Shown here piece by piece: positions 1-43,712 of a DNA stretch of 43,712 nt. Location: positions 1 to 43,712 of the forward strand of contig CAJOIU010000013.1 of NCBI GenBank assembly GCA_905234855.1, given 5' to 3'. The DNA comes from an uncultured Oscillospiraceae bacterium (GTDB taxonomy: Bacteria; Bacillota; Clostridia; Oscillospirales; Oscillospiraceae). The stretch's first letter is position 1, and every line of letters starts with the position of its first letter. The position numbers and the translations under genes are program-made. The notes under the pieces are model-generated. The model worked only from the letters and a program-made list of their open reading frames with translations, made no database searches and had not been told where the DNA came from.

Positions 1-10
1 CACTCGGACC

Positions 11-50
11 AAAAAAGCACGATCCACCGCAAGGTGGGTCGTGCTTTTTT
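11..50. terminator. Bidirectional intrinsic terminator
   Basis: A near-perfect 12-bp stem (GCACGATCCACC paired with GGTGGGTCGTGC, one G-T pair) with a GCAA tetraloop is flanked by six A on the left and six T on the right. It can therefore stop transcription in both directions. It probably ends a gene lying left of the window. Confidence 0.9.
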
Positions 51-128
51 GTCGCGGTAAACAGTGAATGACCTTTGCAGACAAAAGCCGCCGACAGATG
101 AAGATCATCGGCGCAAAGTGCTTAGCTA

Positions 129-157
129 TTGGCAATTTTTCAAAATAAAGGTATAAT
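129..157 (+). promoter_or_regulatory. Sigma-70/SigA-type promoter for the DUF2974-like gene
   Basis: TTGGCA and TATAAT are separated by exactly 17 bp. The expected start of transcription is about 165, which leaves a leader of roughly 175 nt before the coding region at 340. Confidence 0.65.
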
Positions 158-339
158 GGCTTATGGTAAAATGTGCTTTTATACGATGCGCGCAAATGGC
201 AGTACAACACTATGGAGCATCTGATCAGACTTGGGAATAATTGCGCAGGGAATAACTTTGCTTCGCGCTGAACGAAGCGGGGGAGAGAGAAGGTTGGAAA
301 GTGTGAGAAATCCATATATTGAAGCGGGAGGTTTGATTC
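158..339 (+). other. Long untranslated leader of the DUF2974-like gene
   Basis: No convincing open reading frame lies here. The stretch contains a small hairpin (GCTTCG at 260-265 with CGAAGC at 273-278) and ends in a good ribosome site, GGGAGG, eight bases before the ATG at 340. I see no recognisable riboswitch class. Confidence 0.4.
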
Positions 340-1422
340 ATGGGGGTTCTCTTTGATTATCTGGACTGGCGCGGAGATCTGAGCTTTGGAGCCGACCCCG
401 CGAACGAAGCAGATTGCTATCTGATATCAAAAATCGGATGTCCGAATCTGACAGGATTCGTAGCCGCCGATGAACAGGAGGTTTCACTTTCAGAAGTCGT
501 AGCTTCTTTTCAGGCTCAAGCCGTTAATGATCCTGTTTCTCTGGGTATCTCTTCTGCTCCGCAGGTGATGGAATGCTTTTACCGCCTGCCGACAGTACCC
601 CGTTTTCGCTCGCTCATGCTTTCCGGCTATAGAAGAAACGACGACGTGGATAATACGGAACAGTTTTCCGCTCTGACAGTCCGAATACCGGATGGCCCTT
701 GCTATATTACATTTCGCGGCACCGACGATAACATCTATTCTTGGAAAGAGAACTTCCATATGGCCGTCATGGATGCGATCCCGGCGCAGACGGATGCTCT
801 GCTCTATCTTCAGTGGGCAATGGATGCGTATAACGGAAACTTTATTGTGTGCGGGCACTCCAAAGGCGGCAATCTTGCCATGTATGCGTCCTCAATGCTT
901 CCCCCGGCCATGCAGGATCGGATCACAAGCGTATACAGTTTCGACGGCCCCGGTTTTCAGGATGCGTTTCTGAAAAAAGAAGGATATCTTAGGATCCTGC
1001 CGAAGCTGCATTCTCTTATTCCGCAAAACTCCCTTGTCGGCGTATTGCTTTCAACAGGCAAAGAACCGGAAGTTGTCACTAGCAGCAGCTTCGGTGTCCG
1101 GGCGCATAACGGCTTTACATGGGAAGTGCTTGGAACAGGTTTTGTGCGCTCAGAAGCGGTGAGCGCCAGCAGCATCTTGTTCAAAAATGCTATGAGTGAG
1201 ACCCTTTCGAGTATGAGCCTGCAGGATCGGGAAGCGTTTATTGAAGAATTCTTTCAAATCATGACATCAACCGGAGCCTTCACGCTGACAGATCTCACGG
1301 AGAACAGCCTCGGCAATGCGCTGGAGATCGCCCGTTCTCTCAGACGGGACAAGGAAGTGCAAAAGTTTGCGTTTAGCATGATCTCCAATGCACTTGCAGA
1401 CATCCGCAGCAAGAGGGAATGA
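340..1422 (+). CDS. DUF2974/Mbeg1-like alpha/beta-hydrolase (lipase-like)
   Basis: A predicted cytosolic serine hydrolase of the lipase-like group often annotated DUF2974 or Mbeg1-like. The nucleophile elbow GHSKGG places the candidate nucleophile at Ser174. The family-typical SFDGPGF follows with Asp202, and His256 in RAHNGF could complete a triad. An upstream TFRGTDD segment (about 124-130) resembles the oxyanion strand of class 3 lipases. No signal peptide or membrane segment is visible, so any substrate is probably intracellular; the natural substrate of this family is not established to my knowledge. The start is fixed by GGGAGG eight bases upstream of the ATG. The gene stands alone, with its own promoter and a long leader, and converges on the leftward dehydrogenase gene that ends at 1524. 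Family assignment is good; the function is general only. Confidence 0.85.
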   Translation: MGVLFDYLDWRGDLSFGADPANEADCYLISKIGCPNLTGFVAADEQEVSLSEVVASFQAQAVNDPVSLGISSAPQVMECFYRLPTVPRFRSLMLSGYRRNDDVDNTEQFSALTVRIPDGPCYITFRGTDDNIYSWKENFHMAVMDAIPAQTDALLYLQWAMDAYNGNFIVCGHSKGGNLAMYASSMLPPAMQDRITSVYSFDGPGFQDAFLKKEGYLRILPKLHSLIPQNSLVGVLLSTGKEPEVVTSSSFGVRAHNGFTWEVLGTGFVRSEAVSASSILFKNAMSETLSSMSLQDREAFIEEFFQIMTSTGAFTLTDLTENSLGNALEIARSLRRDKEVQKFAFSMISNALADIRSKRE

Positions 1423-1523
1423 CACCATAAGGAAGAGTGGGAAAACAAAACGCATCGATCGAATCCGTGTAATGGATACGGTCTTCCGGCAGGCCGATTC
1501 TCCTGCGGTCAGCGGGCGCGGTT

Positions 1524-2171
1524 TTACCAAATGAAGTTTGATTTGAGCATTTCCCCGTTGTCGATCAGAATGTCCTCCCCAGTGATGGAACGGTTGACTA
1601 CGGTGAGATAATAGGCGAGATCGGCGATCTCCTCCGCCTCCGCCCATTTCCCCAGCAGCGTTTCGGCCTTGACCGCCGCATACAGGCGCTCGTCCTCCAA
1701 AATATGCCGGTTGGCGGGGGTGACGACCCCGCCGGGGGAGATGCTGTTGCAGGTGATGCCGCGCTTGGCCGCGGAAAGCGCCAGATTCTTCATATACCCA
1801 ACGATGCCCGCTTTGCTCGCCACATACATCGGAAACTCCGCGCCGTTTCGCGCGGAGGCCGAGGCAATGAACAGGACGGAGCGCAGCGCGGCGCTGTCCA
1901 GAAAATGCTCTGTGAAGCGAATGGTAGCCGTCAGATTCACGTCGATGGCGTCCCGTTCCTCCAGTGTGCCGGCGTTGTTTATGAGGATCTCCGGCTCCGG
2001 CAGGGGAGGAAAGCTTTCCGCCCGGATATCCTGCCGGATGTGCCGAAACTGCGGATGTGTGATCGGGCTTTCGCGGATATCGAAGCCGAAGACGCGGTGA
2101 CCCTCCCGGAGGAATTTCTCGGCGAGGGCAAGGCCGATACCCTGCGCTGTCCCGGTAATAACGATATTCAT
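1524..2171 (-). CDS. Short-chain dehydrogenase/reductase (SDR)
   Basis: A 215-residue NAD(P)-dependent oxidoreductase of the classical SDR fold. The cofactor motif TGTAQGIG sits at the N-terminus, NNAG in mid-domain, and the catalytic Ser and YVASK (Tyr-Lys) follow in the expected order. Substrate cannot be read from the sequence. The start at 2171 is preferred over an in-frame codon 30 bases upstream because AAGGAG lies nine bases before it and the protein then begins directly with the Rossmann strand. Its ribosome site lies inside the end of the upstream transporter gene, whose stop overlaps this region (TGA at 2173-2175), so the two genes are almost certainly transcribed and translated together. 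At 215 residues it is short for the family (about 250), with little after the Tyr-Lys helix beyond the GGVVTP and C-terminal segments. Confidence 0.88.
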   Translation of the reverse strand: MNIVITGTAQGIGLALAEKFLREGHRVFGFDIRESPITHPQFRHIRQDIRAESFPPLPEPEILINNAGTLEERDAIDVNLTATIRFTEHFLDSAALRSVLFIASASARNGAEFPMYVASKAGIVGYMKNLALSAAKRGITCNSISPGGVVTPANRHILEDERLYAAVKAETLLGKWAEAEEIADLAYYLTVVNRSITGEDILIDNGEMLKSNFIW

Positions 2172-2172
2172 G

Positions 2173-2895
2173 TCATCCATCTCCTTGTATGACGGAGGCA
2201 TTCTCCCGCTCTTTCAGGATCGACCGGGAAAGACGGTAGCCCAGCGGGGAGAATACGACTTCACACAGAAGCTCCAGCACGGCGCCTGTCAGCGCGCAGG
2301 TGAAGCATTGCAGCAGCGTCCAGCCGAAAAACAGCTTGCTGACCAGCAACGCAAAGATGAGATTATCGGCGAACTGGGCAAGAAAGGTGGAAACATAAGC
2401 GCGTAGGGCGAAGCTGCCGAAGCCGCCGCTTTTCCGCAGCAGCTTTCCGATGCCATAGTTGAGGAAGTTGTTCAGAAGCGCCGAGGCGGCAAAGGCGATG
2501 GAGCTGCCGAGAATGATAAACCATGTGCCGCCGAAGGTGTTGTCCAGCGCGCGATTGATGATCGCCTCGCTGCCCTCTACAAAGCTCTCGCCCCACAGAC
2601 CGGGGATCCGGCTGGCGATAAAGAAGATCAGCGCCATCATAAGATTCATCCCAAGGGCGGTCAGCGACAGCGCCGAGGACGCGCGGGGGCCGTAGCAATG
2701 GGTCAGGATATCCATTGAGAGGAAGGTCATCCACGAAAACAAAATGCCGCCATCGAGCGCGAGCCAATCCACGCCGGTGTTGATGCTTTTGTTTGCCAGC
2801 AGATTCATCCCCACAACGGAGAGGATCAGCAGCGAAACGATCAGCGGCGGAACGGTTTGCAGCAAGTGACGGAATTCGGACATAGCCTTTTTCAT
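2173..2895 (-). CDS. VUT-family transporter (queuosine-precursor-transporter-like)
   Basis: An integral membrane protein of about 240 residues with around six hydrophobic segments, resembling the VUT / YhhQ (queuosine precursor transporter, old DUF165) family. Features seen include the first helix PPLIVSLLILSVVGMNLLANK, the acidic/His segment SMDILTHCYG after helix 2, and the long N-terminal half rich in Ala/Leu helices ending in SALLNNFLNYG. VUT proteins import small molecules such as queuosine precursors; the substrate here is inferred only from the family. The ATG at 2895 is chosen because AAGGAG lies ten bases upstream; a GTG at 2940 has no ribosome site. Its 3' end is fused to the start of the SDR gene, suggesting the dehydrogenase acts on, or is at least co-regulated with, the imported compound. 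Confidence 0.75.
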   Translation of the reverse strand: MKKAMSEFRHLLQTVPPLIVSLLILSVVGMNLLANKSINTGVDWLALDGGILFSWMTFLSMDILTHCYGPRASSALSLTALGMNLMMALIFFIASRIPGLWGESFVEGSEAIINRALDNTFGGTWFIILGSSIAFAASALLNNFLNYGIGKLLRKSGGFGSFALRAYVSTFLAQFADNLIFALLVSKLFFGWTLLQCFTCALTGAVLELLCEVVFSPLGYRLSRSILKERENASVIQGDG

Positions 2896-3035
2896 AGCGG
2901 GAGTTCTCCTTGTTTTTTTCAGGTGGTTTTCAAGAGACACCTATTTCAGTTATAGCGCCGGATGTCCGGCCGATGCATCATATCACAGAATTTCCGGGAT
3001 TGCAAGCCCTTATCACGGCGAGGGGCGCTCCCCTG

Positions 3036-3064
3036 TTGCGCGGATCGGGGTTTTCTGTTATGCT
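3036..3064 (+). promoter_or_regulatory. Candidate promoter of the macrodomain-SDR operon
   Basis: TTGCGC and TATGCT are spaced by 17 bp, about 50 nt upstream of the macrodomain start and divergent from the VUT gene. The -35 element is a fair match and the -10 is moderate. Confidence 0.4.
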
Positions 3065-3113
3065 GTAGAAAAACCACGGCCGGACGGTGTCCGGCGGTGT
3101 GGAGGCGAATCTC

Positions 3114-3953
3114 ATGGATCAGAATGAACGGCTCGATTTTCTCGTCGATCGCTTTAAGGAGGATTCCGAGCGCTATCGCGATCTTTCGGTGGGCGATACC
3201 TCGGAGGAAAAGCGCGCGGCGCTGCGCTCTCTCATGAACATACGCATGCCCCGTCCCATGGACGAGATCACGCTGCGGGTGCAGGACGAGTATCTGCGGG
3301 AGCGGGTGGAGCAGGTCGGCATCGTCACGCTGGCGGATATCCCCACGCTGCGGGAGGCATTCGGCGTCGATGCGCCCTTTGCGGACACGCTATGCCTTTG
3401 GCAGGGGGATATCACGCAGCTTTCGGCGGACGCCATCGTGAACGCGGCAAATTCTGGGATGCTGGGCTGCTTTGTGCCGATGCATACATGCATCGACAAC
3501 TGCATCCATACCTATGCGGGCATCCAGCTCCGGGCGGAATGCGAGCGGCAGATGGCGCAGCTCCGGCGGCGCTATGGCGCGGATTATCAGCAGCCCACGG
3601 CGGCGCCTATGCTGACGGACGGCTATAATCTGCCTGCCAAGCATGTGATCCATATCGTTGGCCCTATTGTGGAAGGATCGCTGACCCGCCGCCACGAAAC
3701 GGCGCTGGCCGACTGCTATCGCAATACGCTGGAGATGTGCGCGGAAAACGGGCTTTCCAGCGTTGCCTTCTGCGGAATATCCACCGGGGTGTTCCGCTTT
3801 CCGGCGGATCGGGCTGCGGAGATCGCCGTGGAAACGGTGACGCGATGGCTTGCGGCGCATGACGGCGTCATGGACAGAGTGATCTTCAATGTTTTCAGCG
3901 ATAAAAGCCGGCTGATCTATGAGCGCATCTTCATAAACCAATCACGGAGGTAA
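3114..3953 (+). CDS. Zinc-containing macrodomain protein-ADP-ribose hydrolase
   Basis: A 279-residue macrodomain of the Zn-macro type, as in streptococcal and staphylococcal MacroD, which removes ADP-ribose from proteins. The ADP-ribose-binding start WQGDIT (about 97-102) is followed by VNAANSGMLGC and then the zinc ligands in the known spacing Cys119-x4-His124-x-Cys126. The C-terminal loop GISTGVFRFP fits the phosphate-binding loop. An N-terminal helical extension of about 90 residues (RPMDEITLRVQDEYL) is typical of this subgroup. The ATG at 3114 has GGAGG eight bases before it; an earlier GTG at 3087 does not. In the described pathogens this enzyme is linked to the sirtuin SirTM and lipoyl-carrier genes, which are absent here. 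Instead a dehydrogenase gene follows after five bases. Confidence 0.9.
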   Translation: MDQNERLDFLVDRFKEDSERYRDLSVGDTSEEKRAALRSLMNIRMPRPMDEITLRVQDEYLRERVEQVGIVTLADIPTLREAFGVDAPFADTLCLWQGDITQLSADAIVNAANSGMLGCFVPMHTCIDNCIHTYAGIQLRAECERQMAQLRRRYGADYQQPTAAPMLTDGYNLPAKHVIHIVGPIVEGSLTRRHETALADCYRNTLEMCAENGLSSVAFCGISTGVFRFPADRAAEIAVETVTRWLAAHDGVMDRVIFNVFSDKSRLIYERIFINQSRR

Positions 3954-3958
3954 GGAAC

Positions 3959-4750
3959 ATGCAGGAAGATTTGAAGGGAAAAGTAGTCATCGTGACCGGC
4001 GCGGCCACCGGCATCGGCCGCGGTACGGCGGTCAAATTCAGCGAGCTGGGCGCGAAGGTCGTGTGTGTCACCGGCCATAACCGTGCAGGCGGCGAGGATA
4101 CGGTGCGTGTCATCCGGGAAGCGGGGGGCGAGGCAAGCTTCGTCCAATGCGACGTGTCGGATGAGGAGCAGGTGAAGGCCATGGTGGAGGAAGTGCTGAA
4201 GCTTTATGGCCGCCTTGACTGCGCCTTCAATAACGCGGGTGTGGGGCCGGACGGGGTGCGCATCCCGTTTTACGGCCTGACGGAGCTCCCGGTCGATATC
4301 TGGGACAAAACCATGAACGTGAATGCCCGAGGCGCGTTCCTCTGTATGAAATACGAGATCCCCGCCATGCTGAAAACCGGCGGCGGCGCTATCGTGAACA
4401 CGGCCTCCGTGGGCGGCCTGCGCATGGCGCCGGGCTTTGGCGCATACGGCCCCAGCAAGGCGGCGGTCATCGCCGTGACCCGGACGGCGGCGGTGGAATT
4501 TGCCCGGCAGGGCATTCGCGCGAACGTGGTCTGCCCCGGACCGACACTGGGCACCGAGCTCATGAAAAACTCCATGGAATCCGGCTCCTCTGCCTCCGCG
4601 GGGGACGATAACGGCCCTCCCATCCCCATGGGAAAGCTGGGGCAGGTGGAGGATATCGCGAGTGCGGTGGTATGGCTTTGCTCCGATGCTGCCGGGCATA
4701 TCACCGGCCACGCCCTTTCCGTGGACGGCGGCATGGCGGATATCGGCTGA
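3959..4750 (+). CDS. Short-chain dehydrogenase/reductase (SDR), 263 aa
   Basis: A full-length classical SDR. TGAATGIG binds the cofactor, NNAGVG follows at about residue 90, catalytic Ser is in NTASVGG and Tyr-Lys in YGPSK, and the C-terminus has the usual PGP and VDGGMADIG segments. It probably reduces or oxidises an alcohol/ketone; the substrate is not evident. GGAGG nine bases upstream of the ATG overlaps the stop of the macrodomain gene, so the two are one transcription unit. A sequence insertion around 205-220 (rich in Ser, Gly and Asp) lies where the substrate-binding loop varies in the family. It is only distantly similar to the SDR at 1524-2171, so this is not a local duplication. Confidence 0.9.
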   Translation: MQEDLKGKVVIVTGAATGIGRGTAVKFSELGAKVVCVTGHNRAGGEDTVRVIREAGGEASFVQCDVSDEEQVKAMVEEVLKLYGRLDCAFNNAGVGPDGVRIPFYGLTELPVDIWDKTMNVNARGAFLCMKYEIPAMLKTGGGAIVNTASVGGLRMAPGFGAYGPSKAAVIAVTRTAAVEFARQGIRANVVCPGPTLGTELMKNSMESGSSASAGDDNGPPIPMGKLGQVEDIASAVVWLCSDAAGHITGHALSVDGGMADIG

Positions 4751-4771
4751 TTCGAGGCGCCTACAAAAATG

Positions 4772-4800
4772 GTGACAACCGTCGCTTTCTGCGATATATT
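4772..4800 (+). promoter_or_regulatory. Candidate promoter of the hybrid kinase gene
   Basis: GTGACA and TATATT are spaced by 17 bp in the 85-nt gap after the SDR gene. The predicted start would be close to the GTG start of the kinase, so the leader would be short. Confidence 0.35.
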
Positions 4801-4835
4801 AGTGTCAAATTGGGCGGAGCTTGGAATAGTCACAA

Positions 4836-6029
4836 GTGCGATCAAAGATAGGAGAGAACCACGTTCCCACGGTGAACAACGGCGCTGCGGTTCCGATCTA
4901 TTCCTTCCTCTCGCGCATGAGCCATGATATTCGCACGCCCATGAATGCCATCATCGGCCTAAGCACACTGGCTCTCAATGACGATACTCTCGGCGAGAAG
5001 ACCCGGGACTACCTCATGAAGATCGGCGACAACGCCCAGCATCTGCTGGGTCTCATCAACCAGATCATGGATATGAGCCGGATCGAGTCCGGGCAAATGA
5101 CCCTGCGGCGGGAGGAATTCCATTTCAAAGCTATGCTGGAGCAACTCAGCAGCACCGCAGCGTCCCTGTGCGGGGAGAAGGGTCTGAGCTGCGAGTGCCG
5201 TTTCCTCAGTCCAGTGGACGAGTATTACTGCGGCGATGAAGCAAAGCTCAAAGAGGTGCTCAGCCATATTTTGGGCAACGCCGTCAAGTTTACCGACGCG
5301 CCGGGGAGCGTCACCATGTCGGTGGCGCGAACCACGGTATTTGACGATCAGACGACCCTGATCTTTCGTATTCGGGACACGGGCGTCGGGATCGGGAAGG
5401 AACGACTCCAAAAGGTCTTTGACGCGTTCTCATGGGAGGACAACGGCCGTGTCATCAAGGAAGGCGCCGGTCTTGGCCTTTCCATCACGAAGAACCTTGT
5501 GGAGATGATGGACGGCAGCATCAGCGTGGAGTCCGAAGAGGGCGCAGGCACGGAGTTCTCCGTGACGGTGACCCTGAAAAACTGCGCGCAGAAAGCTGTG
5601 GTCGAGACTGAGGCGCTGATCGACATCCACGATATGTATGTTCTGGTGGTTGACGATAACTTGAACTCCGCCAAGTACACAAAATCCGTGCTGGACCGAG
5701 TCGGGATCCGATCGGATATCTGCACCAGCGGCCCGGACGCCCTTCGAATGATCGAGCTCCAGCACGGCAGACATCAGCCCTATCATCTGGTGCTGATGGA
5801 CTGCAACATGCCGGATATGGACGGCCTGGAGGCCACAAAAGCCATTCGCGCCTTGGATCGGGAGGACGCCGGAACGATCCCCATCATCGCCCTGACCGCC
5901 AACGCCTTTGTCGAGGATGTAAAATACTCCCTGCAAGCCGGCATGAACGCCCATCTGAACAAGCCTGTGGAGCCAGAACAACTGTTTCAGGTCATGGGCG
6001 AGCTGCTCTTTGTGGCGGAGCAGAAATAA
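4836..6029 (+). CDS. Sensor-less hybrid histidine kinase / response regulator
   Basis: A soluble phosphorelay protein with three parts: HisKA dimerisation/phosphoacceptor region with His30 in SHDIRTPMN, a HATPase_c domain (N box at about 148, DTGVGIG at 181, GAGLGL at 210) and a C-terminal receiver with VVDDN (about 271), phospho-acceptor Asp322 in LMDCNMPDMDG and Lys in NKPVE. There is no sensor, HAMP or transmembrane region, unlike most hybrid kinases of gut Clostridia, which carry long periplasmic-binding or PAS regions in front. It may therefore be a stripped kinase that receives input from a partner, or the remnant of a larger gene. No Hpt domain follows. The start is uncertain: the GTG at 4836 and a GTG at 4872 are possible, and AGGAGAG lies 15 bases before the latter. 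It precedes the nucleotide-sugar genes by 62 bases. Confidence 0.85.
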   Translation: MRSKIGENHVPTVNNGAAVPIYSFLSRMSHDIRTPMNAIIGLSTLALNDDTLGEKTRDYLMKIGDNAQHLLGLINQIMDMSRIESGQMTLRREEFHFKAMLEQLSSTAASLCGEKGLSCECRFLSPVDEYYCGDEAKLKEVLSHILGNAVKFTDAPGSVTMSVARTTVFDDQTTLIFRIRDTGVGIGKERLQKVFDAFSWEDNGRVIKEGAGLGLSITKNLVEMMDGSISVESEEGAGTEFSVTVTLKNCAQKAVVETEALIDIHDMYVLVVDDNLNSAKYTKSVLDRVGIRSDICTSGPDALRMIELQHGRHQPYHLVLMDCNMPDMDGLEATKAIRALDREDAGTIPIIALTANAFVEDVKYSLQAGMNAHLNKPVEPEQLFQVMGELLFVAEQK

Positions 6030-6091
6030 TGCTCTTTGCTGCATATTGTTGGAGATATACCAAATAATCAATACAAGGAGAAGGAAGCAAT

Positions 6092-7315
6092 ATGAAAATC
6101 ACCGTTGCAGGCGTAGGATACGTTGGGCTTTCTCTGGCAGTTCTTCTTGCCCAGAAGCATGAAGTTACCGCTATCACCACGACCGAGGAGAAGGCCGAAA
6201 AGCTGAATCGGTTCATCAGTCCGATCCAAGATGATGAGATCGAGCGTTTTTTCAAGGAAGCACGGGAAGGGCAGAGGACGCTGAACCTTCACACGACGAC
6301 CGATAAGGAAGCGGCGTACAAATCCGCTGAGCTCGTCATTATTGCCACCCCGACGAACTATGACGATGAACATCAGTTCTTCGATACCTCCGCCGTGGAG
6401 GATGCCATCGAGTGGTCGCTGAAGGTCAACCCGAACGCGCTCATGGTCATCAAGTCCACGGTCCCGGTGGGCTATACCGAGTCCGTCCGCAAGAAATACG
6501 GCGTGGACAACATCATCTTCAGCCCGGAATTTCTGCGGGAGTCCAAGGCGCTCTATGATAACCTCCACCCGAGCCGCATCGTTGTGGGCGCCTATGACGA
6601 TCACAGAACGGAAGCGGAGATGTTCGCAAACCTCCTGCTGGAAGGAGCGAGAACCGAGGAGCAGCGCGCCGGAACATCGGAGCAGAATATCCCCATTCTG
6701 ATCGTACATCCGACAGAGGCGGAAGCCATCAAGCTCTTTGCCAACACCTATCTGGCCGTCCGCGTCAGCTATTTCAACGAGCTTGACACCTATGCCCAGA
6801 CCAAGGGACTGGACACCCAGATGATCATTGACGGCGTATGCATGGATCCGCGCATCGGCAGCCACTACAATAACCCATCCTTTGGTTACGGCGGATACTG
6901 CTTGCCGAAGGACACAAAGCAGCTCCTTGCCAACTATAAGGACGTGCCGCAGACGATGATCGAGGCGGTCGTCAAATCCAATACGGTCCGAAAGGATTTT
7001 ATTGCCGACCAGATCATCGCGAAGAACCCGAAGACTGTCGGCGTATATCGCCTGACCATGAAGAGCAACAGCGACAACTTCCGCGCCTCCGCTATCCAAG
7101 GCGTCATGAAGCGCATCAAGGCCAAGGGCATCCCCATCATCATCTATGAGCCGACGCTGGAGGATGGCGGCGAGTTCTTCCGCAGCCGTATCGTCAACGA
7201 TCTGGAAGCATTCAAAAGCGAGAGCGATGTGATCCTTGCCAACCGTTTCGATGCGGAAGTGCTGGGCGATGTGGAAGACAAGGTCTATACACGCGACCTG
7301 TTCAGAAGGGATTGA
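6092..7315 (+). CDS. ugd: UDP-glucose 6-dehydrogenase
   Basis: Oxidises UDP-glucose to UDP-glucuronate with two NAD+. The 407-residue protein starts with the NAD site AGVGYVGL, has the KSTVPVG turn (about 121-127), FSPEFLRES, the central-helix Lys/Asn pair (EAIKLFANT, 211-219) and the catalytic Cys270 in [11 protein letters not shown]. The ribosome site AAGGAG is upstream of the ATG. The stop is four bases before the start of the epimerase gene, so the two enzymes work in sequence: glucose to glucuronate to galacturonate as UDP sugars, for capsule or cell-wall polymer synthesis. No glycosyltransferases or polymerase genes are next to them. Confidence 0.93.
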
Positions 7316-7319
7316 CACG

Positions 7320-8381
7320 ATGCAGAAGATCGATTTGAACAATAAGACGATCCTTGTCACCGGGTCGCCGGGCTTTATTGGGGCAAATCTTGTGATCCGG
7401 CTGCTGAAGGAGATGAGCGGCGGCACCGTGGTCAGTCTTGACAACATGAACGACTACTACGATCCGAAGCTCAAGGAATACCGTCTCAGTCTCGTGGAAA
7501 AAGCAGCGGAGACCTCCCCGGTGCAGCATGTGTTCATCAAGGGGTCCATTGGGGATAAAGAGCTTGTTGACCGGCTTTTTGAGACCTACCGTTTTGATGT
7601 CGTTGTGAATCTTGCGGCGCAGGCGGGCGTGCGGTATTCCATCGACCACCCGGATGTTTATATCGAAAGCAACATTATCGGGTTCTATAACCTGCTGGAA
7701 GCCTGTCGCCACAATCCTGTGGAGCATCTGGTGTATGCCTCCAGCTCCTCTGTCTACGGCGGGAACAAGAAGGTTCCGTTCTCCACGGACGACAAGGTGG
7801 ATCACCCGGTGAGCCTCTATGCCGCCACAAAGAAGAGCGATGAGCTGCTGGCGCATGCCTATAGTAAGCTCTATAATATCCCCTCCACCGGTCTGCGCTT
7901 CTTCACGGTGTACGGTCCTGCGGGAAGGCCGGATATGTTCTATTATTCCGCAACACAGAAGCTGGTGGCGGGGAAGACCATCCAGATATTCAACTACGGC
8001 GATATGCGCCGGGACTTCACCTATATCGATGATATTGTCGAGGGGGTGTATCGGGTGATGCAGGGCGCGCCGGAGAAGCAGACCGGCGAGGACGGATTGC
8101 CGATCCCGCCTTATGCTGTGTACAACATCGGCGGCGGCCAGCCGGAGAACCTTCTGGATTATATCAGCACACTCCAAGAGGAGCTGGTGAGAGCGAAGGT
8201 TTTGCCGGAGGATTACGATTTTGAAGACCATCGGGAGCTGGTCGGAATGCAAGCCGGAGACGTGCCCGTGACCTACGCCGACTCCGAGGCGCTCGAACGC
8301 GACTACGGCTTCACGCCGAAGATCGGCATCCGGGAGGGGCTGCGAGCCTTTGCCGAGTGGTATGCCGAGTATTACAAGTAA
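7320..8381 (+). CDS. UDP-glucuronate 4-epimerase (NAD-dependent epimerase/dehydratase)
   Basis: A 353-residue extended-SDR sugar-nucleotide epimerase. The NAD-binding turn is GSPGFIG (15-21), NDYYDPKLKEYRL matches the conserved N-terminal segment of GAE-type UDP-glucuronate 4-epimerases, SSSSVYG holds the catalytic Ser/Thr, and YAATK gives Tyr167/Lys171. The usual TVYGPAGRPDM and GDMRRDFTYIDDI segments are present. The start at 7320 is chosen because the protein then begins just before the Rossmann strand and AAGGG lies nine bases upstream. It follows ugd directly. Product expected: UDP-galacturonate. Activity towards other UDP-sugars cannot be excluded from sequence. Confidence 0.9.
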   Translation: MQKIDLNNKTILVTGSPGFIGANLVIRLLKEMSGGTVVSLDNMNDYYDPKLKEYRLSLVEKAAETSPVQHVFIKGSIGDKELVDRLFETYRFDVVVNLAAQAGVRYSIDHPDVYIESNIIGFYNLLEACRHNPVEHLVYASSSSVYGGNKKVPFSTDDKVDHPVSLYAATKKSDELLAHAYSKLYNIPSTGLRFFTVYGPAGRPDMFYYSATQKLVAGKTIQIFNYGDMRRDFTYIDDIVEGVYRVMQGAPEKQTGEDGLPIPPYAVYNIGGGQPENLLDYISTLQEELVRAKVLPEDYDFEDHRELVGMQAGDVPVTYADSEALERDYGFTPKIGIREGLRAFAEWYAEYYK

Positions 8382-8394
8382 CAGATAAAAACAG

Positions 8395-8444
8395 AAAAAA
8401 GCCCCCCTTGATGCAGGAAAATGTTGACACTGCATCAGGGGGGG
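8395..8444 (-). terminator. Terminator of tRNA-Leu transcript
   Basis: Stem CCCCCCTTGATGCAG with CTGCATCAGGGGGGG. Read leftward it is followed by six T and then a second T-rich stretch. Read rightward (after the epimerase gene) it has the stem but no T run, so it mainly serves the tRNA gene. Confidence 0.75.
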
Positions 8445-8491
8445 GTAACTGTTCGGGAGGCAAACGGAAAAAGGTTCGGATTATATTGGTT

Positions 8492-8577
8492 TGGTGCCGG
8501 CGGCGGGACTTGAACCCGCACGTCCTTGCGGACAAGGGATTTTAAGTCCCCTGTGTCTGCCGTTCCACCACGCCGGC
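8492..8577 (-). tRNA. tRNA-Leu (anticodon UAA)
   Basis: Read on the minus strand, the acceptor stem GCCGGCG pairs with CGCCGGC. It is followed by discriminator A and an encoded CCA (8492-8494). The anticodon stem-loop GGGGACTTAAAATCCC gives anticodon TAA. The variable arm TGTCCGCAAGGACG is long, as in class II tRNAs, and the T arm carries GGTTCAAGTCCC. It has its own promoter upstream and terminator downstream, so it is a single-gene transcription unit. Canonical. Confidence 0.97.
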
Positions 8578-8587
8578 ACGCACGATT

Positions 8588-8616
8588 AGCTTACATCACC
8601 GGGGCGGAGAAGTCAA
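8588..8616 (-). promoter_or_regulatory. Promoter of tRNA-Leu
   Basis: On the minus strand TTGACT, 17 bp, TAAGCT. It lies directly upstream of the tRNA 5' end, within the 45 bases between the tRNA and the preceding hypothetical gene. Confidence 0.7.
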
Positions 8617-8622
8617 GTGCCG

Positions 8623-9045
8623 TTAGGTTGCCGGTCGAAACCGGAGGAGACCTTTATCATAGGAGAGAGCGGTAAGATTCTCCCCCTCCTCGGAGCGGAC
8701 GATCAGCCGCTGCCAGCCGTCGCCGTCCGGTGCGTCGGCGGCGATGTCACACCAATGGGCGGAAGCGTCCGTGCCGAAGATCATGCCGACGGAGTTGTCC
8801 GCCGGCTTCCGGCAAAAGGCTGCTGCTGCCGTGTCCCCATCGCCGATCACAGCGATCTGCTGCGGCTCCAGAAAGCCCTCCCGCCGCGCAAGCGCCTCCA
8901 GCACGCCGATCACACCGCCCGGGGCGTTATCCTCTGCCGCTTTGGCAAGGTAGACGCGCCGCACCGGGCCAAGCTCCGTCCACGGAACATGGGGGAAATA
9001 TTTGTTCCGCAGTGTTTTTTGATTTTCATTAGTTAACATAATCAT
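8623..9045 (-). CDS. Hypothetical protein, 140 aa, coupled to the HxlR regulator
   Basis: I do not recognise this family. The protein is soluble, acidic in the second half (SEEGENLTALSYDKG), with a short N-terminal helical part (LTNENQKTLRNKYFPHVPWTEL) and no signal peptide. Its ATG at 9045 overlaps the stop of the HxlR-type regulator (ATGA), which argues strongly that it is real and translated with it. A second ATG six bases downstream is equally possible. It ends just before the tRNA-Leu promoter. A role as accessory to the regulator or the divergently encoded flavoenzyme is only a guess. Confidence 0.65.
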   Translation of the reverse strand: MIMLTNENQKTLRNKYFPHVPWTELGPVRRVYLAKAAEDNAPGGVIGVLEALARREGFLEPQQIAVIGDGDTAAAAFCRKPADNSVGMIFGTDASAHWCDIAADAPDGDGWQRLIVRSEEGENLTALSYDKGLLRFRPAT

Positions 9046-9494
9046 TTATTCTGTAACCTCGGTTCGAAACGCTTTTTTGTTACATAGGGCTTTTTCATCC
9101 GAGCCTCATCCCGTTCCCGATAGCCGTGCCACATCTCGCCGAGGGGATCGGTGGGCATGTCCTTGGCCTTCATGTCCTTCCATCCGGCGTCATATACCGC
9201 CCGCAGCAGCGGCACCATGGAAAGCCCGGCCTCGGTCAGCCGGTATTCCGTGCGGGGCGGCGTATCCGAAACGACGGTGCGGTAGATGAGCCCGTCCGCC
9301 TCCATGCTCCGTAGATTCTCCGTCAGTACCTTATGGCTGATGGGGAGCTGCTTTATGAAATCCGAAAAATTGGTTTTGCCCTCGTCGAACACCATCGCCA
9401 TCAGAATAAACGGCTTCCATCGGCAGAACAGGATGCGCATCATATGATTATACGGATCCTTCTTTACATCGAAAACCAGCTCTTGCCCGTCCAT
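9042..9494 (-). CDS. HxlR-family winged-helix transcriptional regulator
   Basis: A 150-residue regulator with the HxlR/DUF24 winged-helix pattern: RWKPFILMAM (helix 1), NFSDFIKQLPISHKVLTENLRSMEADGLI (recognition helix) and a wing ending TEYRLTEAGLSMVPLL. Proteins of this family bind inverted repeats as dimers and often sense reactive aldehydes, quinones or redox changes through an N-terminal Cys; here the only nearby Cys is in the ILFCRWK helix. The start at 9494 has GGGGAGG eight bases before it; an upstream in-frame ATG is far less likely. It is divergent from a flavin-dependent reductase gene and a perfect GTTACC-N4-GGTAAC palindrome lies between them, the expected arrangement for a local regulator and its target. 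Confidence 0.9.
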   Translation of the reverse strand: MDGQELVFDVKKDPYNHMMRILFCRWKPFILMAMVFDEGKTNFSDFIKQLPISHKVLTENLRSMEADGLIYRTVVSDTPPRTEYRLTEAGLSMVPLLRAVYDAGWKDMKAKDMPTDPLGEMWHGYRERDEARMKKPYVTKKRFEPRLQNK

Positions 9495-9520
9495 GCGCCG
9501 CACCTCCCCTTGATAGCTCC

Positions 9521-9549
9521 ATACTACCACAACCGCATCCGCCGGGCAA
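9521..9549 (-). promoter_or_regulatory. Promoter of the HxlR-type regulator gene
   Basis: On the minus strand TTGCCC, 17 bp, TAGTAT. The palindrome at 9558-9573 lies immediately upstream of the -35 element. Confidence 0.55.
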
Positions 9550-9557
9550 GGGCAAAG

Positions 9558-9573
9558 GTTACCCACAGGTAAC
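9558..9573. promoter_or_regulatory. Candidate HxlR operator: GTTACC-N4-GGTAAC
   Basis: A perfect inverted repeat with 6-bp arms and CACA spacer. It sits between the two divergent promoters, 8 bp from the -35 of the regulator gene and 22 bp from the -35 of the reductase gene. That it is the HxlR-type protein's site is inference from position and symmetry. Confidence 0.55.
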
Positions 9574-9595
9574 ATACGCACATGAAAGTGCGATA

Positions 9596-9624
9596 TTGAC
9601 GAAGAGTTTCAGTTAAGTTACAAT
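9596..9624 (+). promoter_or_regulatory. Promoter of the flavin reductase gene
   Basis: TTGACG, 17 bp, TACAAT. Strong SigA-type match about 30 nt upstream of the ribosome site. Confidence 0.8.
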
Positions 9625-9656
9625 CAGTTTATCAAAAGAACAAAGGAGACTCCGCC

Positions 9657-11624
9657 ATGCTGAAATATCCCCATATGTTTGCGCCCATGACCATCAAGGG
9701 TGTTACCTTCAAAAACCGCGTCATGGACGCGCCGAAGACCACGGACCGCACGGTGTTTCCCGGCGGCACACCCACCCCGGAGTGCATCAACGGCTATGAA
9801 GTCCGCGCCCGCGGCGGCGTGGGCTGCGTCACGCTGACGGAGTCCTTCGTGGACGACGACCGCTCCGCCCGCCACGATCATACCATCGACTTCTACACCC
9901 CGAACAAGAGCGTGTACCATCAGGAAGCGCTGTTCGTGCTGGCAGAGGCCATCACCCGCCACGGGGCTGTGGCGAGCGTGGAGCTGAACCACACCGGCTG
10001 CGTGAACCATCCGTCCACGATCAAGGACGGCAAGAACCCATTCGGCCCCTCCGCGTTCCTGCGGGAGGACGGCGTGCAGGTGGAGGAAATGACCGTCGCG
10101 GATATGCATGAGGTGGCGGATCACTTCGCCCAGGCGGCCCTCGGCGCGAAGCTCGCAGGCTTTCAGATGGTCATGCTCCACGGAGGCCACGGCTGGCTTC
10201 TTGGCCAGTATATCTCACCCCTTACGAACCACCGCACGGACGAGTACGGCGGCAGCATGGAAAACCGCGCCCGCTTCCCGCTCATGGTCATCGACCGCAT
10301 CCACGAGGTCTGCGGCGACGATCTTCTCATCGAGTACCGTATGTCCGGCGCGGAGCGCGTCCCCGGCGGCTTAGAGCTTTCCGAAGCCGTGGAATTTGCG
10401 AAGCTCATCCAAGATAAGGTCGACATCATCCATGTCACCTCCGGCATGTACCATAACCACGTCGCCTCCAAGGCCTTCTCCAGTATCTATCATCCCCACG
10501 GCTGCAACCTTGACCTTGCCGAGGCCATCAAGAAGGCCGTACATATCCCCGTCACCGCCGTGGGCGGCTTCAACTCCCCGGAGCAGATCGAAGAGGCCAT
10601 CGCCTCCGGCAAGTGCGATTTTGTAGCTCTTGGCCGCCAAATGCTGGCCGACCCCGAATTTGTGAACAAGGTCGCGAAGGGGAAGGAAGACGAGATCATG
10701 CCCTGCCTGCGCTGCTCCTGCTTCAATCCCTTGGCCTCCGACCCGGATAAGCGGGTACAGGTCGTGCCGTTTGAGTGCACGGTGAACCCCACCTCCATGC
10801 GCCAGCTTCGCCTGCAGAGCAGCACGCCGGATGTGAAGGAAAAGGGACAGAAGGTGCTCGTCGTGGGCGGCGGCCCCGGCGGCATGTACGCGGCTCTCAC
10901 CGCGGCGGAGCGCGGCCATCGCGTTACGCTGATGGACAGTCGGGAGAAGCTCGGCGGCACGCTATGGTATACCAGCTACGACTGCCACAAGGACGATATG
11001 CGGAAGTTCCGGGATCATCTCGCGAACCGCGTCTATCGCGCCGGAGTGGATGTGCAGCTCGGCGTCACCGTCACCAAGGAGACCGTCGAGCAGTTTAACC
11101 CCGATGCCGTTATCCTCGCCATCGGCGGCCGTCCCGTCGCTCCCCGCATTCCCGGTCTGCGCGAGAACGCGAAGTATGCTTTGAACGCCTATACGCAGGA
11201 ATCCGGCAAGAAGATCGTGATGATCGGCGGCGGCCTCGTGGGCGTGGAGGTTTCCATGCATCTGGCGGACACCGGCCATGAGGTCGTGGTTCTCGAGATG
11301 CTGGACGACTACTGCCGCGACGCGCTTTTGAGCCACAAGGAGGCCATCCGGCTGCTTATGCCGGAGAGCATGAAGGTCCTCTGCTCTACCCGTGTGACGG
11401 AAGTCGGCGCGGACTATGTGAAGGCGATCGACCCCGAAGGGAACGCGGTCGTCTTCCCGGCGGACAACATCTATTACGCGCTGGGCTTCCGCGCTCCCAC
11501 AGATGAGCTTGCCGAGCTGCGCTCTGTCTGTGCCCGCACAGCCGTGATCGGCGACTGCAACAAGCCTGCCCGCATCATGCACGCCGTCCGCGACGGTATG
11601 TTCGCCGCTCTCGATATCGTTTGA
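9657..11624 (+). CDS. NADH:flavin oxidoreductase / 2,4-dienoyl-CoA-reductase-like Fe-S flavoenzyme
   Basis: A 655-residue ene-reductase of the FadH/BaiCD/BaiH type: an Old-Yellow-Enzyme FMN barrel (about 1-345; HGGHGWLLGQYISP and NHRTDEYGGSMENRARF are family hallmarks), a [4Fe-4S] Cys cluster, then FAD and NAD(P) Rossmann domains (VLVVGGGPGGM about 399-409; VMIGGGLVGVEV). It should reduce a C=C bond of an unsaturated acyl, steroid or aromatic acid substrate, with electrons passing NAD(P)H-FAD-FeS-FMN. Oddity: the cluster Cys are Cys350, Cys353, Cys355 and Cys374, that is C-x2-C-x-C-x18-C rather than the usual C-x2-C-x3-C-x11/12-C. The ribosome site is AAAGGAG. It stands alone behind a strong promoter, divergent from the HxlR-type regulator, and ends in a strong terminator. 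Confidence 0.9.
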   Translation: MLKYPHMFAPMTIKGVTFKNRVMDAPKTTDRTVFPGGTPTPECINGYEVRARGGVGCVTLTESFVDDDRSARHDHTIDFYTPNKSVYHQEALFVLAEAITRHGAVASVELNHTGCVNHPSTIKDGKNPFGPSAFLREDGVQVEEMTVADMHEVADHFAQAALGAKLAGFQMVMLHGGHGWLLGQYISPLTNHRTDEYGGSMENRARFPLMVIDRIHEVCGDDLLIEYRMSGAERVPGGLELSEAVEFAKLIQDKVDIIHVTSGMYHNHVASKAFSSIYHPHGCNLDLAEAIKKAVHIPVTAVGGFNSPEQIEEAIASGKCDFVALGRQMLADPEFVNKVAKGKEDEIMPCLRCSCFNPLASDPDKRVQVVPFECTVNPTSMRQLRLQSSTPDVKEKGQKVLVVGGGPGGMYAALTAAERGHRVTLMDSREKLGGTLWYTSYDCHKDDMRKFRDHLANRVYRAGVDVQLGVTVTKETVEQFNPDAVILAIGGRPVAPRIPGLRENAKYALNAYTQESGKKIVMIGGGLVGVEVSMHLADTGHEVVVLEMLDDYCRDALLSHKEAIRLLMPESMKVLCSTRVTEVGADYVKAIDPEGNAVVFPADNIYYALGFRAPTDELAELRSVCARTAVIGDCNKPARIMHAVRDGMFAALDIV

Positions 11625-11644
11625 GTTTTCCTCAATATCCAAGA

Positions 11645-11675
11645 CCTCCCGCGACCTCGATTCGCGGGAGGTTTT
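11645..11675 (+). terminator. Intrinsic terminator of the flavin reductase gene
   Basis: CCTCCCGCG pairs with CGCGGGAGG and is followed by TTTTGCTTT, 20 bases after the stop codon. Confidence 0.9.
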
Positions 11676-11700
11676 GCTTTGACGAGCCTTGCCGGATTTC

Positions 11701-11729
11701 TTGTGTGCCGCGGCGATGTGTGCTATACT
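11701..11729 (+). promoter_or_regulatory. uvrB promoter (extended -10)
   Basis: TTGTGT, 17 bp, TATACT, with TGC directly before the -10 (extended -10). No clear LexA box (GAAC-N4-GTTC or CTG-N10-CAG type) was found by eye near it. Confidence 0.55.
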
Positions 11730-11762
11730 TATTTTTCAGTAAACGCAAAGGAGCGTGTCGGC

Positions 11763-13736
11763 ATGGGACAATTCAAGGTCGTATCGCCGTATGAGCCCTC
11801 GGGCGATCAGCCGGAGGCCATCGAGGCGCTGGCCTCGGGCGTGGAAATGGGACTGACCGAGCAGGTGCTTTTGGGCGTGACCGGCTCGGGAAAGACCTAT
11901 ACCATGGCGAAGGTCATCGAGCGGCTGCAGCGGCCGACGCTTGTGCTGGCGCACAATAAAACGCTGGCGGCGCAGCTTTGCAGCGAGTTTCGGGAGTTCT
12001 TCCCCGAAAACGCCGTGGAGTATTTCGTGAGCTATTACGACTACTATCAGCCGGAGGCGTATATCCCCCATACGGATACGTTTATCGAGAAGGACTCCTC
12101 CATCAACGACGAGATCGACCGCCTGCGCCACAGCGCCACGAGCTCGCTTTTCGAGCGGCGGGACGTCATCATCGTATCGTCGGTGAGCTGCATCTACGGC
12201 CTCGGCGATCCCATTGACTACGCGAACATGGTGATCTCCCTGCGTCCGGGCATGACAAAGCCCATGGACGAGGTGCTGCGCAAGCTCGTGGAGATCCGCT
12301 ATGAGCGCAACGACATCGCCTTTGAGCGCAATATGTTCCGCGTCCGGGGCGATACGCTGGAGATTTATCCCGCCTATGCCAAGGACTACGCCTTCCGTGT
12401 GGAATTTTTCGGGGACGAGATCGACCGCATCTCGGAGATCAACGTGGTCACCGGCGTACCGAACCGCACGCTGAGCCATGTGGCGATCTATCCCGCCTCG
12501 CATTATGTCACGACGCACGAGAAAATGACCCGCGCGATCCAAGAGATCTATGCCGAGATGCAGGAGCGTGTGGCGTATTTCAAGGCAAACGGCAAGCTCC
12601 TTGAGGCGCAGCGCATCCAGCAGCGCACTGAGTACGATATCGAGATGATGCAGGAGCTTGGCTACTGCTCCGGCATTGAAAACTATTCCCGCGTCATCTC
12701 CGGCCGGGCGCCGGGCAGCGCACCCATGACGCTCATCGACTATTTCCCGGAGGATTTCATTCTCTTTGTGGACGAGAGCCATGTCACTCTGCCGCAGGTG
12801 CGGGCGATGTACCGCGGCGACCGCAGCCGCAAGGAGACGCTGGTGGAATACGGCTTCCGCCTGCCGTCGGCATTCGACAACCGGCCGCTGAAATTCGAGG
12901 AATTTGACGAGCGCATCCGGCAGGCGATCTATGTCTCCGCCACGCCGGGGCAGTATGAGCGCGAGCGCGCCGGGCAGATCGCCGAGCAGGTCATCCGCCC
13001 CACGGGTCTTCTCGATCCGCGGGTGGAGGTGCGCCCCGTAGAGGGGCAGATCGACGATCTCATCGGCGAGATCAACGCCCGCATCGCCAAAAACCAGCGT
13101 ACCCTCGTCACCACCCTCACCGTGAAGATGGCAGAGGATCTGACAGCGTATCTCACCGACGCGGGCATCCGCAGCCGGTATCTGCACCACAACATCGGCT
13201 CCATGGAGCGGATGGAGATCATCCGTGATATGCGCCTCGGCTCGTTCGACGTGCTGGTGGGCATCAACCTCCTGCGCGAGGGGCTCGACCTGCCGGAGGT
13301 GTCGCTCGTCGCCATCCTCGACGCCGATAAGGAGGGCTTTCTCCGCTCCGAGACGAGTCTCATCCAGACCATCGGCCGCGCCGCCCGAAATGCGGACGGC
13401 ACCGTCGTCATGTACGCCGACACGGTCACGCCCTCCATGCGCGCCGCCATTACGGAAACGGAGCGCCGCCGCGCAAAGCAGGAGGCGTATAACGCCGCGC
13501 ACGGCATCGTGCCGCAAACCATCGTGAAGAGCGTGCGCGATCTCATCGAGATCTCCGACAGTGCCGCCGAGGCCGAGGCAGTCACCGCCGCAGGCGTGAA
13601 GATGACCGAGCGCGAGCGCCGCGCCGAGATCGAAAAGCTTGAAAAGGAGATGAAGCGCGCCGCGCAGATGCTGGAGTTCGAGTATGCAGCCATCATCCGC
13701 GACCGCCTCGTGATGCTGCGGGGACAGAAATCCTGA
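11763..13736 (+). CDS. uvrB: Excinuclease ABC subunit B
   Basis: Damage-verification helicase of nucleotide excision repair; it takes over DNA from UvrA and recruits UvrC. The 657-residue protein has Walker A GVTGSGKT near residue 38, the DNA-gripping beta-hairpin [12 protein letters not shown] (about 95), FVDESHVT (motif II region), [10 protein letters not shown] (motif III region), [14 protein letters not shown] and QTIGRAARN (motifs V-VI) and the C-terminal UVR helix pair [20 protein letters not shown] that binds UvrC. The ATG at 11763 has AAAGGAG nine bases upstream. In many Firmicutes uvrA follows directly; here a terminator comes straight after uvrB, so uvrA is elsewhere. Full length and intact. 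Confidence 0.98.
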
Positions 13737-13752
13737 CATGCAGTTGCGCAAA

Positions 13753-13779
13753 GCGCCGCTCACAGGGCGGCGCTTTTTT
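13753..13779 (+). terminator. uvrB terminator
   Basis: GCGCCGC and GCGGCGC form a stem with a seven-base loop, followed by TTTTTT. Confidence 0.9.
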
Positions 13780-13788
13780 GCATGGATT

Positions 13789-13813
13789 TGAAACCGTTTG
13801 CCCCTTTTTCGTC
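13789..13813 (+). promoter_or_regulatory. ECF-type promoter upstream of its own sigma gene
   Basis: TGAAAC at 13789-13794 and CGTC at 13810-13813 are separated by 15 bp, close to the TGAAAC-N16-CGTC/CGTA pattern of extracytoplasmic-function sigma factors (SigM/SigW type). The position just before an ECF sigma gene suggests autoregulation. Confidence 0.55.
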
Positions 13814-13855
13814 ATAGGATAGGTGACGATCGTCATTGGAAACGAGGTGATGATA

Positions 13856-14407
13856 GTGGACGAAAGACAAGCGCTCCGCGCCCTGCGAAGGCGCGACGAA
13901 GCGGCGCTTGCGTGGTTCATTACGCGGTATGCGGCGTATGTAAGCGCCGTGATCCGCAGCGTCGGCGGCATTTTTCTCGCGCCGGAGGATATCGAGGAGG
14001 CCGCTTCCGATGTGTTTCTGATCCTCTGGCAGAACGCCGCAAGCGTGCGCCCCGGCAAGGAAAAGGCTTATTTAAGCGGCGTCGCCCGCAACAAGGCGCG
14101 GGAGCGGCTACGCGCCCTCGGGCAGGAGCTGCCGCTGGAGGAGGACGTTCTCGCCCTGCCTGATGCGGACATGGAGGGTGATCTCAACCGCCGCGAGCAG
14201 GCAGATGTCCTGCGACGGGCGCTGCTTGGCATGGGCTGGCCGGATCGGGAGCTTTTTCTGCGCCACTATTATTACGGACAGCCGCTCTCCCGGATCGCGG
14301 AGGCGATGGATATGAACCTGTCCACCGTGAAAACGCGGCTGCGCCGCGGACGGGAGCGACTGAAGGAGGAACTGATGAAAGGAGGCATTTCCCATGAGGA
14401 TATCTGA
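13856..14407 (+). CDS. ECF-family RNA polymerase sigma factor
   Basis: A sigma-70 family ECF factor of about 183 residues. Region 2 is seen as LAWFITRYAAYVSAVIRSV and EDIEEAASDVFLILWQN (-10 recognition and core binding), and region 4 as LFLRHYYYGQPLSRIAEAM followed by the helix-turn-helix NLSTVKTRLRRGRERLKEEL (-35 recognition). The GTG at 13856 is taken as the start because GAGG lies eight bases upstream; an earlier GTG at 13823 would add eleven residues. The gene overlaps the anti-sigma gene by 14 bases and has an ECF-like promoter in front, so it forms a self-controlled stress-response switch. Signal unknown; related factors respond to envelope stress. Confidence 0.92.
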   Translation: MDERQALRALRRRDEAALAWFITRYAAYVSAVIRSVGGIFLAPEDIEEAASDVFLILWQNAASVRPGKEKAYLSGVARNKARERLRALGQELPLEEDVLALPDADMEGDLNRREQADVLRRALLGMGWPDRELFLRHYYYGQPLSRIAEAMDMNLSTVKTRLRRGRERLKEELMKGGISHEDI

Positions 14408-15374
14408 TCTGATGGACGCGATTGAGGATGATACCGTCGTTCTCCCGGAAACAGACGCTGATGCCTCCGCGCGGATCATGGAGGCAACGATGAAAAAAAT
14501 CCATACGATCGAAGGAAACAAAACAATGCCCGCCAAAAGGCTGGGCAGGGGCGCGCTGGCGGCTATCATCGCCGCGGCGATCCTCGCGCTCTCCGGCGCG
14601 GCGCTGGCGGCGGGGCATATGTTCCAGCTCGTGAACTGGAAGGGCGAGCCAGTGGGCGAACCCGAGCCGATGGCGACGCCGCATCTGGAAACGGCGATAG
14701 CTGCCGAGGACGAAAGCTCGCAGGCGGCGGCGAGGATCGTCGAGAGCCAAAAGAGCGGCGAGCTCGTGATCATCCGCCATGCGGACGGCTCCGCCGAGAG
14801 CGCCGAACGCCGGGAGGAGCTCGGCTCGCTTGAGGAGCTGCGGGAACGGCTGGCGGCGGAGGACTCCGTTTTGACCGTGCCGTTTCATATCCCGGCGAAC
14901 TGGAGCTTTTCGCAGGGCTGGCTCACGCTGGAATCCGCCGCTGGCTATGGCTATACGCTGGTCTCCGCGGAGGAAACCGACTATGACTTCACGGCGGAGC
15001 GCTGGGCCGCGGCGGAGGGCGGCGACTTTATCGCCGGCTATCTCGTGGTTTTCCACGACGCCGACGGGGAGGAGCGCGCCATCGAGGCGCGGCTCCAGTG
15101 GCCGGAGAACGAGCACGCGTTCGGCACCGAGGACGGCGACCGCGCGGAGGCGCTTACGGTGGATGGCATGGAAAACGCGCTGCTGATCGAACGCTCTCAG
15201 TCGGCGACGGTCTATATGCAGAAGCCGCTGGACGAGCCGATCGCCTACGAGAGCGTATTTCACCTGATGAACCCCGAAAGCGTGCCTATAACGGAAGCGT
15301 TCACAACGGCGTTTTACCGGCTGAATGGCTGGAACGCCGACGCCGATGAGCTGACGGTGCTGATCGCGCCGTAA
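14394..15374 (+). CDS. Membrane-anchored putative anti-sigma factor
   Basis: A 326-residue protein with a short cytosolic N-terminus (1-52), one transmembrane helix (about 53-74, GALAAIIAAAILALSGAALAAG) and a 250-residue extracellular part. The layout and 14-base overlap with the ECF gene identify it as the partner that holds the sigma factor at the membrane. The N-terminal LMDAIEDDTVVLPETDADAS segment would be the sigma-binding part; no zinc HxxxCxxC motif is present, so it is not of the ZAS type. The external part is acidic (EDESSQAAARIVES; EELGSLEELRERLAAED) with a beta-rich C-terminus that I cannot assign (DUF4179/DUF4367-like proteins have similar layout). It may sense envelope ligands or be processed by intramembrane proteolysis; neither is shown by the sequence. 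Confidence 0.8.
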   Translation: MRISDLMDAIEDDTVVLPETDADASARIMEATMKKIHTIEGNKTMPAKRLGRGALAAIIAAAILALSGAALAAGHMFQLVNWKGEPVGEPEPMATPHLETAIAAEDESSQAAARIVESQKSGELVIIRHADGSAESAERREELGSLEELRERLAAEDSVLTVPFHIPANWSFSQGWLTLESAAGYGYTLVSAEETDYDFTAERWAAAEGGDFIAGYLVVFHDADGEERAIEARLQWPENEHAFGTEDGDRAEALTVDGMENALLIERSQSATVYMQKPLDEPIAYESVFHLMNPESVPITEAFTTAFYRLNGWNADADELTVLIAP

Positions 15375-15383
15375 ACCCGGAAA

Positions 15384-15424
15384 CAGAAAAAACAAGCGGC
15401 ACGCCCGACATTGGGGCGTGCCGC
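15384..15424 (-). terminator. Terminator of the ssnA-ygfK-ygeY-ygeW-ridA operon
   Basis: GCGGCACGCCC (15396-15406) pairs with GGGCGTGCCGC (15414-15424). Read leftward the stem is followed by TTGTTTTTTCTG. Read rightward there is no T run, so the anti-sigma gene may rely on the stem alone. Confidence 0.85.
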
Positions 15425-15441
15425 GAGCTGTTATGCGCTTT

Positions 15442-15816
15442 TTATCTGACCCGGACGCCGATGGCCTCGATCTCGAGCGGCATATCCTTCGGCAGCTTCG
15501 CAGCCTGCACGCACGAGCGCGCGGGCTGCACATCGCCGTTGAAATACTCGGCATAGACCTCGTTCACGGCGGCAAAATCGTCCATATCCCGCAGAAACAC
15601 CGTGGTTTTCACCACATGCTGCAGGTCGCTGCCGCCCGCCTCGAGGACGGACTTGACGTTCAGGATGCTCTGGCGCGCCTGCGCCCGGATGCCCTCGGGC
15701 AGGCGTCCCTGCGCATCGGTGGGTATCTGGCCGGAAACGAACACGAGATCGCCGAAGCCCACGCCCGCGGAATACGGGCCGAGGGCGGGTGTCGCGCCGG
15801 ATAGCTTTTTCATCAT
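15442..15816 (-). CDS. ridA: RidA family enamine/imine deaminase
   Basis: A 124-residue RidA/YjgF/UK114 protein. These trimers hydrolyse reactive enamine/imine intermediates such as 2-aminoacrylate to keto acids plus ammonia. Seen: AVGPYS-like ALGPYSAG near the N-terminus, VFVSGQIPTD, the family pattern HVVKTTVFLRDMDDFAAVNEVY, the carboxylate-binding Arg100 in PARSCVQAAKLP and the terminal LEIEAIGV. AGGAGG eight bases before the ATG at 15816 fixes the start. It is the last gene of the ssnA operon, 23 bases behind ygeW. A RidA here fits a pathway that passes through 2,3-diaminopropionate, whose ammonia-lyase (YgeX) releases 2-aminoacrylate; that link is inference, since ygeX is not in the window. 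Confidence 0.93.
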   Translation of the reverse strand: MMKKLSGATPALGPYSAGVGFGDLVFVSGQIPTDAQGRLPEGIRAQARQSILNVKSVLEAGGSDLQHVVKTTVFLRDMDDFAAVNEVYAEYFNGDVQPARSCVQAAKLPKDMPLEIEAIGVRVR

Positions 15817-15839
15817 GGATGCTTCCTCCTTTGATTGCA

Positions 15840-17033
15840 TTAACCCATCTGCCGGACGCGGCCCTTGCGCTCAAGCAGCTCCAGCATGCGGACGGGATCC
15901 TTCACCTTGGCGAGGAAGATCATCGCCGCGATGATATAGGGCTTGTAGCTCGCCTGCTTATACAGCGGCGTGCGGTAGCGGTCGAACACCGAGGCGGCCA
16001 CCTCGCCCCGCTCGCAAGAGACGCCGGAGATATCCGCCGGGAGGCAATGGAGATATAGTGCGCTGCCGTTTTTCGTAGAAGCCATCCGCTCCTCGGTGCA
16101 TTCCCAGTCGGTATGGTCGGCGTTCTGGGCGAGCAGCTCCTTTTCGAGGGCTTGGATGCCCGCGGTATCGCCGTTTCCGTAAAGCTCTGTGCGCTTTTCC
16201 ATGGCGGCAAAGGGCGCCCAGCTCTTGGGATAGACGATATCGGCGCCCGCAAACGCCTCGTCCATCGAATCGACCCGGCGGAAGCTGCCGCCGGAGGCGG
16301 CGGCCTGCCTCGCGGCCAGCTCCTCTACCTCGGGGAAGATATCATACCCCTCCGGGTGCGCCAGCACGACCTCCATGCCGAAGCGGGAGAACAGGCCGAT
16401 CACGCCCTGCGGCACGGAAAGCGGCTTTCCGTAGCTCGGCGAATACGCCCATGTCATGGCGATCTTCTTGCCGCGCAGGTTCTGCGCGCCGCCAAATTCA
16501 TGGATGACATGCAGCAGGTCGGCGCAGCATTGGGTGGGGTGGTCGATATCGCACTGCAGGTTCACGAGAGTCGGAACCTGTTCCAGAACGCCGTCCGCAT
16601 ATCCCTGCCGCACGGCGTCGGACACGGCCTTTTGATAGGTATGCCCCTTGCCGATGTACATATCGTCACGGATGCCGATGACGTCTGCCATGAAGGAGAT
16701 CATATTCGCCGTTTCGCGGACGGTTTCGCCGTGGGCGATCTGGCTTTTGCCCTCGTCGAGATCCTGCACCTCGAGGCCGAGCAGGTTGCAGGCCGAGGCG
16801 AAGGAAAAGCGGGTGCGGGTGGAATTGTCGCGGAACAGGCTGATGCCGAGGCCGGAATCGAAGATGCGGGAGGAGAGGTTGTTTTCCCGCAGGGTGCGCA
16901 GCGCGTCCGCCACGGTGAAAAGCGCGGCCAGCTCATCGTCGGTCTTATCCCATGTGAGGAAGAAATCGTTCCCGAACATGCGGGCGATGTCCAGCTCCGC
17001 GAGCTGGGCGGTATAGCGATCCATGAGAGCCAT
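15840..17033 (-). CDS. ygeW: Knotted carbamoyltransferase YgeW
   Basis: A 397-residue carbamoyltransferase of the YgeW group, which belongs to the aspartate/ornithine transcarbamylase superfamily but has an unknown natural substrate; genetic work on gut bacteria places it in anaerobic uric acid/purine breakdown. Carbamoyl-phosphate ligands are complete: STRTR (71-75), HPTQ (165-168) and HCLP (329-332). The TWAYSPSYGKPLSVPQG segment (about 194-210) is characteristic of YgeW rather than OTC or ATC. The start follows AGGAG by eight bases; the ribosome site is inside the end of ygeY, whose stop is three bases before. It lies between ygeY and ridA in a five-gene leftward operon. In such pathways it may work backwards, phosphorolysing a ureido intermediate to carbamoyl phosphate for ATP; that is inference. 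Confidence 0.94.
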   Translation of the reverse strand: MALMDRYTAQLAELDIARMFGNDFFLTWDKTDDELAALFTVADALRTLRENNLSSRIFDSGLGISLFRDNSTRTRFSFASACNLLGLEVQDLDEGKSQIAHGETVRETANMISFMADVIGIRDDMYIGKGHTYQKAVSDAVRQGYADGVLEQVPTLVNLQCDIDHPTQCCADLLHVIHEFGGAQNLRGKKIAMTWAYSPSYGKPLSVPQGVIGLFSRFGMEVVLAHPEGYDIFPEVEELAARQAAASGGSFRRVDSMDEAFAGADIVYPKSWAPFAAMEKRTELYGNGDTAGIQALEKELLAQNADHTDWECTEERMASTKNGSALYLHCLPADISGVSCERGEVAASVFDRYRTPLYKQASYKPYIIAAMIFLAKVKDPVRMLELLERKGRVRQMG

Positions 17034-17035
17034 GC

Positions 17036-18409
17036 TTATTTCTCCTTCCCGCCGAAGATTTTTTGGAAGAACCCCGGCGCCTTTTCCAGCTTCTCGCCCT
17101 CGCCGGCGTACAGCATCGGCACGGCGGCATAGACGGCAGCGCAGGTGACGAGATCCTGCTTCCATGTGATCTCATTCGGCGCGTGCGCCTGACTTTCCGC
17201 GCCGGGGCCGAAGCCGACGCAGGGGATGCCGAAGCGGCCTTGGATGGAAACGCCGTTCGTGGAGAACGTCCATTTATCGATGAGCGGACGCCCCGCGCGC
17301 TTATCCATCGCGCCGGGGGCGCCGATGCGCTCCGTGCCGAACATGGCCTCATGGGCGGTTTTCAGCGCCTGCACATGGGGCGCGGTCTCGGGATTGATCC
17401 ATGTCGGGAAGTAGCACTCCGTGGGGTAGACGAGCCCCGTCCATGACGGGCGCTCATAGGTGTACATCGAGACGGTCACGTCTTCTGCGTATTTCCGGCA
17501 GGCGGGCAGATCGCGGATCTCCTGCAGGCAGCTCTCGAACGTCTCGCCCGCGGTCATGCGCCGGTCGAGGCTCACGGAGCAGCTATCCGCCACGGCGCAG
17601 CGGGAGGGAGAGGTGAAGAAGATCTCGCTGACGGTGACCGTGCCGCGGCCGAGGAAATTCGCGTCCTCGCTGGCGGGGTTGTACTTCGGATCGAGCATCT
17701 TGACGAGACCCTTGATCTCGGTATCGTCCGCCGCGTCGTTTTCGTTGAGGGCGCGGACGTCTTGGAGGATATCCGCCATCTTGAAGATGGCGTTGTCGCC
17801 CCGCTCAGGCGCGGAGCCGTGGCAGGAAACGCCTTTCACGTCCACTCGGATCTCCATGCGTCCCCGGTGGCCGCGATATACGCCGCCGTCCGTCGGCTCG
17901 GTGGAAACGACAAATTCCGGCGTGACGTGACCCTCGTTGTGGATGTACTGCCAGCAGAGGCCGTCGCAGTCCTCCTCCTGCACGGTGCCGGTCACCATGA
18001 CGCGGTAGCCGTTGGGGATGAGGTTCAGATCCTTCATGATCTTCACGCCGTAGACCGCGCTCACCACGCCGCCAAGCTGGTCGGAACCGCCGCGTCCGCC
18101 AATCTCCTCGTCGTTTTCATAGCCTTCGTAGGGGTCGAAGCGCCAGTTCTCCCGCAGGCCGATGCCCACGGTGTCAATATGTCCGTCGAAGGCGATGAGC
18201 TTCTCGCCCTGCCCCACGACGCCGATGACGTTACCCTGCGGATCGATGACGCATTCATCGAAGTCCAGAGACTTCATCTCCTGCAATATGCGCTTTGCGT
18301 GCGCCTTCTCGCCGGAGCTCTCGCCGGGCTGGGCGATCAGCTCCCGCAGGAATTTGACCATGGCCGGGCGATAGCTTTCGGCGGTCTTTTTGATGCGGTC
18401 ATAGCTCAT
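17036..18409 (-). CDS. ygeY: YgeY family M20-type hydrolase
   Basis: A 457-residue zinc-dependent M20 peptidase/deacylase-fold enzyme of the YgeY group, once called selenium-metabolism-linked hydrolase and now tied to anaerobic purine degradation. Metal ligands are visible: His77 and Asp79 in FDGHIDTVG, bridging Asp110 in [10 protein letters not shown], the catalytic pair Glu145/Glu146 in VQEED, Glu171 in STEPT and a C-terminal His in SQAHAPNE. A dimerisation (lid) domain occupies the middle. Likely reaction: cleavage of an amide/ureido bond in a ring-opened purine product. GGAGG twelve bases upstream of the ATG gives initiation. It lies 30 bases behind ygfK and 2 bases before ygeW. The lysine-rich last 20 residues ([19 protein letters not shown]) are an extension I do not usually associate with the family. 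Confidence 0.93.
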
Positions 18410-18439
18410 GGTTTTTGTTTTCCTCCGTCTCTTTTATGT

Positions 18440-21319
18440 TCATTTAAGGATAAGCTCGGGATACCGTGTCAGCACGGTGCGGGTGAATACCGCCAGCTCC
18501 CGGGGGAGCGATCCGTTCGTCTCGCCGAGATCGACATCGAAGACCTCCCCGGCGAAACGGACGCGGACGTTCATGCCGCCCAGCGGCGCAAAGCCCTGGT
18601 TTTCCGCCTCCTCGAAGGCGGCGGCGTCCGGGAAAAGCGTCCATTTATCTTTATACGGAGCGCTGTTCCACGGGCAGAAGGTCTCGCAGTTGCCGCAGCG
18701 GTTGCAGGGTCCGTCGAGATGCAGGATCTGGATGCGTCCCTGCACGGTGACGGCAACATTTGCCCGGTTCGGGCAGACGTCCACGCAGTTTTCGCATACG
18801 GTGGCGCATTCAAGGCAACGCTCGGAATCGTGACAGCCGGAGCAGAAGATGCCCTTCTTGACGATGGCCTCCTCCGGGCTGTGGGCAACATTCAGCGGGG
18901 CGTATTTCTCGAAATCCGCGCCGCAGATGGCCTTGGCCGCCCGTGCCGCCCCCGCGATGGCCTCCACCACGGTGGAGGGGCCGGTGGCGCCGTCGCCAGC
19001 GATATAGACATGGGGCAGATTGGTGAGGCCGGTTTCCCGGTCGTAGACGGCGCGGCCGCGCTCGTCCGTCTCGATGCCGAGGGCGGTATACAGCGCAGTA
19101 TCCGTCCGCTCGCCGACGGCGGCGATCACCGCGTCGGCCTTGAGATACTCATACTCGCCGGTGGGCACGGGACTGCGGCGTCCGGCGGCGTCCGGCGCGC
19201 CGAGCTGCATGACCTCGCATTTGAGGAGCTTCTCCTCCCACGATACGGGGGAGAGCAGCGTGCGGAGCTGTATGCCGTCCGCCAGCGCCTCCTGCAGCTC
19301 GGCTTCATCCGCGGGCATGTTCCGCTCGTCGCGGCGATAGACCACGGTGACGGATTTCACCCCATGGGCGCGCTTGGCGGCGCGGGCGGTGTCCATGGCC
19401 GTGTTGCCTCCGCCCACCACCACGACGTTCCGCCCCGGCAAGGTCAGATGCGGATGCTTGTTGAAGGCACATAGAAATTCCACCGCGTTGCGCGCCTCGC
19501 CCACCTCCAGCTTCAATACGCCCGGCACCCATGCGCCGGCGCATACGATCACATCGTCAAAGGATTTCAGCTCACCGAGGCTTCTGACCTCGCAGCCGAA
19601 TACGAAATTCACGCCGTAGGCGCGGGCAAGCTCCACATCCCGGTCGATGGCCTCCCGGCTGATGCGGAAAGCGGGGATAGCGCGGCGGACGGCGCCGCCG
19701 GCGCTTTCGGACTTTTCAAAGACCGTGACCTTCACGCCTGCCCGGGCAAGGAAATAGGCCGCAGAGATGCCCGCCGGACCCGCGCCGATCACGGCGGCGG
19801 TCTTTCCGCTGCGTTCCGGCACGCGGATGGTGGGCAGCAGATCCAGATACGCGGCGTTCGCCGCCTCCAGCTTGCAGCCGCGGATATCCACCGCGCCCTC
19901 GTAATACTGGCGGGTGCATTTGTCCATGCAGCGGTGGGAGCAGATCGCGCCGGTGATGTTCGGCAGGGGGTTGCGCTCGGTGATGAGTGTCAGCGCGTCG
20001 AGATACTTCCCCTGTCCCACGAGGCGGACATAGGCGGGGATGTCCTGATGGATGGGGCAGCCCTCCCGGCAGGGGGCGAAGAAGCAGTCGAGAAGCGGCA
20101 CGCCCTCGGCGATCTTGCGGCTGGGGGCGGGCTTTATGGGCTTTTTATACCACGGGTCGCGCAGCGCCTCGGCCGCGATGGCCGCCGCCTGCTCCGCATC
20201 CACGCCGGAGAACGCGGCGTAGGGCTTTTCATACAGCAGCTCCGCAAGCTGCTTCATGCGGTTATACCCGCCCGGACGCAGCAGACTCGTTGCCATGGTG
20301 ATCGGCCAGATGCCTGCATCGAACAGCGCCTCGATGCTGTTCCAGTCCGCGCCGCCGGAATAGGAGATGCGCAGCTCGCCGCCGAATTCCGCGGCGACGC
20401 GCCGTGCCAGCTCCGTCGTGAGGGGGTAGAGCGCCCGGCCGGACATATACATCTCCTCCGAGGGCAGCTCGCCTGCTGTCACGTCCACGGGGAAGGTGTT
20501 CGTGAGCTTCAGGCCGAATTCCACGCCCATGTGCTTGGCGAGCGCCTTGAGCCGCCGGAACATGGGAACGGCGTCCTCCCATTGCAGATCCTCGCGGAAA
20601 TGCCGGTCATCGAAGGCGATATAGTCATAGCCGAGGCTGTCGAGCGTCCGGCGACAGAAATCGTAGCCCAGCAGAGTGGGGTTGCATTTCACATAGGTGT
20701 TGAGCCCGCGCTCCCCGATGAGGTAGTTTGCGATGTGCTCGATCTCCTCCGGCGGGCAGCCGTGGAGTGTGGAGATGGTGACGGAGTCGGACACGCCCGC
20801 GTCCCGCATCCCGTCGAGGTAGGCGGTGAGCTTGGGGGATTTGATGCCGTCGAGGGTATAGCCGACGCTCATGTTGAACACAAAGCCGTCCGGCGCGCCG
20901 AGGCCGTATTTCACGCTTATGACCTTCAGCACGTTCCACGCCTTGATATACTCGTCCATGGCCTGCGGGACGGTGAGCTCCGTACTCCATTCGCAGTTAT
21001 AGCCCTCGTCCTTCGCGAGGATGCAGGGGCGGTTCACGCAGGCGGCGAGCTCGTCGCCGTCCATGATCTGCACGGTTTTGAGTTCGAAAAAGCGCGCGCC
21101 CGCGGCATAGGCCGCGATGATATTCTGGGCAAGCTGGGTATTCGGCCCCGCGGCGGGACCGAAGGGCGTTTCCAGCTTTTCGTTCTGGAAGATGGGCAGC
21201 GCTTTCGTTTTCGGCTTCCAGATATGGCTCACGCCGAAGATTGTGCCGCAGGTCTCGTATTCATGGCAGACCTGCGCGAGAAGCTGCTCATACGGGATGG
21301 GGATCATTTTTTCGGACAT
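18440..21319 (-). CDS. ygfK: YgfK: putative Fe-S flavin reductase ('selenate reductase' subunit)
   Basis: A 959-residue multidomain redox protein. The N-terminal 400 residues resemble a dihydroorotate-dehydrogenase/dihydropyrimidine-dehydrogenase-type TIM barrel (FGPAAGPNTQ, FELKTVQIMDGD, ISTLHGCPPEEIEHIA, YVKCNPTLLGYDF). Then comes a GltD-like Cys-rich linker (CREGCPIHQDIP, CSHRCMDKCTR), FAD (VIGAGPAGISAAYFL) and NAD(P) (VVVGGGNTAMDTA) domains, and a C-terminal ferredoxin part with two clusters (CLECATVCENCVDVCPN and CNRCGNCETFCPW). The layout suggests NAD(P)H-driven reduction of a heterocycle, such as a purine-derived intermediate; the older name selenate reductase rests on E. coli genetics. 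AGGAGG nine bases upstream gives the start. It is the second gene of the operon, 38 bases behind ssnA. Confidence 0.93.
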   Translation of the reverse strand: MSEKMIPIPYEQLLAQVCHEYETCGTIFGVSHIWKPKTKALPIFQNEKLETPFGPAAGPNTQLAQNIIAAYAAGARFFELKTVQIMDGDELAACVNRPCILAKDEGYNCEWSTELTVPQAMDEYIKAWNVLKVISVKYGLGAPDGFVFNMSVGYTLDGIKSPKLTAYLDGMRDAGVSDSVTISTLHGCPPEEIEHIANYLIGERGLNTYVKCNPTLLGYDFCRRTLDSLGYDYIAFDDRHFREDLQWEDAVPMFRRLKALAKHMGVEFGLKLTNTFPVDVTAGELPSEEMYMSGRALYPLTTELARRVAAEFGGELRISYSGGADWNSIEALFDAGIWPITMATSLLRPGGYNRMKQLAELLYEKPYAAFSGVDAEQAAAIAAEALRDPWYKKPIKPAPSRKIAEGVPLLDCFFAPCREGCPIHQDIPAYVRLVGQGKYLDALTLITERNPLPNITGAICSHRCMDKCTRQYYEGAVDIRGCKLEAANAAYLDLLPTIRVPERSGKTAAVIGAGPAGISAAYFLARAGVKVTVFEKSESAGGAVRRAIPAFRISREAIDRDVELARAYGVNFVFGCEVRSLGELKSFDDVIVCAGAWVPGVLKLEVGEARNAVEFLCAFNKHPHLTLPGRNVVVVGGGNTAMDTARAAKRAHGVKSVTVVYRRDERNMPADEAELQEALADGIQLRTLLSPVSWEEKLLKCEVMQLGAPDAAGRRSPVPTGEYEYLKADAVIAAVGERTDTALYTALGIETDERGRAVYDRETGLTNLPHVYIAGDGATGPSTVVEAIAGAARAAKAICGADFEKYAPLNVAHSPEEAIVKKGIFCSGCHDSERCLECATVCENCVDVCPNRANVAVTVQGRIQILHLDGPCNRCGNCETFCPWNSAPYKDKWTLFPDAAAFEEAENQGFAPLGGMNVRVRFAGEVFDVDLGETNGSLPRELAVFTRTVLTRYPELILK

Positions 21320-21357
21320 TGCGTTTTACCTCCTTGGTTCGCGGCGCGGGGAGCGCG

Positions 21358-22689
21358 TCAGGGGTTCAGCTCATGCCAGAGCTTTTCGGCGGCCTCGCGG
21401 ATGCGCCCGGTGATCGCCGCCTCGTCCATGCCGACCAGCTCGCGGTCGCGCAGGAGGAGCCGGCCGTTTATCACCGTATGCGTACACATCCGGCCTTGGA
21501 AGCCGAAGATCATATGGCCGTCCACGTTCGCATCGGAAAACGGGGTGAAGGGACGGTAGTCGAACACCGCAATATCCGCGAGCGCCCCGGGCTTCAGAAT
21601 GCCCACGGGCTTCGAGAAATACCGGGCGCACATCTTGGCGTTGTTCTCAAAGAGCATACCGGTGGATTCCATCCAGCCGACATTCGGCAGACCGGCGTTG
21701 TGGCGCTGGATGATGAGCTCCACCTTGAGGCTCTCCAGCATGTCGTGGGTATAGGCATCGGTGCCGAGGCCGACGAGGATGCCCTTTTGGAACATTTTCA
21801 GCACGGGCGCGACGCCGACGGCGTTTCCCATGTTCGACTCGGGGTTCGTGACGCACATGGTATCGGATTCGGCGATCACGTCCAGCTCGTCGTCCGTCAG
21901 CTCGATGCAGTGGCCGAGGATCGTCTTGGGGCCGAGGATGCCGTGCTTTTTGAGTCGGTCGATGGGGCGCATGTTATAGCGGTTCCAGCTGTCCTCCCGG
22001 TCGGTGGAGCCCTCGCAGACGTGGATATGGAAGCCGGTAAGGCCGTCGTTTGCCTTTGCCATCTTTTCAAACGTCCCGTCCGAGATCGTAAACAGCGCGT
22101 GGCCGCCGAACATGGCCTTGATCATGTCGTCGTTTTCCTGCGCCGTCCAACGGGCGAAATTGGCGTTTTCCTCGATGGCCTCATCGCATTTCTTCGCGCC
22201 GTCCCGCTCGGACACCTCATAGCACAGAACGGAGCGCATGCCCATCTCCTTGGCCGTGTCGCGGATGGCGAAGAGACTGCCGGTGATCTCGCGGTAGCTC
22301 GCGTGATGGTCGAAGATGGTGGTGACGCCGTTTTTGATGCATTCGAGGATGGTGGCATAAGCGCTCGCGCGCGTCCCCTCCAGATCGAGGTGGCGGTCGA
22401 TGTTCCACCACATGCCGTCAAGCACCTGATAGAAGGTGTGCGGATCATGGCCGCGGATGGAAAGGCCGCGGGCAAGGCCGGAATAGATGTGCGTATGGGC
22501 GTTGATGAGCCCCGGCATGATAACGCCGCCGCGGGCGTCCACAAACTCCGCCTCGGGGTATTTGGCGCGCAGCTCGGCGGTGGAGCCAAGCTCGCGGATG
22601 AGCGCTCCGTCGGTCACGACGGCTCCCTCCGCCAGATACGGGGCGGCTGCGTCCCGGGTGATGACCCGTCCGTTTCCGATGATAAGCAT
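21358..22689 (-). CDS. ssnA: SsnA-type putative aminohydrolase
   Basis: A 443-residue amidohydrolase of the SsnA/chlorohydrolase-guanine-deaminase group. Metal ligands are in the usual places: His65/His67 (NAHTHIYSG), His221/His223 (GFHIHVCE), His260 (GHCIEL) and Asp311 (GTDAYTHD). It probably deaminates or hydrolyses a purine-derived ring compound in the cytosol, consistent with its link to ygfK, ygeY and ygeW. The ATG at 22689 is preferred because AGGAGG lies six bases before it; another in-frame ATG at 22713 lies within the foot of the leader hairpin and has no ribosome site. It is the first gene of the leftward operon, preceded by a strong promoter and a long perfect hairpin. Confidence 0.93.
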   Translation of the reverse strand: MLIIGNGRVITRDAAAPYLAEGAVVTDGALIRELGSTAELRAKYPEAEFVDARGGVIMPGLINAHTHIYSGLARGLSIRGHDPHTFYQVLDGMWWNIDRHLDLEGTRASAYATILECIKNGVTTIFDHHASYREITGSLFAIRDTAKEMGMRSVLCYEVSERDGAKKCDEAIEENANFARWTAQENDDMIKAMFGGHALFTISDGTFEKMAKANDGLTGFHIHVCEGSTDREDSWNRYNMRPIDRLKKHGILGPKTILGHCIELTDDELDVIAESDTMCVTNPESNMGNAVGVAPVLKMFQKGILVGLGTDAYTHDMLESLKVELIIQRHNAGLPNVGWMESTGMLFENNAKMCARYFSKPVGILKPGALADIAVFDYRPFTPFSDANVDGHMIFGFQGRMCTHTVINGRLLLRDRELVGMDEAAITGRIREAAEKLWHELNP

Positions 22690-22715
22690 AGACGTCCTCC
22701 TTTTTTCGGTCATGC

Positions 22716-22757
22716 AAAAGCGCACGGGCCGACGGCCCAAGGCCACAGCCCGTGCGC
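22716..22757 (-). promoter_or_regulatory. Leader hairpin of the ssnA operon (attenuator-like)
   Basis: On the minus strand GCGCACGGGC pairs perfectly with GCCCGTGCGC. Inside is a second short stem, GGCC-TTG-GGCC, separated by a small internal loop (TGT opposite GTCG). The stem is followed by TTTT and then the ribosome site region of ssnA. It could terminate transcription conditionally or expose/hide the ribosome site. I do not recognise a named riboswitch. Confidence 0.6.
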
Positions 22758-22783
22758 AAAGCACTTCGTTACAGCTTGTGAAT

Positions 22784-22812
22784 ATTGTAGCACAGCCGCC
22801 GGGGATATTCAA
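22784..22812 (-). promoter_or_regulatory. Promoter of the ssnA operon
   Basis: On the minus strand TTGAAT, 17 bp, TACAAT, with TGC directly before the -10 (extended -10). The expected start near 22777 gives an 88-nt leader that includes the hairpin at 22720-22757. Confidence 0.75.
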
Positions 22813-22859
22813 TATGTTTTCACGGCGTTCGGGCGCTTTTTTCGTTTGTACGGCGGGAT

Positions 22860-22887
22860 TTGAATTTTGGATCACTTATGCTATAAT
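22860..22887 (+). promoter_or_regulatory. Promoter of the racemase-SBP operon
   Basis: TTGAAT, 16 bp, TATAAT, with an extended -10 TGC. It is divergent from the ssnA promoter, with about 50 bp between the two -35 elements. Confidence 0.7.
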
Positions 22888-22946
22888 GACCCTATGTATG
22901 CGAAAAACGACAAAACCGAACCGAGCGGGGAAGGCGGGGTGAGCGG

Positions 22947-24023
22947 ATGGGCTACCCCCGCGTGACCGCTGATCTCGGCGCGATCCGGGAAAATGTGGAT
23001 CGGGCGGCGGCGCTGTGCCATCGCCGGGGGCTGAGCCTCGCGGCGGTGACAAAATGCGCCTGCGCGGACGCCCATATCCTCCGCGTGCTGGAGGACAGCG
23101 GCTGTGATTGGCTGGCGGATTCCCGCCTTTCCAATCTGGCCTCCGTCCGCTCGCGGAAGCCGCGCTTTCTGATCCGCCCGTCCCAGCGCTGGGAGCTGCC
23201 GGAGGTGGCGGCGAACGCGGAGATCAGCTTTCAGTCCGAGGCGGAGACGATCCGGCTCTTGGGCGAGGAGACCGCCCGGCAGGGACGGCGCCATAAAATC
23301 ATCCTTGCCTGCGACCTCGGTGATCTGCGGGAGGGGTGCTTCTTCCGTGACGAGGCGGATATCCTCGCCGCCGCGGAGGCGGCGCTGCGCGCGCCCGCGT
23401 TGGAGCTTTACGGCGTGGGAATGAACCTCGGCTGCTTCGGCGGGGTGCTGCCCTGCGAGGAGAACATGTCCGGCCTCATGTCCATCGCGGAGAAGCTCCG
23501 CGCCCGATATGGGGCGCCGATCCCCATCGTGAGCGGCGGCAGCACGGTGCTGATCCGGCATCTTTTGGACGGAACGGTGCCGCCGGGCATCAACAACTGC
23601 CGCATGGGAGAGCTGTGGCTTTCTGGACACGATCCCGGCCGGGGCGAGGATGTGCCGGGCTTTTCCCGGCGCTGCTTCACGCTGGAGGCGCAGCTCATCG
23701 AGGTGAAGCGAAAGCCATCAAAACCCATCGGCCCCATCGGCGGCGACGCCTTCGGGCATGTGATCGAGCGGCTCGATCTCGGCCCCATGCAGCGGGGCAT
23801 CCTCGCCTGCGGGAAGCAGGATATCGATCCCGAGAGCCTCTATCCCATGGATGAGAGGATCCGGGTGGTGGGCGCCAGCAGCGATCATACCATCGTCGAT
23901 CTGACGGACGCGCCGGAATACCGGCTGGGGGACGTTCTTTCGTTCCGGCTGGGCTATGGCTCGATCCTGCGGGCATATACAAGTCATTATGTGGAAAGGC
24001 GGTATATCGGTGCCGAAAAATAG
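22947..24023 (+). CDS. Ornithine/alanine racemase-like PLP enzyme (Orr family, fold III)
   Basis: A 358-residue PLP-dependent enzyme of the alanine racemase-like TIM-barrel fold. The PLP lysine is Lys36 in AAVTKCACAD. Other family hallmarks are ADSRLSNLAS, ACDLGDLREGCFF, GMNLGCFGGVLP, IVSGGSTVLIR, GINNCRMGELW and the C-terminal GASSDHTIVDLTDAP. These match the clostridial ornithine racemase group, which interconverts D- and L- basic amino acids, though alanine/serine cannot be excluded. There is a weak ribosome site (GGGGTGAG) before the ATG. It is divergent from the purine operon and overlaps the solute-binding protein gene by 14 bases, so it may act on the imported substrate or on a 2,3-diaminopropionate-like intermediate. 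Both ideas are inference. Confidence 0.88.
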   Translation: MGYPRVTADLGAIRENVDRAAALCHRRGLSLAAVTKCACADAHILRVLEDSGCDWLADSRLSNLASVRSRKPRFLIRPSQRWELPEVAANAEISFQSEAETIRLLGEETARQGRRHKIILACDLGDLREGCFFRDEADILAAAEAALRAPALELYGVGMNLGCFGGVLPCEENMSGLMSIAEKLRARYGAPIPIVSGGSTVLIRHLLDGTVPPGINNCRMGELWLSGHDPGRGEDVPGFSRRCFTLEAQLIEVKRKPSKPIGPIGGDAFGHVIERLDLGPMQRGILACGKQDIDPESLYPMDERIRVVGASSDHTIVDLTDAPEYRLGDVLSFRLGYGSILRAYTSHYVERRYIGAEK

Positions 24024-25623
24024 AAAACGGACGGCGGCGCTGCTCGTGCTGTGCGCCGCGCTGCTCATGGCGCTGGCTGCCTGCGGCCGGGGGGAGGAGG
24101 ATGCGGTGACGCTCCATGAAGGGGCGGTGTTCACCGTGGCGGTCTCGGAGATGCCGGAAACGCTCAATCCCATCACGGCGGCAGGCGGGCTGACGGATGA
24201 GTTTTTCCTTCTGTGCTATGATCCCCTGTGGCGGCTCAATGCCGCCGGAACGCCGGAGGCGTGTCTGGCGGAGGATTGGAGCCTTTCGAGCGATAAGCTC
24301 ACTTGGACGATCCGCCTGCGGCATGACGCCCGCTTTTCCGACGGGGAACCCGTCACCTCCGCGGATGTGATGTTCAGCTATGACCTCATGCGCTATAACG
24401 AAACGCCCTATTCCGTCTGTTTTGACGGTATTACTGCCATTCGCTGCCCGGACGACTATACGGTGGTGATCTCCACCGCCTATGTGAAGGGCGATATGCT
24501 GTATAACCAGACGCCGATCCTGCCCCGGCATATATGGCGGGACTATGAGTATAATCCCGAGGCATTCGAAAACGCTGCCATGATCGGCTCCGGTCCCTTC
24601 GTATACTGCCCGGAGGAATCGTCGGAGGATGGGTGGCTGTTCCGCAGCCGGGAGGATCATTTCGACGGGTGTGCGCAGATCGGCGCGGTTCGGTTTTCCT
24701 ATTACGGCACCGTGACCGGCGCGGCGCGCGCCGTGGCAGCCGGGGAGGCGGACGCCAGCTTCGGCCTTACGGACGTGCAGCTCACGACGCTTGAGAGCGT
24801 ACCCGGCGTGGAGCTCATCCAAGCCATGCTGCCGGGAGCGGAATGCCGCTCCATGGCCTTCAATACCCGCTCGCTGCTACTGGAGGACGCGACGATGCGG
24901 CAGCTTCTCGAATACTGCGCGGACAAGCAGTATTTCCTCTCCATGTCCTCCGGCGGCGCGGGCATGACGGGCAGCTCCTTTGCCAGCCCCGGCACGGATT
25001 ATTTCGCGGAGCCCTCCGGCATACGCGGCTTCGACCCGGAGATCGCCCGTTCCCGGCTGATGGCCATGGGCTATGCCGATTGGGACGACAACGGCGTTCT
25101 GGAATCGCCGTGGGATCAGTCGGAGCTGAGCGTCACGGTGTATTCGAGCAGTCAGGATATCTGGGCGTCGACCGCCGCGGCTATTGTGACGGCGGATATG
25201 GAGGAGATCGGCATCCGCGTGAGCTGGGTGAAGACCGAAAGCCCCGTCACCGACGTATGCACCGCGAAATCCGACTGGGATATCTGCTTCATCGGCTGGA
25301 ACGGGAGCATGGACGCGCCTATGGCGGCCAGCAGCTTCCGAAACGATATCGGCGGACTGACGGGGTGGAACGACCCGACCTTCGACGCGCTTTTGGCGCA
25401 GCTCCGCTCGGCCACGGAGAGTCCGGCCATCGTCAACTTTGCCCAGCAGCTCCAGCAGCGCGTCTATGATGAATGCCCCGCGGTCGTGCTGGCCTATAGC
25501 GCGGAGATCCAAGCCGTCCGCAGCCGGGACTGGACGGGCTATTCGGATATCCTCGAGGCCGCCGGCGGCCTCTTCCGAAACGGCAGCGCCGCCGTGTATA
25601 TGCAGATCACACCGGCGGAATGA
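24010..25623 (+). CDS. Family 5 extracellular solute-binding lipoprotein (ABC importer component)
   Basis: A 537-residue DppA/OppA-type solute-binding protein. From the GTG at 24010 it begins MPKNRKR and a hydrophobic stretch ending in the lipobox LAAC, with lipidation at Cys25. SBP_bac_5 hallmarks follow: EMPETLNPI, CYDPLWRLNAAG, LAEDWSLSSDKLTWTIRLR, FSDGEPVTSADVMFSYDL and IGSGPFVYC. The GTG is preferred because AAAGGCGG lies seven bases upstream. It overlaps the racemase gene, so the two form one operon. No permease or ATPase genes follow, so this is an orphan binding protein that must share a transporter encoded elsewhere, or serves as a receptor. Substrate could be a peptide, an amino acid derivative or another small molecule. 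Confidence 0.9.
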   Translation: MPKNRKRTAALLVLCAALLMALAACGRGEEDAVTLHEGAVFTVAVSEMPETLNPITAAGGLTDEFFLLCYDPLWRLNAAGTPEACLAEDWSLSSDKLTWTIRLRHDARFSDGEPVTSADVMFSYDLMRYNETPYSVCFDGITAIRCPDDYTVVISTAYVKGDMLYNQTPILPRHIWRDYEYNPEAFENAAMIGSGPFVYCPEESSEDGWLFRSREDHFDGCAQIGAVRFSYYGTVTGAARAVAAGEADASFGLTDVQLTTLESVPGVELIQAMLPGAECRSMAFNTRSLLLEDATMRQLLEYCADKQYFLSMSSGGAGMTGSSFASPGTDYFAEPSGIRGFDPEIARSRLMAMGYADWDDNGVLESPWDQSELSVTVYSSSQDIWASTAAAIVTADMEEIGIRVSWVKTESPVTDVCTAKSDWDICFIGWNGSMDAPMAASSFRNDIGGLTGWNDPTFDALLAQLRSATESPAIVNFAQQLQQRVYDECPAVVLAYSAEIQAVRSRDWTGYSDILEAAGGLFRNGSAAVYMQITPAE

Positions 25624-25670
25624 CGCCGATTGGAAGCACCTTGAATATTACACTATATTAAGATTTGCTC

Positions 25671-25699
25671 TTGACGATGGGAGTGTTTGACAGTATACT
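25671..25699 (+). promoter_or_regulatory. Promoter of beta-helix protein A
   Basis: TTGACG, 17 bp, TATACT. Strong match about 45 bases upstream of the ATG. There is no obvious operator. Confidence 0.8.
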
Positions 25700-25742
25700 G
25701 TGCTAAAGGGGAAACCCAAAACAGATTATTGGAGGAAAGCAC

Positions 25743-27341
25743 ATGAAACAGACCAGTAAGATCCTTGCGCTTGTGATCGCGCTGTGCATGGTTCTATCCC
25801 TGAGCGCCTTCGCCTCCGGCGAGGCGTCCGGCGGCGGCTCCGGCGGCATGGGAATGCCCGGGGGCGGCGGTTCGTCTGAGCCCGATTCCTACGACGCGGT
25901 GCTGGAGATCACCGAAGACACCGATCTCGACGGCGTTGCGATGGAGTCCGTGAACGGCGATGAGAACATTATCCATGTATTCGACGGCGCGACCGCCAAG
26001 ATCAGCAATTCCAGCTTCGTGAACGGCGGAACCGGCGGCGGCGGCGACTCGGCAAGCTTCTACGGCGTCGGCGCGACGCTGTTCGTTTCCGACGGCGAGA
26101 TGTATGTCGAGAATGTGGACATCGACTCCACTGTTTCCGGCGGCGCGGGCGTTTTCGCCTATAAGGACGGCGTTGCGTATGTTTCGAATGCCGATATAAG
26201 CACCACGCAGGGTTCTGCGGGCGGCCTCCATGTAGCGGGCGGCGGCACGCTGTATGCGTGGGACTGCAATGTTGAGACGCAGGCCGGCATGGCGGCGGCG
26301 GCGATCCGCTCCGACCGCGGCGGCGGCCTTATGGTCATCGACGGCGGCCGTTACGTCACGAACGGCGGCACCGGCGCTGTGTATGTCACGGCCGATATCT
26401 CGATCCACGACGCTTACCTCTATACCGGCGGCTCCGAGGCCGTGGCCATTGAGGGCAAGAACACCATCCGCCTGTTCGACTGCGAGCTCGAGGGTGACAT
26501 GATCGCGAACTCCATCAACGACAACAAGGTCTGGAACATCATCGTCTACCAGTCCATGTCCGGCGACGCGGATGTCGGCACCTCCCACTTTGAGATGGTC
26601 GGCGGCGAGCTGACCACCCATGCCGGCCCCATCCTCTATAATACCAACACCTCCAGCTATATCACCTTCAAGGACGTGGACATCACCCGCAATGAGGATA
26701 CCACTTACTTCCTGCAGGTGACCGGCAACTCCAGCTCCCGTACATGGGGCCGCGCGGGCGCGAACGGCGCAAACTGCATCTTCACGGCGGTGGAGCAGGT
26801 CATGCCCGGCGACGTGGTGTACGACACCATCTCGAACCTCGATTTCTATATGCTGGAGGGCAGCTCCCTTGAGGGCGCTATGAACTGCGACGACAGCTTC
26901 AACGGCGGCAACTCCGGCGACGGCATCGCGAACGTCTATATCGATGCCGACTCCGTCTGGACTGTGACCGGCGACTCTGTCATCACCGGCACTCTCTATC
27001 TCGAGGGCGCGGTGGAGAATGCGAAGATCGTTGACGAGAGCGGCAAGGTGCTGGCGGGCGACGGCGCGTTCACCGTGACCGTCGGCGCGCTGGAGACCAC
27101 CGTGGACGCTTCCGGCGCGGGCGAAGTCCCCGTCTGGGAGGATTACGCTGTGGAGAACCCCTTCGCGGAAGACGCCGCTTCCGGCGAGCCCTCCGGTGAA
27201 ACAGCTGCCGTTCCCGCGGCGGACGGCGGCGACGCCTCCGGCGAAGCCTCCAATATGCCCGACGGCTCCATGCCTCCTCCCCCTCCCGCTGATCTTGCTC
27301 CGGGCGAAGAGCCTCCCGGGGGCTTCGGCGGCATCGATTGA
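25743..27341 (+). CDS. Secreted parallel beta-helix-like protein A with SGEASG tag
   Basis: I do not recognise a named function. The 532-residue protein has a Sec signal peptide (1-24, ending AFA) whose predicted cut exposes SGEASGGGSGG. A Gly-rich linker then leads to a long repetitive region (about 50-410) with strands of the right-handed parallel beta-helix type, such as VAMESVNGDENIIHVFDG, TLFVSDGEMYVENVDID and GLMVIDGGRYVTNGGTG. A cap segment with SVWTVTGDSVITG follows, then a disordered C-terminus (about 470-532) rich in Ser, Gly, Glu and Pro with ASGEPSGE, ASGEASN and a PPPPP run. No LPXTG, SLH or transmembrane anchor is present, so anchoring, if any, is unknown. AGGA precedes the ATG. 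It has its own promoter and a strong terminator. Paralogues are B (32906-34897), C (41503-43368) and D (43533 onward). Confidence 0.85.
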   Translation: MKQTSKILALVIALCMVLSLSAFASGEASGGGSGGMGMPGGGGSSEPDSYDAVLEITEDTDLDGVAMESVNGDENIIHVFDGATAKISNSSFVNGGTGGGGDSASFYGVGATLFVSDGEMYVENVDIDSTVSGGAGVFAYKDGVAYVSNADISTTQGSAGGLHVAGGGTLYAWDCNVETQAGMAAAAIRSDRGGGLMVIDGGRYVTNGGTGAVYVTADISIHDAYLYTGGSEAVAIEGKNTIRLFDCELEGDMIANSINDNKVWNIIVYQSMSGDADVGTSHFEMVGGELTTHAGPILYNTNTSSYITFKDVDITRNEDTTYFLQVTGNSSSRTWGRAGANGANCIFTAVEQVMPGDVVYDTISNLDFYMLEGSSLEGAMNCDDSFNGGNSGDGIANVYIDADSVWTVTGDSVITGTLYLEGAVENAKIVDESGKVLAGDGAFTVTVGALETTVDASGAGEVPVWEDYAVENPFAEDAASGEPSGETAAVPAADGGDASGEASNMPDGSMPPPPPADLAPGEEPPGGFGGID

Positions 27342-27351
27342 TCTATAAATG

Positions 27352-27388
27352 AATCGGGAACGGATCGCGTATCCGTTCCCGATTTTTT
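27352..27388 (+). terminator. Strong terminator after beta-helix protein A
   Basis: AATCGGGAACGGAT pairs perfectly with ATCCGTTCCCGATT around a five-base loop, ending in TTTTTT. It also lies at the end of the convergent gene at 27405 and may slow that transcript, though there is no T run on that side. Confidence 0.95.
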
Positions 27389-27404
27389 GTTGCGCATTTT
27401 TAGT

Positions 27405-28079
27405 TTACCCCTGCACATAGCCCGTGGCGGTGACGGTGTCGAGGGTGACGCCGCTGTAGCTGCCGCCGTAGCGCCATGTGACGGTCATATCGCCGGCGGT
27501 GCCGCGGGGTACGGTGAGGGTCGTGTAAAACAGGGGGCTTTCCACTCGGTCGTCGCCTTCAAGGAAGATGCTGCGGGTGTCGGCGGCGGCGGAATACTCC
27601 GCAAATTCGATCTGCGCGCCCTGCCAGATATCCGTGAGCTGGAGGCTATAGGAGGTGACGGTGCCGGTGACGGCGATGACGGCATTGCCGCTGCCGTTGT
27701 CATAGGCGACCCATTCGATGTTCATATTCATGGCGGTGCCGGTATCCGAGGAAAAGGTTCCCTGCGCGATGACGGTGCCATAAGACGGGGTGGCGGTAGG
27801 CTCCGGCGTAGGAGACGGCGTTGGCTCTGCGGTGGGCGTGGGAGACGGCGCGGGGGTAGGCGTCGGCTCGGCCGTAGGTGCAGGCGCGGGGGAGGGGGTG
27901 AGCTCCGCCGGCTGCTCCGGGGCGGGGGTCACGATATGGAGCTCCGGCGACTGGGTGGCCTGCGGCTCCTTGGGGGCGGCGGCCTCCTGCGCCCGCTGGC
28001 GCGAGCAATGCGCCAGAAGGATCGCCTCCAGCAGCACGATGAAGATGAGAACGATGAGAGCAATGACACGCTTTTTCAT
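27405..28079 (-). CDS. Membrane-anchored protein with Pro/Thr linker and unknown extracellular domain
   Basis: A 224-residue protein with an N-terminal membrane anchor (about 5-25, VIALIVLIFIVLLEAILLA), a Pro/Thr/Ala/Ser linker of about 50 residues (about 50-99, repeats of PTPSPTP and PTAEPTP) and a C-terminal domain of about 120 residues, beta-rich (TVIAQGTFSSDTGTAMNMNIEW; SPLFYTTLTVPRGT; GVTLDTVTATGYV). I do not recognise the domain. Start: ATG at 28079, GGAGG eight bases upstream; an in-frame ATG 39 bases earlier is less likely. The linker is typical of surface proteins that must cross a peptidoglycan layer. It follows the LtaS-like gene after 47 bases on the same strand, so the two may act together at the cell envelope. 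Confidence 0.8.
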   Translation of the reverse strand: MKKRVIALIVLIFIVLLEAILLAHCSRQRAQEAAAPKEPQATQSPELHIVTPAPEQPAELTPSPAPAPTAEPTPTPAPSPTPTAEPTPSPTPEPTATPSYGTVIAQGTFSSDTGTAMNMNIEWVAYDNGSGNAVIAVTGTVTSYSLQLTDIWQGAQIEFAEYSAAADTRSIFLEGDDRVESPLFYTTLTVPRGTAGDMTVTWRYGGSYSGVTLDTVTATGYVQG

Positions 28080-28126
28080 GGGGATCGCCTCCGTGGGGTT
28101 TTCCCCATTATAGACCATTTTCCGCG

Positions 28127-29338
28127 CTATTGCAACTGCGCCTCGGCGCCGAACACCACGGCGAAATAGTTGTTTTCCATGACCTTGCGGGCGTAAGTGT
28201 ACCGATCATACACGAGCTGCGAAACGTCGCGGACATAGGCGGTGATCTCCGAGCTGTCGGCAAAGCAGTCCCGGGTCTGGCGGAAAATGCTCCCGGCGGC
28301 GTTATAGCTGCCCGCGTCCGTGACCCAGTCGGAATAGGCGCTGCCGTAAAGGCTCACGAGGGGCGTGACGGCACGCACACGGCCGGGTACATCGTTTTCG
28401 GCAAAAACATCCCGGCCGGAGAGAAAGCGGGAGTCGTATTCCACGCCGAAGAGATTCAGCAGCGTCGGCGTGATATCCAGCTCCGAGCATGGCTTATCGG
28501 AGGCAGCGTCCGCAACGGCGGAATTATATAGATATAGCTGAGCTCGCTGTCCGTCGGCGTCCGCCGTCAGAAGACAGATCGCCGTTGCGTCGAGCATACG
28601 CGCCTCGCGGAGTGTTTCGAGAAGATACGCGAGCGCCTCCGCGCCCTCTGCGTCCGGCCAAAGATAGAAGGCGAAAAAGCGATTCCTGTCCAGAAGCGCA
28701 GGCAGGGTGGCTTCCAGTGTTTCGAGCGCGGCTGTCTCGGTGACGAACACATTTTGAAAGCCCATGGCCTCATAGGCGGCGGTATGGGTCGGATCGGTGA
28801 TATAGGCGAAGCCGGTATAGCCCTCCTGTGCCAAGCACCGCGCAGGGGTATAGGGCAGATAGATGTCCTGCTCGGCCGTCCACAGGAGGGAGGCGGCGCC
28901 GTTCACCTTGGTGGGGACAAGGCCGGTGAGCAGCGCAAATTCCCGCCCGGCCATGCCCTGATACCAATCCGGTCGATAGACGAGGGAAATATCCGCTCCG
29001 CCACTGCGCAGGCGGCAGAGCGCCGGATCTGTGTGCCGGTCGGGCTTCGCGGGCGTCTGCCAAGCGTCCGCACAAATGAGGATCAGATTTTTGCCCCGCA
29101 GCGCGCCCGTCCATTCATTCTTGGCGGTGGGGGTGCGAAATAGGAAGTAGCCGTTCATATCCGCGAGGATCGCGCTTCCGGCGGTCTCTGGCACGAGGGA
29201 GAGACTGATATCGAGAATGTTATAGCCATAGCTGTGGGGATCGGCCATCACGGCCTGCGTCGGCTCGGGCAGAAGGGCACGGGCGGTCACGATGCCAAGC
29301 AGCAGCATGAGCAGCAGAAAAAAGATAAGCTTCCGCAT
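28127..29338 (-). CDS. LtaS/sulfatase-fold membrane protein with degenerate active site
   Basis: A 403-residue protein with one N-terminal membrane segment (1-25) and an extracellular domain that aligns with the catalytic domain of lipoteichoic acid synthases (LtaS/alkaline-phosphatase superfamily): KNLILICADAWQT at 83-95, EFALLTGLVPT near 133, a Tyr/Gly-rich middle, AICLLTADADG at about 253 and SELDITPTLLNLFGVEY, which matches the LtaS segment strongly. Key residues are lost: the metal Glu is Asp91, the catalytic Thr position carries Met129 (YQGMAGREF), the metal His after Asp260 is Ala261, and the other metal His is absent. It also lacks the five-helix N-terminus of true LtaS. It is therefore probably a non-catalytic relative, perhaps a regulator or scaffold. 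Start by GGGGGG before the ATG at 29338. No clear promoter seen in the gap to 29460. Confidence 0.78.
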   Translation of the reverse strand: MRKLIFFLLLMLLLGIVTARALLPEPTQAVMADPHSYGYNILDISLSLVPETAGSAILADMNGYFLFRTPTAKNEWTGALRGKNLILICADAWQTPAKPDRHTDPALCRLRSGGADISLVYRPDWYQGMAGREFALLTGLVPTKVNGAASLLWTAEQDIYLPYTPARCLAQEGYTGFAYITDPTHTAAYEAMGFQNVFVTETAALETLEATLPALLDRNRFFAFYLWPDAEGAEALAYLLETLREARMLDATAICLLTADADGQRAQLYLYNSAVADAASDKPCSELDITPTLLNLFGVEYDSRFLSGRDVFAENDVPGRVRAVTPLVSLYGSAYSDWVTDAGSYNAAGSIFRQTRDCFADSSEITAYVRDVSQLVYDRYTYARKVMENNYFAVVFGAEAQLQ

Positions 29339-29460
29339 GACAGTCCCCCCTTTTCCGAACGGTGCCTTATAAGAATGCGGCATTTCTGGAGCGAAACCGG
29401 GCGCAGTCTGTCGCTGAAGGAAATTATTCAGTCCCGGCGATTTTTTGCAGGGGAAACGGC

Positions 29461-29496
29461 AAAAAAAAGGGGAGCAGCCCGTTTCGGACTGCTCCC
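29461..29496 (-). terminator. Terminator of the feo operon
   Basis: On the minus strand GGGAGCAG pairs with CTGCTCCC and is followed by TTTTTTTT. It lies just after the FeoB-associated gene. Confidence 0.95.
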
Positions 29497-29502
29497 ATTG
29501 AT

Positions 29503-29682
29503 TCAGTTTCCGCGGCAGCTTTCGCTGAACTTGCAGGCGCTGCAGCCGCCGCATCCGCTTCCGCACTCGTCGCAGGTCTTGATCCTGCCCCGGACAAGGC
29601 CGCGGACGATCAGAACGATCAAGGCGAGGAGGAAGGCGGAGATCAGAATGGTTGCCGCGTTCGCGGCGAGCCATGACAGCAT
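29503..29682 (-). CDS. FeoB-associated Cys-rich membrane protein
   Basis: A 59-residue protein with one transmembrane helix (about 10-32, AATILISAFLLALIVLIVRGL) and a Cys-rich tail with CDECGSGCGGCSACKFSESC. It matches the FeoB-associated Cys-rich small proteins found behind feoB in Firmicutes, thought to aid ferrous iron uptake or assembly of the FeoB complex. The ATG at 29682 has GGAGG seven bases upstream; an in-frame start at 29706 is less likely. It is the last cistron of the feo operon, 64 bases behind feoB, just before the terminator. Confidence 0.9.
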   Translation of the reverse strand: MLSWLAANAATILISAFLLALIVLIVRGLVRGRIKTCDECGSGCGGCSACKFSESCRGN

Positions 29683-29721
29683 AAGGATCCCTCCCATAAG
29701 ATACACGGTGCTCAGGAGGCG

Positions 29722-29740
29722 CGGGAAGCGCCGCTTCCCG
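29722..29740 (-). other. Perfect hairpin between feoB and the small Cys-rich gene
   Basis: GGGAAGCG and CGCTTCCC form a perfect 8-bp stem around a one-base centre, 8 bases after the feoB stop. There is no T run, so it is more likely an mRNA-stability or processing element than a full terminator. Confidence 0.5.
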
Positions 29741-29746
29741 ATCGGA

Positions 29747-32020
29747 TCACTTGACGGTCAGCCGGTCGGCCTCCTTATATTTCTTGATAAAGAGCATGTA
29801 AACGATGAAGGCCAGCAGAACGATGGCGACGATGAGGCCGAAGATGTTCGCTGCGCCGGTGAACAGGAGGCCGAACTGGTTCACGATCAGCGCTATGGCA
29901 TAGGCGAACACGCACATATAGCCGATGGCGAACCACGTCCACTTGGGGCTGTTCATCTCGCGCTTGATGGCGCCCATGGCCGCAAAGCACGGCGCGCACA
30001 GCAGGTTGAAGATCATGAACGCGAACGCGGAGAGCTTGCCGTGACCGCCGGAGAAGCTGCCGAAATCGTCGGCGACGCGATCCCAGATCTCATCGCCCTC
30101 TTCGCTGAGCTCCGCCTCACCGTCCTGATCGTCGTAGTTATAGAGGACACCGAAGGTGCCGACGACCTCTTCCTTCGCCACAAGACCGGTAACGGTGGCG
30201 ACAGTGGGCTTCCAGCTTCCGAAGCCGAGAGGCTTAAAGATCGGGGAGACGAAGTTGCCCACGCCCGCGAGGATGGAGTCGTCCATGGGGGTGACCTCTT
30301 CCGCCGGGATGCCCATGCGGTTGGCCACGGTCTCGACGTATTCCTCGGTGACGAGCGCATCGTCCTCATAGAGATCGTCCACCATGCCGAAGCGGCCGTT
30401 CACGGAGCCAAGGCTCGAAAGCGCCCAGATCACGATGGAGGACAGCAGGATGACGGTGCCGGCCTTCTTGATGAAAGACCAGCCGCGCTCCCACATGCTG
30501 CGCAGGACGTTGCCCGCGGTGGGGGCGTGATAGGCGGGCAGTTCCATGACGAAGGGAGCCGGATCGCCCGCGAACATCTTGGTCTTCTTCAGCATGACGC
30601 CGGAGATGATGATGGCGGCCACGCCGATGAAGTAGGCCGAGGTGGCAATAAAGCCGCTGCCGCCGAACAGTGCGCCGGCGATGAGGCCGATGATGGGCAT
30701 TTTTGCGCCGCAGGGGATGAAGCAGGTGGTCATGATGGTCATGCGCCGGTCGCGCTCGTTTTCGATGGTGCGCGAGGCCATGACGCCCGGCACGCCGCAG
30801 CCGGTGCCGATGAGCATCGGGATGAAGGACTTGCCCGAAAGGCCGAAGCGGCGGAAGATACGATCCATGATGAACGCGATGCGCGCCATATAGCCGCAGT
30901 CCTCCAAGATGGCAAGGAGCAGGAACAGCACGAGCATCTGCGGGACGAAGCCGAGCACGGCGCCGACGCCGGCGAAGATGCCGTCGGCCACAAGGCCAGT
31001 CAGCCAGCCTGCCGCGCCGAGGCTTTCCATCACGGCACGGGAGCCCTCGGTGAGCCATTCACCGCCGAGGACATCGTTCGTCCAGTCGGTGAGGAAGCTG
31101 CCGAAGGGGCCCATGGCGATCCAGTAGACCGCCCACATGACGACGACAAAGATCGGCAGCGCAAGGATGCGGTTCGTCACGATGCGGTCGATCTTGTCGG
31201 AAGTCGAGAGCTTGCCCTTGCCCGCGCGGGCGAGGCAGCCGTCGATGATGGAGGTGATGTAGTCGTAGCGCTGGGAGGTGATGATGGACTCCGCGTCGTC
31301 GTCCAGCTCTTTCTCGCAGGCGTGGATATCGCCCTCGATATGGTCGAGCGCGGTCTTGTCGAGGCCGAGCTGCTCAGCCACCTTTTCGTCCCGCTCGAAG
31401 AGCTTGATGGCGTACCAGCGCTGCTGCTCCTCGGGCAGACCGTGGACGGCTACCTCCTCGATATGGGCAATGGCATGCTCCACGCTGCCGGCGAAGCGGT
31501 GCTGCGGCACGGGCTTCACGCCGCTCTTTGCAAGCGCCACGGCGCGGTCGGCCGCCTCCTTGATGCCGGTGCCCTTCAGGGCGGAGATCTCCACAACCTC
31601 GCAGTCCAGCGCCTTCGAGAGGGCTTTGATGTTGATCTTGTCGCCGGATTTGTTCACGACGTCCATCATGTTGACGGCTACGAGCACGGGGATGCCCAGC
31701 TCCACGAGCTGGGTGGTGAGGTAGAGGTTGCGCTCAAGGTTCGTGCCGTCCACGATGTTCAGGATCGCGTCGGGACGTTCCTGCGTGAGATAATTCCGGG
31801 AAACGACCTCCTCCAGCGTATAGGGGGAGAGGGAGTAGATACCGGGCAGGTCGGCGATGGTCACGTCCTTATAGCCCTTGAGCTTGCCGTGCTTTTCCTC
31901 CACGGTGACGCCTGGCCAGTTGCCGACGAATTGGTTGGAGCCGGTCAGGGCGTTGAATAGCGTCGTCTTGCCGCAGTTGGGGTTGCCGGCAAGAGCAATG
32001 GTGATTTTCTTGTCTTCCAT
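29747..32020 (-). CDS. feoB: Ferrous iron transport protein B
   Basis: A 757-residue FeoB, the membrane transporter for Fe2+. The N-terminal G domain has GNPNCGKTTLFN (12-23), the effector loop with GNWPGVTVE, DLPGIYSLSPY and the NMMD guanine site. The C-terminal half contains about eight to ten membrane helices with two gate-type repeats: the first includes MARIAFIMDRIFRRFGLSGKSF and GCGVPGVMASRTI, and the second includes GWSFIKKAGTVI. Motifs are intact. The soluble linker near 130-260 is helical and typical of FeoB. A weak ribosome site (AGAAGA) lies before the ATG. It follows two feoA genes and precedes the FeoB-associated gene. The operon is headed by iron-type operator boxes. Confidence 0.97.
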   Translation of the reverse strand: MEDKKITIALAGNPNCGKTTLFNALTGSNQFVGNWPGVTVEEKHGKLKGYKDVTIADLPGIYSLSPYTLEEVVSRNYLTQERPDAILNIVDGTNLERNLYLTTQLVELGIPVLVAVNMMDVVNKSGDKINIKALSKALDCEVVEISALKGTGIKEAADRAVALAKSGVKPVPQHRFAGSVEHAIAHIEEVAVHGLPEEQQRWYAIKLFERDEKVAEQLGLDKTALDHIEGDIHACEKELDDDAESIITSQRYDYITSIIDGCLARAGKGKLSTSDKIDRIVTNRILALPIFVVVMWAVYWIAMGPFGSFLTDWTNDVLGGEWLTEGSRAVMESLGAAGWLTGLVADGIFAGVGAVLGFVPQMLVLFLLLAILEDCGYMARIAFIMDRIFRRFGLSGKSFIPMLIGTGCGVPGVMASRTIENERDRRMTIMTTCFIPCGAKMPIIGLIAGALFGGSGFIATSAYFIGVAAIIISGVMLKKTKMFAGDPAPFVMELPAYHAPTAGNVLRSMWERGWSFIKKAGTVILLSSIVIWALSSLGSVNGRFGMVDDLYEDDALVTEEYVETVANRMGIPAEEVTPMDDSILAGVGNFVSPIFKPLGFGSWKPTVATVTGLVAKEEVVGTFGVLYNYDDQDGEAELSEEGDEIWDRVADDFGSFSGGHGKLSAFAFMIFNLLCAPCFAAMGAIKREMNSPKWTWFAIGYMCVFAYAIALIVNQFGLLFTGAANIFGLIVAIVLLAFIVYMLFIKKYKEADRLTVK

Positions 32021-32120
32021 AAGCTGTCTTCTTTCTGTGCGGAATCACGCACCGTTGACTGCGCCGGATCGGCGGGCGCTTTGACTTAAATACTCGATCC
32101 TATTGAGACTTTTGAGACTT

Positions 32121-32348
32121 TTAGGGGATGAGCTCGACTTCGATCATTTCGCAGTCGGCCTTGCGGACGCTGAGCTCATAGTTGCGGGTGGTGATCTCAA
32201 TGGGATCGCCCAGCGGCGCCACCTTGCGGACATAGATCTGCTGACCCTTGGTGATGCCCATATCCATGATGCGGCGCTTCACGGGTCCTTCGCCATGGAG
32301 CTTCAGAACGCGGACGGTCTGGCCGACCTTAGCTTCTCGCAATGTCAT
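32121..32348 (-). CDS. feoA: FeoA family protein (second copy)
   Basis: A 75-residue SH3-like FeoA protein, thought to assist FeoB. It contains the typical LREAKVGQTVRVLKL, RIMDMGITKGQQIYV and APLGDPIEITTRNYELSVRKADCEMIEVE. The ATG at 32348 has GGGAGA seven bases upstream. It lies 59 bases behind the first feoA and 100 bases before feoB. The gap before feoB holds a tandem repeat of AAAAGTCTC (two copies) directly after the stop. Confidence 0.93.
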   Translation of the reverse strand: MTLREAKVGQTVRVLKLHGEGPVKRRIMDMGITKGQQIYVRKVAPLGDPIEITTRNYELSVRKADCEMIEVELIP

Positions 32349-32407
32349 GTGTCTTTCTCCCTTCTCCAGAATGATATATGCCAAAAAAGGTATAACAAAA
32401 GGAATTG

Positions 32408-32617
32408 TCAAACGGCGATCTTGACCGCCATCTCGCGGCTGATCGCCACACGGGTCTCCTTGATGATGACGATGATGTTTCCGTTCAGCTCCGAAACGAC
32501 GGTGACCGGCGTGCCGACGACAAAGCCGAGATTCTCGAGGAACTGGCGCGTTTCTGCGCTGCCGCCGACGCGGGTGATCAGGCTGCTTTCGCCGGGCTTG
32601 AGCAAGGTTAGCGGCAT
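32408..32617 (-). CDS. feoA: FeoA family protein (first copy)
   Basis: A 69-residue FeoA. MPLTLLKPGESSLITRVGG and ETRQFLENLGFVVGTPVTVVSELNGNIIVIIKETRVAISREMA follow the family pattern. It is only about one-third similar to the second FeoA, so the duplication is old. The ATG at 32617 has AGGAGG eight bases upstream. It is the first cistron of the feo operon, about 55 bases downstream of the predicted transcription start, and the operator boxes lie around that promoter. Confidence 0.93.
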   Translation of the reverse strand: MPLTLLKPGESSLITRVGGSAETRQFLENLGFVVGTPVTVVSELNGNIIVIIKETRVAISREMAVKIAV

Positions 32618-32641
32618 AAGCGATCCCTCCTGTGGCTGTTG

Positions 32642-32731
32642 TTAGAAGTATCTAAACTGGATTAGAAAAACCTAAAATATATTAGATATAACTAATTAAT
32701 GAGTCAAAGAATAGGCGTTAGTATCATCTAA
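32642..32731. promoter_or_regulatory. Four TTAG-N6-CTAA boxes at the feo promoter (DtxR/IdeR-type operators)
   Basis: Boxes lie at 32642-32655, 32662-32675, 32682-32695 and 32718-32731. Each is a perfect TTAG-N6-CTAA palindrome. The first three start exactly 20 bp apart, so they lie on one face of the helix (about two turns each). The arrangement matches the core of DtxR/IdeR sites (TTAG-GTTAGC-CTAA). The third overlaps the -10 region, the fourth lies upstream of the -35, and the first two lie in the leader. Iron-bound repression by a DtxR-family protein is inferred. Confidence 0.8.
32679..32707 (-). promoter_or_regulatory. feo operon promoter
   Basis: On the minus strand TTGACT, 17 bp, TAATAT. 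It is interleaved with the TTAG-N6-CTAA boxes. The transcript start should be near 32672. Confidence 0.8.
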
Positions 32732-32852
32732 CACCAAGGACATTTTACTCCTTCGAGCGTGAAAAGTCAAGCTGCGGCGGTCATTTCGGCAGATTGCAGC
32801 AAAACCGGCCAAAGGAATCGTAGATTGTGATTAGATTGTACAAAACGGCGAT
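32732..32852. other. Intergenic region between the feo promoter and the glycogen-operon terminator
   Basis: About 120 bases with no gene or clear motif. It is less GC-rich than its surroundings. I see only TTAGATTGTACAA-like AT-rich text near 32831, of no clear meaning. Confidence 0.3.
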
Positions 32853-32884
32853 GAAAAGGCCCGGCCGCCTTTCGGGCGGTCGGG
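32853..32884 (-). terminator. Terminator after beta-helix protein B
   Basis: On the minus strand CCCGACCGCCC, GAAA loop, GGCGGCCGGG, then CCTTTTC. The stem is strong and the T run short. It closes the prs-pth-glgC-glgD-glgP-B operon. Confidence 0.75.
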
Positions 32885-32905
32885 TCAGTTGAGGCTTATA
32901 GGTGG

Positions 32906-34897
32906 TTACGCAGCCGGGAAAGCTTCGCCGGGGTGATTCGCTGCCATCCAGTCGGGATAATCCATCGCTCCGATGACGGGATTAATGTCGATGAACGGGG
33001 CAATGTAAGGGCTGGCGGCGGTATAGGTATCCTCCATGGCCGGGGTGCTGGACATAAAGTCGTCGGCAGCGATATAGCCCGCCACATAGTCGCGGTACTC
33101 GTCAAAGTGGGGGTAGCTGGAGGCGTCCAGTCCGGCGTTCATGCTGGCGTCGAAGCCCGCGGGCATATCGCCCATGGCCTCGTCCGCCACGGCGACCGAT
33201 TCGGCCTCGGCGGTGACGGCGGGGGTGACGATGATCTCGCCCTCCCAGACACCGCCGGCGGAAACGTCGGTCACATCGCCGTTCACGATAACGACGCCGT
33301 TCACGACGCCGCCCTGCTCCACGGTCAGCTTGTCGAGGTTGGAGTTCGCGGTGACGTTCCAGACAGAGGAGCCGTCGACGCTCATGGTGGAGAGGGTGCC
33401 CTCGCCGTCGAAATATTTCTCGGTATCGAGGATCCAGTAGCAGTAGCCGTCGGCCTTGGCGGCGTCGGACCACATGGCGTCCCACGCGGCCTTGTCGATG
33501 GTGACGTAAGCACCGTCCCAAGTGGAGTTCACGAGCTCCACGGCGGTGTTGCGCTGATAGTCGTAGTGATCCACATCGCCGGCGATGGCGCTGTCGGTGA
33601 CCGTCATGGTGACGAACTTCTCGCTCATATCGTCGGTGGCCTTCGCATAGCGGCTCATGGAGTCGGAGTTCAGCGCCGTCATGAGCAGTACGCCGGAGGA
33701 GCTTTCCGCGGTGACGTTCTTGAGGTCGATATCCGCGCCGGTGGATTTCACCAAGATGTTCGCGCCCTTGATAAGGTCGATATACTCCGCCACGGCGGGA
33801 CCGTAATCCACGCTCCAGTCGATGAGGGAGTTATTGGCGTCCAGTTCCGCGGTGGTGATGAGGTCGGTATCCTCGAGATCGATCACGGCCACGAAGTCGC
33901 CGCGCGCGCCGCCGCCGCCCATATCCGGGGAGTGGAGCTGGAAGTCGTTGCGGCCGGCCTTCACGAGGGAGCGGCCTTCGCCGTACTGCTCGGTGTTCTC
34001 ATAATCCGCGGGGAGATAGGCCAGCACGTCCGCGTCCGCCGCCGCGCCGCTGCGCATATGGATCTCGCCGTTGTTGGAGATGATGGCGCCCACCTCGGCG
34101 CTGTAGAGACGGCTGGCATAGAACCAGTCCACGCAGGAGGTGTCGGCATAGGTGCCGTAGCCGCCGTAGGCGGCGATAGCGTTGGAGTCGTAGCTGTAGA
34201 AGGTGAAGCCGTTCTGGGCGGAGTCGGTGGACATGGCGGCCCAGCCCTCGGTCACGACGGTGCTGCCGTAGTAATAGGTCTTCGACGTGCCGACGGACAT
34301 ATTGGCGCGGGCATAGCCGGAGATCAGAAGACCGAGGTTCGAGGGGGGATCGGCGATATCGGCGCTGTAGCCGTTGGGATCGCCGGTGAAGCCGGTCTGG
34401 GCGATGGTGGAATCGATGACCACCATGGTGCCGGTGCGCTCGCAGTCGACGGTATAGTTGCCGTTGCGGCCGCCTTTTCCGGCGTTGATGAGGGTCGAAT
34501 CCTTGATGGTGAGCAGGCCGTCCGTTACGGCGGCGATGCTGCCGCCTGCGGCGTTCGCGTCCACAGGAGCCGTGACGGATTTCGTGATGTTGGCGTTTGA
34601 GATGGTGTATTCGCCGCCTGTCACCTTAAAGCCGGTGGCGGAGAAATCGGTGATCTCCATCGTGATGCCGTCCGCGGCGGTATCGGTGATCGTGCCGCCG
34701 GTGACGGCAACGCCGTCGGTTTTGGTTTCGGTCAGACCGTCCGCCGTGATCTGATAGGCGGTGACGCCTGCCTCCGCGCTGGCGTTCATGCTCATGACCG
34801 TCTCGCTGCCGGAGGCCTCGCCGGAGGCGAACGCCGTCAGGCTCAGCGCCAGACAGAGGACCATGAGGATCGCCAGAAGCTTGCCGGTTTTCTTCAT
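32906..34897 (-). CDS. Secreted parallel beta-helix-like protein B with SGEASG tag (glycogen-operon member)
   Basis: I do not recognise a named function. The 663-residue protein has a signal peptide (1-24, ending AFA); the predicted mature start is SGEASGSETV. The body is a long beta-helix-like repeat region: TDGVAVTGGTITDTAADGIT, GEYTISNANITKSVT, GLLTIKDSTLINAGKGG. A central module is shared with protein C: SKTYYYGSTVVTEGWAAMSTDSA, then YGTYADTSC and SAEVGAIISNNGEIHM. The C-terminal cap SSVWNVTANSNLDKLTVEQG is again shared, and a 70-residue Ala/Ser/Asp/Tyr-rich tail with SYPHFDEYRDYVAGYIAADD follows. No sorting signal is seen. It starts 13 bases behind the glgP stop, with AAGGAG between them, so it is translated from the glycogen transcript. 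The ATG at 34897 is chosen on that ribosome site. Confidence 0.85.
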   Translation of the reverse strand: MKKTGKLLAILMVLCLALSLTAFASGEASGSETVMSMNASAEAGVTAYQITADGLTETKTDGVAVTGGTITDTAADGITMEITDFSATGFKVTGGEYTISNANITKSVTAPVDANAAGGSIAAVTDGLLTIKDSTLINAGKGGRNGNYTVDCERTGTMVVIDSTIAQTGFTGDPNGYSADIADPPSNLGLLISGYARANMSVGTSKTYYYGSTVVTEGWAAMSTDSAQNGFTFYSYDSNAIAAYGGYGTYADTSCVDWFYASRLYSAEVGAIISNNGEIHMRSGAAADADVLAYLPADYENTEQYGEGRSLVKAGRNDFQLHSPDMGGGGARGDFVAVIDLEDTDLITTAELDANNSLIDWSVDYGPAVAEYIDLIKGANILVKSTGADIDLKNVTAESSSGVLLMTALNSDSMSRYAKATDDMSEKFVTMTVTDSAIAGDVDHYDYQRNTAVELVNSTWDGAYVTIDKAAWDAMWSDAAKADGYCYWILDTEKYFDGEGTLSTMSVDGSSVWNVTANSNLDKLTVEQGGVVNGVVIVNGDVTDVSAGGVWEGEIIVTPAVTAEAESVAVADEAMGDMPAGFDASMNAGLDASSYPHFDEYRDYVAGYIAADDFMSSTPAMEDTYTAASPYIAPFIDINPVIGAMDYPDWMAANHPGEAFPAA

Positions 34898-34910
34898 GCT
34901 GTTTCTCCTT

Positions 34911-37304
34911 TCATATGTGCCAGATGTTATCTGCATATTCCTGAATCGCGCGGTCAGCGGCGAAAACGCCGGATTCCGCGATATTCACAAGAGAGATGCG
35001 GGCGGCCGCCCGGGGATCGGCCATGGTGCGGTAAAGCTCCTCGTGGGCGCGGCGGAAATCAGCGAAATCCGCCAGCAGCATATAGGGGTCGCCGCCGAAG
35101 AGCAGGCCGCTCACAAGGTCGTGATAGCTCTTGCCGTCCGCAAAGCCCGCGCTGAAGCGATCCAGCACGGCGTGGGTGACGGGGTCGGAGTCGTAGTAGG
35201 AGCGGGGCTGGTAATGGGGACGCAGATCCTCCACCTGCGAGGCGCGCAAGCCGAACAGGAACATATTATCGTCGCCCAAGCGCTCGTACATTTCCACGTT
35301 TGCGCCGTCGAGCGTGCCGATGGTGATCGCGCCGTTCATCATGAGCTTCATATTGCCGGTGCCGCTGGCCTCCTTGCCGGCGGTGGAGATCTGCTGCGAG
35401 ATCTGTGCCGCGGGCATCAGCGTCTCTGCCATGGAGACCCGATAGTTTTCCGCGAAGAAGACCTGCAGCTTCCCCTTGCAGGCAGGGTCGGCGTTGATGT
35501 CCGCCGCGAGAGAGTTTATAAGCTCGATGATGCGCTTGGCGGTCACATAGCCCCCCGCGGCCTTTGCAGCAAACACGAAGGTGCGCGGCAGGAACACGGC
35601 GTTCGGATCGTCGTGCAGCCGCTGCTGCAGGCTTGCGATGAGCATGGCGTTCAGAAGCTGGCGCTTATACTCGTGCAGCCGTTTCACCTGCGCGTCCATC
35701 ACGGCGTCGGCGTCCAGCGCCGCGCCCTGCGCGTTTTTCAGCCAAGCGGCGAAAGCGCGTTTGTTCTGCAGCTTGATCTCGTTGAGCCGATCCAGTACGG
35801 CGCCGTCGTTCTCAAACCGGCGCAGGCTGCGCAGTTCCTCGGGACGGGTGCGCCACCCATCGCCGATAAGGTCGTTCACGAGGCCGGCAAGCGCGGGGTT
35901 CACCTGCTCGAGCCAGCGGCGGTGATCGATGCCGTTTGTGACGAAGGTATAGCGATCCGGGCGCAGGGAGCATACGTCGCGGAAGAGATCACTGCGGAGG
36001 ATCTCACCGTGGAGCTTCGATACGCCGTTTATCTTGAAGCAGACGGCCTGACAGAGATTGGCCATATGCACGCTCCCGCCGGAGAGGATGAGGCACCGCT
36101 CCACGCGGCTGTCGTCGCCGTGGAAATGCTCCCGCAGGAAGGCGCCCCAGCGGATATTGAACTCCCGGATGATCTGCCAGATGCGGGGCAGCAGCGACTG
36201 GACGAGACCCTGCGGCCACTTTTCCAGCGCCTCGGACATGACGGTGTGGTTCGTATAGGCGACGCTGGCGCGGACAATGGAGAACGCCTCGTCCCAGCCG
36301 AGGCCGTCCTCGTCCATGAAAATACGCATCAGCTCGGGGATGATGAGGGTGGGGTGGGTGTCGTTGATCTGCAGCACATGATGCTCCGCAAAGGAGCGTA
36401 CGTCGCCCCACGCCGCCCGGTGCTTCTTCACGATGTCCTGCGCAGTGGCGGACACGAAGAAATACTGCTGCTTGAGGCGCAGCTCCTTGCCCTGCGGATG
36501 GTCGTCCGCGGGATAGAGAACCTTCGTGATGACCTCCGCCATCGTGCGGTGCTCCATGGCCTGCACATACTGGCCGCCGGAGAAGAGGTACATATCGAGA
36601 TTCTCGGGGGAATGCGCCTCCCACAGACGCAGGGTGTTGATGCGCTCGGCGCCGTAGCCGGCGATCAGCATATCCCGGGGTACGGCCAGCACGCTCGTAT
36701 AGCCCGTCTGACGGGTGCGGCAGGTGCCGGTATAGTCCCATTCCTCCTCGACATGACCGCCGAAGCGCACCTCGCAGGTATCCTCATCCCGAGGGATCAG
36801 CCAGCCGGCTGCGCCAAGGCGCCAGTCGTCCGCCGTTTCCTTCTGGCATCCGTTTTCGATGACCTGCTTGAAAAGACCCAGCTCATAGCAGATGGAATAG
36901 CCCATGGCGGGGATCTTCAGCGTGGCCATGCTGTCGGAATAGCAGGCGGCGAGACGGCCGAGGCCGCCGTTTCCGAGGCCGGCATCCGGCTCGGCCTCGA
37001 AGATATCGGAGGGATCGCGTCCCATAAGGGTCAAGGCTTCGGCAAGCTCGTTCCAAACGCCGAGGTTATAGGCGTTCTTCATGAGGCTCCTGCCCAGCAG
37101 AAACTCCATGGAAAGGTAATGTACCTGCCGCTGGGGCGCGGTTTCGTTCTGCACGGCCTGCACGCGGCTCATGATCTCGCGGATGACCATGGCGGAGGCC
37201 TGAAATACCTGCGCGTCGGTGGCGCGTCTGCCGGTCACGCCGAAACGGGCGCAAAGCTTATCCTCGATGGCTGCGTAGAGTTCGTTTGCTGTGATTTCTG
37301 ACAT
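34911..37304 (-). CDS. glgP: Glycogen/starch/alpha-glucan phosphorylase
   Basis: Releases glucose 1-phosphate from the non-reducing ends of glycogen. The 797-residue PLP enzyme has the family hallmarks HYLSMEFLLGRSL (62-74), EPDAGLGNGGLGRLAACYSDSMATL (105-129), LQINDTHPTL (311-320) and the PLP site KEASGTGNMKLMMNGA with Lys653. GGAG lies about eleven bases before the ATG at 37304. It is 35 bases behind glgD and ends 13 bases before beta-helix gene B. Together with GlgC and GlgD it makes and mobilises storage glucan; no synthase (glgA) or branching enzyme (glgB) gene is in the window. Confidence 0.97.
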   Translation of the reverse strand: MSEITANELYAAIEDKLCARFGVTGRRATDAQVFQASAMVIREIMSRVQAVQNETAPQRQVHYLSMEFLLGRSLMKNAYNLGVWNELAEALTLMGRDPSDIFEAEPDAGLGNGGLGRLAACYSDSMATLKIPAMGYSICYELGLFKQVIENGCQKETADDWRLGAAGWLIPRDEDTCEVRFGGHVEEEWDYTGTCRTRQTGYTSVLAVPRDMLIAGYGAERINTLRLWEAHSPENLDMYLFSGGQYVQAMEHRTMAEVITKVLYPADDHPQGKELRLKQQYFFVSATAQDIVKKHRAAWGDVRSFAEHHVLQINDTHPTLIIPELMRIFMDEDGLGWDEAFSIVRASVAYTNHTVMSEALEKWPQGLVQSLLPRIWQIIREFNIRWGAFLREHFHGDDSRVERCLILSGGSVHMANLCQAVCFKINGVSKLHGEILRSDLFRDVCSLRPDRYTFVTNGIDHRRWLEQVNPALAGLVNDLIGDGWRTRPEELRSLRRFENDGAVLDRLNEIKLQNKRAFAAWLKNAQGAALDADAVMDAQVKRLHEYKRQLLNAMLIASLQQRLHDDPNAVFLPRTFVFAAKAAGGYVTAKRIIELINSLAADINADPACKGKLQVFFAENYRVSMAETLMPAAQISQQISTAGKEASGTGNMKLMMNGAITIGTLDGANVEMYERLGDDNMFLFGLRASQVEDLRPHYQPRSYYDSDPVTHAVLDRFSAGFADGKSYHDLVSGLLFGGDPYMLLADFADFRRAHEELYRTMADPRAAARISLVNIAESGVFAADRAIQEYADNIWHI

Positions 37305-37339
37305 ATAAAAAACGGCTCCTCTTTTTACTTTCTGCTCTA

Positions 37340-38455
37340 TTATACGGTGCTGCCCTTCGGAACGAGAATGGGCAGACGCTCCGTCCCGGCAAGGAAGCAT
37401 CCGGGGGTGATGACGGAATCCTTATCGGTGATGACGCATTTGAGCTGCGCGCCTGCCTGTACGACGGTATCCTGCAGGATAACGCAGTTTTCGAGCTTCG
37501 CGCCCTTCTCGATCTTGACACCGCGGAAAAGGACGCAGTTTTTGAGCTCGCCCTCCACATAGCAGCCGTCCGCCACCAGACAGTTCGTCACCTTGGCCGC
37601 GTCGCTGTAGTAGGTGCTGACCTCGGCGCGGTCCTTGGTGCGGATCGGGCGATCCTCGGGGAAAAACTGCGCCATAACGTCCTTCCGCAGCATTTCCATG
37701 CTGGCCTTGTAATAGTCCTGCGAGGTACGGATGCGGCGGAAATATCCTTCATGGATATAGATGCCGACCTTGCCGCCTTCGGCGAGATAATGCTCCATGG
37801 CGTCCCGGTGGAAGTGACGGAAGCCGCCGTCGCCGCAATACGCCATGAGGGAGAGAAGAAGATGCTTCTTCAGGATATAGATCTCCGTGCAGCCGAGGCC
37901 GTCCGTCATCCGTCCGTCGGAATAGCACAGCCGCGTGGAGAAGCCGTCCCCGTCCGGGAGATAGCGGTGGTGGGGGACGGAGGCCGTCTGATCGACGCAG
38001 ACGGCGGTGATCTCCGCGCCGGAGCTGCGATGCTGCTCCGCCGCCGCGGAGAGATCGACATTGCCGACATAATCGCCGGTGGAGAGGACGATGTCCTCAT
38101 GGGGGATCTCCTCGATATAGGATTTGACGCTCAAAAGCGCCTCCATGCAGCCGCTGAAGCTGCCGGCATGGGCTTCGGGCAGACCGAAGGGCGGCAGCAG
38201 ACGCAGACCGCCGTTGCGCCGGGAAAGCCCCCAATCCTTGCCGTTCGACAGGTGATCGAGCAGGCTTTGATAGTCCCGCTCCATGATGACGCCCACATCC
38301 CGGGCGCCGGCGTTAACCATGGAGGAAAGCGCGAAGTCGATCAGGCGGTAACGTCCGCCGAAGGGGATCGACGCGCTGTTGCGGTGCATGACAAGGTCGC
38401 GAAGCTCCGGCTCCGCGCGCAGCGTGTAAAGGATGCCGTGAAGATCGTTTTTCAT
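37340..38455 (-). CDS. glgD: Glucose-1-phosphate adenylyltransferase regulatory subunit GlgD
   Basis: A 371-residue GlgD paralogue of GlgC. The sugar-binding segment [22 protein letters not shown] is clear, but the nucleotide-binding GGxGxRL is replaced ([14 protein letters not shown]) and the [11 protein letters not shown] segment becomes [12 protein letters not shown]. That is the known state of GlgD, which is inactive alone and modulates GlgC in Firmicutes. The C-terminal left-handed helix ([20 protein letters not shown]) is present. Its ATG overlaps the glgC stop by four bases (ATGA), giving translational coupling and equal subunit supply. Confidence 0.95.
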
Positions 38456-39651
38456 TTCGAGCCCTCCACATCGTTATAGAGCATCGCGTTCGGCCCGACG
38501 ACCGCTCCCGCGCCAATGGTGATATCGGGGCCGCAGGTGGCTACGCCCCACTCTTCCGTTCCGTCCGGCACCGTGCCGAGCTTCGCGCCGCGGCATACCC
38601 GGGCGTTTTCGCCCACGATGGCAAAGCGCACCTCCGCGCCTTCCTCCACCACCGCGCCGGGCATCAGCACGCTGTATTCCACGGTAGCGCCCTTCTCCAC
38701 CGTTACTTGGTTCGAGAGGACGCTGTTGAACACGCTGCCCTCCACGATGCAGCCCTCCGTCACGATGGAGTGCTTGATATCCGCCTCCGAGCCGATGACC
38801 TGCGGCGGGCGGATCGGACTGCGGCTGAGGATCGGCCATGCGGGGTCATAGAGGCCGATGAGCTCCGGCGTCAGCATATCCATGTTGGCGTCCCAGAGAC
38901 TGGAGATTGTGCCCACGTCACGCCAATAGCCCTCAAAGCGGTAAGGCCAGAGCTTTTCACCGGCGTTCAGGAGCCGGGGGATGATGTTTTTGCCGAAATC
39001 GTATTGGCTGTTCGGGTCGGCATCGTCGTCAATGAGCGCCTGCCGGAGGGTCTTCCATGTGAAGATGTAGATGCCCATGGAGGCCAGATCGCTCTTGGGA
39101 TGCTTGGGCTTTTCCTCAAACTCGCAGATATAGCCGTCCTCGCCCAAGTTCATCATGCCGAAGCGGCTCGCCTCCGCCAGACTTACTTGGATGACGGCGA
39201 TGGTGCAGGCGGCGCCTTTTTCCTTATGCTCCTGCAGCATCTTGGCATAGTCCATCTTATAGATGTGGTCGCCGGAGAGGATGAGGACGTATTCCGGATC
39301 CCATTCGTCGATGAAATCCAGATTCTGATAGATGGCGTTGGCGGTGCCGGAGAACCAGTTGCCTTTCTCCCCGGCGGACATATAAGGCGGCAGAATGAAA
39401 ACGCCGCCGTCGTCGCCGTCGAGATCCCACGCCTGTCCGCTGCCGACATAGGAATTGAGCTTCATGGGGCGGTACTGGGTCAGCACGCCCACCGTGTCGA
39501 TGCCGGAGTTGACGCAGTTGGAGAGCGGGAAGTCGATGATGCGGTATTTCCCGCCGAAGGGCATGTTGGGCTTTGCCACGTTGGCGGTGAGGGCGTAGAG
39601 CCGGGAACCCTGCCCGCCTGCCAGCAGCATGGCAATACATTCTTTTTTCAT
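38452..39651 (-). CDS. glgC: Glucose-1-phosphate adenylyltransferase catalytic subunit
   Basis: Makes ADP-glucose, the committed precursor of glycogen. The 399-residue enzyme has the nucleotide loop [14 protein letters not shown] (8-21), [21 protein letters not shown] (30-50), [12 protein letters not shown] (about 146) and the C-terminal beta-helix ([38 protein letters not shown]). A GGAGGC ribosome site lies upstream of 39651. It is 38 bases behind pth and overlaps glgD. Allosteric effector preferences cannot be read here. Confidence 0.97.
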
Positions 39652-39689
39652 CGGGGAGCCTCCTCTTTGTGAATCATCCGGGGTTGCGG

Positions 39690-40292
39690 TTACGAATGGT
39701 GTTTTTTGTTGTATTTTCCCATGGCCTCTTCCGGGCCATGCAGGATATATTCCCTGACGGCGTCTGCCGCTTGGGCGCAGGCGGCGGAGAAATCCTCCCA
39801 GTCTTGGTTCCGGGGAACGCTCAGCACCCAGTCGATCTGCTCCTGCCCGCGGTCAGGGGGCGCGCCGACGCCGATCCTGATCCGGGGGAAGGCGTCCGTC
39901 CCCAGATGCGAGATGATGCTTTTGAGTCCGTTGTGCCCGCCGGCGGAGCCCTTGGTGCGTATGCGAAGGCTGCCGCAGGGCAGGGAGATATCGTCCGAAA
40001 CCACCAGCACGCGCTCGGGCGGGGTCTTATAGAAGCGCGCCGCTTCGCCCACGGCCTGGCCGGATTCGTTCATGTAGGTCTGAGGCCTCATGACAAGCGC
40101 GGTCTGCCCGTCCGGCAGCTCCCATTTGCCGGTGAGCGCGTGGAAGCGCAGCCGGTTGGCGGAAACGCCCTCGGCCTTGGCCAGCGCCTCGGCGGCGAGA
40201 AAACCGGCGTTATGGCGTGTGCCGGCGTATTTCGGGCCGGGATTGCCCAGAAAGACGACGAGCCATTGGAGTCCGGCGGATCGGCGGAACAT
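39690..40292 (-). CDS. pth: Peptidyl-tRNA hydrolase
   Basis: Hydrolyses peptidyl-tRNA released during translation. A 200-residue bacterial Pth: [22 protein letters not shown] gives the catalytic His27 and the tRNA-binding Asn. [21 protein letters not shown] and [18 protein letters not shown] complete the active site. The ATG at 40292 overlaps the prs stop by one base (TGATG), so the two are coupled; a TTG one codon earlier is also possible. The prs-pth pairing is common in Firmicutes. The following glgC is 38 bases away with no terminator between. Confidence 0.96.
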
Positions 40293-41254
40293 CAATTGAA
40301 GAGGTCGGCCATCGACTCGTCGTTATAGATGCGCTCGATGGCGCGGGCGAACAGCGGCGCAACGGAGAGATAGCGGATCTTTTCCACCTGTGGGCGATCC
40401 TTCGGATAGGGGATGGTGTCCAGCAGAAGCAGTTCCTCCAGAACACTCTCTTCCACGCGCTCCAGCGCCGGGCCGGAGAGGACGCCGTGGGTGGCGCAGG
40501 CATAGACCTTGTTCGCGCCGCCGATCTCCTTGATAGCCTTGGCTGCGCCGCAAAGAGAACCGGCGGTGTCCACCATATCGTCGAGGATGATCACATTCTT
40601 GCCCTCAACGTTGCCGATGAGGTTCATGACCTCGGACTGGTTGGCGCGCTCACGGCGCTTATCCACGATGGCAAGTCCGGTGCCGAGCTTCATGGCGAAG
40701 CTGCGGGCGCGGGCGACACTGCCCACGTCGGGGGACGCCACGATCAGCTCCTCGTTGTTCGCGCCGAAGCGCTCGAGGTAATGATCGGCAAAAAGCTTGC
40801 CGCCCAGCATATGGTCAACGGGGATATCGAAGAAGCCTTGGATCTGCGAGGCGTGGAGGTCCATCGTGAGGACGCGGTCGGCCCCGGCATGGGTGATGAG
40901 ATTTGCTACGAGCTTGGCGGAAATGGGATCACGGCTCTTTGCCTTGCGATCCTGCCGGGCATAGCCGAAATATGGGATCACGGCGGTGATGCGTCCGGCT
41001 GAGGCGCGGCGCATGGCGTCGATCATGACGAGCAGTTCCATGAGGTTGTCGTTTACCGGGCCGCAGGTGGACTGGAGCAGGAAAACGTCCGTGCCGCGAA
41101 CGGGTTCGTACACCGAAACGGAGCATTCACCGTCGGCAAACTGGGTGCAGACCGCGTTGCCGAGCGGGATGCCCAGACTGTCGCTGATGCCCTGCGCCAG
41201 CGCGGGATTGGAATTGCCCGCGAAGAGCTTGATCTCTTTTCCGTGAGATATCAT
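40292..41254 (-). CDS. prs: Ribose-phosphate pyrophosphokinase
   Basis: Makes PRPP for purine, pyrimidine, histidine and NAD synthesis. The 320-residue enzyme has IKLFAGNSNPALAQ, DGECSVSVYEPVRGTDVFLLQS, the metal-binding AVIPYFGYARQDRKAKSRDPISAK, MDLHASQIQGFF and the PRPP loop VIILDDMVDTAGS. The ATG at 41254 is chosen for GAGGGGG upstream; the in-frame ATG at 41311 has none. First gene of the leftward operon prs-pth-glgC-glgD-glgP-B. It shares a 248-base intergenic region with the divergent gene C. Confidence 0.96.
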   Translation of the reverse strand: MISHGKEIKLFAGNSNPALAQGISDSLGIPLGNAVCTQFADGECSVSVYEPVRGTDVFLLQSTCGPVNDNLMELLVMIDAMRRASAGRITAVIPYFGYARQDRKAKSRDPISAKLVANLITHAGADRVLTMDLHASQIQGFFDIPVDHMLGGKLFADHYLERFGANNEELIVASPDVGSVARARSFAMKLGTGLAIVDKRRERANQSEVMNLIGNVEGKNVIILDDMVDTAGSLCGAAKAIKEIGGANKVYACATHGVLSGPALERVEESVLEELLLLDTIPYPKDRPQVEKIRYLSVAPLFARAIERIYNDESMADLFN

Positions 41255-41354
41255 TGGTTTTTGTCCCCCTCTATCTATATATGGTATTATTTGGAAGCTT
41301 ATCTTCGGCATTATGCTGTCAGCAACCGAAAAAGCTTAACAATCATGTCAACTT

Positions 41355-41383
41355 ATTATATCAAACGCACCGGCCAAATGAAA
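41355..41383 (-). promoter_or_regulatory. Candidate promoter of the prs operon
   Basis: On the minus strand TTTCAT, 17 bp, TATAAT, with an extended -10 (TGA before TATAAT). The -35 is weak and the -10 strong. A second good -35 (TTGACA at 41390-41395) is at a non-functional distance. Confidence 0.5.
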
Positions 41384-41427
41384 GACCTTTGTCAAACTTT
41401 CTGCATGGGATTTCGCACAAAAACAGC

Positions 41428-41456
41428 TTGTGTATTGTTTGACGCTGTATTATAAT
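41428..41456 (+). promoter_or_regulatory. Promoter of beta-helix protein C
   Basis: TTGTGT, 17 bp, TATAAT. It lies 46 bases before the ATG at 41503, back to back with the prs promoter about 45 bp away. Confidence 0.65.
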
Positions 41457-41502
41457 GTGTTTATATTTACCTGCAGATCAATGAGAAAAGGGGAGAAGGG
41501 AC

Positions 41503-43368
41503 ATGAAAAGAAAGCTATTTGTTCTGCTGCTTTGTCTGTGTTTGTGCCTCGGCTTGAGCGTAACGGCGGCCGCCTCGGGCGAGGCCTCCGGCGGCGCTTC
41601 GGGCGGACCGAGTGGCGGAGCCTCCGCCGTGTTTGCCTATACCGTTTCGGCGGACGGCGCGGCAGAGGACGGCGAGGCGGAATACACCCTTTCCGGCGAG
41701 ATGACCGCGGCAGGAGCTTCCGGGTTCGATTTCCGGGGCGAGAACGCGGGCCTTGTCGCTGTGCTGGGCGATGATGCCACGGAAGGCGCGGTCTCGGTGA
41801 AGCTCGGCGGCGACGGGAAGAACTACGACGCGGCGGCGCTGGATATCTATCCCGCCGCGCAGGCGAAGCTGGGCTTCAAGAGCTTTGATTCGAAGATGGA
41901 CGCGAGCGCCGGGCCGCAGGCCATGGCGCGGGGCGGCGCGTATCTGGAGCTCGATGGCGTGTACGCTACGGGCAGCACCGGCATCGTCACCGCCGGCAGC
42001 GATTCCGACCGCTACAGCGGCTCGGACGATTCCGCGTATATCGACACCGTGGTGGTGCTGCGGGACAGCTATCTCGAATCCGACACGGGCAGCGATATCG
42101 CCGAGGTCATGTGGCCTCACGCCACGAGCCTCATGGTTCGCGGCTCCAACCGTACCGCGCTTTCCGTCGGCGAGAGCGAAACGTATTACTACGGCACGGG
42201 CGTCGTGGTGGACGGCTGGGCGGCCATGGCCACCGACTCCGCCGTGGGCATGGGACTCGATATGGTGGCCTACAACAGCTATGCCGCCACCCGGCTCGGC
42301 GGCTACTGCTCCTATTCCGACAGCCGCTGCAGGGATTTCCTCTACGGCACGACGTATGAATCCGCCGAATACGGCGCGATCATTGCGAATTTCGGCGAAT
42401 TGTATGTCCTCAACACCGACGACGCGGCGGTGGATACGAACGTGATCCGCGCTTCGAGCGGCGCGGCGAATCTGCCTGTCCGGGCGGCGGTCGATCCGCT
42501 GGCCTTCGCCGAGGAGAGCGATATCGCCGCGGGCGTTCCGTCCTCCGTGGCGGGCTTCCGCAATGCGGTCATGCTGCATGTTCCCGACCTGATGCACGGC
42601 GGCGGGAGGATCTCCGACGCGCCCGGCGTCCTTTACGTTAAGGGCTCGACCATCGGCACTTATGAGGCGCTGGCGCCCGCGGACTACGCCGACGGCGGCT
42701 ATAAGGCCTCTTGGCTCGAAAAATCCACCGAGGCGAACTACGCCTATCTCGAATACACCATGGGCGCGGCGATCCTCATCCGCAGCGACAACGCCTTCAT
42801 CCATCTGGAGGATGCGCAGGTCGATTCATGGACGGGCGTTCTCATTCAGTCGGCGCTCAATGCCGACGCGAACGGCAACTGGATCGGCGCGGACGAGGAG
42901 ATCAAGGATACCATCGGCATCGACGTTCTGGCGGACGGTACGACCGCCCTTGTCGGCAATATCAACCATGAGGACTATCACCGCGCCATGGACATCACGC
43001 TGGCGGACGACGCGAGCCTCACGGGTGATATCTTCACCGGCACCGTGGATACATGGCACGCGAAATTTGCCGATTACCTCGACTCCGGCGCGAATTTTAT
43101 CCGCGATCTTGACGGCTATGACACCGTATGGGGCACGAGCGTCACGCTGGCCGATAACGCGGTCTGGACGGTCACGGAGCAGTCGAACATCACCGCCCTC
43201 ACCGTGGAGCCGGGGGCGACCCTTAACGGAGCCGTCACCGTGAACGGCGCGGCGGTCGACGTTTCCGGCGGCGGAAGCTGGGCGGGCGATATCGTCATCA
43301 CCGCTGCGGCGGGCGGCGCGTCCTCAGACGGCTCCGGCGAAGCGTCCGGCGCGGGCGGAAACGGGTAA
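41503..43368 (+). CDS. Secreted parallel beta-helix-like protein C with SGEASG tag
   Basis: Function not recognised. The 621-residue protein has a signal peptide (1-24, ending AAA); mature start SGEASGGASGGPSGGAS. The body is beta-helix-like: EYTLSGEMTAAGASGFDF, GAVSVKLGGDGKN, YLELDGVYATGSTGIVTAG. It shares with protein B the module SETYYYGTGVVVDGWAAMATDSA, the following RLGGYCSYSDSRCRDF and SAEYGAIIANFGELYVLN, and the cap NAVWTVTEQSNITALTVEPGAT. It ends with SSDGSGEASGAGGNG, repeating the tag at the very C-terminus. GGGGAGA lies about six bases before the ATG. It has its own promoter and a terminator-like hairpin follows. Cys residues in the shared module (YCSYSDSRC) might form a disulphide. 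No anchor is visible. Confidence 0.86.
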   Translation: MKRKLFVLLLCLCLCLGLSVTAAASGEASGGASGGPSGGASAVFAYTVSADGAAEDGEAEYTLSGEMTAAGASGFDFRGENAGLVAVLGDDATEGAVSVKLGGDGKNYDAAALDIYPAAQAKLGFKSFDSKMDASAGPQAMARGGAYLELDGVYATGSTGIVTAGSDSDRYSGSDDSAYIDTVVVLRDSYLESDTGSDIAEVMWPHATSLMVRGSNRTALSVGESETYYYGTGVVVDGWAAMATDSAVGMGLDMVAYNSYAATRLGGYCSYSDSRCRDFLYGTTYESAEYGAIIANFGELYVLNTDDAAVDTNVIRASSGAANLPVRAAVDPLAFAEESDIAAGVPSSVAGFRNAVMLHVPDLMHGGGRISDAPGVLYVKGSTIGTYEALAPADYADGGYKASWLEKSTEANYAYLEYTMGAAILIRSDNAFIHLEDAQVDSWTGVLIQSALNADANGNWIGADEEIKDTIGIDVLADGTTALVGNINHEDYHRAMDITLADDASLTGDIFTGTVDTWHAKFADYLDSGANFIRDLDGYDTVWGTSVTLADNAVWTVTEQSNITALTVEPGATLNGAVTVNGAAVDVSGGGSWAGDIVITAAAGGASSDGSGEASGAGGNG

Positions 43369-43382
43369 GGAAACACAGCTCA

Positions 43383-43413
43383 AACGACCCGATCCTTGGC
43401 GAATCGGGTCGTT
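43383..43413 (+). terminator. Terminator-like hairpin after protein C
   Basis: AACGACCCGAT pairs perfectly with ATCGGGTCGTT around CCTTGGCGA. The T run after it is poor (CGCGCTTTCC), so read-through into the next family gene is possible. Confidence 0.6.
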
Positions 43414-43532
43414 CGCGCTTTCCGGGGGACGATGCCTGCTTCCCCCTAAATACCCGGTACGAGAACCGAATGGATGATTATACCGTTCGACCGGGAGAAC
43501 CCCGGCGGAAATATTTGAAAGGAGAGCGAAAC

Positions 43533-43712
43533 ATGACCCATCAGATCCGCAAAACACTCAGTATCCTGCTGCTCATATGCATGGCGGCATCGCTGCTGTC
43601 TGCGGGAGGCTTCGCGTCCGGCGAGGCTGCGGAGGAAACGGCGGCAGAGGCGCTGCCTGCGGCCATCGAAGCGGCGGAAGAGCCTGCCCCGGTGGAGGAG
43701 GAAGCCGCGGGA
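43533..43712 (+). CDS. Start of a fourth secreted family member D (cut by the window end)
   Basis: From the ATG at 43533 (AAAGGAG eight bases upstream) the reading frame stays open to the last base, giving 60 residues. A signal peptide (MTHQIRK, then ILLLICMAASLLSAGGFA) is followed by SGEAAEETAAEALPAAIEA, that is, the same AFA/SGEA cut site, then a Glu/Ala-rich stretch instead of the Gly-rich linker. The gene is the next one after C on the same strand; the 164 bases between hold the hairpin at 43383-43413 and no clear promoter. The rest lies beyond the window, so the body cannot be judged. Confidence 0.7.
   Translation, partial: MTHQIRKTLSILLLICMAASLLSAGGFASGEAAEETAAEALPAAIEAAEEPAPVEEEAAG

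Follow-up and report, generated by a model that had tools for sequence, protein, structure and literature searches.

The window, by which is meant the whole stretch of 43,712 nucleotides that was analysed, carries four genes (A to D) with the following features:

25743..27341, + strand: gene A, 532 aa, secreted, predicted right-handed beta-helix
25743..25814, + strand: Sec signal peptide of A, 24 aa, ending AFA (rule-based prediction)
25815..25832, + strand: mature N-terminal tag SGEASG of A (residues 13-48 have pLDDT <50)
27177..27251, + strand: C-terminal linker of A, composed of the same tetrad (ASGEPSGE...ASGEAS; residues 477-532 have pLDDT <50)
27285..27338, + strand: C-terminal signature of A, PADLAPGEEPPGGFGGID; such an end occurs in 14 proteins
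32906..34897, - strand: gene B, 663 aa, secreted, in an expanded family; by sequence a homologue of C
34826..34897, - strand: Sec signal peptide of B, 24 aa, ending AFA
34808..34825, - strand: mature N-terminal tag SGEASG of B (translation and genome motif count)
32909..33115, - strand: C-terminal segment of B, YPHFDEY...MAANHPGEAFPAA (similarity to relatives judged by eye)
41503..43368, + strand: gene C, 621 aa, secreted; by sequence a homologue of B
41503..41574, + strand: Sec signal peptide of C, 24 aa, ending AAA
41575..41592, + strand: mature N-terminal tag SGEASG of C (translation and genome motif count)
43333..43365, + strand: C-terminus of C, SGEASGAGGNG, the tag motif repeated at the opposite end
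43533..43712, + strand: gene D, first 60 codons, with a signal peptide of 28 aa and the mature start SGEAAE

Translation confirmed the common mature N-terminus noted in the preliminary description, the signal peptides and cut sites being in every case simple-rule predictions. Thus A (25743, + strand) reads MKQTSKILALVIALCMVLSLSAFA followed by SGEASG, B (34897, - strand) MKKTGKLLAILMVLCLALSLTAFA followed by SGEASG, and C (41503, + strand) MKRKLFVLLLCLCLCLGLSVTAAA followed by SGEASG, the mature start being residue 25 in each, while D (43533, + strand) reads ...LSAGGFA followed by SGEAAE from residue 29. With C, a first crude predictor placed the cut two residues earlier, and a later one between residues 24 and 25. 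A run of N in the contig just past the window confined the reading of D to its first 60 residues; beyond that run, an A-like frame (37% identity) follows the start of D.

The AlphaFold2 model of A (mean pLDDT 66.9) placed strands over residues 52-438, with the tag and the C-terminal stretch, both of low predicted confidence, flanking this strand-rich core. Foldseek returned pertactin as the best match (2iou_G, E 2.1e-3, TM 0.29), then PL3 pectate lyase and tailspikes, none with an E value below 0.001. The likeness to these right-handed parallel beta-helix proteins lies in the predicted fold of A; A, B and C matched no family in Pfam or NCBIfam. Sequence searches of the PDB with A gave no relative up to E 1, and a profile of the B/C family gave only weak matches, the best being 6bea_A (UpaB, E 0.0031).

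The proteins had been described as differing after the tag. This was correct for A and B, which BLAST aligned well only over their first 30 residues, comprising signal peptide and tag (67% identity, 20/30), but not for B and C, which are clearly homologous as judged by sequence (35% identity over 411 columns, E 2e-50). A entered a single-linkage cluster with B and C only via L042_17098 (34% over 379), and was absent from the matches to the B/C core profile; L041_14457 and L040_12508 joined the same cluster solely through a C-terminal module. An hhalign comparison of the A and B/C alignments scored 99.9%, a value that is not decisive because both alignments contain the common N-terminus. With 20 of 30 N-terminal residues in common and domains that BLAST did not align, A and B would also be compatible with copying of the signal peptide plus tag.

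The mature starts were then compared in 42 beta-helix proteins picked by B/C-family homology only, a 43rd frame (L258) in which no signal peptide was found being left out. The exact tag SGEASG, valid for A, B and C, did not hold in general: across species the start corresponded to [ST]x[ED][AP]SGEASG, position +2 being variable, with S/T at +1 and E/D at +3 (41/42 each), A/P at +4 (37/42), S at +5 (32/42) and G at +6 (33/42). Thinning at 50% identity left 20 non-redundant proteins, for which the median identity was 33% over the 71 of 190 pairs aligning at E 1e-20; in these, +1 was S in 18 and T in 2, +3 was E in 17 and D in 3, and a period of four persisted to about +11. The prior claim that the tag is better conserved than the sequence that follows it was borne out by the information content of the thinned set, which was 2.0-3.1 bits at +1 and +3 to +6 and 1.63 at +2, and by +12 had fallen to approximately the level of random columns (mean 0.69, maximum 1.30). 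Some proteins, L237 and L240 being examples, contained tandem SGEASGEASGEA runs.

Within genome G000, to which A belongs, the abundance of ASGEASG is beyond chance, with 18 sites as against one for the reversed pattern used as a control. Reading of the relevant frames located 12 of the 18 at 22-26 residues past the start Met, and the other six in C-terminal or inter-domain stretches. The 18 sites comprised 12 distinct DNA versions, serine being coded by TCC, TCG, TCT or AGC, a mixture in keeping with constraint at the protein level and not with the copying of a single DNA block. Local DNA bias, whereby GC-rich, slippage-prone 12-base repeats (GCC TCC GGC GAG) survive in tolerant disordered ends, would account for the tandem runs in L237 and L240, and the tetrad does correspond to a 12-base unit. 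The reversed-pattern control, the 12 DNA versions, the tying of position to the cleavage site and the 25 genomes of the same genus that lack the pattern nevertheless leave this explanation already disfavoured, and we regard it as scarcely credible.

When the looser pattern SG[ED][APF]S was counted in the 24 tagged mature proteins of G000, 22 occurrences lay in +1 to +12, nine in the last 40 residues and six elsewhere, for which shuffling gave expectations of 0.01, 0.01 and 0.25 respectively; 15 of the 37 therefore lie outside the N-terminal stretch. Those 24 were counted by script among 32 predicted secreted proteins, a proportion that derives from stretches picked around tags, and the 32 exclude both D, too short in the window, and two tagged proteins whose loss was ascribed to a crude lipobox filter (L036_7948 and L038_7423, which are included in the set of 66 beta-helix proteins considered below). 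Equivalent counts were 0/11 in 20 stretches picked elsewhere, where strict tag sites were avoided by construction, and 0/3 and 0/4 in two untagged congeners.

Among 35 genomes of the genus, 10 held 8-21 copies of the tag in signal-peptide context and 25 held none or one; elsewhere in the sampled family and class, the counts were at background. It is also in the tagged genomes that the B/C family has undergone a large expansion (29-37 profile matches, compared with 0-4 in the untagged), and among the matches listed at E 1e-77 or better there were at least 10 B/C-family entries for each tagged genome and none for the untagged; part of the sharing of the tag is consequently attributable to descent. 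Descent might even be the whole explanation, the tag being a functionless remnant of a single ancestral signal peptide with its N-terminus, passed on by copying either as one family expanded or as a signal-peptide unit set before other domains, as the N-terminal identity of A and B, signal peptide included and with nothing else of note detected by BLAST, would allow. That account is hard to reconcile, however, with the fixation of +1, +3 and +4 in 20 thinned proteins that are near random from +12 onward, with the alternation of TCN and AGC serine codons, or with the reappearance of the motif at C-termini, and we consider it unlikely.

The tag was also confirmed on proteins of unrelated fold. 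The N-terminal spacer was present on a BD-FAE-like esterase (L037), and both spacer and a C-terminal tail on a Peptidase C26 protein (L272, PF07722, 6.1e-36), to which L273, L274 and L279 are near-identical; a separate cluster of three proteins was likewise tagged. As previously claimed, there was no LPXTG-like end, [LIN]PxT[GAN] being absent from the last 60 residues of all 24 tagged G000 proteins and all 66 beta-helix proteins (63 distinct, three being duplicates), and no SLH match in A, B, C or 15 further scanned proteins. The unrelated carriers and the lack of an LPXTG-like end, together with the strong conservation directly past the cut and its loss by +12, are what would be expected if the free mature N-terminus were a sorting or maturation signal, SxEASG being read by a dedicated factor that then attaches, modifies or routes the protein. 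This proposal of the preliminary description fared less well against the remaining data: the same motif occurs at C-termini, in inter-domain linkers and internally or terminally in predicted lipoproteins (e.g., L039 near 6790 and L176 near 10801), +2 is free and +1 may be Thr, and some relatives have no tag, namely L048_13899 and L156_14597, an orthologue of A (L028/L127) that has SGGPGGASG instead, and a relative of the esterase (L118) that starts AEEAAP. Nor did either of the two potential partners that were sought track the tag: a sortase family was present in 34 of the 35 congeners, tagged or not, and PMT_2 in 33 (9/10 tagged, 24/25 untagged). An N-terminal signal of this type is accordingly judged distinctly improbable. 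Sortase and PMT_2 were both rejected as co-varying factors on the basis of this indiscriminate spread, and the distribution of PMT_2 does not speak for a glycosylation system devoted to these linkers.

By sequence, the stronger candidates for an address signal are C-terminal. One is the tail PADLxPxxEPPGGFGGID, of which A has an example, and the other a module of ~65 residues; the profile of each matched in all 10 tagged congeners and in none of the 25 untagged. The profiles used in the analysis were built from tagged genomes only, and profile A1 contains signal peptide and tag columns. The two ends are exchanged between otherwise similar proteins, in that A of G000 ends in the PPGGFGGID tail, and its 85-87% identical orthologue in G305/L027 in the module. 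By our own classes, 28 of the 63 distinct B/C-family proteins lack all three kinds of end (tail, module and SGEAS). The tail carriers scanned gave no Pfam match over the cut-off outside the C26 domain, and a hydrophobic stretch near the C-terminus was recorded in only one of the 24 tagged and two of the 66 beta-helix proteins.

A small group of uncultured gut-type bacteria puts identical short, flexible stretches, and in some cases a conserved tail, at the ends of many different secreted proteins, and the tag itself looks like a shared linker, not an N-terminal address label. SGEASG is probably the leading copy of a flexible S-G-E-[AP] spacer peculiar to this lineage, situated directly after the signal peptidase site and reused between domains and at C-termini, within a shared modular layout of exported proteins. 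In this layout a Sec signal peptide, in most cases with A-F-A at its end, is followed by an (S-x-E-A-S-G-E-A)n spacer, then by a folded domain and an SGE[AP]SG linker and, often, by either the ~65-residue module or the PADLxPxxEPPGGFGGID tail; it is common to the expanded B/C beta-helix family, to beta-helix proteins of the A type and to certain unrelated secreted enzymes of the 10 genomes. Functionally, the N-terminal spacer could ensure that the cleavage site remains small, acidic and unfolded, giving signal peptidase I access before the domain folds; its Ser and Thr residues may be O-glycosylated, as in other bacterial linkers; and docking to the surface or to a partner may be the task of the C-terminal module instead of the tag at the N-terminus. 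Residues just past the signal peptidase I cut can reportedly influence processing (Musik 2019), although we infer that from the general preferences of that enzyme alone one would not expect SxEASGEASG to recur and yet to be limited to 10 of 35 congeners.

Sorting or docking modules at the C-termini of secreted proteins include LPXTG, PEP-CTERM, the type IX CTD and dockerin. The PADLxPxxEPPGGFGGID tail resembles these as a short conserved end that occurs across unrelated folds in one lineage, and differs from LPXTG-type ends in the absence of an LPXTG-like motif and the scarcity of C-terminal hydrophobic stretches. The 10 genomes might encode an undescribed surface-display or complex-forming system, in which an N-terminal export spacer is combined with two interchangeable C-terminal address ends, each read by a lineage-specific receptor or enzyme; such a system would cover the beta-helix, Peptidase C26 and esterase folds, and would be dockerin-like or CTERM-like whilst unrelated to any known one. 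This extension is advanced tentatively, as a possibility that we do not favour. Full-text and topic searches of the literature (titles and abstract starts) returned no description of an SGEASG tag, and likewise none of FGGID.

Ser/Thr-containing low-complexity linkers were present between domains of the secreted proteins, and in this respect there is a likeness to CelA of Caldicellulosiruptor bescii, for which the relevant passages of PMC6151902 describe glycosylated linkers in secreted multidomain enzymes and deletion of the GT39 gene Cbes_1864. According to the same passages, the C. bescii linkers consist mainly of alternating Thr and Pro, with Ser near the domain borders, and a GT39-type enzyme is the modifier (PMC6151902). 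The linkers considered here differ from those so described in comprising Ser/Gly/Glu/Ala tetrads that also occupy the mature N-terminus, and the occurrence of PMT_2 genes in these congeners does not follow that of the tag.

If the spacer interpretation is correct, one could recognise the proteins that this uncultured lineage exports from their ends, and a new attachment or docking mechanism would have to be sought at the two C-terminal candidates instead of at the N-terminal tag. The split of 10 versus 25 genomes within one genus offers a clean comparison in any search for a partner gene. Were the ends only flexible linkers, they would still illustrate clearly how a linker sequence shared across a lineage can mimic a sorting signal.

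The C-terminal segment of B was not matched by the module profile; as judged by eye, its last part is also present in L233 and L261, and in a looser form in L247.

Translation of the four window genes for secreted proteins, with signal peptides called by rule throughout, reproduced the mature N-termini of the preliminary description at the starts that it had given, D included; the genes between B and C are those of ordinary metabolism.

25743, plus strand: start of A, 24-residue predicted signal peptide, then SGEASG
34897, minus strand: start of B, 24-residue predicted signal peptide, then SGEASG
41503, plus strand: start of C, 24-residue predicted signal peptide, then SGEASG
43533, plus strand: start of D, 28-residue predicted signal peptide, then SGEAAE
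34911-39651 and 40292-41311, minus strand: genes for glycogen phosphorylase, GlgD, GlgC and ribose-phosphate pyrophosphokinase

Directly beyond the window end (43712) on contig C13, D runs into a stretch of N with an A-like frame on its far side; the N run falls inside a EEPAPVEEEAAEAAEE-like repeat, and is probably an assembly gap at that repeat.

Searches with the pattern ASGEASG located 18 sites in the source genome, against one for the reversed pattern, and reading of the frames placed 12 of them 22–26 residues past a start methionine and six in C-terminal or inter-domain positions. Within a draw of 300 genomes of the family, 18–45 sites were recorded in four of the six genus members and 0–2 in each other genome, one exception having five, four of which overlap within one stretch. 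The longer pattern A-x-A-S-G-[DE]-[AP]-S-G occurred at 8–21 sites in 10 of 35 congeners and at 0–1 in the remaining 25, its reversal giving 0–2 in any of the 35. A class-level sample of 391 genomes yielded 13 sites in the source genome and at most two in every other. The tag, an SGEASG-type N-terminus directly after the predicted signal peptide, is therefore a property of part of one genus within the genomes sampled, the ten tagged genomes being incomplete assemblies (64–97%).

Once 11 predicted lipoproteins had been kept apart, 32 proteins of signal-peptidase-I type were called in the window and 19 stretches picked around tags, 24 of which begin S[GSD][ED]; 20 stretches picked elsewhere, which avoid strict tag sites by construction, gave 11 such proteins, none tagged. 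When 54 proteins of this kind, drawn from five genomes, were grouped by single linkage, clusters of 25, three and two resulted, plus singletons. The largest has as its core the expanded family of predicted beta-helix proteins to which B and C belong, A being joined via L042_17098 and two proteins via a C-terminal module only. The cluster of three comprises large tagged proteins (L154:9576-11990, L032:9673-12702 and L043:6710-9277) without a match over cut-off in a Pfam scan. L037, which is tagged and esterase-like (PF20434 exceeds its cut-off), is unrelated. Among the relatives of this esterase in the other tagged genomes, two begin AEEAAP and SSEESE, and the rest begin SGEATGE, SDEATGE, SDEAIGE, SEEATGE, SDEASGE, SEEASGE, SGEASAE or SGEASVE.

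The homology of B and C is clear (35% identity over 411 columns, E 2e-50), and mean column identity across 14 aligned family members is 25%. A shares 20 of its first 30 residues with B, BLAST finding no other alignment of note, and profile-profile comparison of A with the B/C family gave 99.9%, but both profiles include the shared N-terminus. The AlphaFold2 model of A (five sequences; mean pLDDT 66.9) has strands from about residue 52 to 438 and a pLDDT under 50 at residues 13–48 and 477–532; pertactin, PL3 lyases and tailspikes were among the Foldseek matches listed, none with an E below 0.001.

A B/C-family profile built from tagged genomes gave, at E 1e-6, at least 29–37 matches in each of the ten tagged genomes and 0–4 in the other 25, although its columns cover signal peptide and tag and weak matches may rest on these. 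At E 1e-77 or better, at least 10 matches per tagged genome and none in untagged genomes were among those listed, the best untagged match having E 5.7e-70. The tag thus goes along with expansion of the B/C family.

Besides descent, constraint on the tag is still visible. Forty stretches from three further tagged genomes, chosen by B/C homology and including orthologues, provided 43 frames, 42 with a predicted start, in which the mature residues were S36/T5/D1 at +1, G21/S10/D5/E5/N1 at +2, E37/D4/F1 at +3 and A32/P5 at +4, with S in 32 at +5 and G in 33 at +6; S[GSDE][ED][AP] described 32 of the 42. In a set thinned at 50% identity (20 proteins), information showed a four-residue period and stayed high from -3 until about +11, being near-random from +12 onward; A-F-A precedes the cut, with F in 16 of 20.

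The motif recurs at the opposite end. Occurrences of SG[ED][APF]S in the 24 tagged proteins of the source genome numbered 22 at +1 to +12, nine within the final 40 residues and six elsewhere, the shuffled expectations being 0.01, 0.01 and 0.25. The motif occurred 19 times, in part in predicted lipoproteins, in 711 other frames of at least 250 aa, a set that takes in two tagged proteins lost to filtering as well as possibly non-genic frames. A 571-aa minus-strand frame of L047 (contig C27 of the source genome, near 21523), for which no signal peptide of signal-peptidase-I type was called, ends in YVSASGEASGGPS and looks like a flavoprotein.

Two further C-terminal ends were recognised, the first being the tail PADLxPxxEPPGGFGGID, present in A:

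27285-27338, plus strand: C-terminal end of A, PADLAPGEEPPGGFGGID, tail signature
Tail loci: L007/L049, L050, L135, L137-L139, L141, L161, L249, L251, L252, L256, L257, L272-L274, L276-L279

FGGID ends fourteen fetched proteins, all distinct in their last 60 residues, and a profile of ten tails, likewise from tagged genomes, matched 1–6 places in every tagged genome and none in the other 25 congeners. The carriers are predicted beta-helix proteins and a secreted Peptidase C26: four of eight profile places fetched were near-identical copies of this unrelated enzyme, L272 (PF07722, E 6.1e-36) having a signal peptide, an SSEASGEA start and the same tail as A, L273 and L274 the same layout, and L279 lacking its start at a contig edge.

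The second end is a module some 65 residues long (..FPAEMLYxGML..MTFEEFAAQY or ..EIPAFDPNL), which reads from its sequence as helical; the Pfam scans run on carriers put no name to it.

Module examples: L041:14457-15332, L042:12236-14500, L027:10001-11743, L116, L121 (predicted beta-helix proteins, esterases, stand-alone repeats)

It terminates 11 of 63 distinct B/C-family proteins, the others ending in the tail (8), an SGEAS-type sequence (16) or none of these (28). It also occurs in the A orthologues L027 and L029, is repeated in both L041_14457 and L156, and is weakly matched in esterases L116 (E 4e-5) and L121 (E 9e-6). The A orthologue L027 carries the module where A of the source genome has the tail. 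The module profile, again from tagged genomes, gave 6–12 matches in each of the ten and none in the 25 untagged congeners.

The preliminary description had proposed the identical mature N-terminus itself as a signal for surface attachment, glycosylation or maturation/export recognition. As putative address signals the tail and module are better candidates for recognition than the tag, because they are longer, more fixed and common to unrelated folds. Of the 35 congeners, 33 have PMT_2 genes and 34 have sortases; the distribution of neither follows that of the tag, and both were ruled out as tag-tracking factors; 24 tagged proteins and 66 family proteins contained no LPXTG-like end.

The evidence fits one shared layout for exported proteins of the lineage, which would run from signal peptide through SGEA spacer, domain and SGEA linker to an interchangeable C-terminal end. 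The spacer may serve signal peptidase access and solubility, and possibly glycan attachment; the best-described analogue found is the linker, glycosylated, that Caldicellulosiruptor enzymes contain (PMC6151902).

In two untagged congeners the relatives of A (L130, L134) have other mature starts, and those at L130, L132, L133, L134 and L140, all in untagged congeners, end in long MDNGxTPPEMPQGG-type repeats. The source genome comprises 1.79 Mb in 44 contigs (82.6% completeness). Five named contigs have a relative of A: four are labelled Oscillospiraceae, red deer being the source of three, and one is labelled Parasporobacterium (56% identity); a gut or rumen origin is presumed.
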